A stretch of 64,000 nt of DNA from Volutella citrinella (taxonomy: Eukaryota > Ascomycota > Sordariomycetes > Hypocreales > Nectriaceae). A program made the position numbers and the translations under genes. The stretch is taken from assembly GCA_034401135.1 (NCBI GenBank), contig JAWZSP010000008.1:248001-312000 (forward strand). Direction: 5' to 3'. Below the pieces are notes generated by a model. It saw only the letters and a list, made by a program, of their open reading frames with translations. It was not told the DNA's origin and made no database searches. Positions 1 through 64,000 of this stretch are shown piece after piece. Within the stretch, counting starts at the first letter, position 1. Each line of letters begins with the position of its first letter.

Positions 1-785
1 ATGTCGTGCGAGCTGAAGCAGCAAACTCCAAAGTCTGACCGACGGTAAGGTGGGGGAAATGTTTATCGACCTAAGTAAGAATAGTTAGCCGTGAGTCGCA
101 ATGGGAAAGAATGGCAATGACCACGCACCTCTTGGTTGTAGACAGCCTCGCCCTTGAATTCCTTCTTCATCTTACGCTGCGGAATGCCGTCGTAGTGGAT
201 GACGGACTCTGGGTCGAGGGAAAGGCCTTGCAGCTCGCCGCAGATGGTCTTGAGCAACGTGCTGCATCCTGCGCCGGGTCGGCCCAACACAAGCAGGAGC
301 TCGCCGCTCTTGAGCAGCCCCTGGAAGTGGTGCAAGATGCACTTGGGTTCCCTTTTTCCGAAGCTGACGAGCTGGCCAGGGTTCAGTGGCGCAAGGCAAA
401 TGGTGCCAATGGTTTGCTGGGTCTGCAGAGCGGCGCCGGTGCCATAGACGCTGAGGTCCTTGAAGACTACGCCAGTCTTCTTGATGGTGGCGCCAGAGTC
501 CTGGAAGGTTTTCAGGAAAAGCCGCAGCCACTTTTTGACGTCAAACTCGTTGGAGCCGGGATCGAGAGCAGGGTCTGCGGCAAAGTCATCAGAGATGGGG
601 TCATGCGCGGCACTGGCCTGGTGAGAGAAGCCAGTGGCTATTCTCTGCAACTCCGTTTGATCCTGCTCTGGAAATAAGGCTCTTCCATTCCTCTTGCGTG
701 TGTCCGAGTCGATGCTCTTGCTTGGCTCACTGCTGTCCACCAACGACTCATCGTTGAGGGTGCCGGATTGCGTTGAGGCGGCCAT
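1..785 (-). CDS. PDR-type ABC transporter, N-terminal part (cut by window edge)
   Basis: N-terminal part of a pleiotropic-drug-resistance ABC exporter, a plasma-membrane pump that moves hydrophobic compounds out of the cell. Exon 1 is 785-129 and exon 2 is 70-1, split by a 58-bp intron (128-71, GTGCGT...TTAG); the reading continues off the left edge. The start chosen gives MAASTQSG; an in-frame ATG at 917 is possible but adds a less typical leader. Visible features are the ABC N-terminal region (about residues 60-150), the motif VLGRPGAGCSTLLKT (Walker A) and, across the intron, YNQE/VDKHFPHLTVGQTLEFAA, which is characteristic of fungal PDR pumps. Only about 240 residues of an expected 1400-1500 are present. 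The family call is secure; the substrate is unknown. Confidence 0.93.
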
Positions 786-2695
786 TCTGCTCCTGGGGCA
801 GCAACCAAGTGGGTGACAGGGGGGTGGCGACAGGCGGTTGGCGAAGGTGGGAGCTCTCGAGGGCCACAGCTGCTGAGAACTGTGAAAAGTGGTGTTCACG
901 GAGCTCTTCCGAACCATTATATTAGTTGTCGGCTGCGGCTAACGCTGCGTGCAAACTAACTGGGCGTGGTCCCTGGCCGCGCAGCCCCCGGTGAAGCGAA
1001 GGGCCCGAAAACCCGACGAGCTCAGTCACATCTCACGTGGTGACTGGCTATTATTATTAGTCGGTAGTCGGGATGCATAGTGGGTAAATGCCGCCAGCGA
1101 AGGCTTGTTTGGGGTTGTTACGTCGTTTGTGCATCGAGATATTCACATACAGGGCTCGCAAAGTGCACACATGCACTGGAGTGGAGACATCGGATTGCTG
1201 GTTGGGTGTCAGAACCGCTTAGGCAGCGGGATCCGTCTCTAGGCCTAGTGCTCCGAGATCTGGGTGCGTCTGTTTCCCGCTTAGTCATCGCAGTTGACAT
1301 GTTCCGCCTCCTGTCCCCTGACTCCATGTGGCAATACATCCACCGCTAGCGGTATTGTCATACCGTGAACGGGCTCTAGGCAATAGCATCCTGGGCCACA
1401 GGCTTGACAGGCTATAGCGCTATGGCTAGTGTGCTGTGGCAGTGGCCGGGAGCCTGGTTTGGCCGGGAGCCCGCTGTAGCCCGGGGCCTTGTGGCCTGTG
1501 CCCCCTTGTGACCTAGGGCGCTGTGGCATGGGACGAGCCGGCTCCCAAAAGTCACGTGTCTTACGCGCACCGCTAGCGGTGGTTGTGTGGTCGGGTCATG
1601 ACTCCGGCCGGCTGACTACCCTAAATAGTCAATCCGTCGTAAAAGCTTGGGAGAGTAATCACGGGCTAATACTAATAGACACCTCATTAGACCAGTAGCC
1701 ATTGATTGCAGAGACTTGACGTGCCAAGGCCAAGCCGCCAGCTTGTAGAGGTGTTCGGGCCAGCTCGTCATGACCTGTGCTGTCACAACGCTTGAGCTGA
1801 GCTGCATTATAACTAACCTGCTGACGGTCCACAATTTTGCCATCCTCAGTTGACTTCAAGATGGGATTGCAAACTTGCCCGCTCGAGGGAGTTTCGGGAT
1901 TCAAAACATGCAACTGATACTCGGCGAAATTCTAGGAGATTCGATCAAACATGCCATTCACAAGCATGGCACTCGGAATGGGATTCTGCTTTTTGGATGC
2001 CCAAGTCAAATGTCTGTGAATTTCCAGGCACTTACCCATGGAATCAACACGGCATCAATGAATTGTAGCATGGTAGCACACGCGTCAAGCTCCACAATTT
2101 GGCTCGCTGAATGGTTGAGAGGCAAGACAGGTAAGACACAGGAAGAATGCGATCCGGGCTTGGCGGTAAAAGGCGATTCATGAATAAGTATTGGAATGCG
2201 GGATGGACCCCTATATTCGGCTCGGCATAACCTCCCGTGAATCAACAAAGAAAATCTCCCATTCGCTCATTCCAAGAAAGGGACGCGGGTAGAAGTTGAA
2301 CCGATTAGGAAGCAAAAGCAATTGATTGACCTGAAACTCACCCGTTTAGGCGCCCATGTACCGGGGCGGCCGAGCTCCGATAATAAACATATCACGCAAT
2401 GTCCACAGTAGGCGACTTCAACTGGTAAGACTGGATCGAAGAACTGAAAGTAGACTATTGTAGCTCTGCGCTTCTGGACATCCGCTGGCCTTCAACACTT
2501 ATGAACTCCGTCTCAGACTGTTTCTCCGTCGATATGGCCTTGCGAATAAATGCTCGTGACCGAAACCGTTTGTTAGTGCCCAGGTGCTTCTCATAGGAAA
2601 TTTAGAACTCCATCAAATGCTCCAGTTGCCACGGTGCATGCACATCTGCTCACTTCGCATCACCCCAAAGTTTCCACAACTTGACAAAGTCCAAG
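786..2695. other. 1.9-kb intergenic stretch
   Basis: No coding region with family similarity or coding-like codon use was recognised. It serves as the upstream region of the ABC transporter (minus) and contains two copies of a perfect palindrome, ACCGCTAGCGGT, at 1342-1353 and 1568-1581 (the second extended to 14 bp). The short open frames here look random. Confidence 0.6.
1342..1581. repeat. Segment flanked by two identical 12-bp palindromes
   Basis: The self-complementary 12-mer ACCGCTAGCGGT occurs at 1342-1353 and again at 1569-1580, where one further pair (C...G) extends it. The 215 bp between them are GC-rich, with repeated gccgggagcc-like words at about 1450-1475. They could be paired operator-like sites or ends of a small decayed element. 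No target-site duplication is obvious, so the function is unknown. Confidence 0.3.
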
Positions 2696-3360
2696 ATGCA
2701 ATTCAAATACCTTGCTACTCTTTTCTTGGCGCTCTCTCCGAGCAGCAGCGCTTCCCCAGCCACGGGTGCTGAAGCAATCACAGGGCCTTTGGACATCACT
2801 GAGCACAAGGCCCAGGCCGTCGTGGTGAATTTGACTGGCGGTACAATCTCCGGCGTCGGTATCGTGCACAAATACGACGACAGCAGCAACTAGGCGACCT
2901 GGGCATCCATAGAGAATGGTCGCTATGGAAAACCTCTGACGGTGAACTACCATACTGGCAGTATCACCACCGGCGACGACTTCTGGCTGATTACATGGCT
3001 CGGCGAGGACGGCAAGACACTCTACTACACGAAGCCGACTCAAAGCGATTGTGCCTTTTACAACATGTATAAGCTCGCTCGCGATCTCCAGCCCAAGCTT
3101 AGTGCTGGGATAACAACGATACAGAAGTCAAGGCGAGGAGACCTCGGCAACGTCGTCTCGCAAAACATGAAGCTGGTCATTTCGCGACTTCTCGGAACGG
3201 ACAACACTTGCGGTTTCCAGCAGCACACCCTGACGCAAGCTGACGCTGGCAAGCCAGCCACTATCATGCTCCAGCAGGATGGAGTGGTTAGATTTAGGTC
3301 GCCATGGGAACGACGAAGACTGTCTATGCCCCCAAGTCTTTGGTATTGCCAATCGCGTGA
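2696..3360 (+). pseudogene. Broken gene for a secreted URL-daf2-domain (up-regulated in Daf-2) protein
   Basis: The frame starts MQFKYLATLFLALS, a plausible secretion signal, and continues into a body resembling the fungal/nematode 'up-regulated in Daf-2' domain: GIVHKYDDSSN, then ATWASIENGRYG, then YHTGSITTGDDFWLITW and later HTLTQADAGKPATIMLQQDG. Two lesions are seen. A TAG at 2891-2893 interrupts the domain exactly where a residue is expected, consistent with CAG to TAG (a CpA to TpA change, as RIP makes). Near 3300 the frame must shift by one base to reach the expected end TVYAPKSLVLPIA and the TGA at 3358-3360. An intron over the stop would delete conserved residues, so I prefer a pseudogene. 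Function in fungi is unknown. Confidence 0.65.
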
Positions 3361-3985
3361 TACTGACATTGACTGGACCAGGAGGCGTCAGGATTGAGGG
3401 GAGATATAGACGGTGGCATTGGTGCCGGTACTTGACCATAGAGAAGACCAACCAACTGCTTGATGACTCTTGCCTGTTCCCTCTGCAAGAGGGAGCCTCA
3501 TTGATTACTGCAAATTGCATGGCAAGTGTAGTCGTTGCGTTGGCGGTATACACATCGAATCTATGTTGGTTGAAAAGACCACATCTCGATCACGGCCATT
3601 ACCGAGCTGCGTATGCATATCATCAAACAATGCAAACACCAGTCAGCAGACCTCTTGGCGCATTTCGGTCACATATTGTCCCACGGGGTGTAAGAGAAAG
3701 ATTCGGGCCGCCGTCAGCACTAGAACCGAAACGCCAGCCGTATGACAGCCAGTGCAAATGTAAGCAATGCAATGTCAGGAACCCGGTTACGTCACCACTA
3801 AAGTCCCAATGCCGTGCTCATAAGCCCATGACCCCGCCTTTGCTGTTGACGCGGCACAAGTCCCTTTGGCATCGCCCAAATGCGACTCTCAGTTCTTTCT
3901 TCCTAGACCTCGTCATCAAACGTCCATATCATTGAGCTTTTCACGCCCCTGAACAGTCGAGCCGCTCCATCCAGCGAGAATCGAG
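3361..3985. other. Intergenic stretch upstream of a P450 gene
   Basis: An open frame crosses most of this interval on the plus strand (to about 3935), but its residues look like a random translation with no family motif. I treat it as the promoter region of the P450 gene that starts at 3986. Confidence 0.5.
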
Positions 3986-5911
3986 ATGGATGTCATCCAC
4001 GGCCTTACGATGGGGGACATCACATCCCGGCTGCGCTGGGTTCTGCTTGTCCCTTTACTCTTCGCCTTTTACACCGTCGGGGACTTCCTTTGGAGAGGTT
4101 TCCGGGCGAGGAGCGGCATCAGGAAGCTCAAGGCCCAAGGCATAGTATGACCACCTCCTATTTATTTCCATCAGAGTAAATATTTGCCGCCAAATTAGGG
4201 ATTGGCTAACAAAGGGCAGCCTACGATAGCCCACTCAATAGTATTCGGTCACCTCAAGGTTATGAAGGACTTTAGAAATGAGCACCCCGAGGACGCCAAC
4301 ATTCTGCATCTTCAGCTCTGGATTGGCAATAATTTTAAGAGATTCTTACCTGGTCTCGATGAAGTCCCGCCGATTATATACTTGGACTTGTGGCCTGTAT
4401 TTAAGGAGCCCTTGGCTATCGTCTTCAACCTCGAAATGGCGCGGCAGCTTACCCAGACTGCGGCATTACCAAGGAGCGATTTGCAGCGGAGCCTCTTCAC
4501 TGCATTAACTAACAATGATGACCTCTTCTCAATGGATGGCCACCAGTGGAAGACTTGGCGCAGCAGGTTCAACCCTGCCTTTAGTATTAAGAGCATTACG
4601 GCTCTCATTCCAGCCATGATTGATGAGATGGAAATATTCTCTGAGTCGCTGGAGCAGATGGCTGGCAGCAGGGGAGAATGGGGACCTGTATTCCAGCTGG
4701 CTCCCAAGACCGACGGTCTCACTCTGGACGTTATTTCCCGAGCACTTCTGTGAGTATTGCATGTCACACTGACGTTATTCCCTTGGCCGAAGCGCTCACA
4801 GCGAGAGCAGAGACAACAGGTTACACGAGCAGACCTCCCCACGCGAGTCACCGTTTCGCGTTGGCATCTACGAAAGTATCCGTCTGGGCATCAAGGTGAG
4901 GTTCTCAGCGTCGTCCATTGGCAAAGTGTTTCAATTTAGGGAGCTTGCTGCCTGTTGGAAGATGCTCGAGTACCATGCCAACGCCATGGCCAACTTTCTC
5001 CAACCCCTGATATCACACACCATCAGTCCGAAGAATGAACAGAGCCTTAGGAAGACAATTGTTAAGATCGCATGGGATAGTTCTCTGACGGAGAAAGGAG
5101 CAGAGACTACTGCATCGTCAAAGGAAGCCTTTGTCAAGACAATGACAAATCAACTCAAGATTTTCCTATTTGCTGGCATGGACACGACAAGCACTACTAT
5201 TTGCTGGATCTTCAAGCTTCTCCAGGACAACCCCGAGTGTCTAGCCAAGCTCCGAGCAGAGCACGACGAAGTCCTTGGCACTGATCCAACTCGCACGACC
5301 GACCTTCTTCGACAATCCCCTCATTTGCTGAACCAACTGCCCTACACAACGGCGGTCATCAAGGAGACGCTCCGGCTCAAGGCTCCGGCATCGACCCAAC
5401 GACAAGGACAGAAGGGATTCTTCTTGACGCTGCGGGGCTTATTAGACAAGAAGTATCCAACCGAAGGGTGCTTCATTGACGAGGGCACCCACTGGCTGCA
5501 GCGGGATGCCCGGCTCTGGACACGCCCTAAAGACTTCTTGCCTCAGCGCTGGCTCGCGGTCAAGGGCGACCCTCTATACCCTCTCGCTCATTCATTCCGG
5601 GCCTTTGGTCTTGGTGCGAGGTCCTGCATGGGCCTGGAACTTGCAATGACAGAAATGCGACTGGCCTTGGCCATTGTGGCCCGAAAGCTCGATATTGCTG
5701 AGGCGTGGGACAAGTGGGACAAGCTCAAGTACGTATTACTTTGCATCCAAGGACGCTAGGCATGTGATAGCCGATGCGAATGCATGCTAACAAGCGCCAC
5801 AGGGGTCCTGACTACCCAAAGCACACTATTGACGGAGAACGGCTCTACCCAACTGGAATAGGCCCAGCGCATCTGAAGGATGACATGCCCGTTCATGTCA
5901 GATTGCGTTAG
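3986..5911 (+). CDS. Cytochrome P450 monooxygenase
   Basis: Haem-thiolate monooxygenase predicted to be anchored in the ER membrane. Exons are 3986-4144, 4220-4749, 4802-5728 and 5803-5911, giving 574 residues. Introns are 75, 52 and 74 bp and all phases close. An N-terminal hydrophobic anchor (WVLLVPLLFAFYTV, about residues 18-31) is followed by RKLKAQGI/PTIAHSIVFGHL. The I-helix motif FAGMDTTSTT, the ExxR motif KETLRL and the haem loop FRAFGLGARSCMG (Cys505) are all present. The region 4750-4940 looks broken at first sight, but splicing 4750-4801 restores an open frame. Substrate unknown. It stands apart from the downstream catabolic block. Confidence 0.9.
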
Positions 5912-6354
5912 CTGAGATGCGCACCAGGGGACAGGCAGCTTTTGGCTATATGTCCTGTCCTTGTCCCATCTACAGCGTGAGAAACACCCAACGCCGCTCA
6001 GTCAGGTTAAATGTAAATATACATACGCTGCTCGCAAACCCATAGTAGCTCTGCCACGATATATTTCTCCGTAATAATCAGCGTATCGGAAATGCCTCTG
6101 TGCGCCGCTTTGCTCAGTTAACAGTCACCATCGAGACTAGCCGCAGTAGTGGCCAGTCCCCGGTTCGTCGCGTGGCTAGCCGGAAAGTTCCGTCAAGCCA
6201 TACAATAGTTCGCTCTGATAAAGAGCTCGCTATTTGCCGTGCCCCAGGCCAGTAGTCATGTGCTGCTGAATTCAAAAGGCCATGGCGCCTTGTCTCACCT
6301 CGACATCCCCGCATGATCCGCATCCTCTAATAAATCCCAGATGGTATCGCGGCC
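5912..6354. other. Intergenic stretch
   Basis: 3' region of the P450 gene and upstream region of the membrane-protein gene at 6355. No feature was recognised. Confidence 0.5.
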
Positions 6355-7165
6355 ATGAGCTCCGGAGTTACAAGCACAGAATCGGGGTACATCTGCGGGG
6401 TGTTTAATGACAACCCTAGTAAGTGAATGCACTCACCTTTGCTTTTCCAAGTACTGACACGCTAGACTACTCGGCTGGTTGCGGGTCGGAATCGGCATGC
6501 TACACTCCTCTGGGCGGAAGTGCCTGGGGATGCTGTGGAACAGCCACTTGCTATGTGCCCGCCACATGCGAAGATGGTGGCGCCCAATACTGCGGGGGGA
6601 CTCCGACGTCTCTCTGCGAGAGGACACCTATAATGCGCTGGTATGGCTCTCAGAAAGGACATGAAAGGAGCAACAGGGTGGATCGTTAACGCGACCTTCT
6701 AGCACATACAGCGGCTCAACAAAATGTTTGAAGTTCGTCCTTGAAACCGGCTCTCTTGACGAGAACAAACTCACATCATGGGGCTGTGGGCCATCGCCAA
6801 CAGAATTCATCCTCAGACCATATGTTGGTACTGACACGCCGGCAACGACGTCGGCGACAACAACGGCGACGACGGCGACGGCGGGTGCGAGTGCTCAACA
6901 AGCGCACAGTTCAGGGCTATCAGAAGGCGGAATTATTGCTCTGAGTGTGACTCTTCCTGTTGCAGGTATCCTGGGGCTTTTGGCAGCATGGTATCTGATT
7001 CGGAAGAGAAAACGGGACGCCCGGTCGGCAGCAGCAAGGGCAGTCCAACCGGTTAAGCAAGAGAATGTGAATCCCGTGCTGTCTGAGCTGCAAGGCACGG
7101 ATACTGTGGGAGGCGTATACGAAGCCGACGGCAGCGAGTTCCGAGCAGAGTTGCCAGGTAGGTGA
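6355..7165 (+). CDS. Cysteine-rich single-pass membrane protein, unknown function
   Basis: Exons 6355-6418, 6466-6640 and 6703-7165 give 233 residues. The N-terminal ~90 residues hold many cysteines in short spacings (YICG, AGCGSESACY, GCCGTATCY, ATCEDGG, KCLKF, SWGCGPSP), typical of small extracellular fungal modules. A Thr/Ala-rich linker follows (about 120-150), encoded by a low-complexity ACG/GCG tract at about 6841-6884. Then comes one hydrophobic segment (about 156-179, GGIIALSVTLPVAGILGLLAAWYLI) stopped by RKRKR, and a charged cytoplasmic tail. The layout matches type-I fungal wall-sensor-like or WSC/Mid2-like proteins. No clear signal peptide is present, so an upstream exon may be missing. 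No specific family was recognised. Confidence 0.7.
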
Positions 7166-8331
7166 AGGGGAGTTGTGTATAAAATGTCAACAGGCGCTTT
7201 GGGGAAGCCGGTCGTCAAGTTGGGGCTGGTAGAGAATGGAACTGGTGATGGACTCCCTCCTTGTTCGACGACATGCCACACCTCGTACCCACTTTATGCT
7301 GATTAAGCGGCCTCTCGGCCCAAGTTCTGGCCCATACAGGCTGCCGAAACCTGCTGATACAGGGCGCTAAACTGATCAAATGCGCATCCATACTCTTTGC
7401 TATTCGGCCAGTCCTTTTTATGCAGGCGGCTTAGTGTCAGGGTCCAAATCCACAGAACGATAAGGCCGGCTAACAGTTTCTATATGGAGCACTTCGACTG
7501 CTGAACCATGATTTGACGTCGATTCTTCATTCCGCTCCACGTCTTACGAGAGAAGCCATGAAGGTTTAAATAACCTGGATCCTTTAAAGGTACTGAAGAT
7601 GACTCAAAGTGCGCTAGTATTATCTTCTGCCTGTTTACTAGGGGATGGCCTTTATCTTTATACTGTGCTCTAAGTGGAAGTGGATCCCTTTCGGAGGCTT
7701 AGGGTAGCTGGACTGTTCTCCCTTCTCCGCATCAAGAAACTATTCTTTGGCTGCGAAAGGGGGGCAGAGCCGAGAATGGATTGAGTTAATTAAGAAAATA
7801 TAGCTAGCAAAGCCAGCAGACTACCCCCGATTCTCATGAGTATTGTAAATGAATGATTAGTGTCCTCCCACTTCAAACTGCTAATAAAAGCTGGTGATTT
7901 CAGGCAAACCTTGGTCCAATTGAACCCACTTGCAGCACTGGCATTTTCAGCCTAGTCTTGAGCGCGAGCCGTAGATCAACATGATGGTACTAGGGTAAGG
8001 GGGTCTTCCCCACGTTGGGAGGGTCTGGGCTTTTCTAGCCCGAAACCACATCCCTCCCAAAGCCGGCTACCACCATATCCGTTGAAGTAGGCAAACAGTC
8101 GCCCTGTCGGGTAGAGTGGTTCAAGCTAGCGGGATCCGACAGCATGGGTCCCTCCTCCATATCACAAGAGGAAGGTCGGTCGAACAAGAGCAAATCCGGG
8201 GTTCCTCGGTCCTGGGGTCGTACTTGGATGAACAGATTTAAGTAGTACATCGTCGTCAAGTTGAAGATGGCTCTCCCAAAGTATCTGCCTTTGCTTCTGC
8301 TGTTTGCTACGATACTGATACATTACACTCC
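7166..8331. other. 1.17-kb intergenic stretch
   Basis: No gene was recognised. It contains the promoter of the sugar transporter starting at 8332. Short open frames on both strands show no family motif. Confidence 0.5.
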
Positions 8332-10139
8332 ATGGGCATTTTCAAGAATAGCGATGAATCGGCTGTTGGCCCAGCCCTTGCGGCAGTATGTTACGAATGA
8401 ACCCGCTTTTGTCAGTCTCATACTCACCGTGTTCATCGCAGGTCCTGCCAGACAACCCCAGGCCATGGTATAAGACTGCGCATCTTATCAAGCTCAACCT
8501 TTGTTTGATGGTTCCGCTTCTCTCCTCGACGACGCTGGGATACGATGGTATGCGACACCTTGTCTGCGTCTAAGCTCGTACAATAACACCAAATGCTCTA
8601 GGCTCCATGATGAACGGACTTCAGACCCTGCCCCAGTGGCGGGCTTTTTTTGGTAAGCCCGAGGGAGCAATCCTTGGTCTCATGAACTCCGTGTACCCGT
8701 TGGGCAAGGTTGTTGGCATGATCATCGTCACATATGTGTCGGATCGCTGGGGTCGAAAGCTTCCTCTTCTGATTGGCATGGTTACGTGCATTGGCTTTGC
8801 AATTATGCAAGGACTGTCGCAGAATTTGGCCACGTTTGTCACGTCGCGGGCTTTGCTGGGCTGTGCTACGTCCTTCATTAGCCAGGCGAGCCCGATCCTT
8901 ATAACCGAGGTGGCATATCCAACTCACCGGGGAAAGATTACGGCCCTGTACAACACATTTTATGTAAGTGCCCCCCCCGGAACTACAAGAGGCGGCAGGC
9001 GTTTCAAGGGATGCTCATTCCGATGACTCTAGTACTTTGGTGCCATCTTCGCTGCCTGGTCTACCTTTGGGACCTTCAAGATCGCTTCAACCTGGAGTTG
9101 GCGTATTCCCTCTTTGCTGCAGGGGGCGATACCAGCCATTCAGCTGGCCGGCCTCTTCTTCGTCCCGGAATCTCCAAGGTGTGGCTTTTCAGTCCACACG
9201 AATTCAGAACATCGGCTGACAATAAGTAGATGGCTTATCTCCCGTGGCCGCAAAGACGAAGCCAGGCAAATATTTGCTACTTATCACGCGGGTGGCGATC
9301 TCAACAGCCCCCTCGTGGACTTTGAAGTCACCGAAGTCGAACAGGCCCTCGAAGGAGAGAACCAGGAAGCATCCCAAAACTCATGGCTAGATCTGCTTCG
9401 GGGCCCGGCTAACCGGAAGCGCACCCTCATTGCTGTTATTGTTGGCTGGTTCTCCCAGTGGTGCGGCGTCGCAGTCACGTCGTACTATCTCACCCTCGTC
9501 CTCAACACAATTGGCATCACAGAAGTAAAGGATCAAACGCTCATCAATGGTTTACTCCAAGTCTTCAATTGGATCATTGCAACCTTCTTGGGCGCGCTTA
9601 TGGTTGATCGTCTTGGCCGACGCTCCCTCTTCCTGATCTCAACCGCGGGCATGTTAGGGAGCTATATCGCCTGGACCGGCCTTACGTCTTACTTTATTGA
9701 AAGCCGCAACGAGGCAGCAGGCCGTGCTGTTGTCGCGTTCATCTTCATCTTTTACTTCTTCTACGATATTGCGTGGACGCCGCTCTTGCAAGCATACCCT
9801 GTTGAGATTTTCCAGTACACTCTTCGTGGGCGCGGGCTGTCACTCACCTATATTACTGCCGCTACAGGTCTGATCGTGGGTAACCAGGTGAATCCTATCG
9901 CGATGAAGGCGATTTCTTGGAAGTACTATATTGTTTTTTGCTGTGTCCTTGGCTTCCTATTCGTCATCATTTGGTTCCTGTTCCCTGAGACAAAGGGCCG
10001 CACTCTGGAAGAGATCAGGGAGGTCTTTGAAGGCAAGATTTCGACCAGTCGAGACCTTGAGCCGGAGGATAAACTCAAAGAAGAGGGTGGCAACGCCTCT
10101 TTAGCTCATGTTCAGCACAAGGAAGTTGATCGTGTTTAA
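8332..10139 (+). CDS. MFS sugar transporter (hexose/lactose permease-like)
   Basis: Major-facilitator sugar:H+ symporter of the plasma membrane. Exons are 8332-8385, 8442-8547, 8602-8963, 9033-9178 and 9230-10139, giving 525 residues. The tiny first exon (MGIFKNSDESAVGPALAA) joins VLPDNPRPWYK, the usual start of fungal lactose-permease-like porters. Other family marks are GYDGSMMNGLQTLPQW, DRWGRKLPLL, PVFVPESPR-type FFVPESPR/W, VDRLGRRSLFL, and the end PETKGRTLEEI. All introns are 51-69 bp with matching phases, so the gene looks intact. It lies next to the beta-glucosidase and could import the sugar released, but it lacks the shared promoter motif of that block. Confidence 0.93.
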
Positions 10140-10491
10140 GAGGAGTCTTGGATGACTGGATCATTGGGCAAGGCGATATGAGTGAGCTGCGTTCTGGGAC
10201 CTTTATTTCGTCCGGTCGACCGACGGCGTTCACATACCAGACAGCCACACCATTTGGCTCAATGTGAAATAATTCAGCTCTTCTTAGACTTGTGTGCAAT
10301 GATGCCTCTGTTGGCTTGAAGCGTTTGGGGTGTTGAGTAAAATCGCCAGCTCACGTCTTGCTGCGTCACCCACGGCCGAGTAACAGACTGACACAGTCGT
10401 GATTCCTTGTAGTGAACGGCTATCATGTAACGAGTGAGAGATAATTCCGGCCCGACAATGATAATTTAATCATACAAAAATGTAGTGTTAC
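10140..10491. other. Intergenic stretch
   Basis: 3' flank of the sugar transporter. Nothing recognised apart from the TATA-like box that follows at 10492. Confidence 0.5.
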
Positions 10492-10499
10492 TATATAAA
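10492..10499 (+). promoter_or_regulatory. TATA-like box upstream of a small ORF
   Basis: TATATAAA lies 123 bp before the ATG at 10622, a usual fungal distance. It is the main reason to take the small plus-strand frame seriously. Confidence 0.4.
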
Positions 10500-10621
10500 G
10501 GCCCTTGCGTGCCTCCTGCCCCATTCTCTGCACCGCCGAGCCATTCCTTACTTAGCAGACTCACTTGATTACGCAGTGGATACTCGAAAGTGACTTTCAA
10601 ATTGAGTGAAATGGAATAAGA

Positions 10622-10774
10622 ATGAGTACCTACAACCTCCGAGGCCCCAAAAAGGCTACCGCCGTCACCTTTATCGGAAGGGATGATCACGGCGGCTTGC
10701 TAACCTTCAACACCCTCGAGTCTCTATGGACGGACGAACATCGTTGGGAACGAGTCCCTTCGAGCAGTAGCTAA
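10622..10774 (+). CDS. Possible small gene, 50 residues, unknown
   Basis: ATG at 10622, stop TAA at 10772-10774. The product begins MSTYNLRGPKKATAVTFIGR and ends in a run of serines. Codons are rich in C at the third position (TAC, AAC, CTC, GGC, ACC, GTC, ATC, CAC), as in real genes of this window, and a TATA box lies 123 bp upstream. There is no signal peptide and no known domain. It sits convergent to the beta-glucosidase gene, 23 bp from its stop codon. It may be a real short gene or a chance frame. Confidence 0.3.
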   Translation: MSTYNLRGPKKATAVTFIGRDDHGGLLTFNTLESLWTDEHRWERVPSSSS

Positions 10775-10797
10775 GGGCCTCGGAGACAGAAATGAAG

Positions 10798-13437
10798 CTA
10801 AGGTGAGAATTCACTACCCGCGACATCGACTGATACAACATCGATGATATGCCCAGCTGACAGTCCAAGTGAAAAGTCATACAGTCCGTCCTCAACAACC
10901 CATTGTCCTGCAGTCTCGTCATAGAAAGCAAAGTCCCTCGCAGAAACTGGCAGCTGCAAAATCCTCTTCTCCATAGGAATTATCCGAGCTTTCTGGAATG
11001 CGACGAGGGTTTTTACTGGATGGTCCTTGCTGTCCCTGTTTCTCTTTCCGACGTAGATCTGCACAACTGTGGCACCCTCCACGAAGCCAACATTCGAGAC
11101 GTGAACTGAAACTGTGAAAGAATCATCCGTTTCCCGAGACACTCGAAGAGTACTGTACTCAAAATTGGTGTATGAGAGGCCGTGGCCAAAGGGAAAGTTG
11201 ACCTTGTCAGCGCCGATACGATCATAGTGACGATATCCCACAAATACACCCTCCGCGTAGTCAACCTCTAGCTGACCATCAATGTAAGCACCGGGGAAGT
11301 TGCTGTATGCTGGGGCGTCCTCGATGTGCCTCGGAAAGCTGACCGGGAGTCGCCCTTCTGGGTTGACGGCACCAGTAAGAACATCAGCCATGGCATTACC
11401 GCATTCTTGTCCCGGGAACCATGCCTGTAATACCGATGCTACCTCATCTAACCAGGGCATTGCAATGGCGACACCGGTAGAGTTGATGACGATAGTACTC
11501 GGGTTCGCTGCCGCGACGGCGGACACAAGGGTATCTTGGTTGTGCGGCAGATGGAACGAATCTTGATCTCGCCCTTCGGATTCCCACTGCGGATCGTGGC
11601 CGGTGAAAACAATAGCGATATCTGCGTCGGCAGCCGTCTTTGCCGCTTCCGACACCAAGTCGGCATCATGCTCCGACTCGAGGGAGAAGCCCATTCTCGC
11701 ACCTGTCCGGCCCTCGAGAATTTCAAGGCCGACATTGACAGGCGGGCGGCTATGGATGCGTAGACGGTACTTTTTGTCGGAAGCAAGGCTCACTCTGACC
11801 TCTTGTTCGTTGGCAACGCCGAAAAAGGCGCCCATGGGATCCGAGCAGTTACCAGGCTGATCAAAGACAAGTTTGTCGTCAATGAAGACCTGGGTCGGAC
11901 CAACACCCGAACAAGCGAAATAGTGCGAACCGGTTTCTTTTGGGGTGAAATATCCAATGAGGTCCAATTCTTTCCATATCGACTCTTGAGATCCGAGAGG
12001 CGAGTAGGCAGAGGCTCGAACTCCGTGGACAGTAGATACCAGTGGCCCGTTGACATTGGAGAACTGTCGGGTGAATCCTGGTTCGCCATCAAGGCCGATG
12101 ATTCCACCGCAGCCGCCTTCTTTGGTCAGAGGAGGGAGGAGGCGTTCCCTACGAGCCCCTGTTGCAAATGTGAACTGCACACCGTCGCCGAGTGCAGCGT
12201 GAAGGGCATCCCAAGGCGTGATTTTGTAGTGGGCATCAACAGCTGCGCTGCCGCCGCCGTGCGCAAGGCCGACCTTGGCGTACCCAATAAGGGCAATCTT
12301 CTTCCCTTTGTATTTCTCCTTGGTGATTGGTAGGATGCCGTTATCGTTTTTGAGAAGCACGATGCCTCGCGCACCAGCATCCCGGATCAAGGTCCTGTGC
12401 TCTGGTCTATCAACCGGACAGTCATTCACTGGAATTGCTCCGTCTTCGTCAAACGCGCCCACCTTCTCCAGAAACTGAAGCATCGTCCGGACTCGGTCGT
12501 CGATAACACCCTCAGTCAACTCTCCCCGGTCCAAGGCCTCCTTCACCGCGTCAACTTTTCGCACACGCGGCGGCCCCGGCATCTCGAGATCCAAGCCAGC
12601 CTTGAGACTGTCTGCAACTGTGTTGGTGCCTCCCCAGTCACTTAGAACAAGGCCCTTCCAGCCCCATTGACCTCGCAGTACATCCTCCAGAAGCCAGTTA
12701 TTCGCATCGCAATGGGTGCCATTGATCTGATTATAGGCAGTCATGACCGCCAAAGGAGAGGCCTCCTTGATTGCAATCTCGAAGGGTCGCAGATAGATCT
12801 CTCGGAGGGCTCGCTCGCCGATGGTTTCGTTGATAGTGAACCGCTCCGTCTCCTGCTCATTGGCAACAAAGTGCTTGATCGTGGTCGCGATACCGTGGCT
12901 CTGCACACCCTGTATTGTCTGCGAGGAGAGCTTGCCAGACAGAAAAGGATCCTCGCTGAAACTCTCAAAGTTGCGGCCCCCGAGGGGATGCCTGTGAATG
13001 CATACCGTGGGTGCGAGAATGCATCTGGCTCCTTTGCCTATGGCCTCTTGCCCGAGCGCGTATCCTATTCTTCTGGCGATATCGAGGTCGAAGGTAGCGG
13101 CGATGCTACAGGCCGCTGGAAAACATGCAGCAGCGGTGTTGCCATCCGCGGCAGGGCCTCGGGTTCCATTCGGGCCGTCGGTAAACTGTTGTTTTATGAG
13201 TGTCCGTGTCAATAAGTGGTTGCCACAAACCCAAAACTGCTGACCTTGATGGATGGTACGCCTTTGCTGGGGATCGCTGCCGACTCAAAGATGGCACTGC
13301 CAGCAAGGAGGGTGACCTAGAAAACCAGACGATTAGTGGGAAGATGTCAGATGAGTGAAGTCCTTGAAAAAATATCGTGCCTTTTCTTCCAACGTCAGGG
13401 ACGCCAGTATGGCATCAATATCGACTTGGTGTCTCAT
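10798..13437 (-). CDS. Glycoside hydrolase family 3 beta-glucosidase with PA14 insert
   Basis: Retaining beta-glucosidase that splits beta-glucosides such as cello-oligomers or plant phenolic glucosides. Exons are 13437-13381, 13316-13245 and 13185-10798, giving 838 residues. The start MRHQVDIDAILASLTLEEK/VTLLAGS and FTDGPNGTRG are family-typical. KHFVANEQETER and VLSDWGG (nucleophile Asp226) mark the catalytic barrel. A PA14 domain (about 405-545) interrupts the second domain, and a fibronectin-III-like end follows. No secretion signal is seen, so it is probably intracellular, as in many PA14-type fungal GH3 enzymes. Intron 1 (13317-13380) would start GC rather than GT. The gene is divergent from the lactonase gene and shares a promoter containing the 13-bp motif. 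Confidence 0.93.
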
Positions 13438-13949
13438 TTCTTGTGAGGGGTTGGCAGTGAGCAAGGTGGTGAAGAACGGTCGCCTCAAGAATGGCTGATA
13501 CGATACTATGTCAGAACTGGCTTCCTTTTTTGGCCATCAAATCAATCTTACTGCAGTCGCCCGACCTGCCAAACCACCTTATCCGAAACAACGGTGGTCA
13601 AGGTACCCCCCGCCCCGGCGCCCCCAAACGCCACTACCACCCTAGAGGCCTGAACCTCCACCACTTTTGCCGACCTGACCAGAATGAATAGCATGGTCGG
13701 GTTAGCCCTCTTCGAAGAAACCGGTCGGTCGGCTCGGATGCCAATCCAACACCAACGTCGGGGCCTGACCCTGATCCGACTGCCCATCAAAGGGATCCCG
13801 GATACCTCCCCAACTGAAACCTTGTTTCCCCGCTTCCACCCCAGCTTTTAAAGCACAGGCAGGTTCCTTGTAAACATGGACATCATCGACCAATCCAACG
13901 AAAGAAGGCTTCCGCTCTAGGGCATATTGTTTACCCCAGTTTTCGTAAA
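13438..13949. other. Shared divergent promoter, beta-glucosidase / lactonase
   Basis: 512-bp region between two head-to-head genes. It is C-rich, with several CCG/CGG words, and includes the motif at 13573-13585. No open frame of interest. Confidence 0.6.
13573..13585 (+). promoter_or_regulatory. Shared 13-bp motif, copy 1 (ACCACCTTATCCG)
   Basis: Match to ACCACMTTANCCG, followed by A. It lies 136 bp from the beta-glucosidase ATG and 365 bp from the lactonase ATG. The CCG end is the usual half-site of Zn2Cys6 regulators; this link is inference. Confidence 0.65.
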
Positions 13950-14964
13950 ATGTTGGTCCCTAATCTTGAAGCGGCTCCAGAGGTCAATTATCCTGGGTAT
14001 ACCCCCTGCTTCATCCATTAACAAGCTCAACAGGGCACCAAAATTTGGTTGCTACACCTTGGAAATTTGGTGGTCGATGAGGCCTTCTTTCTTCCACATG
14101 TATGCATCCTCACTCGTTACTCTCTGGCGTCTAGCCCACCATCTTAATGTCTTGCTTACACAACAGAGGCAAACGCATCGAGCACCAGTAACCCGAAACC
14201 TGACCATGCCCGTCGATCAATGGTCATGATATCTGTTCTTATCGACCATCCGGACGATGGACTCATTCTGTTTGAGACGGGAGCCGGCAAGGACTACCCT
14301 GAGCTTTGGGGCCCCCAGCTGGTTGACCTCTTTGCTCGGGAAAATTACACTGAGGATATGGAGCTGGACGCAGCGATCAAGAAGACTGGCAATGACATCA
14401 AGGACATCAAGGCCGTAATCATTGGGCATTTGCATCTGGACCACGCTGGTGGCCTTGAGCATTTCAGGGGAACAGACGTTCCCATTTATGCCCACGAACT
14501 GGAGCTGAAGCATGCCTTCTACAGCGTGGCAAGCAAGACGGATCTTGGTGAGTACGAATTTATAAGTTTTCAGGTCAGAAGCTAATCTGTATCCGCTACT
14601 AGGGCTCTATCTGCCATCCTATCTTCAATTCGACCTGAACTGGAAGCCATTCCATGGCTCCAGTCTTGGATTCGCTCGGGGCCTTTTCATTCACCATTGC
14701 CCGGGGCATACTCCGGGGCTCTGCATCATTCAGATTAACCTGAAGGAGAGTGGAACTTGGATCTTAACGTCTGACCAGTACATTGTGCAGGAAAACTACG
14801 ATTCTCTGGGGACGCAGGGCTGGCTGACCAGAGACCACAGCTCGTGGTCGCAGTCAAACCAGTTGGTGCACTTCTTGCAGAAGGCCACCAAGGGAAACCT
14901 CATTTTCGGGCATGACCGTGAAGTTTTTATGCGTTACAAATTGGCCCCTCATTATTATAGTTAG
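13950..14964 (+). CDS. Metallo-beta-lactamase-fold hydrolase (lactonase-like)
   Basis: Zinc hydrolase of the AHL-lactonase-like branch of the metallo-beta-lactamase superfamily; expected to open lactone or similar ester rings. Exons 13950-13982, 14034-14099, 14169-14547 and 14603-14964 give 279 residues. GTKIWLLHLGNL, the zinc motif GHLHLDHAGG, then HCPGHTPG, TSDQY and GHDREV supply the expected His/Asp ligands. The third intron ends in cagag, a minor acceptor choice forced by the frame. No signal peptide is seen. It is paired head-to-head with the beta-glucosidase. Metallo-lactamase-type enzymes are known in fungal clusters that degrade plant benzoxazinoids, which makes a detoxification role reasonable but unproven. 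Confidence 0.88.
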
Positions 14965-15512
14965 ACATCCACTGCCATCGTGCTGGCTTGGTGATTAAGG
15001 GAGAATGTTTTATTTTAGTGACGAACCTTGACCTAGAGGCTGACGGTACTTGTGAGAAATGACAATTTCGTTTTTTTTAAGAAAACGTGTTCAACTCAAT
15101 GACATGAAAGTGACCGCTAATATATGGGAATACTTGGTTCAGAACGACGTCTCAGTCTCAATACCTACTGGTGGCACTGGCCATGTCTCCGACATTGACC
15201 ACCTTGCTATGGATCCAACGGTCTGAGGGAGGAGTGAAGAAATGTATCTGCTATCCTAACTCACAATGCAGAAAATGAAATTAATGTAGTGATCCGAGGG
15301 ATTCTGTTAAAGTCAGTTGAGGTCGTTCCATACAAAGCCTCACAGCAGTGTATCTTCTCGACCCACAACACCAGTAGAGGACAAAGGAGATGGGTTCAAG
15401 GAACCAGCGAGGCGACCAAAGTCTTAAAAGTCATTTGGAGATATTTTGAGTATAGTAACCATAGATTGCTATTGTACAGAGCTCAGGCAAGAGCTTGTGT
15501 TGCCCCAATGGC
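14965..15512. other. Intergenic stretch between convergent genes
   Basis: 3' flanks of the lactonase and the PRISE-like reductase. No feature recognised. Confidence 0.5.
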
Positions 15513-16664
15513 CTATTTACCTGGAGTAAACTTGGGCAGCTGGCCAACCTTCACAAATTTGTCAAAGGCGTCAATAAAAGATTGGTACGAGTCAATGTGG
15601 CCGGTCCATCCAAATGCCCTGGCCTTGTTAATGCTCAGAGTTGCGTTCCACCCTCTCTGGAACACCCAATCTTGAAAGGCCCAGGTGCCAGCGTTCCAGG
15701 TGGGCTTTGCGCCTGGGCACCCTGCCTTGTCGCAAATTTTCTCCCAAACATCCTTCTTGTCCTTTGACCATGCATCAAAGCTTACATCCAGCTGCGTCTG
15801 GCCGTATTCAGGTCGTGGCTTCGAAAAGCATTGGTTCGTGCTCGCCTCAACCCCAAAGTGTGCCGCCAGACGGGGCCACATGTACTTCCACGAGAAGTAG
15901 TCGCCGTTGGTGACGTTGAAGGCCTGATTACCAGCATGAGGATGCGTTGACGCCCAAATGGTGATGTCGGCAATCAGGCGAAAATCGGAGATGTCGTCGT
16001 ATCCCTCATAGTAGATCTGGTTGGTTGGCATCTTTGCCTCGACGCCAAGCTCCTTGCAAACCATCATGTACAGTGCTATAGTCAAGGCCTCGTTCATACC
16101 ATTGGGCTTAATAGTGTAGCCGATGATGGCTTCGGGTCGGATGACGTTCCATAGCCACTTTTGGCCCTTTTGTCTCTCGATGAGGTGGTCTTCTTGATGG
16201 AAGTAAAAGTTCCCAACGGGTGACTCACGTCGGGGCTCCTCCTCCCGAGCAGGAGAGGGCACAGGACCAAGGTGAACATTATAGTGCTTGCCTCCAGTCT
16301 GTAGAACGCAACTCTCAAGATTCGAAGCCACCGCCAAGAGAGAATCGAGGAAATTCTCAAATAAGGCCTTGTTGGCCTCATTCAGCCTCTCGAAGTCATC
16401 GTCGTGCACATAAGACGAAAAGTACGCGTGAGTTACGTTGGCGCACGTAAGCTTCATCTCGGAGATCAGGGACTGAACATCTTTGGTAAAGTCCAGAGGG
16501 ATGAAGGTGATGCGTTCATCTTTGACAGTTGTTTTGAGGGGCGACAATGACGTTGCAATGATCTGGGACCACTCTTCAGGACCGGTCTTTTCGGATAGAT
16601 ACTGGATGAGGGCAGAACCGGTGATACCATTGGCACCGGTGATAAATGCGACTTTTGGTGCCAT
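15513..16664 (-). CDS. PRISE/SirQ-like NAD(P)-dependent reductase
   Basis: Single-exon gene of 383 residues starting MAPKVAFITGANGITG, a dinucleotide-binding GxxGxxG variant. It resembles the extended SDRs of the progesterone 5-beta-reductase/iridoid synthase (PRISE) group. Further marks are LQTGGKHYNVHLG, FYFHQEDHL, WNVIRPEAIIGY and NVTNGDYFSWKYMWP. These enzymes reduce activated C=C bonds of enones. An upstream ATG at 16757 is in frame, but the Rossmann start favours 16664. In this block it could reduce an unsaturated side chain or ring intermediate. The promoter holds only shortened variants of the shared motif (16877-16887 and 16896-16906). Confidence 0.88.
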   Translation of the reverse strand: MAPKVAFITGANGITGSALIQYLSEKTGPEEWSQIIATSLSPLKTTVKDERITFIPLDFTKDVQSLISEMKLTCANVTHAYFSSYVHDDDFERLNEANKALFENFLDSLLAVASNLESCVLQTGGKHYNVHLGPVPSPAREEEPRRESPVGNFYFHQEDHLIERQKGQKWLWNVIRPEAIIGYTIKPNGMNEALTIALYMMVCKELGVEAKMPTNQIYYEGYDDISDFRLIADITIWASTHPHAGNQAFNVTNGDYFSWKYMWPRLAAHFGVEASTNQCFSKPRPEYGQTQLDVSFDAWSKDKKDVWEKICDKAGCPGAKPTWNAGTWAFQDWVFQRGWNATLSINKARAFGWTGHIDSYQSFIDAFDKFVKVGQLPKFTPGK

Positions 16665-17100
16665 GTTTGGGTAGGTGTCAGGTATGAAGTGAAGTGTGGT
16701 TTGAGCAAGGGGAAGATGCGGGCTGCAGAGCTGGTGATTTGCTGGTGCACAATGCAACCCATGCCTCTTTTTGTGTCCAGGCTACCAACCGTCAGCAAAT
16801 CCAAGTCGGCTTTCTCAAACCACTTCATCCGACACGAACTTCAATCTTTTTCATGGAGAATCCAATCGGTTCATGTCGGGAAGGTGGGATTGGACCCACT
16901 TCTCCGCACCGGGTGGTTATGCTCTGCGGGGCCCCGGATCTGAGAGATGCTAATAGAGTTGCAGGACAATACTACCGATAATCCGATTCGCCGAGGGAAA
17001 AGTAGACGTCAATTCCTTAGCTGAGATACTATCTAGCACTACCATTTGTCGGCCCAAAAGTCGAGCACGATCCTATACCCGCGGACAAAGTCCTCATGAC
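16665..17100. other. Upstream region of the PRISE-like reductase
   Basis: Contains two 11-bp sequences close to the shared motif but one base short: CGGGAAGGTGG (16877-16887, reverse orientation) and CCACTTCTCCG (16896-16906). Otherwise nothing recognised. Confidence 0.35.
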
Positions 17101-17850
17101 CGCCCTGTTCAGCAGATCAGTCCTCCCAGCCATCCACCTATGCGACCTCTCAAGCACTTTAAACTCCTTCAGGCCAGACAGATTTATATCAAAACTATTA
17201 GCTATATCAAGATTCTTATCTGCTAATACTAAAAGAGCAAACGGCACTATAATATTAATTATATTTATAGCATTTAGCCTATTAGGATAGGCCGAGGCAC
17301 TAACTATAAACAGATTTCCCTTCACTGCAAGTACTTCCAACACCACCTTACCACCCCAGCACACCTACAGCTCTTGTTATTCCATCTTATATATAATCTC
17401 TAGAGGTAGGCGCGCTAGTACGCAGCGCTATTATTAAGCGGCACAATCTGCCCCTTCCTTTAGTGCTCCTTTAGGCCGGCTTCTATCGCTTAGCCTGAGA
17501 TCTCTAGAGGCTTGATTAATATACTTCTAGGCAGAGTATTGCAGTAAGTAACTATATGACTTAATATAGCTAGCATCTTATAAAGTAAGTACTTTTATCT
17601 CTCTATCTCCTACTCTACCTATCTTTTATTAATATAAGATAGAATAATAAATTTAAGAATCTTAATATTATCTAGACTATATATAGATTAGTTAATTATA
17701 AATATACTGTCTAAGTACTTATAAATAACCTTGCTTAGAATATTATATAAAGCAGAAGCACGATACCTTAGAGCTGTCTGCTTGAGGTGGGTTAGCGCCG
17801 CCTCTCTTTTGACTATTAGGCTAATATGAGGCTGTAGAAGAGGGTTGCCG
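17101..17850. mobile_element. AT-rich RIP-like relic of a repeated element
   Basis: From about 17100 to 17850 the composition changes sharply to AT-rich with very frequent TpA (tatataatctctagag, ttaatatagctagc, aagatagaataata), no surviving open frame of note, and a return to normal composition on both sides. This is how repeat-induced point mutation leaves old transposons in ascomycetes. I cannot identify the original element with confidence; a LINE-type retroelement is possible. Confidence 0.5.
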
Positions 17851-18177
17851 TCTTTATCGCGTGAGGCGAGCTATTTTGCAAATGGGCAAGACAGAAAACA
17901 TGTCCTACACACCGTAGCCGAATACCGCAGGACCTCGTCAGGTGCTGAAGGAGGTGCTGAGAGTGGACTTATACGTGCATAATAGAAACCACAGTTCATT
18001 CCACACTGAGGCCGGATGACGCAGTTGCTCGGTATGCTTAAGCTTGTATCTGCCTAGCCAGTGAAGTTTCCTGCATGCACGCTGAGCGGCCAAATCCAGC
18101 CAGAGCTGGACTTATCTCAAGAAGATCTCAATGGAATATTCATTTCAGCGAACTAGGTAGCTTAAGGCCTTTTCTGC
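17851..18177. other. Intergenic stretch
   Basis: Normal-composition flank between the AT-rich relic and the 3' end of the FAD monooxygenase. Nothing recognised. Confidence 0.5.
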
Positions 18178-19987
18178 TTACTGAATCACTGATATAGCAC
18201 CAAGTACCCGGTCTAAAACAGCCTTGAGCTTCTCTTTCGGCTGACTCACGCTCCTCAGAGAACGCCAGGCTACGAAATGATCCGGCCGCACGAGTACCAC
18301 GCCGTCTTCATCTACGCCTCGCACTTTCTGCCATTGGCGGTAGCAGTCCATGTAGTCGCAATGGAATCCGATGGAATAGCCATTCACCTTTACCCCAGTC
18401 GCCTTTGAGACGTTCTTTGCAGCCTGGAGCCATGCTTCTCCCCCAATACCCGTGAAGAGGGTAAACTCGCCCTGGCCGCAGAGATCCAGGGTTGACAGGC
18501 GTGGAGAAAGCGCGTCTGCGGCAAGCCAAACGTGAGGCAAATGGTACCCTGGGTAAGTGGAGATGAAGACCTCTCTGATGGCGTTGACATGATTGAATTT
18601 TGGGGGCTCGTCATCTAGCTCAGCGACGATGGCAGTTGAGTTGTTGTAGACCTGGTTCATTTGTATTCCCAAAGCCTGAACCTCATCTTCGGTCGCCTCC
18701 ATGGCTTCGCGGAGTTGTCTTCTGAGACCAGCACCCTCAGGGGTGGCCGAGGCGAGGACATTGGTGGTCTTGTCACGGCTTTCGGCATCAAGGCCGAGGA
18801 CGGCCCAAAGTCTTCTATGTGCTTCCATCCCATTATTCGCTCGGCGGACGATGCCATCCCCAACTGGCTTTCTTTCGGATGTTAGCGTCTCCAGCAAAGA
18901 GGGAGACGCAAGTCCCTTGAGAACGTATGCCAACTTCCAAGCGAGGTTAAAGGCATCCGAGATGCAAGTGTTGCTTCCAAGGCCGTTGATGGGAGGGTGG
19001 CGGTGAGTCGCATCTCCAATGCAAAAAACACGACCTTTCTGCCACCTTTCGGCCACCTGGTCATTGATTGACCAAGCAAAGTATGATAGGATTTCAATAT
19101 CCACACTGGACTCCCCAATCATCTCGTGGAGCCGGGCCTTGAGAGCATCCTCGGTTGGATGGAACGATGACAGGTCTTTGGTCGCAGGGTGCATGGATAC
19201 CACAAACTCGTTCCATGGTCTCACCATGCGGAAATTGCCGACTGCAGACCAATCAGGGGCTTGGGTGTTGAGAACCCAGTTCAGGCTCCCGGGGCGGTTG
19301 ACCAAGTACTTGGAGAGGTCGGCACGGATATGGACGTTGAAGGCAGTGTTGACCTGCCTTCCATAGATGGGGATTCCTAGTTGAGCAATGACTGGGCTTC
19401 TGGCTCCATCTCCGCCGACGAGGAACTTGGAGGTGACGGTGTACTCGTCGCCGCTGCTCCGATCGCGCAAGGTAGTCGAGACACCGTCATGCTTGTCCTC
19501 AAACCGGACGAACTCGGTGTAGAAACGAAACTCGGCCCCGAGTCGCTTGGCCTCGTCTACCACAACTGGTTCGAGGAGAGTCTGGGGGATGTCTGACATG
19601 ACACACGGGCTTGCAGCGATGTAGTCGCCGCGCTGTTCGGGGCGATTTCCCCAGGCCCAAAGGCGACCATACTCCTCGCCACAGAGTGTGTTGAGCCACG
19701 AGGTATGCTGCATTTCTGTGGAATCTCTGTCAGCTACAGCCTCAATGACGGGACACAGACGCAATGACTATACCGTCTGCCGGGGTGGCTAGATTCTCGA
19801 GCTTCTGCTCGAGCCCAGCATCTCGCAGAACTTCCATGGCTCTCTGGTTGAAGATGTGGGCGCGGGGCGTGTTTGCGGTCCCGCGGTGCTTCGACACGAC
19901 TAAGCATTTGATACCCATGCGCGCCAGCAACAGCGCGGTCGTAGCCCCCGAGGGGCCCGCACCGATGATTAGGACGGGGGTATCCAT
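18178..19987 (-). CDS. FAD-dependent aromatic hydroxylase (PheA/TfdB type)
   Basis: Flavin monooxygenase of the phenol 2-monooxygenase / PheA-TfdB-MhpA family, which adds OH to phenolic rings using NAD(P)H and O2. Exons are 19987-19774 and 19724-18178, giving 586 residues. The intron (49 bp, ending cagag) is chosen to keep frame; its acceptor could be off by a few bases. MDTPVLIIGAGPSGATTAL is the FAD ADP-binding motif, LVGGDGARS the DG motif, and GRVFCIGDATHRHPPINGLGSNTCISDAFNLAWKL the second FAD motif (quoted in parts: GDATHRHPP, GLGSNTCISDA). The C-terminal ~170 residues match the thioredoxin-like phenol-hydroxylase dimerisation domain, ending VVLVRPDHFVAWR. It is divergent from the second P450 and shares its promoter. 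Confidence 0.92.
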
Positions 19988-20529
19988 GTTGAGTCTTTGC
20001 TTGGTCTCACAGGCAACAGCGAGTGTTTAATCGGGGAGAAAGTCATGGACTGATGTGTTGGAGCATGCTGTCAGTGCTTTTAATCTGGTGCTCAACAGGT
20101 TCGCTTTTAACTCTGTCATTTGTAGCAACGTGTAGCCGGCCTTCGCCGTTGTAATGTGGATTATGTGGTTAGTGGCCTCACATCATCATCATCCCGATCT
20201 CCAACATGCGGGGAGCCCGTCAGCTCGGACTACTCTGTGGGCCCCAGGCTGTCGGGCACCGGTCCGCAACCACATTAGCCGACAGCGCCCCGGTGCGTGG
20301 GTAGTGGGGTAAGGGGAGCTATCCGCGGGGCTATGCTACCTCTGACTGACCCGCGTGTCCGAACAAGAGTGAGTTGCTCGGTCCACGGCAGAATGGTGAT
20401 GTCAGATTGGAATTGATCTGGTCCGAGGTGGTTTGCGATTTGGAAATAAATGGATATATCATATCTCCGCACTTCTTCCTCTGGGCCCTATCCGCAAACT
20501 GCACAATCACACTCACTCAGTTTTCGACA
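19988..20529. other. Shared divergent promoter, FAD monooxygenase / P450
   Basis: 542-bp region between head-to-head genes. It holds the shared motif at 20269-20281 and a partial second copy (TAATGTGG, reverse of CCACATTA) at 20152-20159. Confidence 0.6.
20269..20281 (+). promoter_or_regulatory. Shared 13-bp motif, copy 2 (ACCACATTAGCCG)
   Basis: Match to ACCACMTTANCCG, followed by ACAGC as in copy 3. It sits 282 bp from the FAD-monooxygenase ATG and 249 bp from the P450 ATG, almost the centre of the region. Confidence 0.7.
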
Positions 20530-22111
20530 ATGGCTTTCTCGCAAGACGTTGCTGAACAGCTTCTGGCTCTGGGCTTGGCACACTGGGTCGCTATTCTTGG
20601 ACTTCTCTACTTGATCTATGCCACGGTAAGTGCGGCGTGAACACTTGGTCACATCTTGAGCTGGCTAACAAGTGCCTTGTTTGCAGCTGATCTACCCCTT
20701 CCTCTTGTCCCCGGTACGCCATATCCCAGGCCCTTATCATGCCCGAGTTTCCAAGTTTGCACTTCAATGGGCGACGTTCAAACGCGCCCGGGCTGCATAC
20801 GCCACGAGGCTTCTGAAACAATACGGACCCGTTGTTGTGATTGCACCAGACCAGGTACACACGACGGATGATGCGGCCATGAAGATCATCTACGACAAGT
20901 CTTCCACCAAGACGAGCTTTTACAAGTCCATGGGCAGCTGGAAGGGCGTCATTTCGACGCTGGGATTCCCCGATTACCGGTCCGCCGCTCCCTCACGCAA
21001 CAACTTGCTGCAGTGTTTCCAGAACAGGAATCTCTCCGTCCTTGTCGAGAACCTCGAGGCACACGTGGATGAATTCATTCAGCTCTTGAAGGATGGAGCG
21101 TGTCGTGGTGCTATGGTTGATGGCGTTGTCATCTTCCGACTCCTCGCTCTGGACATTGTCACTGATGTCCTGTGGGGGGAGACACAGACTTTGCTTTCCA
21201 GCAAGAGTACCGACAGTGATGAAACTCCTGTATTCCTTCGTCGATTCCATGCCTTCAGCTCGTGGAACGCCTTGAAGAGTTTCATGCCCGGTCTGGACTT
21301 GATCGTTCGGTGCTTTGGAACCAGCAAATGGAAGCAACTTCGAAGCGACTGCAACGACATGGATGTCACAGCCCATCAAGCGCTCCAGCGATGGAAGGAA
21401 GACTCTGGAAAACGACGAGACAAGGATGTACTGTCCATGCTGCAGTCGATGAACTCTGCATCCGCCCCGGCTGTGCCCACCGAAGATATTCCTGCGTACA
21501 TGGTGGAGATGCTTGCGGCAGGCTCATCCACCACGTCGCACACGGCTGCCTTTGCCTGCTGGTTGTTGACGCGTCATCCCGCTGCCCAAAACCGCCTAAG
21601 GAAGGAATTGTTCGAGCAGTTCCCCAATGCCGAAGCGATTGATCTTCAAGACACCATGAACCTGCCGTATCTCGACGCTGTCATTCGCGAAACGATGCGC
21701 ATGTATCCCATGATCCCAGGTCCCCTGGAGCGACACCTTGGCAAAGACATTGTTGTGAATGGAATGGTGGTCCCGAAGGGTGTTATTGCGTCTACAGCTG
21801 CATATGACCAAGCCAGACTCGCCGAGGTGTTCCCCGGGCCCGACTCCTGGAAGCCAGAGCGTTGGATTGACGCCGATGAGCGCATGAAACTCAACTGGAC
21901 CCCCTTTGGCCACGGGTGTCGGTCATGCCCGGGATCCAACCTTGCCATGACGGAGCTCAAATACATGATTGGCAAGATCTTCCGATTGATGCGCGTTGTA
22001 ACTCCACCTGGATATGAGATGGACACGCTTGAACTAGCTGATATTTTTGCCGCTGGTTCAAAGACTGGACATGTTTGGCTCAAATTTGAGGAGGCCACGG
22101 ATGAGGTATGA
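20530..22111 (+). CDS. Cytochrome P450 monooxygenase (in catabolic block)
   Basis: Exons 20530-20625 and 20687-22111 give 506 residues. The first exon codes a membrane anchor (about residues 17-31 and on). It continues with VRHIPGPYHARVSKF (proline-rich hinge), the I-helix AAGSSTTSHTAAF, the ExxR motif VIRETMRMYP, WKPERW and the haem loop FGHGCRSCPG (Cys446). Intact and of normal length, resembling fungal CYP families linked to secondary-metabolite or xenobiotic oxidation. The shared promoter with the FAD hydroxylase suggests the two act on the same substrate set, for example demethylation or hydroxylation before ring cleavage. Confidence 0.93.
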
Positions 22112-22352
22112 ATCAGATGATGCATGAACGCGGGGTTACTGCAGATATGGACTTATGGAGACGAGCCTTGATGGGACGGTTCGCAACATCTGGCTAGCGG
22201 AGAAGGGATCAATTTCAATGATAGTAGAGACTTGATAGGGTAGCAGATAAACAACTCTACAGCACATGGAAATGAGGATCCCTTTATCCCCTGCCTGAAA
22301 GATGTTTTTGATCAATGAATAATAGCTGCCATTCCAAATATTTAATTAGACA

Positions 22353-25067
22353 TCAGCTATCTGAAATCAGTTGTGAAAACTTGAATTTGGCCAATATACT
22401 CGTTGCCTCAACAAACGACGACCATCTGCCAGAACTGACTCGCTTGTGCAGGCCAATGAATGGGTCAAATAGCCCCAGGTCGACCTCCCTGCTGCCGTCG
22501 ATTGATGCACGGAACGAGTCATCGAAGCCAAGAAGAGGGAGCCACTCTGAGACAGACTTGTCGCTCCTGCAGCCCACAAACGCCCAGAGAAGGGCTGCTC
22601 CGTGATGGAGGCCGATCAAGGCCAGGATGTTGGCCTTGGAGCGACGTTCAGGAGGCTTTCGCGATTCCTTATCCAGCAGCGACCATATCGAACTGACACG
22701 GCTCACTGCGACTGTGGCTTGCGGCGAGCTAGCCCACTGCTTAATCTTGTGGATCAACGCACTGTCGACGGCACCTCGCCTCATGACGAGATACTGGGCC
22801 TGGTGGACCTCTTGGATGGGTGCGAGCAGCTTCATATACCCTATGTGGTACAGGATCAGGCTGCTGAGTATAAAGGTGCGGTCCTGCTCGTTGCGTGCCA
22901 ATGTTTTGACCATGGGCAGAGCCCTTTCCCACTTGCGGAGAGCAAATAGCAGTCTTTGGCGATCGGTAACGAGGTCTGTCATGTGCCTGGAGACGGTATC
23001 AAGCGAATCCGTCTCCGGCACTTTGGAGAGGAGAGTGTCATCGATGCAGAATTGGGTCTGGTCAGTGAGCATCTTGCAAATATCCTCATGATTTTGCCGC
23101 CCCGTGGCGCGCTCAAACAGCTCTCCGTCGTGTGAGAAGCGCCATAGCGGCCACTGCAGCCCGAAGAGCAACAACTCGTGCGCCATTGGCTCCACAAGCG
23201 GCAGCATCTCGTGCCGGTCCATCATGATATGGTACATATCGGAGGCCAGTAGAGAGTTGTTTAGGCTGTAGTCGTGGTCGATGATGTCAAGCGCATGCTG
23301 GGGATGCATGGGGGTCCCGGCCCAGACCCTGTGACAGGTCGGGAACTCGAGGTCCAGTTCCTCCAAGGTGAGGAGCGGTTTGATGTGAAGAATAGTGCTC
23401 GTGAATACATCGCCTCGGAAGATGCCAAATGCCAGTCGCCGGCGGGCCTCGACGCCCAGCCATATGTTGAGGCGGTCCGTATCCGAGTGGACATTCTTCA
23501 TCCGGTGAAAGAGACCGATGCCGTTGCGATAGAAGGATGCCGAGAAGAGGCTCATTTTGCGAGCCTGGGCAACGAGGAGGAGCCCCAGGTGCTGGGCAAT
23601 GGAGAAAGCCTTGGCTTGGCTGAAGTAGACGGCCGTAACTTGGGTCAGCAGCCGTGCTTGGCCGAGCCACATGAGATCGGCTCCGTCGTCGAGGTCGAGT
23701 TCCAGAGGAGTGCTGAGATGCTTGCACAAAGCCGTATGCATCATGGGGCCAAACTCGCTGACGGAGCTGCCAGTGTACATTGCTCCGATGCCAGCCATGA
23801 CCAGGGACAGGCACGGGTGTAGATGCTCGTGCTGCGAGTTCTGGCGACTGACGAGGGGCCACAGGGGATGAAAGTTGTCGAAATACAGCTCCAGAAAATG
23901 ATCCAGGACAGTGGATGGCGAGAATGCAAGCTGAAAGGCCTCTGCTACTGTTTGCGAGGCTGAAGCCCAAAACTCGGTGCAGTCGGCTTTGCCTGGATCA
24001 AAACTCGCCGTCACAGCATTACTGGCCAACTCATTCACGGCTTGATGCTTGAGTGCTGTGTCGTCCACGATAGTCGAGTTTGGTGGTGTCACTTCCAACC
24101 CTTCTCCTCCGAGTCCTTGTACCTGTCCAGCGTTACTAGCGCCGGATGGAAAGCCCAGCCTCACCCGCGATGGTCCTTGGACGTTGGCGTCGGCGGGGGC
24201 ATGAGTGGGAGGGGGCTGGTGAGTTGGCGGTCGACAGGCATCCTGATACAGTTCCATTGGCAGGCCAATATCGGCCGAGATAATGGAGCCCATTGACGTA
24301 ATCGCGTCTTCGGTGAGGAATGTGCTCTCGTGCAGCCAAGCCCAGGGAATCGGATCGACCACTGCATCGACGAGATGCTCATCCTCGACGTTGATGAGGC
24401 GGGCGTGCTGCTCCGCGCTCGGTGCTTGTTCCATGGCCATCCCCATGTCCAGCGGTGGAATCGACCAGCCTTCAAGCCTGGCGGCAATGTCTGCTTCGTC
24501 GCCAGAGGTCAGGCCCCTTGACCAAGGGGCGGACGAATTGCTGCAGACGGTTGCCGAACTTGCCTCGTCAGTGGCGGCTCCCCCCAGACAGGCATCGTCC
24601 GATGAAGGCCGCCGATGGTGTTTCCGGCTGAGCTTGCGGCTGATGCGCTCCGACGACGTGTCAAACTTGCACTGCCTCCGCGCCGTCCGACAGGCGCCGC
24701 ACGGCTGCCGGCCGTCACATCGTTTCTTATTTTCCCGACACCTGTCACAGGCGGTGTGGCAGCGCTTGCGATGTTGTGTGGTCGTTGGGCTCTGGCCCGG
24801 CTGATGATGAATGTCCTGGCCTTGGTGCAGCTTCATGTGACGCGTCAAGAGATCATGGCGGAAGAAGCCGATGTCGCAGACAGGGCAGATGCTCGTGCAT
24901 TTGTCCAGGTGGTTTTTGGCGTGTCGGGTCAGGGCAGTCGAACTGGAAAACTGCTTGTCGCAGTCTTTGCAGGAGAAGTGGCTCTCGGGGGAAGACGAGT
25001 TCTGTGGCTGCTCGTGCTCGTGCTCGCTCGTCTCCAAGGCGGCGGGGGACTGCTGGAGGTGCTCCAT
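22353..25067 (-). CDS. Transcription factor with two C2H2 fingers plus a Zn2Cys6 cluster
   Basis: Single-exon regulator of 904 residues. Two C2H2 zinc fingers lie at about 32-53 (FSCKDCDKQFSSSTALTRHAKNH) and 60-81 (CPVCDIGFFRHDLLTRHMKLH), quoted by key residues. A Zn2Cys6 cluster lies at about 107-133 (CDRCRENKKRCDGRQPC, then CRTARRQC). A long fungal-specific transcription-factor middle domain follows (about 370-700). The C2H2-C2H2-Zn2Cys6 order is a known but less common fungal combination. Its position in the middle of the catabolic block makes it the best candidate for the pathway regulator acting on ACCACMTTANCCG (inference). The frame is intact. A 57-bp piece of this gene is repeated upstream at 25403-25459. 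Confidence 0.93.
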   Translation of the reverse strand: MEHLQQSPAALETSEHEHEQPQNSSSPESHFSCKDCDKQFSSSTALTRHAKNHLDKCTSICPVCDIGFFRHDLLTRHMKLHQGQDIHHQPGQSPTTTQHRKRCHTACDRCRENKKRCDGRQPCGACRTARRQCKFDTSSERISRKLSRKHHRRPSSDDACLGGAATDEASSATVCSNSSAPWSRGLTSGDEADIAARLEGWSIPPLDMGMAMEQAPSAEQHARLINVEDEHLVDAVVDPIPWAWLHESTFLTEDAITSMGSIISADIGLPMELYQDACRPPTHQPPPTHAPADANVQGPSRVRLGFPSGASNAGQVQGLGGEGLEVTPPNSTIVDDTALKHQAVNELASNAVTASFDPGKADCTEFWASASQTVAEAFQLAFSPSTVLDHFLELYFDNFHPLWPLVSRQNSQHEHLHPCLSLVMAGIGAMYTGSSVSEFGPMMHTALCKHLSTPLELDLDDGADLMWLGQARLLTQVTAVYFSQAKAFSIAQHLGLLLVAQARKMSLFSASFYRNGIGLFHRMKNVHSDTDRLNIWLGVEARRRLAFGIFRGDVFTSTILHIKPLLTLEELDLEFPTCHRVWAGTPMHPQHALDIIDHDYSLNNSLLASDMYHIMMDRHEMLPLVEPMAHELLLFGLQWPLWRFSHDGELFERATGRQNHEDICKMLTDQTQFCIDDTLLSKVPETDSLDTVSRHMTDLVTDRQRLLFALRKWERALPMVKTLARNEQDRTFILSSLILYHIGYMKLLAPIQEVHQAQYLVMRRGAVDSALIHKIKQWASSPQATVAVSRVSSIWSLLDKESRKPPERRSKANILALIGLHHGAALLWAFVGCRSDKSVSEWLPLLGFDDSFRASIDGSREVDLGLFDPFIGLHKRVSSGRWSSFVEATSILAKFKFSQLISDS

Positions 25068-25300
25068 TTCCAGGGCCCTTGTGCTTGTGGGCAGACACGG
25101 AGGATGAGACAGACGCAGGGAGACGGCCGAGTAGGTAGGTCGCGTTTGTCGCTTTTTTTGCCATTTCTGCGGGGTAACCCCAGAATCCGCGAGAGCCCCC
25201 CCCCCTCTTTCACACTGAGTTCATGCAGTGGCGCACCTCTGCGGATTCAGCCACTAAGAGCAGGTCTAAACTGGAGTGACCCGAATCTCACAACCTCGGA

Positions 25301-25312
25301 CCACCTAAGCGG
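25301..25312 (+). promoter_or_regulatory. Weak match to the shared motif (CCACCTAAGCGG)
   Basis: Matches the 12-bp core CCACMTTANCCG at 10 positions and lies about 235 bp upstream of the regulator's ATG. It could be an autoregulatory site; this is weak. Confidence 0.25.
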
Positions 25313-25402
25313 CGGAAGAGGTGGTATAGTCCGAGCTGCTCTAATCTGCGTTAGACTGTTGGCCACCGGGCAGGCCTGCAACACTCCACAACGTCAGCAG
25401 CA

Positions 25403-25459
25403 GTGCTGGGCAATGGAGAAAGCCTTGGCTTGGCTGAAATAGACGACCGTACCTTGGGT
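25403..25459 (-). pseudogene. 57-bp relic copy of part of the neighbouring transcription-factor gene
   Basis: Positions 25403-25459 match 23589-23645 (inside the regulator gene) with only three mismatches over 57 bp, including 36 identical bases at the start. On the coding (minus) strand the fragment still reads like YFSQAKAFSIAQH, then breaks. Two of the three differences are C-to-T on the coding strand, as RIP would give. It is too short to be a gene and is best seen as a scrap of a lost tandem copy of the regulator or a short local duplication. Confidence 0.65.
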
Positions 25460-25637
25460 GAGCTGCTTGGCCACTGGCTGGAGTGGACGGGGGAAATAGA
25501 CTACCAGACCAAGCAGAGGCGGAAGAACGATTCTCCTCTAGCCTGGACCGCGGCTCATAATGGTCACATTTACAAGTACGACAGACTAGATCGAATCCCA
25601 TGTGGATTTATTGACTCTTACGGCGACTATAGCTGCC

Positions 25638-26618
25638 TCAGGCGTCCTCAAACACCATGCGGTTTGTCAAGCGGCCAATCTTCTCAATGGCGACATCTAC
25701 CCGGTCCCCATGCTTCAAGAAGGCCGGTGGCTTCATGAACAGGCCCACACCACCGGGAGTTCCAGTCATGATGAGGCTTCCCTTCTGGAGAGTCTGTCCC
25801 TGGCTGCAGAACGCCACGAGCTTCTTGACGCCAAAGCACAAGTCTGACGTGTTGGTCTGCTGCCGCACTTGACCGTTGACAATTGTCTTCAGGTCCAAGT
25901 TGCCTGCGTCTCCGAGCACCTTTGATGATACCAGAGCAGGCCCGAGCGGAGCGTACTTGTCAAAGGACTTGCTGAAGGACCATTGAGGGACTGGTCCTGC
26001 CTTGCCGCTTTCGCGCTGCCAGTCTCGGGCGGACACGTCGTTTCCGACGGTAAAGGCTGCAACATATTTCATCGCATCCTCCTCGCTGACATTCTTGGCG
26101 TCTTTGCCAATGACAACGACGAGTTCACCCTCGTAATCGCACTGGCTCTGGGCTATGGCAGGAATTGGTATGTCCTCGCCGTAATCTGCCACGGCTGGGC
26201 TTGGCTTGGTAAATATCGTCGGGCAGGTGGGTAGCGGCCGTCCTGTCTCAAGAACTGGAAAACGACATGGCAGGTTAGCACATGCTTCACCAGCTACAAG
26301 CGGAGAGAGGGGAAGGGTAGACTCACTGTGCGTCTTGTAGTTGAGGCCAACACATCGAACAATGGGCACGTCTTGCGCTGCCACTGGGCCAAGAAGCTTC
26401 CCGACCACTTCGATTTGGCCGTTGGGCTTTGCCTCGAGATAATTCAGACCCTCTAGCACCTTGACTTGGAGCTGGCCATGCTCGGCAAGTTCGGCGATGC
26501 TGTCTTCCTGCCCGCTGGCCAGGATGGGGTCACCCCAACGGACCTGATCCGTGTTACCTTGGGGAAGGTATCGCACCAGCCGATCCCATGGGGTAGCAAA
26601 ATCTCCAGAGCCGGGCAT
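25638..26618 (-). CDS. Fumarylacetoacetate hydrolase (FAH) family enzyme
   Basis: Metal-dependent C-C hydrolase/hydratase/decarboxylase family that processes ring-cleavage products. Exons 26618-26327 and 26254-25638 give 302 residues. The 72-bp intron (26326-26255) is a multiple of three and open, so it is easily mis-called as coding. Removing it gives the family sequence GLNYKTHILETGRPLPTCP. Other marks are FTKPSPAV, YEGELVVVIG (acidic metal ligands), TVGNDVSARDWQ and IMTGTPGGVGLFM. The ATG at 26618 (MPGSGDFATPW) is preferred over one at 26708. It is divergent from the extradiol dioxygenase and shares a promoter with motif copies. Confidence 0.92.
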   Translation of the reverse strand: MPGSGDFATPWDRLVRYLPQGNTDQVRWGDPILASGQEDSIAELAEHGQLQVKVLEGLNYLEAKPNGQIEVVGKLLGPVAAQDVPIVRCVGLNYKTHSESTLPLSPLVAGEACANLPCRFPVLETGRPLPTCPTIFTKPSPAVADYGEDIPIPAIAQSQCDYEGELVVVIGKDAKNVSEEDAMKYVAAFTVGNDVSARDWQRESGKAGPVPQWSFSKSFDKYAPLGPALVSSKVLGDAGNLDLKTIVNGQVRQQTNTSDLCFGVKKLVAFCSQGQTLQKGSLIMTGTPGGVGLFMKPPAFLKHGDRVDVAIEKIGRLTNRMVFEDA

Positions 26619-26832
26619 TTTGGGTTGGTCAAGGTGACGAGCAGAGACAAAAGTTGGAGTGGTACTGTGAGAATGAATCCAGCCAATGGACAATTGAGTG
26701 TCTTGCACAAAGGAACACGGCCGCGTATCCTCTTATTTGTCTGATATGCGTCTCTGATCTTCCCCCCGGCCTGACCCCACCGACACCAACCGAAACGCAC
26801 CACGAGTGCCTCGCCTCCTACGGAACTTGGGA

Positions 26833-26845
26833 ACCACTTGACCCG
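26833..26845 (+). promoter_or_regulatory. Variant of the shared motif (ACCACTTGACCCG)
   Basis: Matches the 13-bp consensus at 11 positions. It starts exactly 21 bp (about two helical turns) before the full copy at 26854. Confidence 0.4.
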
Positions 26846-26853
26846 CGTCCAAA

Positions 26854-26866
26854 ACCACCTTACCCG
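26854..26866 (+). promoter_or_regulatory. Shared 13-bp motif, copy 3 (ACCACCTTACCCG)
   Basis: Match to ACCACMTTANCCG followed by ACAGC. It lies 236 bp from the FAH-family ATG and 230 bp from the dioxygenase ATG. Confidence 0.7.
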
Positions 26867-27095
26867 ACAGCCCCGCAACGCCACCCGCGTAACCGTGGGG
26901 TATTGGCCCCGACGCCTGGGGGGCAATTCGTCAGCAAAAGTGACACTGCAGGTATGCGCCAGCTATATTGTGAGCCATTCTCAGCATCAAAAGAGACCCA
27001 GGACTAATTGAGCATTATCAGCACCACCACTTTCACAATTTCAGAATTTCACTTGAGACACCTGCCCTCATATTCGTGACAAAAACTACCCAGCG

Positions 27096-28160
27096 ATGCC
27101 TATCCCTCAAGATGACCCGCGAATCCGCATTTTGGCAACTGCCTTTGTGGACTATCACCACACCGATCTTGACGCAGCCAAGAAGTTCCTCTTGGACTTT
27201 GGCATGACAATTGTCCAAGATCGTGGTGATGAGGTCTATTTTGGCGGGTACGGCAGCGAGCCATTCGTCTACGTCGCCCGAAAATCGCAACGACGCAGCT
27301 TTGGCGGAGCCGCCTTTCAAGTGGAATCTCGCGGCGAGCTCGAAAGGGCTTCCAAGCTCCCCTTTGCATCCCCTATTACGGCATTGGATGCCCCCGGAGG
27401 AGGCGAAATTGTCACGCTTACCGATCCCGTTGGCCACAAAGTCCATTTGGTTGCCGGCCAGGCTCCAAAGGAAGCCAGCCCCGTGAACCTAGAGAAACTC
27501 ACCGTCAACTACGAAGTCGACAAGCCTCGAAAGGGCCTGTTCCAGAGATTTGAACATGGACCTGCTCCTGTACATCGATGGGGCCACTACGGCGTCACTT
27601 ATACTGCCGGAAAGTACCAAGAGATGTTTGACTGGTACACGAAGCATCTTGCACTGGCCGTATCCGACGTCGTTGTCAAAGATGGGAAGCCCGTCACCTG
27701 TTTCTTCCACATTGACCGTGGTTTGGAGTTTACCGACCATCATGCATTTTTCTTCAAGCCCGCCAAGCCTGGACAAGATCTTGATGTTGCCCATGCAGCA
27801 TTTGAGGTGCACGACTTCGATATCCAACAGCTGGGGCACAAGCACCTGCAGGAACGGGGTTATGAGCTATGCTGGGGTGTTGGTAGAGTATGTTGCTGTC
27901 CATGCACAAATAACTGCATACTTTTCACTAACACCTCTCCAGCATGTCCTTGGCAGTCAAGTCTTTGATTACTGGTTTGACCCGAGCAAATTCATTCTTG
28001 TACGTGCCAAGTCCAAGTTGACGCCGACACCCTGACTCACATGACATAGGAGCATTACGCTGATGGCGATATTGTGAATTCGGAGACACGGATCGCAAAG
28101 GTTCCAGCAGGTCCTGATGCCTTGGCAGTGTGGGGTCCTCCTGTTCCTGCTGTCTTCTAA
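27096..28160 (+). CDS. Extradiol (VOC-superfamily, BphC-like) dioxygenase
   Basis: Type-I extradiol ring-cleavage dioxygenase-like enzyme made of two VOC modules. Exons 27096-27887, 27943-27999 and 28050-28160 give 319 residues. The first module starts at RILATAFVDYHHTDLDAAKKF. The second contains WGHYGVTY (His), VAHAAFEVHD (His) and, across the last two introns, HVLGSQVFDYWFDPSKFIL/EHYADGD, where the Glu completes the usual two-His-one-carboxylate iron site. Pieces are quoted by key residues. Such enzymes cleave catechols next to the OH pair. Meta-cleavage is unusual in fungi, so the exact reaction needs proof. Head-to-head with the FAH-family gene. Confidence 0.88.
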
Positions 28161-28562
28161 GTTCTAGCTGTAGCTTCAGATGTACCTTGTTCTGCTTCGA
28201 AATAGAGACACAATTAGTTGCCTCAAGTACGGCTAACAAGAACTCTAACCATAACGCATTGCAATATGGATTAACATAACGTAACAACTGTCAGCCCGTT
28301 GAATGTTGTTTAGTCTGCAGCCCCTGTGAGTGTGAAAAGCGTGCCTTGGATTGCTCGAATAAAAGCCAATTTGTGCTCTTTCCAAGCATCATGATCAATT
28401 TCCGGAGAATGGGAAGACATTACCAATGCCCTAAGCTGCTGATTGAAATTGATTCACTCAATAAGTGTAAAACTAAGTTCGTAGTTGAGAAGATGAGCGT
28501 GGCAGTTCAATCCATTTGACCATTCAGTGCCCATGTCAAATGGGATTATGCTCAGAGTACGA
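28161..28562. other. Intergenic stretch between convergent genes
   Basis: 3' flanks of the dioxygenase and the MFS permease. Nothing recognised. Confidence 0.5.
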
Positions 28563-30170
28563 CTACAGATTGTATCTAAATGCCTTGTTCTCCTTATCCG
28601 TAAGGTCTTCAGAGGTTCTAGTCGGCTCCAAGGAACCATACTCTCTGTCTCGCTTCCGATTCTCAAGAGAAAGGTAGAGTCTAAGGGCTTGAGAAACAAC
28701 AAAGCAGACCACAAAGCAGACCATGATGCCGATAAAGCTTCTGTCATATCGAGGAGCATATTGTCTAAATGTTGTCAGACAGACCTGTGGCGAAATTGCC
28801 AACCGGGATTACTTACGCGTTAAACAACAGGGGTCCAATAATGTTGCCAATTGAGTAGCCGATGAAGGTGCCTGCAGCATATGTGGCCTTCTTTGTGTGA
28901 CCAGCTACATTGGATGTACCGAGACCAATGCACTGCGTCCACGCGGATGAGAAGAAGATGACAAGATAGAAAGCAAAGATCCGCCCGGCCGTATTCGAAG
29001 ATGGTAGCTGCCAACTGATACTCGTTAGAGAATACTGAAGCTAAGCAATATGTGAAGCTTACAGTAGGGCACAGCCAAGAATCACAGGTATACTGGCCAC
29101 AGTCATGATGTTGAGGCGAGAGTTTTTCACGCGCCTTGAGATGTAACCAGAACCCAGGATGCAAACCAGTGAAATGGCACCGATGGGCAAGTTCAGGAGT
29201 AGGGATTTAAACACATCAAAGCCCATGCCATGGAATACAATAGAAGCAAAGGTGTTGACAACGCCAGCTCCAGTGCAAGAGACAATGGAGAGAACGATAA
29301 GGCCCCACATCTGGACGTCAAGGAGCGCCTCTTTGACCTGATACGGTTTGATGTAGTTGTTGTGCTCGCCAGTATTGTTGGACAAAATTCGTTCCGACAA
29401 CATGCGTCTTTCTTGGTCAGTAAAACCCTTGGCGTGCTGCGGCTCATCGGGAAACAGCCACCACAGGGCAACCCCCCAGAGAAGAGTGATTGCTCCGGCG
29501 ATGAGATACATGTACTGCCAGGGACGCAGGCTTCCAGAGGTGATGTGGCCCAGCCCATAGTTGAGAATGGGGGAGAACATAAGGGAGCCTCCGCTGAATG
29601 AGTACCAGACGCTTGATCGCATCGCTTGCTCCGAGTGAGTGTACCAAAGGCCGACCACCATCATGAAAATAGGTGAGACGCCGGCTTCCAAGAATCCTAG
29701 CATGAAGCGATTGACCATGAAGCCGGGAAAAGAGGTACAGGCAGGTGTGCAGAGCATGACAAAAGACCAAGCCACGCAGATTCCGACGCACACATGCCTG
29801 GGGGGGTATTTCTGCGCAAGCATCGAGGCGGGATAGGTTCCGAACAGGGTTCCAAAGTAGAATATGAGGGATGCCCAGGAGTAGTCGAGGTTCCGTTCGA
29901 GTCCGAGATCCTCTCGCAGACCAAAGATGGCAGCTTGGCTGAGAATCGCTTTGTCGTAGTACTGCAAGGCATAGGTGAAACAAAGCTGCATCTCCATCAG
30001 TCTCGGCTCCTTTTTGGACAATGGCAGATGAGTCTCACCACTGGCATCAACTTCCAGTCGATCTTTCGCAAGAGGCGGCGGCTCTCCGCTTCATCGACGA
30101 CGGAGACAGGAACTTGATCCTCGACCTGCTCAAGCTCAGGCTTCTCTCGCAGCGTGTTTTCTTGCACCAT
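28563..30170 (-). CDS. MFS permease, anion:cation symporter (Dal5/allantoate permease-like)
   Basis: Exons 30170-30039, 29991-29063, 29014-28817 and 28764-28563 give 486 residues. The start RKIDWKLMPV/MQLCFTYALQYYDKAILSQAAIFGLREDL is the hallmark of the fungal allantoate/vitamin/carboxylate permease family (quoted in parts: KIDWKLMPV, YDKAILSQAAIFGLR). FMLGFLEAGVSPIF, FSGGSLMFSP, WWLFPDEP and the later WQLPSSNTAGR and YAAGTFIGYSIGNIIGP fit the same family. Introns are 47, 48 and 52 bp. It probably imports an organic acid or phenolic acid substrate of the pathway. Divergent from the quinone oxidoreductase gene. Confidence 0.92.
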
Positions 30171-30625
30171 GGTTCTTGAAGAGATAAATTTGTTTGAGTT
30201 GTAGTTGCAAATCTTGAGATGAGCTCGTCGTTGTATACGTCTTATTCTTATACCCCGGATTGCAGGGGACTTCCCCAGATTCCCCCGCATAGTAGACCAT
30301 TTGGTCAACCCGACAGCCAAGCCCGAGCAACCAGCTCTAACCAGGGCCTTTGTCGCTTAACAGTCGTCTTTCCGTTGGCTCCGCTCGGACCGTCTCTTGG
30401 ACCGGAACCGAAATACCACATTATCCGCATGCGTTTCGGAAGCGGGCCGGATCACCCTAGCGGCACGGAACCACCATCCCCAGCCGATGGTGCTGAACAG
30501 GGATCAAATGGCTTTGCGCAAATACGCTATCATTTTTTACTTTCCATAAATCTGCGTAACCGGATCTTGATCGTGACATCCATTACGCCGAGCTGCACAA
30601 GGTTGTGATCATTATGACGAGAATA
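30171..30625. other. Shared divergent promoter, MFS permease / quinone oxidoreductase
   Basis: 455-bp region holding the shared motif at 30415-30427. No other feature recognised. Confidence 0.6.
30415..30427 (+). promoter_or_regulatory. Shared 13-bp motif, copy 4 (ACCACATTATCCG)
   Basis: Match to ACCACMTTANCCG. It lies 245 bp from the permease ATG and 199 bp from the oxidoreductase ATG. Confidence 0.65.
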
Positions 30626-31671
30626 ATGAGAGCAATTGGTTCGTGCGAAACACCAAGACCCAGTACCAATCGAAGCTAACAGAAGCAGATATCAAGGGGG
30701 GTGTTGGAGAGAGTCACGACCTATTCATCAACCCGCAGACACCAAAGCCCGTTCCCGGTCCTGGCCAAGCCGTTGTGAAGATCAAGGCGTTTGGTATCAA
30801 CCGCATGGATATTGCGCAACGCCGAGGCGGCTATCCAGTGCCCGCCGGAACATCAAAAACATTGGGGGTTGAGTTCAGTGGCATTGTTGAGTCATTGGGG
30901 CCTGGGGAGTCAAAACTCCAACCTGGAGATGAGGTGCTTGGTCTCGCGCACGGAGGCGCGTATGCCGAATATATTCGAGTCAATGCCTCCATGTTGAGAG
31001 GGAAGCCGTCAAGTTTGACCTTCGCCCAAGCTGCTTCCATTCCCGAGGCATGGGTCACGACAACTCAGGTTCTTCACCGTGTCCTCGACTTCAAGTCTGG
31101 CAAGTCTATTCTTTGGCATGCTGGGACATCAGGGGTGTCAATTGCTGGTATTCAACTGTCCAGGATGCTTGGGGCCTCGGCCATCTACGCAACCGCAGGT
31201 TCAGAGGAAAAGTGTAAGTTCCTTACTTCAAAGCTTGGGGCTACGGCCGCCATCAACTACAAGGAGGAAGACTGGGAGAGCCGCATTGCGGAGTTGACTG
31301 ATGGAAAGGGTGTCGACTATATCATTGACTTTGTGGGAGGGGGTTACTTTCAGAAAAATCTTGGTGCGGCTGCACGCGATGGCGAAATTGCCATTCTGGG
31401 AAGATTAGGGGGAACTCGGGTCGTGGATGCAGACATTGAGCCGGTTCTTTTCAAGAGACTGCATATACATGGAAGCACCCTACGCAGCCAAGATGTTGCT
31501 TACCAGTCAACGCTCCTGGACCAAGTGGAAGGATACTTGGAGTGGTTCGAAACAGAAAAGTTGAAGGTCATTATTGATCTGGTCTTGCCTTGGGAGAAGA
31601 TTCATGAAGCTCATCAACATATAGAAGGCTCGAGAAATATTGGGAAGGTGGTTTGTACCATCTCAGAGTAA
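30626..31671 (+). CDS. Zinc-free quinone oxidoreductase-like (MDR) enzyme
   Basis: NAD(P)H:quinone reductase of the medium-chain dehydrogenase family. Exons 30626-30638 and 30689-31671 give 331 residues. The short first exon MRAI joins DIKGGVGESHDLF across a 50-bp intron with a perfect GCTAAC branch site. An in-frame ATG at 30614 would add four residues. GINRMDIAQRRGGYP, GVEFSGIVESLGPG and AGTSGVSIAGIQLSRMLGA (nucleotide-binding) are family-typical. The structural-zinc cysteines are absent, as expected. It could recycle quinones produced from hydroxylated phenolics. Shares a motif-bearing promoter with the MFS permease. Confidence 0.92.
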
Positions 31672-31693
31672 TATTGACTATTCAGTATAACTC

Positions 31694-32116
31694 TTGCTAA
31701 AGCTCGGCACGAGCCATCTTGAAATCTGGACCGACACCCTGGTGAGAGACATGAAACAGATTATTTACAGTCATACGGGGGTGCCTTCCCAGCGTATCAC
31801 GTACGTGCACGACTCGAAAATCCTCCCTGACCATCAGACACTGCAAGAAGGCAAGATTCAACCATCCTCCACAATTGATGTCTCCCGAGATCGCATTGGG
31901 GAGGGATTCATGGGGGCTGAGGGATCAGTCCTTGGAGCCATAGGGCAAGCAAGGAGTGCAGACTTGTCCACACTGGCCAGAAGCGTGCTCTTCCATCTTC
32001 CTGGTAGTATAGTAAGAGTACTTCCATCGTCTATTCTAGAAAGATCCTACGATCTTTTCATCAGCACCAGGACCTGCTTAGTTCGTTCTATTTGCTGCAT
32101 CACTTCTGCTCGATAG
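31694..32116 (+). pseudogene. Ubiquitin-like domain fragment
   Basis: An open frame directly after the oxidoreductase gene reads LVRDMKQIIYSHTGVPSQRI, then TYVHDSKILPDHQTLQEG and STIDVSRDRIGEG. This follows the ubiquitin fold order (helix, GxPxxxQ, lysine-turn, LxxG, STIxV). No good ATG precedes the first strand and the rest (FMGAEGSVLGAIGQ and on) is not recognisable. It looks like a 5'-truncated remnant or an exon of an unresolved gene. Confidence 0.3.
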
Positions 32117-32661
32117 CCTTGCAATACCCGCCCTGTCGACTTTGAGTATCGCCCAATCCTCTATGCGCTTCGCACCAAGCTTGTCGTAAAATCTCAAGGC
32201 CTTGTCATTGCTCAAAAGGCACACCCAATCCATCTTTATGCAACCCGCCGCTTCGGCATCAGATGCCATCCTTTCAACCAGTAGTCGGGCATAACCGTGC
32301 CGGCGAAACCGTGAGTCGACATACAATTCCTCCAAACATACCCCCGGCGCAGCTGCCCAAGTCGAGTAATTGTAAAAGTATATCAACAAGCCAGCAGGTT
32401 CTTCTTCTGGCGAGAATATGAGCAAGGGCCAGGCAAAGCGGTTGGAGCCCGGGTGTTGCACATCCGACAAGTGCAGGGTTTGCGAAAGTGCCTGCTCCGT
32501 TGCAGCAACAGCGGCCCCGGGCGCCTGGTCTTCTGCTGCAGCACGGATGAACCGCAGAATAAGAGGGATATCTGAGAGTGTGAGCTTTGCATCACGTTTG
32601 ACGTGTTGTTTTGTAGTATACCTTGGGAGGATGCGGGTCGGATTGACGGCAAGGCACTCAT
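32078..32661 (-). CDS. GNAT-family N-acetyltransferase
   Basis: Small-molecule acetyltransferase using acetyl-CoA. Exons 32661-32622 and 32571-32078 give 177 residues: MSALPSIRPASSQ/DIPLILRFIRAAAEDQ, a typical start. YFYNYSTWAAAPGVCLEELYVDSRFRRHGYARLL (beta4 and the acetyl-CoA loop RRHGYA) and NDKALRFYDKLGA near the end fit diamine/thialysine-type acetyltransferases (quoted in parts: PGVCLEELYVDSRFRRHGYA). The 50-bp intron (32621-32572) joins the two frames exactly. No link to neighbours is evident. Confidence 0.88.
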
Positions 32662-33206
32662 CTTGGAGGATGGCTGTCGGTTGGTATGGACGTCAATTTG
32701 ACCTCCGGATTCTGATGCGGAAGACTGGCGTTTTATAGCTACTGGTTCTTGTTAGGTAAGCCAAGTCAAGCCACTACAAAATGGAGTTATACGCCCTACG
32801 TACGCACTCACTGGCAAATGCGCCCTACTCAGCTGACAAGCCCGACGAGCGGCTGAGCTTCGTGTACGCCAGGCTAACAGTCCAGCCTGTTCAAAGCCTC
32901 CTATACACATGATGGAAAGCACAGCATATTACGCAATTGATGCCACACCCAGCATCTCGGTCATTTTATTTATGCCACGAGCATCGACAGGCAGTTCATT
33001 CATACAGTGCGGGGGATTGTCTAGTGCCTTGGACCGGGGTTACGCACCCCTGCCCCCGCAACCCCTCAATCTTCTCCCCACAATCTCCTGTTCACTTGTG
33101 ATGCATGACAACTACTCGTTCACCGGTCCTTTGATACAGACTTGTCGGCTGCCGATGAGAACCTTCTGCCCAGCCTTCACCTACGTCCTTCCCGCGGGTT
33201 CCCTAG
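32662..33206. other. Intergenic stretch between divergent genes
   Basis: Divergent promoter region of the acetyltransferase (minus) and the Zn2Cys6 regulator (plus). No motif recognised. Confidence 0.5.
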
Positions 33207-35445
33207 ATGAATAGCCACAGAGTGCGCGTGTCCCGGGCCTGCGATCGATGTAAACGGTTGGGATACTCATAGCTCCTCTGTCGCGTGGGACCAAACTAAC
33301 GGCCGGCAACCCCTGAGTAGGAGGAAAATTCGCTGCACCGGGACACAGCCGTGCGAAATATGTCTGCACGCGGCTACCGAATGTCTCTATGCAGCACCGT
33401 ATACGAGGGGCCGCCAGCCGCCCATAGCTCGCCCGCTTCATTCACGACCTCCAAGGGTTACACTAGCCGCTACACCTTCTGATAGTGGGACGATTCCCCA
33501 TGGCGGCGCAATGGAGCCCCCTTCCAGGGCATCACCAGAGGTCACACAGATGGATCTCCAGGGTCATTATGTTGGGCCTGCCTCTGGCGTATCCTTTTTG
33601 CTTCGCATCCAGGAGAAGCTGCACCACACAACCTCCAAGTTCACCTTTGGCGACATCTCCCTCCCAGAATTCGACCCAACCTTTTGCGTCATGCTCTCCA
33701 AGGACGACACATCACAGTTGTTGCAGAAATACTTTGACTTTACCGTTCCTGTGGACCGATTCCTACACAGGCCAACGTTGGAGAGCTGGCTCTCCGAGTT
33801 TCACGAGACAAGGGGAGCCATGGCGGACGATGGCAGAGCACCTGCTCAACGAGCCATGCTCTGGATGATATTTGCACAAGCCCAAGAGCACATGAGCCGC
33901 GAGTCGGCTGCATCCAATGCCACTAGGAGGTTTGTTGCTGCAGCTACAGTCCCCTCCCAGGCAGACAGGCAGGTTAACAAGCGCTAGTACCCAGTACTTT
34001 CTCGCAGCAGACTACCAGCTATCTAAAGAACGAAGCGCAATCAGCCTCACACTGGTACAAGCCCGCCTTTGCCAATGCCTTTGGCTTCTCTCGCGATCCC
34101 GGATGAATCACTGCTGGAGCCTCTTCGGAACCGCGGCTCGTCTGGCTCTGGCCATTGGTCTTCATCGTAACCGACAGCCCGGAATCGGGCGTGATGTCGA
34201 TCCAATCGAGCTAGAATGTCGCAGGCGCACTTTTTGGAACGCTTATTGCCTCGACAACTATCTTAGCATCGCTCTTGGGCGACCTCGGATCTTCCACGAC
34301 GAAGATATTGACCAGGAGCTGCCGTCCACAGTCGATGACGAGGATATCAATGACCCAGTACCAAGACAATCTAGTGCAGATCAATCTTTGATGCTTGCGC
34401 CTGTCGCCTATTTTAAGTACGCCCGACTTGTCTCATCGCCCTGATCTCTTTGCTAACTTGAATCCAGACTTTCCAAGATCCTAAGCATGATTCTGAGAGA
34501 CCTCTACTCCATCAGACCGCCATCCACTTCAGACCGATGCGCGCTCGCCTTCAAGTACTCTCAAGCTCTCAAGGAGTGGCGCACCGGTATCCCCGCGTTC
34601 CTTGATGCAGACCATATGGACACGGCTGTGCTCATGCCAATTTTTCGACGCCAGCGAAACGTACTCAACCTGGCGTATTGGCACACCATCATCTTGCTGA
34701 ACCGGCATTTTCTGCTGAGCAACTTTGCTCGTCTGCAGCAGGGTCACGGCAGTAGACGAGAAAGCCCTCACAGGGCACAAATCGACGAGGGCGTTGCGGA
34801 ATGCTTGCAAGCCGCCATGAGCATTGTTGGTCGTGTCAATGATATGATGGGGTCAGGGCAGATGTTTCAGTCCTTTTGGGTAAGTATCAGCACATGATGA
34901 AGATTCTAGCCGGCCACTGACGAACTGAGTATAGCTGACCTCATACTTTTCGTTCTCTGCCATGGTCGTCATCTATGTTTATATAATTCAGCTACCGCCC
35001 CCCGCCGAAGTACTTGATTCCTACCTAGAGGCCGCGGTGCGATGCCAGACCCAAATGTCCAACATGGCTGAGCCAGGCTCTCTCGCTTCCCGATACTGCC
35101 TTGTCCTCGAAGAATTGCGGTTGGAGGCGATGGCACGAACCATACGGATCCCAACACCCCCGGCCGGTAGCCAAGAAGAAGCAACAACAGTGGATGCCCT
35201 GAGAGCCCAAGGAGTTTCGTCAGTCCCAGACGGCGACGAACCATCCTCCGTTCTGATGCCTGTCTATGGGAGCGGGGATGCCATAGATTTCTACACCAGC
35301 CCGGGAAGCTCAGATGCCGATATTTCAAGCTGGATAGAGTTTGAGTCAATGGTAAGAATCCCATGGCTTTTTCAGGGCGTGTTCGCTGACGTGATTGTAG
35401 GTGTACCCCAGTATTGGGGGCTTTGATGCATTGTTGCATCCCTAG
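33207..35445 (+). CDS. Zn2Cys6 fungal-specific transcription factor
   Basis: Exons 33207-33256, 33321-33929, 33988-34416, 34468-34879, 34935-35351 and 35401-35445 give 653 residues; all five introns (49-64 bp) close in phase. The DNA-binding cluster CDRCKRRKIRC then CEICLHAATEC is at about residues 12-40, split by intron 1. The fungal-specific regulatory domain covers about 150-450 (YFDFTVPVDRFLHRPT, GTAARLALAIGLHRN, ECRRRTFWNAYCLDNYLS, LGRPRIFHDEDIDQELP). A hydrophobic segment at about 500 (YFSFSAMVVIYVYIIQ) is common in this family. The target is unknown; the downstream SDR/sugar transporter/dehydratase genes are candidates by proximity. Confidence 0.92.
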
Positions 35446-36145
35446 GCGCCTCGACACCAGCGACTCGTTTCATGTCCTCCGACATGCGGGTTCAAAGCTA
35501 CTCTGGGTCACTGCAGTAATAACATAATGTGCTATATAAAAACTGTGGGGTTAGGCCGAGGGCAAACTACTGCCAATTAATTATTTGTAAACACACACTG
35601 TTCAATAGCGCTCTACAGCAAGCTTCGCGGAGTGTCTTGTTACGGAAACCCTTGATAAGATGCATAATCTTAAACTAAAACTATATTTTAAAGATGGGCA
35701 ACTGCTTTTCTAGAATATCTGACTACTACCATTTCCACGTATCGTTATACTATATTATGTATGCCATAATGTGTGATGAGTCTACGTTTGTCTTCTCTAA
35801 TGATTCATCCCGAGATGCGCGTACTGCTTTAGGGTAATTATTTTGTCGCTGACCCCAGTCTCCAGTCCGCCCCCCGGAGTCCGCCCCCAGACAGCAACGG
35901 CCCCACTATACAGTATCCATCTAGACAATGGATACCGTGCACCCAACCCTGTTCATGGCTTCACCGTCGGCAAATCAACTTGCTTGGCATGACGTACACG
36001 TGATCAAAGCCAGCGTTGCTTTGCTTTAATTCGACTGAACCGTGGTGTGGTGAGGGACGTTGCTGTCGGCGACAAAGCCTTGACTGCTCTTACCCATCAC
36101 TCAGCATTTGTCCATCAGCGATCACAGTCTGTTCATCTTGCTCCA
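35446..36145. other. Intergenic stretch (700 bp)
   Basis: Partly AT-rich (35520-35800). Upstream region of the SDR gene. Nothing recognised. Confidence 0.5.
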
Positions 36146-36950
36146 ATGTTGCTCGAAGGCAAGGTATTTGCCATCACAGGCGGCGGTGGTGGAATTGGCT
36201 TGGCAACTGCAAAGCTGATATCCGAGCGCGGTGGCATTGTCTGTGTTTCAGACATCTCGGCAGATGCCCTGGCGAAGGCTGAAGCCTACTTTCGAGACCA
36301 AGAACGTCAATTCCTAGCTCACAAGGTGAATGTGGCTAAGCGGGACGAAGTTGAGAGATGGATCAACGATATTATCGCAACATTTGGTCGCCTCGATGGG
36401 GCAGCCAATGTTGCCGGTATCATCGGCAAGGACCACGGAAAAAAAGCCGTCACGGAACTCGATGACAGCGAATGGAACAATATTATGGCTGTCAACCTTA
36501 CGGGGGTCATGTTCTGTCTCCGTAAGCAGCTGGGAGTTATTCGTGATGGTGGATCCATTGTTAATGTCGCTTCTATCCACGGCCTTACTGGTGAGTTCAC
36601 AACTGTGTCTCTTTCTTTGCCTGGGAAAATATTAACCCCAGCGAGGCATGGCAAACTACGGCGCTTACGCAGCGAGCAAACACGGTGTGATAGGCCTGAC
36701 AAAAGTTGCAGCACAGGAAAATGGGAGTCGGGAAGTAAGGGTAAATGCTGTAGCCCCGGGATCCATCTATACCCCGATGATGCAGGGATGGTGGGATGCG
36801 AATGAGAAGCCTACCGAGTTCTCCGATCCAACTGCAATACGGAGACTCGGTACTGCAGAGGAAGTTGCGAAACTCATTGTGTTTCTATTGGGACCAGACA
36901 GCACATTCATCACGGGCAGTGTGTATTCCATAGATGGTGGCTGGCTCTAG
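36146..36950 (+). CDS. Short-chain dehydrogenase/reductase (classical SDR)
   Basis: NAD(P)-dependent oxidoreductase. Exons 36146-36590 and 36646-36950 give 249 residues. ITGGGGGIGLATAKLI is the cofactor-binding GxxxGxG motif, DGAANVAGI the NNAG variant, NVASIHG carries the catalytic Ser, and YGAYAASKHG the catalytic YxxxK. VNAVAPGSIYTPM and TGSVYSIDGGWL are usual for the family. The ATG at 36146 (MLLEGKVFAITGG) is preferred; an earlier one at 36047 lacks support. Located just before a sugar transporter and near a galactonate-dehydratase-like gene, it may oxidise a sugar to its lactone (inference). Confidence 0.92.
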
Positions 36951-37440
36951 TGCCTCAACCTAGCTTGAGTGTTAATAGCAAAGCTTGTGTACCGCTTCTT
37001 CAATCCTAGGACTTGTAAAACGCAACTCTGGCTTTGTCCCACCGGGATATACCCCCGTCTTTCATGCCACCTCTGGATAGCCGCCGGAACGGATAACGGA
37101 AAACCCCGCACACCCGCCCCGGACAGATGACTATGACACCCATGCCCCTGTCGCACTGGGACGTGAACACGAGACGCCGTTGGTCTGTAGCCAAATCGGA
37201 CATAGTTCAATGTGTTGAAATATCCCCACAAATGAACCTTGGATGGCCGAGCTGCATCTTTTGACAGCACTTCCTCGCATCGGTTGGTGTTCCACAAGTC
37301 CAACCTACCACCCCATTTCACACACACATATATCTGCATCGTTGGAAACAGCTGTGGCAGAAGCTGAATCAAAGTATTACCAACTACCTTTTCCACCTTC
37401 GGTCGAATTCTCGATACCTTGACCTCTACGTCTGGCCATC
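36951..37440. other. Intergenic stretch
   Basis: Promoter of the sugar transporter at 37441. No feature recognised. Confidence 0.5.
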
Positions 37441-39243
37441 ATGGCAGGTGGTCAACTACCCCTTGGAGGGACTACTGATGTCTCGAGGATCGAGGCTCCC
37501 GTCACTGTCAAGGCGTACCTTGTCTGCGCGTTCGCTGCGTTCGGTGGCATCTTCTTTGGTTATGACATTGGCTGGATGGGAGGCGTGCTCGGGATGCCAT
37601 ACTTCATCTCCATGTACACCGGGATGGAGTATGACTGGGATGCCCGGCAGCCAGTCGACAGCAGCCGAACCTTTGCCATTGGCTCGTACGAAACATCCTT
37701 GATGACTTCGATCCTTTCGCTCGGCACCTTTCTCGGAGCTCTCATCGCCGGAGACGTGGCCGACTTCACTGGAAGACGTCCAACCATCATCATGGGCTGT
37801 GTCATCTTCTGCGCCGGCTGCGTCTTCCAAATTGCCGGCACGAATCAGCTGGCTCTGATGGTCATTGGTCGCTTGATCGCGGGCGGGGGCGTAGGGTTCA
37901 ACTCGGCTGTCGTTATCCTCTACATGTCAGAGATTTCGCCAAAGAAGATTCGCGGTGCATTGGTGGCAGGCTACCAATTCTGCATGTGAGTCGTGGCCCT
38001 CGTTCGACATGGTGGAATTCACACTAACTTGCTGTTCTCCAAGAACAATTGGGCTTCTCTTGGCCAATTGTGCCGTTTATGCGTGCCAGAACCGAAATGA
38101 CACTGGCTCGTACCGGATTCCGATCGGCATACAATTCCTATGGGCCATAATTCTTGGAATAGGCCTCTTCCTCCTCCGTACGACTGCTTCTTTCCTTGGT
38201 CCATGTGCTCGTGCTGACACCTTTTCCAGCCGAATCCCCCCGATTCTTCGTCATGAAAGGCAAGCTAGACAGTGCTGCCAAAGCCCTCTCGTCTATCCGA
38301 GGCCAGCCAGAACACTCCGACTTCATCAGAGACGAACTAGCCGAGATTGTAGCAAATCACGAATACGAGTCCGCCCTCATTGTTCAGCAGAGCTACATCG
38401 ATTCCTGGCTGGCTTGCTTCAAAGGGTCCATTTCTCAAGCCAGTTCCAACTTGCGTCGGACCATTCTTGGCTTTTGTATCCAGGTGAGACCTAGTCTCTA
38501 CAAGAAGTGACATGCGGGCTGACTGGTCGTATTAGATGTTTGCACAAGCGTCGGGACAAAACTTCATCTTCTACTATGGGGTCATTTATTTCCAGCGTAT
38601 CAACTCGATTGAGAATCCATTCCTTACATCTCTCATCACTACGCTGGTCAACGTGTGCGCAACACCCATCGCCTTCTGGACGATTGAGAGATTTGGCCGA
38701 CGTCCACTTCTCATCTACGGGGCCCTTAGTATGGCTATTACGCAGTTCATTGTCGGCATTCTTGGTGTCACCGCCGGCAAGCCCGAAGGCGGTAGCACGG
38801 CTGCTGTGACAGCGAGCATTGCGTTTATCTGCATAAACATCTTCTTCTTTGCAACCACCTGGGGACCGGCGGCCTGGGTTTTGATCGGAGAAATCTTCCC
38901 GCTACCCATTCGATCGCGAGGTGTGGGCGTCTCGACTGCATCGTGTTGGCTCTGGAACTGCATCATCGCCACCGTCACTCCGTACCTCGTTGGCAATGAC
39001 TCTCACAGCGCTGACCTGGGACCCAAGGTGTTCTTTATTTGGGGCTCCTTCTGCTGCTGCAGCACAGTTTTTGCTTATTTCGTCGTGCCTGAGACCAAGG
39101 GACTGAGCCTGGAGCAGATTGACCGCATGCTGGAGGAGGTTGAGCCACGGAAGAGTGCTGGATGGGTTCCTGTGGCCACATTTGCGGCCGAAATGGGTGC
39201 GGCGGAGAAGCCGACCCTGTCGCATCAAGAGAGAAATGTCTAG
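37441..39243 (+). CDS. MFS sugar transporter (monosaccharide porter)
   Basis: Plasma-membrane sugar:H+ symporter. Exons 37441-37985, 38044-38177, 38230-38483 and 38536-39243 give 546 residues. Signatures are FGYDIGWMGGVLGM, DFTGRRPTIIMG, GRLIAGGGVGFNSAVVILYMSE, PESPRFFVMKGK, ERFGRRPLLIYGA and VPETKGLSLEQIDRM (sugar-porter family). The pattern GYDIGWMGGVLGMPYF resembles fungal quinate/xylose/galacturonate-type porters. Introns are 52-58 bp and clean. Its neighbours, an SDR and a sugar-acid dehydratase, suggest uptake of galactose, galacturonate or a related sugar. Confidence 0.93.
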
Positions 39244-39641
39244 GAGGGCAGATTGTGGCTACACCACGCTTGTCGTCATGAATGCCGGAATTCTTGACCC
39301 TCTGCTGGAGTCAGTATCTTTTATCGTACAGTCACGCTCGTTAATATGGCTGCGCACCCCTTTAGCTTCAGACCGTCCAACTTGATCGCACAATCGTTAG
39401 GTAAAAGTTAATGTCCATGGATGGCATATCTCTGCCCAATTATTGTTGAAGCTCTCCGTCTATGTTTTGCTTCCATTCCCCAGCATTCAGAACTCCACGG
39501 GTGAAAGAGTCTGATAATCCAAGGCGACGGAGCAGAGAGCATGTTTGTATAAAATCAATCGGGCGGCTTATACGAATTACTTCATTCCGCGTCAAAACTT
39601 GTCCAGTATTCTCGCTTATCTATTCCTAATTCAACAACTGC
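39244..39641. other. Intergenic stretch between convergent genes
   Basis: 3' flanks of the sugar transporter and the dehydratase. Nothing recognised. Confidence 0.5.
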
Positions 39642-40950
39642 CTACCATTCTCTGATCTCACCGCAAGGGCCTCGGAACTCGGGCGTAACCCATGCCTCTG
39701 CACCAGCAGAAAGCTCTCGAACTTGCGCCTCGTCAATTTCAATTCCTAAACCGGGCCCAGTTGGGAGTTCGATATAGCCATCCTTCACCTCCCAAATCTG
39801 GGGGTTGAGAATGTACGATGTGATGTCCTGCCCCGTGTTGTTGTAGTGAATCCCCACACTCATCTCTTGAATAGCGAAGTTGGGAGTATTCGCATCAATT
39901 TGGATGTTTGCAGCCAAGGCTATAGGCCCCAGAGGGCAATGAGGAGCCAAAGCAACGTCATAAGCCTCAGCCATAGCTGCAATACGTTTCATTTCTGATA
40001 TGCCTCCAATGTGGCATATGTCTGGCTGTAGCACATCAACACAGCCAGCTTCGAGGAAGGGTTTTACATCCCAACGGCTATGCAGCCGTTCTCCCAGCGC
40101 AATAGGAACATGAGTTAGCTGTGAAAGCTCCTTGATGGCACTGATATGTTCCGACAAAAGCGGTTCCTCAATGAAAACAGGGCGACAAGGCTCGAGAGCC
40201 TTGGCTAGCTGCTTCGCCATGGGCCGATGCACTCGCCCGTGAAAGTCGATTGCAACATCGAGTCCAGTTGACTTGACGCGCTGTGCCCGCTCAACGACTT
40301 CGTCAACAATTGAAGGTGAGTCGAGCCAGCATGTGTCGCCGGTTCCGTTCATTTTGACAGTCTTGAACCCTTGATTCGCACGAGCACGGCTATCCGAGTT
40401 AGACTCAATGGGCTTTCAGAGCTGCGTTGGGGGATTTGCAACGTACGCTTGTTCCTCAACCTCGGTCGGTTTATCGCCCCCGATCCATGAGTAAACACGA
40501 ATCTTGCTTCGCAGCTTTCCACCGAGTAGTTGGTAGATGGGCACCCCTAGCTTCCTGGCTGGGGAATCAATAAGCAAACCAAACAGCGAAAGACCAGCGA
40601 GCTTCCCACGTACCTTTTAGGTCCCAGAGCGCGATATCGATTCCGGACAGGGCGCTCATAAACACCGGACCCCCGCGATAGAAGCTAACGCGCCAAGACA
40701 TCTGCCAGATGTTCTCGATGTCACTGTCGATATTTCAGTAAGTAGCTGTAAACAAAGACTGGCGGTGTACCTACTCAGCCTCAAGGCCGCGATATCTTTG
40801 GAACCAAGCGTCCAAACAGCCTTCAACAGCATTGGTATGGCCTTCCAGAGAAGCCTCTCCCCACCCAGCATGGCCATCTTCGTCAGTAATCTTTACGAGG
40901 AGCCAGCGTGGTGGCACACGAAAGTACTCCATGCTGGCAATTCTGCCCAT
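39642..40950 (-). CDS. D-galactonate dehydratase-like enzyme (enolase superfamily)
   Basis: Mandelate-racemase-type enolase that removes water from a sugar acid to a 2-keto-3-deoxy acid. Exons 40950-40775, 40723-40614, 40558-40447 and 40389-39642 give 381 residues. The match to bacterial DgoD is close: [65 protein letters not shown] and [14 protein letters not shown] contain the Asp-Glu-Glu metal ligands and the catalytic His residues. An ATG at 40965 is also in frame, but [16 protein letters not shown] is the family start. Being closer to DgoD than to the usual fungal L-galactonate dehydratase may indicate a distinct sugar-acid route or ancient transfer (inference). Confidence 0.9.
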
Positions 40951-41461
40951 TTTGAATAATTCCAAGAGTACGTCCAGCAGGGAGATAATTGAAATCTTGT
41001 GTAGTGAGGGAATTCTACAGTCTCAAAACAATTTGCTGAGAGTAGGGCCTACACGGTACTGACACAAGGTGTTGGCATGTGATCTTTTGGATGTAGAAGA
41101 GGCTTCACGTGATGGTTTCCGTGGCGGAATGCAACGCAGCGGAAAAGCAGGGGTTGTGCCGTCCCGTCGTTTGGAGTGGGGAAGCATCACGGATAGCGGG
41201 CAACATTACTGCCGCATTGCCTTTCTAGGCGGCCAACACGGCTAGTTCCGGCTGAACCACACGTAGTTGAGAAAATGGGTCGATCGGCGGATATAGATTC
41301 TACTGGCATCTCGTACGCTCTACGAAGTGGCGTCTCAAAGATGCTGGTTCCATCCCGTGGCAACATTCCGTAGGAGACATGACAAGTTTGGGTTAAGAAT
41401 AGATGAACAGAAGCCCTGGATTGTATCTAACAAATGATCGGAACGCATATGAAGCTCTGAG
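40951..41461. other. Intergenic stretch
   Basis: Promoter of the dehydratase (minus) and 3' flank of the NmrA-like gene. Nothing recognised. Confidence 0.5.
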
Positions 41462-42561
41462 CTATTGTCCTCTCCCCCATGCCTTTTCAAGCAGCTCGGC
41501 GAACTTGATAGTCTCCAGCTGAGTGAACTTCCGATTCAACGATGCTCCCTCATCCAAGTCCAAGGTGCCTCGTGTGACCCAGTTTCCAAACGTGTTGTTG
41601 ATCATTTGGATGGACCCCGGAGGGTAATCAGAGTATACTGCGGCCTGCGAGGGCAACTCCGATGCTTCGCCTTTTTGCAGTTTCTCCAGGTCATCATGAT
41701 AGACGGTGAACTTGGTGCCTGGTTGAAACGAGGTCAGTCGCCTTATTCAGTGAAACCACGAGTGCCTTACCTTTGATGGCTTCGGCTACCTTCACCATTT
41801 CGTTCATTGTCAGCTTATCGCCCATGACAGTGCTGACATTCTCCCACTTTTCCAGCTCAAGGCTTGCAGCAACAAACTTTCCCACATCCGAACTGTGGGT
41901 GAAGGTAATGGGCTGGTTGCCATCGCCTGGAATTATGGCCACATTTGACTCCATATCCAGGAGAACCGAGTGACGTGAAAGATAGGACGGGAGGCTGGGC
42001 ATCGCAAAGTAGTCCATAAAATATCCAATGTAAAACACAGTCCACTCGAGATCGTCAGTAACACGCAGGGCATTGATCGAGTCCATTTTCAGGGGCGTAT
42101 TGGGCGAGTTCTTCCAGTCGCTGCAAAGCAAGTCAGTGAAGCCCAGAAAGTGAATGCGCAACGTACCTCTCCTCCTGCGGAAACGAGAATTCACTAGGGA
42201 TCATCCTCTTGGTAGACTTGGACGCATCAGCCGCCTTGATCAGGTTCTTCTCAAATCTCCCGCCTGTCTGGGGCATCATATGCAGGGCTGATATGACCGT
42301 GTGGACGCCCTTTCCTTCAAGTAGCTCTGTCATAGCCTGGACGTCGTGGTAGTCCGTTGCGATGATTGGGACACCCAGTGCCTGCTCTTTGGCGGGGTCG
42401 GCCTTGAAGAAATTGTGAGTCGTTTTTTTTGAGCGGTGAGGGATCTGGGTGCCAACCTTACGGCTCAGGACGATGACTTGATGTTTCTTGGTGGCAACAA
42501 GGGCCTCGACGATATTACGGCCAACGGCACCAGTGCCTCCGGCCACTGCGACAACTACCAT
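41462..42561 (-). CDS. NmrA-like / isoflavone-reductase-like NAD(P)-binding protein
   Basis: Atypical SDR of the NmrA/isoflavone-reductase group, either redox sensors or reductases. Exons 42561-42457, 42402-42167, 42120-41771 and 41718-41462 give 315 residues. MVVVAVAGGTGAVGRNIVEAL is the Rossmann start (GGTGAVG). The 54-bp first intron (42456-42403) is open and a multiple of three; removing it gives VLSRK/ADPAKEQALGVPIIATDY, the family form. HTVISALHM, KRMIPSEFSFP and FTHSSDVGKFVAASLEL are typical. The ATG at 42561 is chosen over one at 42660. No particular pathway can be assigned. Confidence 0.9.
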
Positions 42562-43007
42562 TGCGTGAATGGTGATGGGTGTGATGAGGGATGTGGTTGG
42601 GGAAGTTGGTGTGCTTTGAAGGGCGGAAACAAGTCTCTCAACGTCTGGGTGAGGCAGCATTTATAGCCAAGGCTCCATGTGTTAGTACCTCACTCCATCC
42701 CTCCCTTCCAGATGCAAAAGAGCATCATGTTGAATCCGGATTGTTAAGACAGCGGAATCAATCATGGGCAAGGAAGCTGATTCGCCCGCCGGAAGCAAAA
42801 GGGACCCGCTACCAGGAGCTTACCCCATCTATCCAAGTCCGAAGCTTGCCATTAATAATGCCACACACTTCAATTTTGATTCCGAAGATGGATTGATTCC
42901 GACATAAATTGATTCCGATCGCGCCTTAATCTTCTTCCTCTGCCCAGTATTGCGATTTAGGTGAATCTGGTCAATGGGCGTTGCTTCGAGCCACCGAGAA
43001 ACCTGAG
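42562..43007. other. Divergent intergenic stretch
   Basis: Promoter region between the NmrA-like gene and the decayed regulator. Nothing recognised. Confidence 0.5.
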
Positions 43008-44299
43008 ATGGACAGTTCGTCGACCATGACCACCGGGGAGCCAGAGCAGCAAAGCGGAGAAGGCAATGCGGTCGCTGCAAGGCGCAAAAAGGTCTTCATG
43101 GTACGATTCGCTCCTAGAACTAGTCTTCTGAACAGGATGAATCTCGGTATTACAGAACCTAACGAGTGAACAGGCTTGCATCCGCTGCAGAGATCGCAAG
43201 CTGGGCTGTGATGGAAACCTCCCAGGATGTTCCAGGTGTGCCGACTGTGGCTTGCCCTGTCAGTACTCAGAGACCCGGAAGATGCGAGGCCCTGGAAAGA
43301 AGTAGGACTGGACTCGTCTTTTGATGCTGTTCTCTCACTAATGGGTTTATTCAGGCGCGGCATGTCCTCAGCGCCGGTGTCATCAGAGCCCCAACACACA
43401 CACATTACGCGGCACACCGAGCTCAGAGATGCCCCCAACACAGAATGCGCGATCCAACACTCCAGTTTCAAGCCAAGGGCGGCAATGGGAGACGAAATAA
43501 TGGGAGACGAAATAATGGGCGACGCGTCCCCCGCCACGCTCCATTCAGGCGGCAGTCTCCCGATGCTTCTAAACCCCAGGCGCATGGCTAAGCTTCTTCA
43601 GGACTTGAAAGAAATGGCGCGGGATGAACACAAGTCTCCCGAGGGTTTTGTTTCCCTCCCTCCGCCTGAGGTAATTCGCCAGGTGCTACATTCTACCTTT
43701 GACGAAATCTCCTAACTGTGCCTGATTCTGGACATGCTGACCCTCAACAGGCTGAATGATGAACAGTGTGCGGTCGGAAACAGCCGCCCCGGGAAAAGCA
43801 CTGCGGCATGGGCCATCGTCAGCACCTGGATCGCCATGGCGTGGCACTTGAGGATCGCACTGGGGTCAGAGGGCGAATTTGGCTACATTGTCAAGAGCTA
43901 CTGGCAAAGTGCAGTGCTTGTCCTTCCGAGTCTCATCCTTCAGCCGCCTTCCGCAGATGACATCCGCGCGCTGTTGCTCATGTCTGTGTTTGCGGAATCC
44001 AGTAGCGACAGCGAGGCCTTCATCATGCTAGTCGCTATTGCTGTCAGAAAGATGGAGCGATTGGCGCTCCAGCTTGATAGCCCAGCTGCGGAATTGTATC
44101 TGGAGCTGCGTTCGTTTGCCCGGGTACAAGACAAGAGGGTGTCGGACAAGTTTGGTCTGTCCATGATGATGAGTTCTGCCTCGGTCGAGGTGAGCTGAGA
44201 TCAAGCCCAGCCTGAGAGTGGAGCACATCACAGGCCTGCAGAAAGTTGTATTCCATGTGGCGTTGTGGCCTACCAAAGTCCCTCGTGCTACGCCACTAA
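43008..44299 (+). pseudogene. Decayed Zn2Cys6 transcription factor gene
   Basis: Exons 43008-43100, 43174-43301 and 43355 onward. The DNA-binding cluster CIRCRDRKLGCDGNLPGC then CADCGLPC is complete. The third exon runs to RQVLHSTFDEIS and meets a TAA at 43713-43715. The same frame then continues with LCLILDMLTLNRLND and on to a regulatory-domain-like stretch (AWAIVSTWIAMAWHLRIALG, LLLMSVFAESSSDSEAFIML) until 44198. A further exon after an intron at 44190 (GTGAGC...CACAG) would end at 44299. A CAA to TAA change (CpA to TpA) explains the stop. The whole is also much shorter than normal. An alternative is a real truncated DNA-binding protein of about 230 residues. A 15-bp tandem duplication encodes GDEIMGDEIM at about 43489-43518. 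Confidence 0.6.
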
Positions 44300-44451
44300 C
44301 GACGCACAACATGGCAGGGTCGGCTTACTTAAGATGACACGGCTCCCAGGCTGCAACACGTGGCCATGCGATGATCTTCAGTCACCCGAGCTCCTCTTAG
44401 TTTCCCTTTGCAACAAACTATCGACGTTGAGAGCCACCCAACACATCGACA

Positions 44452-45336
44452 ATGGAGCAGGATGCTCCTCGGGAGCCGGTGCTACTTATCCCGCAATGGG
44501 AGGAGGCAGTTCGGCACTCCAACCTCGACAACTGGCTCTGCTGCGGCGAAGACCAGCAGTCCGTCATGGACGACATTGCCGCCCAGCATGCCCGGCTGTT
44601 TAGCTGGGGCGAAAAGGTTGGTTTCGCCCAGTCACCCAAACAAGGGGAGTCCCGCCAGTTCCACCCAGACCTATACAGCCCTCCCGTCCATATCCGTTTG
44701 GCACAGTTCCTCAGATCATCGGAGCCCCTCGTCCGTGGGACCTTGGCGCAGATGGATGCCTATAGGCCTCAGGGCTCTGCATCAACTGCCAAGAGCAATC
44801 AGCCTCCAAAGCCCAAGCCCACGGGAAGTCTGAAGCTCAAGGCGCGATGGTACCTCAAGGACAAGAAGCAGTTTGAGTTCTTTGCGTCATTTCTCAAAAC
44901 CTACGTCGATGGATTGTTTGCGATATGCTCTGGAACAGATTGGAGCCCGGTCGTGCCTGATGCCGTTGTCATTACAACCCAAGTCGTGCCTTCGTCACCT
45001 CCTGCTGCACCCTCAAATGAAAAGGACAAGGAAGAAGAAGTCAAAGAGAACCCTGGGGAGTCGCTGGAGGTAGCACCACGGCCTCTATCTCCAGTCTCTT
45101 TCAACAGCATCAGAATTGACGTGAGTGATGACGAAAAGGAAGAGCCGAAGCCGGCACGCAATATTTTGACCGAACCGATTCATGGTGATTTCCTGAAAGG
45201 ATTGGTTCAAGTCAATGTCTCAGCTGCCCAGCACCCGGCCTCTGCCACGTTCGACTGGCATGAGCTAGAGAGCGACGACGCCGAGGCCCAACGAGAACTG
45301 GACTACGTGAAGATTGAGCATCCGTCATGGTGTTAG
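44452..45336 (+). CDS. Uncharacterised protein, 294 residues
   Basis: Open single-exon frame with coding-like codon use. The N-terminal part (about 1-105: LIPQWEEAVRHSNLDNWLC, QHARLFSWGEKVGFAQSP, YSPPVHIRLAQFLRSSEP) looks globular. A Lys/Pro-rich linker (110-130), a short conserved-looking block (ARWYLKDKKQFEFFASFLKTYVDGLF, about 131-160, quoted in part) and an acidic, Pro-rich, disordered region follow. I do not recognise a family; the first block is faintly like fungal incompatibility/prion-propagation helical domains, which is weak. A good intron (GTTAGT...TTTACAG, 45331-45380 region) overlaps its stop, so the true C-terminus may differ (ending ...FYHGESR). The next gene begins 50 bp downstream on the same strand. 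Confidence 0.6.
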   Translation: MEQDAPREPVLLIPQWEEAVRHSNLDNWLCCGEDQQSVMDDIAAQHARLFSWGEKVGFAQSPKQGESRQFHPDLYSPPVHIRLAQFLRSSEPLVRGTLAQMDAYRPQGSASTAKSNQPPKPKPTGSLKLKARWYLKDKKQFEFFASFLKTYVDGLFAICSGTDWSPVVPDAVVITTQVVPSSPPAAPSNEKDKEEEVKENPGESLEVAPRPLSPVSFNSIRIDVSDDEKEEPKPARNILTEPIHGDFLKGLVQVNVSAAQHPASATFDWHELESDDAEAQRELDYVKIEHPSWC

Positions 45337-45385
45337 TTCATCTGCCACATGAATCAAGTTTGTTGCTAATTTACAGCTAGCCTTC

Positions 45386-47134
45386 ATGTTTTCTACCACG
45401 GAGAATCGAGGTAAAGATTTGCAGGATGTAGGGACGCGCCAACGCGATTACGGCGCCCAGGAAAGCGAGGTAAGGTCAACTCTTCAAGCGGGAATTGGGA
45501 TATCGCTAATTCGATAATAGGCCAGCCGCAAATACCAAGGACGGCTTCCAGGCACTCGAACAGTCCCCGGCTTTGCTGCCGAGTTGAACTACTGGGCTCT
45601 CAAGACGGACCCGGAGCTCGGGTCCCAATTGTACAAATCCAGTGCAAAGCCTCCGCCTGTGCATGGAGCATTCGAGACAGCCGAGCGGCTGCTTGAGCTA
45701 CAAAGCCGAAAGGACCTGCCACCAGACATGACCAACGAGTCGGCCTATGAGTACATTCAAAGCCTCCTCGGGCTGTGCTGCCAAGAGGGAACAACGCCCG
45801 CCAGCTACGGCCTGCAAGCGCAAGTCAACGATCTGCTGAGGACGGCGAACCGACAAGACATCTTCCCCGAGTACGACCAGTCCGGGTCGTTCCTCGCTGC
45901 GTATGCGGCTGGAACCTACCAGCGCTCAGACCTGCTGCTTCAAATGATTGTAGCTTACGAGCTCAAACTCCGTCTGCAGCTTCTCTCAGACGAAGTCGTT
46001 CCGAACGTCTGCAAGACTGCCGTTGCCGCGATGGAGGTCGCCGAGCGATTCTTTGAAAACATGGAGATCAACCCTTCGCCGCTGGGAAGCCCAATAGACG
46101 AGATTGGCTTGACGACAAAAATCGGCCGCTCGCAGGGTGAGGGACTCGTCCAGTTTGCCACCCTCATGGAATGGCCGGCCTTGGACGAGCTGCGCAAGAA
46201 CATGGAGAATGAGAAGCCCAGACAGGTAAAGGCCAGCCGTGCATCGTATGGTCTTGCAGAATGGATGTCTGGGACAATGATTGGAGGCCAAGGCTTCGTT
46301 CTGGCTGCCATGTATGCGCTGGTGGCAGCCACGCCGAGCCTTGCCAAGCTTGATGCTGGTAAGACCATGGACGAGGGTCTTGTTGTCCAGGGGCGCTCCT
46401 ACTGGCGGTCAAAGACCAACATTGGCCGGGTGCTCGCCGGCATCAAAGGTATGAAGGAGGCCAACGGGTGGATTGGGCCTTGCCCCGTACCGCAAGGAGA
46501 GGGAGAGACGATCGCAGAAGGCTGGTCTAGCGTCTTGCAAGACGATATCCCATTCGCGCGTGTCACCAAGACTCCATCAGCTACAGCAATCGGCTTGTCG
46601 GGTTTGAATTCATCAACGGACAATAAGACCAACGGCACCAAACCAAGAGCCTCGGACGAAATCATATGGGGCTCGCCGATGCCACCTCGCGAGTCTCGTG
46701 CTACCGTCTTGTTCCAGACAATACGACTGACAAAGAGCACTGCAGAGAAGGAGATACAAAAGAACCGTTCCCAGGCCGTCCTGGAACTTATAATTGGCGG
46801 CAGGCCAGCAAGTTTTGCTCTCAAGCACAACCCTTGCTTCGTGGCTGCTCCGCACTGCGTCGATGGACCGCATGCCGTGGATTGTCGGGAGATTCCGATG
46901 TTTGGCAACGTAGTGGACGTGAGCCAGCTGGCCCAGGACGTGCCCAAGGATGACAGGGTGCTCATTATCAACGCCACCGGGCCCACCGAGGGTGAAGTGG
47001 CGGCGAGGGCGTGGTGCGCTCAGCATGGCCACCACGCTGTCGTTGCTAGAGCGGGCGGAGACACATGCTTCACATGCGCGGTTAGGACTGCGGGCGAGAA
47101 TGGGTTGGGCACAGGTTGTTTGATCTGGGTTTGA
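45386..47134 (+). CDS. Uncharacterised protein, 565 residues
   Basis: Exons 45386-45469 and 45521-47134. A short polar first exon (MFSTTENRGKDLQDVG) is followed by a mostly alpha-helical central part (about 60-270) and a C-terminal part with an enzyme-like flavour: VLELIIGGRPASFALKHNPC, VVDVSQLAQDVPKDDRVLII and the end HHAVVARAGGDTCFTCAVR. No signal peptide, no membrane segment, no domain recognised. Codon use is normal, so it is a real gene. It lies 50 bp after the 294-residue gene in the same direction and may belong with it functionally, or the two may be parts of one gene in other species. Confidence 0.75.
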
Positions 47135-47421
47135 ACGTGATGCGACGCTTGGGAGGGGACTCAAGTTCGGAAGGGGAAGCACGGGGTGGCTCCCTAAGCA
47201 TGTATTGACCAGGAACTTGACTAAAGTGGGATGATTTAAATTTGATTTGAACAGAGCAGGGATGAACGAACAAAACGTTGCTCCTACGCCAAGACTCTTG
47301 CAGCTGTCATCCCATGTGCCCACCCATACTGTCTTCTGCCATTGATCGTGCTTCTTGCATCTAGCAACAGCCCTGGTTAGCCATTATGATATTCAGGTGT
47401 TGCGATACCACGAACCCGTAC

Positions 47422-47763
47422 TTATTCCGTATCGCCCGCAGACGCGTCGGGGTACTTGCCATACTTGAGAGCACAGCGTCTTCGGCACTTTTCCGGACCC
47501 CTGGCGCACTTTTTGTTCTTCGCGACCATGCACTGTTGTACCAAGGCGTCGCATTTGTCGTTGCAAGACTTGGCTGAATTCTGGCAGCCGGTTTCGCAAA
47601 TCTGCTGCTGCATGGAGCATGCAATCAGAGTCTGGGCGCCGTTGGCCACGGCTCGCTCGCAACCACGTCGGCCTTTGAGGCAGCCTCTTTCGCAGTGGGA
47701 AGTCGCTGATACAGGGGCCAGAGCGGCCATGAGGACGAGCACAGCGTATTTTTGGAAATGCAT
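47422..47763 (-). CDS. Small secreted cysteine-rich protein (effector-like)
   Basis: 113 residues, no intron. A clear signal peptide (MHFQKYAVLVLMAALAPVSA) is followed by a mature part of about 93 residues with 12 cysteines, many in C-x3-C pairs (CERGC, CETGC, CNDKC, CRRRC). These regularly spaced pairs suggest a helical, disulfide-stapled fold. A TATA-like box (47848-47855, minus) lies about 85 bp upstream. The end KYPDASAGDTE is polar. No named family recognised. A secreted role in host interaction or competition is possible but not shown. Confidence 0.75.
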   Translation of the reverse strand: MHFQKYAVLVLMAALAPVSATSHCERGCLKGRRGCERAVANGAQTLIACSMQQQICETGCQNSAKSCNDKCDALVQQCMVAKNKKCARGPEKCRRRCALKYGKYPDASAGDTE

Positions 47764-47847
47764 TGTGGGTGGTTGGCGAAAGAGAGGGTGAGTCTGTGGT
47801 GTTGAGGACGACGCTATCTACTCCATTGACCTTGTCCCTTTCTGTCC

Positions 47848-47855
47848 CTTATATA
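47848..47855 (-). promoter_or_regulatory. TATA-like box of the 12-Cys secreted protein
   Basis: TATATAAG on the minus strand, 85-92 bp upstream of the ATG at 47763. Confidence 0.5.
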
Positions 47856-48305
47856 TCAGCCATGGCGTTGTCCGCTGAATAGGCACCGCCTCCTACATGA
47901 AAAAAAAAACAAAAAAACAAGTCATTTTGTTGACAGCAATCGGTCCGATGGGGTCAATTGTCTCTGCCACAGTCTATACTTGGTATTGTCTGTCTCGGAA
48001 AGCCGGCCACCATTGGTGATCCACCATCCAAATGCACAGCTGACTGAGGTTAAATGACTGCGGCTGGAGAGTGGATGCCTGTCGCTGGCTCGGACCATCG
48101 CCAGGCTCCCCCGGCAATTCTCTGTTCAGCTGAAGCTGCCCCTGGCCCGCTACCCCGCGCGAGAGGACATCCACAGATTAATCGAGGCTGTCTCATGTCT
48201 CACTTCTCGTCAGCATATTTCCCGCCTCAACTTCCTTCAGCCGCGAACACTCACAAAACGCAAGCTCATACGATTAAAACCTAAAACAGCGATACAGAAA
48301 AGACC
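47856..48305. other. Divergent intergenic stretch
   Basis: Between the secreted protein (minus) and the F-box gene (plus). Holds a poly-A tract at about 47900-47917. Nothing else recognised. Confidence 0.5.
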
Positions 48306-49463
48306 ATGCGTGGCAATGACGTCTACTGCGGTCTCTGCGGCGGGCCGTTTGGCGAACTAGCTTGGAACTCGGACGAAGACTCAGGCAACTACCGTCCCAA
48401 AGTTATTCCCAGTCCCAAGGCGCCGCAACTCAAGTGGCTGGAAGACAGCCGCATCATCGGTGAGCTGTCAGATGAAGACGATCCGCCTCGGGTGTGGCTG
48501 TCTGGTCCAGCGCACTACGGCTTCCATGGCACCATGTCGTTTGAAACGGGCCCGGATCCGTCCAACCTGCCCGAGGAACGCGACATTGGCGTGTAAGCAG
48601 CCCGCCAGCTCCTGCATTCCACCTTGCCTTCATTCCTGTTCGCTTAATTCTCTTGGCGTTTTATCTGACATGCCGTCACCAGGTACGCGTGGGAGGAGGA
48701 TGGCGCCGACTATCCCTTCTCCGTGCCCTTTCATGTCTGCTGCCGTGACATATTCTGCCGCTATCTGGGCATCCCGGTGGACAAGCTCGACAAGAATGTC
48801 TTCTTTGCTGGCCTCCGAAAGCTTGCCGACACGGATATGTTGTACGGGCAATCGCTCGCCATCGACTGGGGCGACATTGACGAGCTGCAAGGCCAGTATT
48901 GGGAAACGTGCGAGGATACCGAGTACTTCGTCTTTGATCCCGTAACCATTCCTCCGCTCGAGGAGGCATACAGGAATCTCCCGAAGCGGGATGACGCAAG
49001 CCAAGACGGCAGACCGCAGGCTACTAGTGTTGCTACATCCCTAGCCTGCAGCATTCAAGGTGACCCCTTCGCAGTCCTTTCGCCAGAGACGCGGTTCCTC
49101 ATCTTACAGCACCTTCCGAACCCAGATGCCGTCTTTTTATTGCGCCAGGCCTCACCCGTGTTTGCCAATATGAAGATGGACAACGCCTTCTGGAAACTAC
49201 GCGTGCAAAACGACATGCCGTGGCTCTGGGATCTCTGGGATCTGCCCGCCGACGAGTTGGCCCGGGTGAACTGGAGAGCCGCGTACCAGATGCTGGACCG
49301 GGCCAGTACGCCATCTGACGGCCATGACTCGAAGATGATTCACGGCTTGTGTAACCGTCGGCGCATCTGGCAGCAGATTTTACCTCAGATTGCGAGGGCG
49401 TTTTACGATGCGATGGACACGCAGGGGAGAGACGGGACGAGAGGAAGAACGACGGAAGAATGA
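48306..49463 (+). CDS. F-box domain protein
   Basis: Exons 48306-48592 and 48683-49463 give 355 residues. It starts MRGNDVYCGLCGGPFG, a short CxxC motif that is common at the start of fungal F-box proteins of unknown target. The F-box-like segment is DPFAVLSPETRFLILQHLPN followed by PDAVFLLRQASPVFANMKMDNAFW (about 245-290), which would bind Skp1 and place the protein in an SCF ubiquitin ligase. The substrate is unknown. The 90-bp intron closes in phase. Confidence 0.85.
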
Positions 49464-49665
49464 GACGGCTCGAGACAGTGATCTACACGCCCTTTTCTTA
49501 TTCATTGGCACAAGCCGTGGCCCGGTTTATATATACAGGTTTGGACACTTTTTCCCATGCCCCGTTGATGAGAATCTGCCGCCGGTTTTGTACAATTTTG
49601 CGACCCTATCTCAACCTAGACATATCTTAAACTCCAATATGCCCAACCGCACACAACTGGGATAC

Positions 49666-50978
49666 TCAAACAACGAGCTTGGCATGCCCATCAGCGGACC
49701 AGTCATAATCCTCCATGTAACTGCAGAGTATTAATATGACGGCTCGGATCGACAGTGAAGCCTCACTCACCACATAATAGCAAAGTATGCATATGCCTCA
49801 GCTGTCTTGGTAGACTTTCCCGGGCCTCTATTGTCGTTAGTCTCACCAGGTATTAATTTCGGCCGCTGGATTGCCAGATTCAAGACGTTTTTGAAGTAGT
49901 CTGCCGTGGCGCCCCTTGTCAGATGAAAAGACTCTTCTTTGACTTCTTGACTTTTACATACATGTAGGCATCGGGATAGACGTTGCCGTCTTTTGTGTCG
50001 ATTCTATTTTTGACACGGGTTGGACCCAGAGCACCTGTCCCATGCTATCGACTGCTTGGGTGTCGAAGACTGCACCGCAACTTATTCAGTCCCCAGTGGG
50101 CGAGTTTAAAGGTCATTATGGATGAGAGCTGGCGTACCCTGGAAGTTGCCTTGTCGGTCCATGCTGCCGTACCAGTGTGCGAATTCGTGAATCATGATTG
50201 TCGTGGCGTCGCGGTATGTGTCGATGTCCGCACCGGAGGTGATTGAAGCCTTGTACGCCACCGGGTTATTCTTGCCCTGGAGGTTGAAGAATAGAGGGCA
50301 GAATACAATAGTGTCGAGCTTGAGCATTGTCACGGCGGTCAACCCAGGCTGATTGCAGACGAGCTTGCCCGTTGGGTTGAAGGGGTGGATCCAGTAACGC
50401 AGCCGGTTATAGTATATGCCCGCTTCTGATGGCTCCAAGCTCACGACATCCGTCAGGTTCTTCCCTGGGTTGTTCGGGGCTGGGTCGTTCCGGTTAATCC
50501 ACGTCCAGTTGTCGCCACACATGATGAGAGGCTTGGGGACGGACCCGCGGAAGCCATGAGGCGGTACGTTTTCAGTGCCGTGCATGGCTTGATACATTCG
50601 GATGAAGACGACTAGGGCAGTTATTAGAAGCAGCTCTTGATCGAAGCAGACGATGTACTCACAGAAAATGTTGCCCACGTCGACATCCGCGTCGTTGAGG
50701 CCTTCTTTAGCGACGGTGACTCCAAAGACGGTGAGGACAGTTCGTGCCAGCTTGTTCCAAGTCGTCAACTCTTTACCTTCGTCTTTAGGCTGGGGTTGGC
50801 GCAATGTCCCTAGGTCATCGACGGCCTTTTCGACGACCTTGATCGCATCTGCATATCTCGCCTCCAAAAAAGCGACCTGCGCCATGGTGCATTTGGGGTC
50901 AATGTCCCATACGTCCACCAGGCGGTTGGCTACAGCGCCGGCGGCTGCCGCGAGCCAGAGGAATCTAGAAATGAGCAT
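49666..50978 (-). CDS. Secreted M35-like (deuterolysin-related) metalloprotease, two apparent 1-nt frame breaks
   Basis: Starts MLISRFLWLAAAAGAVANR (signal peptide). Exons 50978-50663, 50611-50138, 50069-49771 and 49720-49666. The 51-bp first intron is open and a multiple of three. The zinc motif HEFAHWYG (HExxH) lies in exon 2, and the end AYAYFAIMCYMEDYDWS is typical of the M35-like putative-peptidase family. Within exon 3 the reading moves from one frame (QAVDSMGQVLWVQPV) to a second (NRIDTKDGNVYPDAYMY) to a third (SQEVKEESFHLTRGATADYF). Each shift falls in a run of A (about 50008-50012 and 49957-49960) and needs one extra A. With two added bases the total length becomes divisible by three. 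This is either assembly error or a recent pseudogene. Confidence 0.75.
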
Positions 50979-51779
50979 CGTGGGCTTTGGTCTGTGGAGA
51001 GGTCGCGTGCTGGGGTTCGTCAAGGCGTTCGTTCGTCTGGTCGGAGTCGCAATGGATGGGCCTAGTGAATCAGGTGTGCATTGCTTTGTCTGAAGCCAGC
51101 AGGATAGTAACGCCTTGCAAATTATCAAGCGATGCGATCTGAAAAATATTAAAAGAAAGAATCAACACAGCGAATTGAACATTAAAAGACGGGCGGGATG
51201 GGTGAGGTGACGATCAATCCTCCACCTCCAAATATAGCAATTGACGATTGTCCGGCTTTGGGCATGGACGCACTATTTCGGCACCATCCATTCATTTGTC
51301 ATTTGCTGTCAGCCCTGCGCACCAGGGCCACCCACCCAGAGGCGAGCACTGCCCCGTCGGTGCCCAAACCAGCATTACGACGCACTGCACTCGCACTTGG
51401 TGCGGTCCAAGGAGCGAGAAGCCATGGATTAAAAGTGGATGCTGCAGTGGGCCGCGAATCCTTCAGCGCATACAGATCGCAATAGGCTGCGCCCACCGCC
51501 AAGTGGAAGGATCCCGTCTTTTATTAGCGCTGACGGAGCCCCCAAAGTGGCGATGTAGCTCTGTGTTTCATTGTCGCTAGCCCTTGCATACAACACTCGG
51601 CGTTTTTATAGTCTATATTAAACAGGCGAGTGCCATGCCACGTGCTTCCATAATTCTTCCGCGAAAGAAACCATCACCGATGACTGCTCTTCCAGAAGAC
51701 CTGTGCCTCGTTGCAGAGGTATGTAATATCCCGAACTGCTCGGCTTTCGATTTCTATACTGCCTTCATAAATATCTGCC
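50979..51779. other. Intergenic stretch (800 bp)
   Basis: Upstream of the metalloprotease and 3' of the zinc-type oxidoreductase. A short plus-strand start at about 51634 (MPRASIILPRKKPSP) followed by a GTATGT donor-like site at 51720 might be a remnant of a gene; the evidence is too thin to call it. Confidence 0.4.
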
Positions 51780-52912
51780 CTACTTGGCGATCTCGACAAC
51801 CATCTTGGTGCAGCTCACTCCAGCGACAAACCTCTCGATGCCTTCATTGATAGCGCCCAACCCTGTTCCCACGATGGTCGGCTCCGGACTAGGCTTGATG
51901 ATGCCCTTTTCGAGGTTCAATTTCAGCCATGTCCCCAACCAATACCGATACTGTTCGAGCCTCTCACTCTCGACCATCGATGGAACCACAAACACCGTCT
52001 CCATCCCCTCAATGATCTCGGCATCTGGCGGGATAAGGGGTGCTGAGGCAATCTTCCCGTCTTTCCCTTGCAATCTTCTGCATCGAGGAAAGCCTTGAGC
52101 ACGGCCTGGCACGATGCTAGCTGACCAGTAGCAAGGAAGCAGTGTCGAATCACCAGCCCGTCCTCTCTCGCTGCCGAAACGATGGCGTCGACAACACTCG
52201 CATCTTTGTAGTCGAATACGCGATCGCCGCCAAGTGATGCCACGTACTCCTTGTTCGCTGAGCCGGCTGTGGCATATACGGCAGCGAACGAGGAGTTTGG
52301 ATCGTCCCGTAGCACTCGGCCTGTCTGCACACCCATAGTTCCGACACTGGATGAGGCGCCCCAGATTAGTAGAGCTTCTCCTTTCTGCGCCTTGCCGTCC
52401 TTGTCCGCTGCATGGTCCACGGGGGCAGGCACTCCAACTCTAGGTATCCCCAAGGCATCCCAGGCATTGAGCGGCACCTCGCCGGCGACGGGTAGGGTAG
52501 CCGCAACATTCCACGGCATTTCATCATTCGGGAGAGGCAGTGCGTGCTGCCATGGAACTAGGCACCGCTCTTGGAATGCACCGTAGTCGGGATTGCGGCT
52601 CCATGCAAAAGCCGCGTACGCTGCAACACGGGTGATGCCAGGTGTGAAGAATGGTGCTGACCGATCGCCCACAGGAGCCGTGGGGACATCATCTCCGACT
52701 TCGAGCACCAGCCCTGCCATGTCAAAGCCAATGACGGTGGGGTACGCGTGTATGTACAGCCCGGTGTTTCGCATGATCAGGTCTGCCGGGTTCAGGGCAA
52801 CGGACTTGACGGCAATGAGGAGCTCGCCTGGTCCTGGCCTCGGTGTGAGACGGCTTTGGACCTCGAGGGGCTGGCCTTTGGCTGGAGAAACGGCGGCAAG
52901 GTGAGTTGCCAT
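51780..52912 (-). CDS. Medium-chain dehydrogenase / enoyl-reductase-like, one apparent 1-nt frame break
   Basis: MDR-family oxidoreductase of the kind often annotated as zinc-binding dehydrogenase or trans-acting enoyl reductase. It starts MATHLAAVSPAKGQPLEV, with LTPRPGPGELLIAVKSVALN, GFDMAGLVLEVG, VAGEVPLNAWDALG and LLIWGASSSVGTMGVQTGRV (cofactor site). The frame breaks near 52065 within a run of three G (coding strand), after DAEDCKGK. With one added G it continues DGKIASAPLIPPDAEIIEG to the usual end FVAGVSCTKMVVEIAK. No splice donor exists near the break. Like the neighbouring protease, this is either assembly error or early decay. Expected length about 370 residues. Confidence 0.8.
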
Positions 52913-53346
52913 GTTGGGGTGAATGTAATTTGTGTAATTTGCAGTGTCTCCAAAGTCTGCGAGACGCGGCTGTGTCTATGGTGTTGAAGCAAGACAAGCC
53001 TGGTCATATTGAAGATACACGGTGCCTTTTATAGATGCCATGACGGCAGAATCTACTATGACGACTCGCCAATCCCACTTGTCCGTTCAGTGTTGAAGGT
53101 CGGGCTGGAGCAGCATGGCAACGCAAGCCTAAGCCAATCAGAATCGCGTGTATCCGAAGCATGGTTAGCGTCCATAACGCAATTCCGAAAGCAGGTTAGC
53201 GCCTGGGTCCTGTGATGCGACGCTGTTTCGTTAGTGTCGTGAAGCTGATGCTGACCATCGCATTTCAACTTCGGCAGTCAACCACCGTCCTACCCGAGAA
53301 AATACCTCAACAGGAAAGGCTTGCAACGTACCGGGGATACTCAACC
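52913..53346. other. Divergent intergenic stretch
   Basis: Promoter region between the oxidoreductase (minus) and the Zn2Cys6 gene (plus). Nothing recognised. Confidence 0.5.
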
Positions 53347-54676
53347 ATGGCCCCTGATGTCACAAGACAGGCTCCTGCACGAAAGGCGAAGCGGAGGTCG
53401 AGACACGGCTGCCGAAACTGCAAGCTGAGAAAACTCAAGGTGGGCTACTACTCCAGACGATGGCCGACGGACGTGTAATTGACGACGCTTTGCGTATCAG
53501 TGCGACGAAGGCAGGCCGCATTGTAAGAAATGCACCTCGTACGGCGTGTTGTGCAATTTTATGTGCAATGTTCCCGACCTTGAGCCCGTGGCAGATGCAG
53601 CGGGCAGGCAGATACTGTTTCGAGGACGACCAAAATTGCAACCCCCTGTCACCAGTGCCGTGTGGACGTCTGATCAATTCACGCACTATAATCTGAGTGC
53701 CAAATGCCAGAATTTCGTCACCCAGTATCTTAGTCGGAGTCTTACCACGCCATACGATCCAAACATGCTGCAGGTCAACCGCAGACTCCTAGAACTAGCC
53801 TTTGCTGTGAGTGACTACAACGACATTTGTCTCATTTCATTGTCATATGTTGGTATTCCCTCTCTTAGCTAACATCTTGACTCGCAGCACCCTCTCTTGA
53901 TGCACGCGTCACTGGCTACGGCTCTCGCATATGACCGCCATTGCAACGGCCCTCTAGGCGGTCGTCGCAGTGTCGAAGAGTGCTACCACTGGTCACAGAG
54001 CACCACACTACTCAATAAGCGACTAAGGGAGCCAATCAAGGACAAAGACAAAGATGCCATCTGGGGCACGGCAGCTCTCCTGGTCATTGCCACGTATGCA
54101 TCACCCGAGGCGTGCACGCCAGAAGAATCATGGCCATTAAAGTCCTCTCATCACTCGGATCTGGACTGGGTACGTATGGGCGAGGGCAAGATGTCGCTAT
54201 GGCCCCTGGTCGATCCTCTCCGACCGGAAAGTCTCTTCCGTGTTATGGCAGCGAGTTACGCCCAGATTCTCTCGCCCCTGCCGGAGAGCGGCATTGACAC
54301 GATATCGAAACCACTAGCTTCTCTCTGTTCTCTCACCAAATCATCCACGGCGGACAACAACCCATATTTCACAGCTGCATACGGAGTTTCTCGGATCCTA
54401 GGACTCCCTGACGGCGAGGTAACAACTGGCCGGGCTCAGATGTTCACGCGCACTCTACAAGGCCGTTTCAAGGAGCTGCTACTGGAGAGAGACCCCGTAG
54501 CCCTCGTGTTGCTCTATCTCTGGTATCGCAAAGCTGGTCAGAGCATCTGGTGGATTGAACTCAGAGCGAGGGTGGAGTGTCCCGCTATATGCTCCTACCT
54601 CGAGCTGTATCACAAGCAGGACGCCGCGATCCAGGCATTTCTTCCAGGAGGAGCTCTCGCAGACGATTTAAGCTAG
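53347..54676 (+). CDS. Zn2Cys6 transcription factor (short type)
   Basis: Exons 53347-53439, 53501-53806 and 53888-54676 give 395 residues. It starts MAPDVTRQAPARKAKRRSRHG, and the cluster CRNCKLRKLK/CDEGRPHCKKC with SYGVLC is split by the first intron exactly after the third Lys. This is typical of the upc2-like/sterol-regulator-type short Zn2Cys6 family. A regulatory part with HPLLMHASLATALAYDRH and LNKRLREPIKDKDKDAIWGTAALL follows. The target is unknown; the divergent oxidoreductase is a candidate. Confidence 0.9.
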
Positions 54677-54950
54677 TTAGATGGGCTGAATAGAACATCC
54701 TTCATCAAGTGAAGTTGACTATAACATAGACTCGAAATATATATTCGATCAGCGGCTAGTAGATAGATGCAAGACGAAAGGTTGTGTGACAAACAGATCC
54801 ATAATACAAATGACAAAAAGCAAGAACCAAGCATAGAGATCTATCCCATCCGTCGAGAATGCCCAGAACAAACAAAGAACAACAGAAGGTAAATCAAGAA
54901 ACATATGAACCAGTCGTCTATTCGCTCAGTCTCACAACCCAAACTACCAC

Positions 54951-57154
54951 CTAATACCTCATAGTAACAGTGCAGCGTCGGCCCCTGCCGTCCCAGATGT
55001 GCTTGCAGTGCGTGTCCTCCTGCGGGTTAATGGCGGGAGCATCGGCGTACTTGATCCAGGTATAGTCAAACCGGAACTTCTCCGAGTTGTTGTTGCCGTC
55101 CTGGGCACACAGCTGGCCGGCCCTAATTTCGAGGCTGTACTCAAACTTGCCGGGCGCTCTGATAGAGGTCCACGACTCCCTGCGCTCCTCGTCGTTCTTT
55201 CCCTCCTTGCATTCGAGCATTTGGTCAATCTTGGCTCCGTTTCCAGTCTCGACGCGAATTCGCCGTCCTGTTACGTTCCATAGTTAGTATTCATCGTTTC
55301 TTTTCTCTTTTTCAGGATTCATGTGAGTTGGTTGCTTACCCTTGTTCACGTCGTCCTTGTCGGCAAAGATGACACTGATCTGATCGCAGTTGAGCTCCGC
55401 CCCCTCCGAGTCCGTCCAGCGGCCGTTGCAGCCCTGGGGCTCGGGTTCATGCTCGGGCAGCTTCTTGAAGATGCAGCGGCGTCCCAAGTCGTAGGCCAGG
55501 TATGGGTAGACGCCCTTGCACTCTGGCGAAGCGTTGGGGTTGTAATGGTTCTTGCCGTAGGCTATCTCGGACCAATCAAACATGAATCCCGGGTTAGTCG
55601 TCTGTCCGGGGCACGTCTGTCCAGACGTGATGACAATGTAGTGGTTGAAGTGGGCGGCAGAGTTCAAGGAAGTCTTAGACTCCTTGCCGTTGTCGCAGTT
55701 GAGGTCTTGGTCGATATTCGCGCCATCTCCAGTTCGGATTCGGACTCGTCGGGCTATCAATTATTAGTCTCCGCGAGATGAAGAAGACCCTTCATGTACT
55801 TACGGTTGTTGTCGTGTCCGACATCAACATTCGATTCACCAAGCACGACACTAATGTAGTCGCAAGGCACGAGACCATGGCCATCGTCCCATCCTTCCGG
55901 AGGACAATCCTTGGGCTTCACAACCATGCCCTCCTTGTCTTTCTTGTACTCCTCCAGCACAAGATCTCGCACCTTCTCGTGCATGGGAATCTGCGGGTGA
56001 AGGATCTTTACTCGGTTACCCATCCATCCCCAGAAGCCGCCGCCGTCTCTGGCGGCGATGCCTTCAGTCTCGACGCTGTCATATACTTTGTTCATGAAGT
56101 CCTGGTAGCTTTCGAACTGTGCTTCGCCGCCACCAGGGGTACCGTCGCCATTCTGGGGTCCACCCGCACCAGCCAAGACCTTCTGTTCGGCCTTGTCAAG
56201 CATCTCTTCGTACTTTTCGTTTTTCGGCTCCCCGTAAGGGAAGTGATAGATCCAGAGCCTGTTGTTGTTCTGGTCCGGCTCAACAATTCCCTCCTCGCAG
56301 TATCTGTGGCCGTCCATGTGCTTGTCAATGTTGATGAACTTGACGCCCTTGCCATCCCAGCGAGCCACCGCCTCGGTGATGGCGTGGTTGAGCTTGATGC
56401 TCATTCCATTTAGCTTCTGTCGCAGCTCCCGAGTCATCATGTTCTTGCCGTGCAGGGGATTCAAGTTGTAGGCAAAGGTGACGCCGTCACACTGCGCGGT
56501 CTGGTCGTTGTAAAACTGTGGGAATCCGGTGACATAGAGCTTGAAGTTGTTGCCAGCAGGGCCCTTGCGGCCTCTCTCCACCACCTTGTTGATGGTGGCA
56601 TCGATGTTGTTGATCAGTTCAGGGCTTTCAATCAGCTTGGTAGAAATGCCGATTTGCTCCTCGCAAGTCCTAGAGAAGCCTCCATTGAACAGAACGCAGT
56701 GAGTAATGATGCCGAGAAAGTCAATGTCGTTTCCTCCAACTGAGAGAGTGGCCATGGATGGATTTCCAAACTTTGGCCGGGTGCCAAACCCTTGGAAAAG
56801 GGGGCGGTTCGACGTGTCATCGTCCAGGAACTGGTAGTTCTGCACATCCTTGGTAGTAGATCCAGAGCAAACCACATTGTTGAATTGGCGCGCTCCGTTG
56901 CCCATGATGTCCGTGTTGGCGTTCATAAGAGTCGGATAGGCGTGATCATAGCGGAGGCAGCGCCCAGAGTCGGTCATCAACTGGCCGGCTCCGACTCCAG
57001 ATGAGTACGAGTCACCAAGGGCAGTCCATTCGAAGGTGTTTCGATCGACAAGTTGCTTGGCCACCATCAACTTCGCTTCAATGGGCGAGGCAAAGGCACC
57101 GGGCAGCACCGCCAAGGCCGCCAGGAGAGTGACTGGCTTGGAGAAGGCAACCAT
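54951..57154 (-). CDS. Secreted SGNH/GDSL hydrolase with duplicated C-terminal module
   Basis: Exons 57154-55804, 55753-55340 and 55267-54951 give 693 residues. A signal peptide (MVAFSKPVTLLAALAVLPGAFA) precedes an SGNH esterase/lipase-like domain (about 40-330): ALGDSYSSGVGAG holds the catalytic Ser, SVGGNDIDFLG the Gly and Asn blocks. The C-terminal ~280 residues form two copies of one cysteine-containing module. Each has CDxISV, then RR[VI]R[IV]xTGxGAxIDQ, a FxFDWxxIxY-like segment and GRRC near the end. Both introns fall at the same point and phase (phase 1, just before RR-V/I-R) of the repeat, so the duplication included the intron. TATAAA at 57278-57283 (minus). Confidence 0.88.
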
Positions 57155-57277
57155 GATTTAGACTGAAGAAAAACAAGTAAACGATGAGGTTTCTGAGTGT
57201 AGACAAGGAAAGACAATGAAGGAGAGGGTTGTTGATGATGAGATGAGAAGCAGTTGATGGAAGCTAAAGCTCATGGC

Positions 57278-57283
57278 TTTATA
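57278..57283 (-). promoter_or_regulatory. TATA box of the SGNH hydrolase
   Basis: TATAAA on the minus strand about 125 bp before the ATG at 57154. Confidence 0.5.
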
Positions 57284-58235
57284 CAAGTCGCCATCACGAG
57301 GCCCATACTTGTCGCCAGCTTGGAGTTGCTATACAAAGAGAACTTCTGTACGCAATCTGAAGGATCAAGCAAATGATGGCTGTGTTCTGAGTGATGCTAT
57401 ATTCAGTCGTCTCCAAGCTTCGAGTACCGTGCGGTATGGAGAACTCGAAACGTAGGTGCTGCGTGGGGAGACAGCTCCCCGTCTCCCAATCACTATGCGA
57501 TAGCACCACAATTCAGACCAAGTTAGGGTATAGTCTTCAGTTGGCCTATCCACATAGTGTGGGCCTGGTTCAAGCAACCCCCAGCCACAATGCCAAGCTA
57601 CACCACCTTGTGTTCGCCCACCCTGGCTTTGGTCCTTTTGGATAGGAGGATGGAACAAAGTACTTCCTCGAATGGCTGTCTTGTAGCGCTGGGGCCTGGC
57701 CAAGACTTTTGGGGGCACTTTGGCGATACTGACAGGGCTATTGGTTGGCCGTGCCAAGCCAAAGTCCCGTCTTGGCTGGAGTCCGGGCCCCCAAGAATGT
57801 CGCTCTATATGGCTCCACCCCAAGGGCGCAGCAATCCTATCTGACGTGAGGGTAGCAACAATCTTGTGGCGCAGGGCATATGCAACCTTGAATCCGATCG
57901 TCCACTGGCGACCCTTCTCTGAAACGTTAAAACCAAAGGTCTTCCCTCGAACCATGTGTCGGGCGCCGGACCCTGGACACCTAGTGTTAATTGTGGCAAC
58001 CTAATCACCTTAATCACCGAGTCCATCTTCACTACGCAGTAGTTTCAGCACTTTCAGCGTGGCCGTCGCCCTAATTGGGCTACATCTTTCACAGATCACG
58101 CCCCTTTCCCTCAGTCAACCGGCTTCAAAGATCAAACCTCAATCAACGCCAATCAATCCTATCATCGCCACGGGCTCCATAGCCGTGCCCATAGCTAACC
58201 CGCTTCGCGAACTGGCTTCGCCTATCCATCTCAAT
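57284..58235. other. Divergent intergenic stretch (about 1 kb)
   Basis: Promoters of the SGNH hydrolase (minus) and the ML-like protein (plus). Open frames on both strands show no recognisable family. Confidence 0.5.
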
Positions 58236-58990
58236 ATGCGACTCTCGCCGAAACACGCTGCCAGTGTCCTGCTGTCGTTGGCTCCCACTCAAGCCACCCA
58301 GAAGCCGGTGGGCGGCCAACTGCCTGGTCAAGCCTTCCTAGCTCCCGGTTCACCCCAACCTACTATACCCGGCGGCTCGCCTTTGACATTTTGCAACGTT
58401 TCTCAGCCTTCAGACATCTTCAGCATTTCCTCTGTCGAAATCACCAAGCAACCAGTGTACATGTATGCCATATCCATACAACGACCAATCCTCGCACGCC
58501 TATAAAGCTAACTGATGGTAGCGACGATTCCTTCGAGTTCCACCTCTATGGCACCTTTCAAAAGTCCTTCCCGCCGGGTTCGACTATGGAATTGACTGTG
58601 GATTGCGGCTCCCGTTGCTATGAGGATGGATACGTTCTCAACCAGACCACGACAGTCGACTTCTGCGAGAACAGCCACATTGGACAGCCCAACTCGTACC
58701 ATGGGATGGAGGGGGGTGCTTGCCCTCCGCAAGAGGGAGAGGCAAAGATTACATCGATGGGATACGCCTTGCCAATGATCTTCGGCGCACCGGTAAGCAC
58801 ATCGGGGACAACTATTGTGACAGTGACTGACCACATTCAGGCGTGGTACAACATCACGGTCGATGCCAAAACGTCCGACGGCGAACGAATATACTGCCTA
58901 ACGGCCGAGGTCTGCTTGAGGTGGGAAGACGGGGGTAGAAACAAAGGCTTTCGGCCAGGGCCGTGGGATGATTGCAGGTGGCCAAGATAA
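58236..58990 (+). CDS. Secreted ML-domain/NPC2-like lipid-binding protein candidate
   Basis: Exons 58236-58462, 58522-58792 and 58841-58990 give 215 residues. An N-terminal hydrophobic stretch (HAASVLLSLAPTQA) may be a signal peptide. The body has LTFCNVSQPSDIFSISSVEI, then DDSFEFHLYGTFQKSFPPGS, TMELTVDCGSRCYEDGYVL, VDFCENSH and, near the end, ITVDAKTSDGERIYCLTAEV. The pattern of C...SxxFxIxSVEI..., xFHLxGT..., ITVDAxxxDGxxIxC matches the ML/NPC2 sterol- or phospholipid-transfer fold. A Pro-rich stretch precedes it. Introns are 59 and 48 bp with clean phases. Confidence 0.7.
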
Positions 58991-59793
58991 ATCCGATGGA
59001 GGAAGCGGACGATCAATGCGTATATGATGAGACATGACAACCGATGCTTCCACTTGTATAATTCTCTTTTGCGTCCTGTTGGGCTATTCCATAGTTGCTA
59101 TATTTAATTGCTCTTTCAGTGTCAATTGAGACACTCATGTACATTTTCACCAATACTACGTTTTGTGCAATACCACTGCAGAATCTCGTTAAAAAAAAAA
59201 TAACTCGTTGATCACCCTGTCTCCACACAGAGACTGCAAAAAGCAACGCGCTGCAGTTGTCCCTCGATGGTCTCCTGAAAAGACAGACGCCGGGGAGATC
59301 CGACATCTGAAGATAATGCGGCTATCAAAGGCAATCTTGGCGTTAAATCGCCTGAGCACCTGAAGAATCCTGAAGGATCGCAAGGAATCAAGCGTTGCCC
59401 TATTCACCCCGCAAAAGGAAATGCCCGGCTTGCTTGCAGGGGTGCCCTTGTCGCTTTTGAGCTATATACATGATCAACGTGCAGCTAGATTCGCGCTGGT
59501 TGGCCACTATGACCTGGCAGAGCATTGGCAAATCGGCGCAGGCGGCACAGCTCCAGGGACAAGAAAAAACTGGGAGAGGGATGGTTACTCCATAGCGTTT
59601 GCTATATTCTCATTAGACATTCCGCCAACCTCTAGGAAATGCGGCATTGATATTAGTTCTAGCCACATCCGTCATTTTTATTGTATTTAACACAGCTGCA
59701 GCATTACGCGCGGTGCTTATTTGAGGAAAAGGCCTTAAATCACGCTTCGCTACTCGTCGCATGTTGATTCTGGGTGAACCAAGTGAAGACTGA
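58991..59793. other. Intergenic stretch (800 bp)
   Basis: Between convergent genes. Holds a poly-A tract at 59191-59201. Nothing else recognised. Confidence 0.5.
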
Positions 59794-60075
59794 TTACCCA
59801 TATCGCACAGATTCAACCGTTCCATCTGCCCCCATGTAGATGGTAAGTCGATCCTCGTCATAATCCATCAGTTCTATGCTCCATATTTTGCGCGAATTAG
59901 CGGGTAGAAAAGCCTCGCAAAATGTCTTCTCGCGGCATAACCATCCTGCGCTCAGAGCGTACAGGCACCCACCCACCACGGTAGGGGTAATGCCGACTAG
60001 CTTTTTACCCACAAGGATTTCCGTCCACTCCTCTTCTGTCCTTTTGCTCGGTTTAGATGGATGTCGGTCTGACAT
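59794..60075 (-). CDS. Possible I78-type peptidase-inhibitor-like small protein
   Basis: 93 residues from MSDRHPSKPSKRTEEEW. EEEWTEILVGKKLVGI at the start and MDYDEDRLTIYMGADGTVES near the end recall the I78 inhibitor layout (W..LVGK ... DYxxxRxxIxxDxxGxVxxVxxG). The middle (YALSAGWLCREKTFCEAFLP) is longer and carries two cysteines, so a hidden intron or divergence is possible. No signal peptide. An ATG at 60135 is in frame but less convincing. The call is tentative. Confidence 0.4.
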   Translation of the reverse strand: MSDRHPSKPSKRTEEEWTEILVGKKLVGITPTVVGGCLYALSAGWLCREKTFCEAFLPANSRKIWSIELMDYDEDRLTIYMGADGTVESVRYG

Positions 60076-60933
60076 GGTACTCGTCTCTTGGCTACCAAAT
60101 GTGTGTTTGTCGTCTTGTCGGTTGATACAGTGCACGACGGAACCCAGTCGGCCAAACGGTTTGGTGATGTTTTCTGGATCTTAGCTTGCGGGCAAGTGGC
60201 AAAGCCGAGAGGCCAGAATAAATCACAGCAATGGACAGATCCTGGAAGGTGGCTGAGTCACCGGGCTGGCCAACCAGTAACGCGGGCCATGGTTGATTGC
60301 AACGCTGTTGCCTGGTCCTACCCTATTCTACACCAAGGCCAGCGCCGCAAGAACAGTCTCAATTTACAGGAGGGTGAGCTACCATTATTATAGTATGATG
60401 AGCCGTAGTATTTTTGTCTCGCAGTCGCAGAACGCTCGGAGAAATGATGGAACGGGAGCCAAATTAGGCTGGTGTTGGGACCAACTACGAGGTATTACTT
60501 TTTAACAGGCTCAGCGGAGAGGTCGTGATCGCGCTTTGGGGAGATGCCACAGGCCACAACAGCTTTGGATATTTACTGCCCGGTTTTTTTTTAAATTTTT
60601 TTTTTGACATGCAACGCATCCTACCTCAACGGCCAGCAATCTCCGAGTTCGATGCGCGGCGCCAGGACTCGATTCTTGATCTCGCCGGCGTGATTGCTCC
60701 CCGCGTCATCCAAATCCAGTTTAGGTGCCCTATGCCTGTTTGGGGCTAGACATAATCGCCGACCCACACCAGAGGAGTGACAAAATTACCAAATCGAGCA
60801 AGTGGCGGGCATCATGGAAGAACCGGAAAGCCAGCCAGACAACTATAAAATCGATTGACTGATCCAAGGTTTCCCAGATTTCCAAGCTTTCATCCTCACA
60901 AGTATCAACCACAAGCATCAACATCTATTCACC
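60076..60933. other. Divergent intergenic stretch (850 bp)
   Basis: Upstream of the glutathione transferase gene; a T-rich tract at about 60585-60606. Open frames on the plus strand (60088-60505) show no family motif. Confidence 0.5.
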
Positions 60934-61843
60934 ATGACTGCTAATCGAGGAGCGACAATCACCCTCTACTGGTGCGCCATCTCCATCTTCATCCTCCCAA
61001 GCCAAACACTGCTAACTTCGACAGGCTCAACCGGTCGCGCGCCCACCGCGTCATGTGGTTGATGGAGGAGCTCTCTCTCAATTACGAAATCAAGAAGTAC
61101 TACCGTGGGCAGAGCGGTGTCGCACCGCCTGAGCTGAAGAAGATCCATCCCTTAGGCAAGGCGCCTATCCTCCGCCTGGATGCACCAAATGCTCCCAAGC
61201 CCGTCGTACTAGCTGAGTCAGGTCCCATCTTGGAGTACTTGCTCGACCACTTCGGCCAGGGGAGCACCCTTGTCCCGAGGCGGTATCGCGACGGCCTTGA
61301 GGGCCAGGTCGGCGGCGAGACGGAGGCGTGGCTTCGATATCGCCATTTTATGCACTATGCCGAGGGCAGTATCATGCCGCCGGTGGGTGTGCAGCTCATT
61401 ATGAATGGTAAGCAATTACCCTGAGGATTTATAGATGCCTAGGACAGAGGTGTTCACCGTGGCCAAGAGAAATACATTGCTGACACCGTGTAGCCCTCCA
61501 GAAACCTCCCGTGCCGCTGCTAGCCCGTCCATTGACCGGCCTTGTCGCGCGCTCGCTGCAAGCCGAATTTCTGACTGCAGAGCTAGCGACACACTTTGGA
61601 TTCCTCGAGGAGCAGCTCCGGTCGGCGCCCAAGTCAGGCCCATTTCTCTGCGGGAGCCAGCTCACGGCCGCCGACATGCAGATGAGTATACCCGCCCAAG
61701 CAGCTGTCACGCTCGGTATCGTGCCGCTGGAAAAGTACCCGCGCATTGTTGCCTACGTCCGTGAATTGGAGAAGACGGACGGCTACCGCAAGGCGGTACG
61801 CAAGATTGAGGAGATGGAGGGCAGTCCTTTTGTGCCGCTCTAG
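60934..61843 (+). CDS. Glutathione S-transferase
   Basis: Transfers glutathione to electrophiles. Exons 60934-60971, 61025-61407 and 61494-61843 give 256 residues. MTANRGATITLYW/LNRSRAHRVMWLMEELSLNYEI is the thioredoxin-fold start (LxxSRAHRVxWLLEEL form, quoted in parts). HPLGKAPIL and LAESGPILEYLLDHFG hold the cis-Pro and glutathione-contact Glu-Ser. The C-terminal helical domain ends FLCGSQLTAADMQMSIPAQ (with the N-capping box) and YPRIVAYVRELEKTDGYRKA. It resembles fungal Ure2/GSTFuA-like or Gtt1-type cytosolic GSTs. The short first exon is typical. Confidence 0.92.
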
Positions 61844-63274
61844 CAGCGATCGGATGTTGAATATAGAATGGGGCTTCGGAATCTGTCAGGCTGTGAGCAT
61901 CGGGGTCCAATTTCAGCTTGCGACATGAAACGATTATTATTAGGTTGTCGATAGAATTGGAAACAAACGTTGTGTATATCTTTCACGCGTCGCTACTTGT
62001 GCCATTACCTAGGCTCACGCATCATCCAAGACGATGTGCCCCTGATGTGTCATGGCATGGGTCAGACAGGGCCAAGGACTGAAATCGGACGACTCACGAC
62101 GTGGCTATGCAAAAAAAATCCTTGAAGTACTTGATCGGAGTATAACCCAAAGGCGTATGAATGATCCCTTCCAACAGGAACTGTGCTGCAGAAAGCAACG
62201 TGCCCATATGCCATGGCCGCTATCTGAATGAGCTCTCCCAGTCAGTCCACATCAATGAATCTTTCTATACAAGATCTGGCAAAACACTTAAACGTTCAGG
62301 CAACCTAGATGGTAGGGAGTGCTCAACATACGGTAGAAATATTCCCAGACCCCCTGCCGACGTGTAGAAGAGAAACACCTCATCTTTGTGCACAACGTCA
62401 TGAGACGACGATCCACAGCGAGTAATATTTCTCTTTTGAGACATGAATTCCCCAAAAGAACGTGACTGGCTGGATACAACCCGAAATCATGCAGCATAGT
62501 ACAGGCCGTATCGTCGGCCCGTCGGCTCTTCACTCTGCTCTGCGGTGATTGTGAGCAGGTTTGTTCAAAACAGCATACAAGCACTGTTGCCGACAGGCAC
62601 AGCACCACTCATTTAACATGAGAATATGCAGAACCCTGGAAACTAGGTCCGTCGCAGGGGGTATATGGCGCGACGGGCCGAACCTCATCGAGCCTGAAAT
62701 GATTCTGTTGACGCGGCCAGGACCACTCGGACTTTTTGACAGTTCCGCGCGTCAACACCAAGGCACAGCTGCATTCCACCGCAACGCATGTCAGCGAGTT
62801 CCGGATCGAGGGGCCGCAAAGTGTTGCCCTTTTCAATAAGACGGACCCCTGGTCGCGGGACCGGGATCTGTCGGGGAGGGGGCGGCCTGCATGGCAAGAT
62901 CTCGCGACAATTCGCAGCTTACGCCCTTTGACTGGCTGGATGAAGCTTGCCGTAAGACGCCAACCCCGCGTTCTAGCCCCTTTGGTCTACCCGGTTGGAC
63001 TTTGGAAAATCACGCCAGCTGTATGGCTGTCTGGATCGCAGGGTTGCGAGTGCCTCGAAATACGAAGCCGACGCACGATATGCCTGGAACAGGAGAATAT
63101 TTTGCCAGGACATCTGCCGCATCAGGGCCGTCCACCCATCCTACAGCGTATAGAAGGATGGCCGGCCCGTGCAACCGACGTCTTGCGCATTGAATCGGCA
63201 ATAAGCTTGCGAGACAGCTCATGATGTCGAGGTTATAGATGAAGCATCACGTCGGCGCGGGCAGCGACAGCATG
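61844..63274. other. 1.4-kb intergenic stretch
   Basis: A long plus-strand open frame (62736-63224) is not convincing: it has no motif, poor codon use and overlaps open frames on the other strand. Nothing else recognised. Confidence 0.5.
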
Positions 63275-63281
63275 TATAAAA
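63275..63281 (+). promoter_or_regulatory. TATA box of the peptide-precursor gene
   Basis: TATAAAA, 94-100 bp before the ATG at 63375. Confidence 0.55.
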
Positions 63282-63374
63282 CCTCGATGCCTTCCTTACC
63301 CAGAGAGATTCTCCAAACCAGCCTCATAAGTCACAGCACATCCTGCAGTTCACCAAAACAACCAAACCGCCACC

Positions 63375-63709
63375 ATGCAGTTCTCCCTCTTTGCCATCGC
63401 CGCCGTGGCCACATCCGCCTTTGCGCTTCCCTCTCCCCAGTCGGGCTCGCTCCCTGCTATCGGGGAGGGACAGGCATACTACTTCTTCGGCGGCGAGGAC
63501 GGCACCGTTAGCTACAAGGCTGGCCCTTACACCGGAAACCAGAAGCGCGATGACTCGGCCGGGCTTCAGCGTCGCCAGTGCCTGTGAGTACCCAGCCCAA
63601 CAGCGGACATTGCCAGAACGGCCAGTATTCCGTACCACTGCTAACCACTGTTGGTGTCAGGTGCTACCGATGTGGCCCCCAGATGTGCTGCTGGGGCCCA
63701 GACTGCTAG
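63375..63709 (+). CDS. Secreted precursor of a short six-cysteine peptide
   Basis: Exons 63375-63583 and 63661-63709 (77-bp intron with CTAAC branch site) give 85 residues. A strong signal peptide (MQFSLFAIAAVATSAFA) is followed by a pro-region of about 50 residues with no cysteine. Two dibasic sites typical for Kex2 follow: QKR before DDSAG and LQRR before QCL. The C-terminal 18 residues after the second site hold six cysteines, including a CC pair (QC-LC-YRC-x3-MCC-x4-C pattern). The second exon codes almost the whole cysteine part. This layout is that of a processed, disulfide-rich mini-peptide, as known for fungal effectors, pheromone-like and toxin-like peptides. The function is unknown. 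Confidence 0.8.
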
Positions 63710-64000
63710 ACGAGTAGCAAGATATTGGAAGGATGGGAAGACAGCTGTCACTCGTTGGGATTCCTATCGTACAACTCTACAAGAAGTTCTCGTATTCAAG
63801 ACTCCAGTCCGGTTTCTATTCCTGCCGGTGTACTTCAACCAATCCAAGATCTCCAGACAAGATTGTTTAGTATCCGTCTATATCATTAGGCATACGAATA
63901 CTGCTTCTTCTCCTTGGCCGAAAATTTGGTAATGTCGAACCTGGTCCCGCCAATAGTCTTGCCGTAATGACCCTTGTACTTTCTCAACTACAACCACGGT
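63710..64000. other. Right-edge flank
   Basis: 3' flank of the peptide gene. No feature recognised before the window ends. Confidence 0.4.

What the first reader, a model, noticed from the sequence alone, without database searches (positions are those of the whole stretch)
13438..30625. One 13-bp motif in all four divergent promoters of the catabolic block
ACCACMTTANCCG occurs at 13573, 20269, 26854 and 30415, always on the plus strand. Each copy lies between a head-to-head gene pair: beta-glucosidase/lactonase, FAD hydroxylase/P450, FAH/dioxygenase, permease/quinone reductase. Distances to the two ATGs are 136-365 bp. A simple estimate (11 fixed positions plus one two-way position, both strands, 64 kb, equal bases) gives about 0.015 chance matches in the window. 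A variant sits 21 bp from copy 3 and a weak match precedes the regulator gene. I scanned by eye, so other copies may exist.
Basis: seen in the sequence. Interest (0 to 1): 0.88.

Follow-up and report, generated by a model that had tools for sequence, protein, structure and literature searches.

The report
Two-part DNA switch, fungal gene cluster
A rare 13-letter DNA word sits in front of eight fungal genes that probably break down plant aromatic compounds, and its two halves resemble what the two kinds of zinc finger in the neighbouring regulator protein are predicted to read, which gives a directly testable binding site for a common but poorly understood class of fungal regulators.

Summary
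The motif is real. ACCACMTTANCCG occurs exactly four times in the window, once in each divergent promoter, and only eight times in the 45.1-Mb fungal genome. None of the other four copies lies in an evident promoter. De novo comparison of the four promoters returns this motif (0 of 200 shuffles as good). It is bipartite: ACCAC-N5-CCG, read the other way CGG-NTAAN-GTGGT, with rigid spacing. Ten copies fall in seven upstream regions of the cluster, against one in the other 60.5 kb, adding the sugar-transporter, PRISE-reductase and regulator genes. The regulator at 22353-25067 carries two C2H2 fingers followed by a Zn2Cys6 cluster. By a published module table its fingers come nearest to GTG and GTN readers, in the order that places CGG next to the Zn2Cys6 cluster. 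Best reading: one dual-specificity activator binds this composite site and switches on the cluster, including itself. The cluster encodes a hydroxylase/extradiol dioxygenase/FAH meta-cleavage module. Binding, expression and conservation of the site in other fungi remain untested; no fungal DNA collection was available.

The parts
13573..13585 (+). exact motif copy 1, GH3 / lactonase divergent promoter
13660..13672 (+). second copy, 2 mismatches, keeps ACCAC-N5-CCG
20269..20281 (+). exact motif copy 2, FAD hydroxylase / P450 divergent promoter
20157..20169 (-). weak copy (2 mismatches; CCG reads CCA)
26854..26866 (+). exact motif copy 3, FAH / dioxygenase divergent promoter
26833..26845 (+). 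second copy 21 bp from copy 3, keeps ACCAC-N5-CCG
30415..30427 (+). exact motif copy 4, MFS permease / quinone reductase divergent promoter
8069..8081 (+). 1-mismatch copy upstream of the sugar transporter
8108..8120 (-). 2-mismatch copy, opposite strand, keeps ACCAC-N5-CCG
7992..8004 (-). weak copy (ACCCC instead of ACCAC)
16819..16831 (+). 2-mismatch copy 155 bp upstream of the PRISE reductase ATG, keeps ACCAC-N5-CCG
25300..25312 (+). weak copy upstream of the regulator (left arm of an inverted pair; CGG instead of CCG)
25313..25325 (-). copy upstream of the regulator (right arm of the inverted pair), keeps ACCAC-N5-CCG; candidate autoregulation site
22353..25067 (-). regulator, 904 aa: two C2H2 fingers (residues 33-53 and 61-81), Zn2Cys6 (107-133), Fungal_trans
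8574..10139 (+). sugar transporter (Sugar_tr); range is the two frames with Pfam matches, 5' end not modelled (candidate ATG at 8267)
10798..13437 (-). GH3 beta-glucosidase, 838 aa, two introns (one GC-AG)
13950..14966 (+). metallo-beta-lactamase-fold lactonase-like protein (AhlS/AiiA models, below cut-off); first exons and start uncertain
15513..16664 (-). PRISE-like reductase, 383 aa
18178..19987 (-). class A FAD aromatic hydroxylase, 583 aa; best solved relative 2-hydroxybiphenyl 3-monooxygenase
20530..22111 (+). cytochrome P450, 506 aa
25638..26618 (-). FAH-family hydrolase, 302 aa
27096..28160 (+). vicinal-oxygen-chelate extradiol dioxygenase, 319 aa, with conserved His/His/Glu at candidate metal-ligand positions
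28563..30170 (-). MFS permease, 484 aa
30626..31671 (+). NAD(P)H quinone oxidoreductase, PIG3 family (MDR), 331 aa with a short first intron

Best explanation
The word is the operator of a pathway-specific regulon. A single dual-specificity activator, encoded in the cluster at 22353-25067, reads it as a rigid composite site, 5'-CGG-NTAAN-GTGGT-3': its Zn2Cys6 cluster docks on CGG(NTAA), and its two C2H2 fingers dock on GTG (finger 2) and GT(T/A) (finger 1). One site between two head-to-head genes serves both, so four exact sites control eight genes. Weaker copies bring in the sugar transporter, the PRISE reductase and the regulator's own gene (an inverted pair, suggesting autoregulation). The regulon encodes uptake and deglycosylation of an aromatic compound (transporters, GH3, lactonase, reductases), ring hydroxylation, extradiol ring cleavage and hydrolysis of the product by a FAH-family enzyme. 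The likeliest substrates are ortho-hydroxyphenylpropanoids such as coumarins or melilotate. Shown here: the motif, its rigid spacing, its concentration in the cluster's upstream regions, the domain architecture, the conserved finger residues, and same-contig linkage of regulator and enzymes in other fungi. Inferred: binding, activation, inducer and substrate.
For: (1) Four of eight exact genomic copies lie in this 17-kb block; of the other 4, none lies in an evident promoter. (2) De novo best four-way match of the divergent promoters: score 69 against a shuffle mean of 56.0 (sd 1.8, maximum 62), 0 of 200. (3) ACCAC-Nk-CCG, k = 0 to 20: 10 at k=5 in seven upstream regions (3,488 bp) and at most 1 at any other k; the three other relative orientations reach at most 3 at any k; the remaining 60.5 kb has 1 at k=5. 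In six regions, without the sugar transporter's: 8 at k=5, and 0 of 300 shuffles reach 8 at any k (largest 3). In the four divergent promoters alone: 6. (4) Promoters share only 11-19 bp with each other, so they are not duplicates. (5) Finger helices: finger 2 R-D-L/I/V-R and finger 1 R at position 6 in 20 of 22 aligned regulators, the other 2 lacking the region; all eight finger ligands present in 18 of 22, the Zn2Cys6 cysteines in 21 of 22. A published module table pairs RSDALTR with GTG, TSGSLVR with GTT and DPGALVR with GTC (PMC3607563); the nearest modules to this regulator are GTG for finger 2 and GTG for finger 1, which agrees with the site's GTG-GT[T/A] except at its last base. Domain order N-finger 1-finger 2-Zn cluster-C matches subsite order, because fingers run antiparallel to the strand that they read (general knowledge). 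(6) Two other dual proteins found in 8 stretches of this genome have different finger-1 helices (RPEHLLR, RQEHLLR).
Against: No binding or expression data. No orthologous promoter could be read. The finger prediction was made after seeing the motif; finger 2 position 3 is Leu, which none of the 19 table rows used holds, so the T of GTG is not dictated; the nearest module for finger 1 of this regulator predicts G at the last base, where the ten sites have T6 A3 G1. For some homologs the nearest finger-2 module is GGG or GAG. Fingers are incomplete in 4 of 22 aligned homologs, and 8 of the 11 homologs that I left out of the alignment have no DNA-binding domain in their listed Pfam domains. The regulator's own promoter has only weak copies, and the permease/quinone-reductase promoter has a single copy. 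Slightly shorter patterns are not specific: CGGNTAAKGTGG has 21 genomic matches, 4 of them here (control 52). Paralogous dioxygenase loci show no exact copy in six 10-kb stretches; two 1-mismatch copies were seen where 0.33 are expected. The inner NTAA is only 7-8 of 10 conserved per position.
Confidence: 0.67

Rival explanations
1. Two different proteins read the two halves: an XlnR/AraR-class Zn2Cys6 factor on CGGNTAA and a separate C2H2 factor on GTGGT, held at fixed spacing by contact between them.
For: XlnR and AraR are reported to prefer CGGNTAAW and CGGDTAAW (PMC6486530, passage read); the cluster holds a beta-glucosidase and a sugar transporter.
Against: Two of the four exact sites have G, not A/T, after NTAA. 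CGGNTAA on either strand occurs 14 times in the window, and only 4 of these carry the other half. Weaker copies keep CGG and GTGGT but relax NTAA, the reverse of what XlnR needs; they were collected by the two halves, so this is partly circular. Rigid 5-bp spacing is more simply explained by one protein.
Confidence: 0.13
2. The cluster regulator binds through its Zn2Cys6 domain only and the GTGGT half is contacted by a linker or partner subunit; the C2H2 fingers are vestigial or bind elsewhere.
For: For Cmr1p, deleting the Zn cluster abolished melanin production while deleting the C2H2 part only reduced it (as told in PMC5415576, passages read). Loss of C2H2 function is described among paralogs. 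Fingers are incomplete in 4 of 22 aligned homologs while the Zn cluster is complete in 21 of 22.
Against: All eight finger ligands are kept in 18 of 22 and the reading residues R, D, R of finger 2 in 20 of 22 aligned homologs. GTGGT is 10 of 10 among the ten rigid copies, but those were chosen by that half.
Confidence: 0.12
3. The word is read by another factor, for example the second Zn2Cys6 protein at 33.2-35.4 kb or an unlinked regulator, and the dual protein controls something else.
For: A second Zn2Cys6/Fungal_trans gene lies about 1.5 kb beyond the block.
Against: No copy with up to 2 mismatches lies between 30428 and that gene; one 2-mismatch copy (33887) lies within it. The dual regulator shares contigs with the enzymes in other fungi (the second gene was not searched) and is itself preceded by weak copies.
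Confidence: 0.07
4. Chance, or copies left by promoter duplication or a mobile element.
For: Single-mismatch copies are common in the genome (246 of 254 matches at up to 1 mismatch; the reversed control has 591).
Against: Expected exact matches in the block 0.0015; promoters share no similarity beyond 11-19 bp; rigid spacing with 0 of 300 shuffles.
Confidence: 0.01

Closest known systems
Dual-specificity C2H2 + Zn2Cys6 fungal activators (Cmr1p, Pig1p; the Aspergillus nidulans group of nine)
   Same: Two C2H2 fingers followed by one Zn2Cys6 cluster near the N-terminus; pathway role for Cmr1p and Pig1p (melanin).
   Different: No composite recognition site is given for them in the passages that I read; PMC5415576 says that the details of recognition 'remain obscure'. 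This locus supplies a candidate site. Kinship to Cmr1p itself was not tested.
XlnR / AraR sites (CGGNTAAW, CGGDTAAW)
   Same: The CGGNTAA half.
   Different: Fixed GTGGT at 5 bp from CGG; G found after NTAA in two of four exact sites; the regulator has added C2H2 fingers.
Fungal pathway-specific catabolic clusters with a local regulator, for example the nicotinate hxn cluster (PMC5746545, search listing only)
   Same: Clustered catabolic genes with an in-cluster zinc-finger regulator (HxnR, C2H2).
   Different: Regulator class; here the site is defined by sequence only and the substrate is unknown.
Pseudomonas mandelii 7HK4 hcd genes for 7-hydroxycoumarin (PMC6222606, PMC7913881, passages read)
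   Same: HcdA class A FAD hydroxylase, HcdB type I extradiol dioxygenase, HcdC of the FAA-hydrolase family and HcdE, an MDR-type reductase, parallel the FAD, VOC, FAH and quinone-reductase genes here.
   Different: Bacterial operon; this cluster adds a beta-glucosidase, lactonase-like protein, PRISE reductase and P450. Sequences were not compared directly; substrate unproven.

Membership tests
C2H2 + Zn2Cys6 dual-specificity regulators | C2H2 finger(s) and a Zn2Cys6 cluster in one protein, N-terminal | tested here: met
   Pfam zf-C2H2 31-53, Zn_clus 105-141, Fungal_trans; second finger read from the sequence: C61, C64, H77, H81, each in 90% or more of 22 aligned; all ligands present in this protein
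C2H2 + Zn2Cys6 dual-specificity regulators | Both domains used for DNA recognition | not testable with these tools
   Only indirect: helix residues and bipartite site agree
XlnR/AraR-type regulators | Zn2Cys6 without C2H2 fingers, site CGGNTAAW | tested here: not met
   The regulator has C2H2 fingers; 2 of 4 exact sites have G at the W position. That XlnR/AraR lack C2H2 fingers is recalled.
Pathway-specific regulated gene cluster | Shared site upstream of the cluster genes, rare elsewhere | tested here: met
Pathway-specific regulated gene cluster | Co-induction dependent on the local regulator | not testable with these tools
   No expression data
Pathway-specific regulated gene cluster | Site conserved in orthologous clusters | not testable with these tools
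   No fungal DNA collection and no relatives of the genome held; a viral-contig scan gave 24 stretches, none a relative
Meta-cleavage module (hydroxylase, extradiol dioxygenase, FAH) | Three enzyme families together | tested here: met
   all three (E <= 1e-10) within one locus in 45 of the 80 bacterial loci kept
Meta-cleavage module (hydroxylase, extradiol dioxygenase, FAH) | Extradiol metal ligands His, His, Glu | tested here: met
   H164, H215, H216 and E284 invariant in 22 of 22 aligned; that ligands are among these is my reading of the fold family, from recall
Coumarin / melilotate catabolism | Growth on, or induction by, the substrate | not testable with these tools
   Inference from gene content only

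The most novel reading that the evidence does not exclude
A single fungal protein reads a rigid composite operator with two unlike zinc modules at once: Zn2Cys6 on CGG and a C2H2 pair on GTGGT, 5 bp apart. This would be a general recognition mode of the dual-specificity class, in which finger helices set one half, and perhaps the linker the spacing, of each paralog's site.
Probability: 0.55. Interest if true: 0.75.

Novelty: new variant of a known kind. Interest (0 to 1): 0.62.

Why it matters
Zn cluster + C2H2 regulators occur in 140 of 191 fungal TFomes surveyed (73%, PMC5415576 Table 3, section read), yet how they recognise DNA is called obscure there. This locus gives a specific composite site, ten natural variants of it and a regulator with a partly readable finger code, so simultaneous versus alternative use of the two domains can be tested directly. 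It also defines a candidate regulon for a fungal meta-cleavage pathway whose core genes are linked to the same regulator in species that I place, from recall, in several ascomycete classes.

Tried and rejected
Rejected: chance; promoter duplication; XlnR/AraR as sole reader; the neighbouring Zn2Cys6 gene as reader, on weak grounds.

Led nowhere or spoke against: footprinting in relatives (no relatives of the genome are held; the viral-contig scan found none). Paralogous dioxygenase loci carry no exact motif; in six 10-kb stretches (L021-L026) there are two 1-mismatch copies (L021 4572, L024 7570) where 0.33 are expected (P about 0.04), left open. An extended 19-base pattern gave 88 genomic matches at up to 3 mismatches, below the reversed control (130); at up to 2 mismatches 5 of 9 lie in the cluster, but its flanks were taken partly from these sites, so this is circular. 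ACCACNTNANCCGACA: 5 matches, 3 in the cluster, control 6. CGGNTAANGTGGTT: 5 matches, 3 in the cluster, control 8. CGGNTAAKGTGG: 21 matches, 4 in the cluster, control 52.

Paper searches: CGGNTAA with Zn2Cys6, 1 paper; C2H2 with Zn2Cys6 and four more terms, 78 papers, 15 listed, one read in part; fungal meta-cleavage, 2, not read; Cmr1 with binding site, 2, not read; trihydroxytoluene oxygenase with fungus, 2, not read; six spellings of the core, 8, passages of two read, none with a GTGGT composite in what I saw; phenolic clusters, 2, not read; coumarin and melilotic acid, 24, 10 listed, passages of two read; finger helices, 8, passages of four read; C2H2 + Zn2Cys6 + fungi + DAP-seq + motif, 0. 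'Not described' rests on these searches of an open-access library only.

First gene-model scripts had frame errors at several starts and were replaced; the lactonase model is incomplete, and the quinone-reductase model was completed.

Selection notes: the sugar-transporter and PRISE upstream regions were added after I had seen hits there, and the sugar-transporter region assumes a start at 8267; counts for six regions are and for the four divergent promoters alone. Of 32 regulator homologs, 21 were aligned with the query; left out were 8 without a listed zinc-finger domain and P0030-P0032 (weak partial matches). Two of the 22 lack the finger region.

Changed on checking: the copies elsewhere in the genome are now described by what was established for each; finger conservation was recounted; confidence in the best explanation went from 0.68 to 0.67 because of the incomplete fingers.

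Full report
WHAT IS THERE. The window is G000:C8:248001-312000 of a 45.1-Mb genome with intron-split genes and Zn2Cys6 regulators, hence a filamentous fungus. The nearest listed proteins are from Ilyonectria and Fusarium (84% for the FAD hydroxylase; 81% for the dioxygenase), so probably a hypocrealean. ACCACMTTANCCG occurs exactly four times, at 13573, 20269, 26854 and 30415, each between two head-to-head genes. The whole genome has eight exact copies; the reversed pattern has nineteen. Of the four copies elsewhere, one lies inside a phosphomannose isomerase frame, one between the converging ends of a short-chain dehydrogenase frame and a Fungal_trans_2 frame, and two in long open frames (one with a TAFII28-like stretch, one without a Pfam match) whose coding status I did not establish. 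With the density elsewhere, 0.0015 copies are expected in the block.

THE MOTIF IS BIPARTITE. Without using the word, the best four-way 13-base match of the four divergent promoters is this motif (score 69; shuffles 56.0, sd 1.8, largest 62; 0 of 200). Copies with up to two mismatches number 18 in the window, against 6.7 expected in shuffles (largest 15); 13 of the 18 lie in seven upstream regions that make up 3,488 bases. What the copies share is ACCAC and CCG at a fixed distance: ACCAC-N5-CCG occurs ten times in those regions, at most once at any other spacing from 0 to 20, and once in the other 60.5 kb; the three other relative orientations of the halves reach at most three at any spacing. 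In six regions, leaving out the sugar transporter's, there are eight, and 0 of 300 shuffles reach eight at any spacing; the four divergent promoters alone hold six. Reading the other strand, the ten copies give CGG-[A5 G3 C2]-T(8/10)-A(7/10)-A(8/10)-N-GTGGT-[T6 A3 G1]. The CGG and GTGGT halves are 10 of 10 by construction. CGGNTAA without the other half is common: 14 on either strand in the window, 4 of them in these sites. ACCAC/GTGGT runs at 8.1 per kb in the four divergent promoters against 1.65 elsewhere. The upstream regions share at most 11-19 bases with each other.

THE REGULATOR. The gene at 22353-25067 encodes 904 residues with two C2H2 fingers, a Zn2Cys6 cluster and the fungal middle domain. 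In the alignment of 22 regulators, 20 retain the finger-helix region. All 20 have R, D and R at finger-2 positions -1, 2 and 6 with L, I or V at 3, and R at finger-1 position 6; 18 of the 20 have S or A at finger-1 position 3. All eight finger ligands are present in 18 of 22 and all six Zn2Cys6 cysteines in 21 of 22. A published table of finger modules (PMC3607563, table passage read) pairs RSDALTR with GTG, TSGSLVR with GTT and DPGALVR with GTC. This regulator's finger 2 is RHDLLTR and its finger 1 SSTALTR; some homologs have a finger 1 close to TSGSLVR, for example TQGSLAR. Against the 19 table rows that I saw, the nearest modules include GTG for finger 2 in 15 of 20 (with ties; GGG, GAG or GCG also appear) and a GTN triplet for finger 1 in 18 of 20 (with ties). 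Fingers run antiparallel to the strand that they read (general knowledge), so the prediction is 5'-GNG-GTN-3', with the Zn2Cys6 cluster, which follows finger 2, on the 5' side. That is CGG ... GTG GT. Two other dual proteins of this genome, found in 8 stretches, have finger-1 helices RPEHLLR and RQEHLLR, unlike this one. The match was noticed after the motif was known and is a prediction, not a test. Position 3 of finger 2 is Leu, which the rows used do not cover, and the nearest module for this regulator's finger 1 predicts G at the last base, where the sites have mostly T or A.

HOW IT LIKELY WORKS. One activator reads one composite site between each gene pair and so drives two genes. Extra weaker copies lie beside the main one in three of the four divergent promoters. 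The regulator's own upstream region has an abutting inverted pair (25300/25313), which suggests autoregulation. The PRISE reductase (16819) and the sugar transporter (8069, 8108, 7992) appear to belong to the same regulon. XlnR and AraR, which prefer CGGNTAAW and CGGDTAAW (PMC6486530, passage read), show that a Zn2Cys6 domain can read this half; two of the four exact sites have G at the W position.

THE PATHWAY. The FAD hydroxylase is closest among solved structures to 2-hydroxybiphenyl 3-monooxygenase over its whole length (439 bits). The dioxygenase is a type I extradiol relative (catechol 2,3-dioxygenase and HpaD models, all below their cut-offs) with invariant H164, H215, H216 and E284 in 22 aligned sequences. 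The FAH protein resembles HpcE/HpaG-type enzymes. The same three families make up hcdABC for 7-hydroxycoumarin in Pseudomonas mandelii, where HcdE, an MDR-type enzyme, reduces the coumarin double bond first (PMC6222606 and PMC7913881, passages read). With a GH3 beta-glucosidase, a lactonase-like protein, a PRISE reductase and a PIG3-type reductase alongside, a plant ortho-hydroxyphenylpropanoid (coumarin or melilotate type, perhaps as glucoside) is my best guess for the substrate. This is inference.

CONSERVATION. Regulator and FAD hydroxylase or dioxygenase lie on a contig of the same length, or carry neighbouring locus tags, in at least 16 of 29 regulator homologs. Tags such as LTR10_003965/003967/003968, OPT61_g1247/g1249, IL306_013675/013677 and IFR05_000335/000337 show close neighbours. 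Equal contig length is indirect evidence. One Elasticomyces protein joins FAH (67%) and the regulator (31%) in one model, in the order and orientation seen here. Whether the site itself is conserved could not be tested; no fungal DNA was available.

VERDICT. A cluster-specific operator is close to certain on sequence grounds. That the in-cluster dual-specificity regulator reads both halves at once is the best explanation but unproven. In-cluster regulators with shared sites are well known (recalled); a composite site fitted to a C2H2 + Zn2Cys6 protein was not found in the searches listed. PMC5415576 (section and passages read) calls recognition by this class obscure, so the finding makes an open question testable.

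Noticed in passing
window 33211-35423: A second Zn2Cys6/Fungal_trans regulator lies just beyond the block; no copy of the motif with up to 2 mismatches lies between 30428 and its frame, one 2-mismatch copy (33887) lies within it.
   Followed up: partly
window 37423-40352: Sugar transporter and an enolase-superfamily (MR_MLE_C) gene suggest a neighbouring sugar-acid catabolic cluster.
   Followed up: no
window 44452-45333: Open frame with a HeLo (prion-inhibition and propagation) domain, as in fungal incompatibility proteins.
   Followed up: no
window 17180-17780: Very AT-rich stretch between the PRISE reductase and the FAD hydroxylase, possibly a repeat-induced-mutation relic (seen).
   Followed up: no
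G000 C1:33345-34357, C2:4442706-4443837, C2:5026637-5027095, C11:522991-523995: Four dioxygenase paralog loci; none has an exact motif copy in the 10-kb stretches read, but two 1-mismatch copies lie at L021 4572 and L024 7570.
   Followed up: partly
L108 and L112 (G000 C1:2337700, C8:523500): Two further C2H2 + Zn2Cys6 proteins in the genome with different finger helices; useful comparison proteins for the recognition code.
   Followed up: partly
P0024 (Elasticomyces elasticus LTR10_003967): Gene model fuses a FAH enzyme to the regulator homolog; probably an annotation join of neighbours, but it shows their adjacency.
   Followed up: yes
window 13317-13380: The GH3 gene model needs a GC-AG intron at its first splice site.
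   Followed up: no
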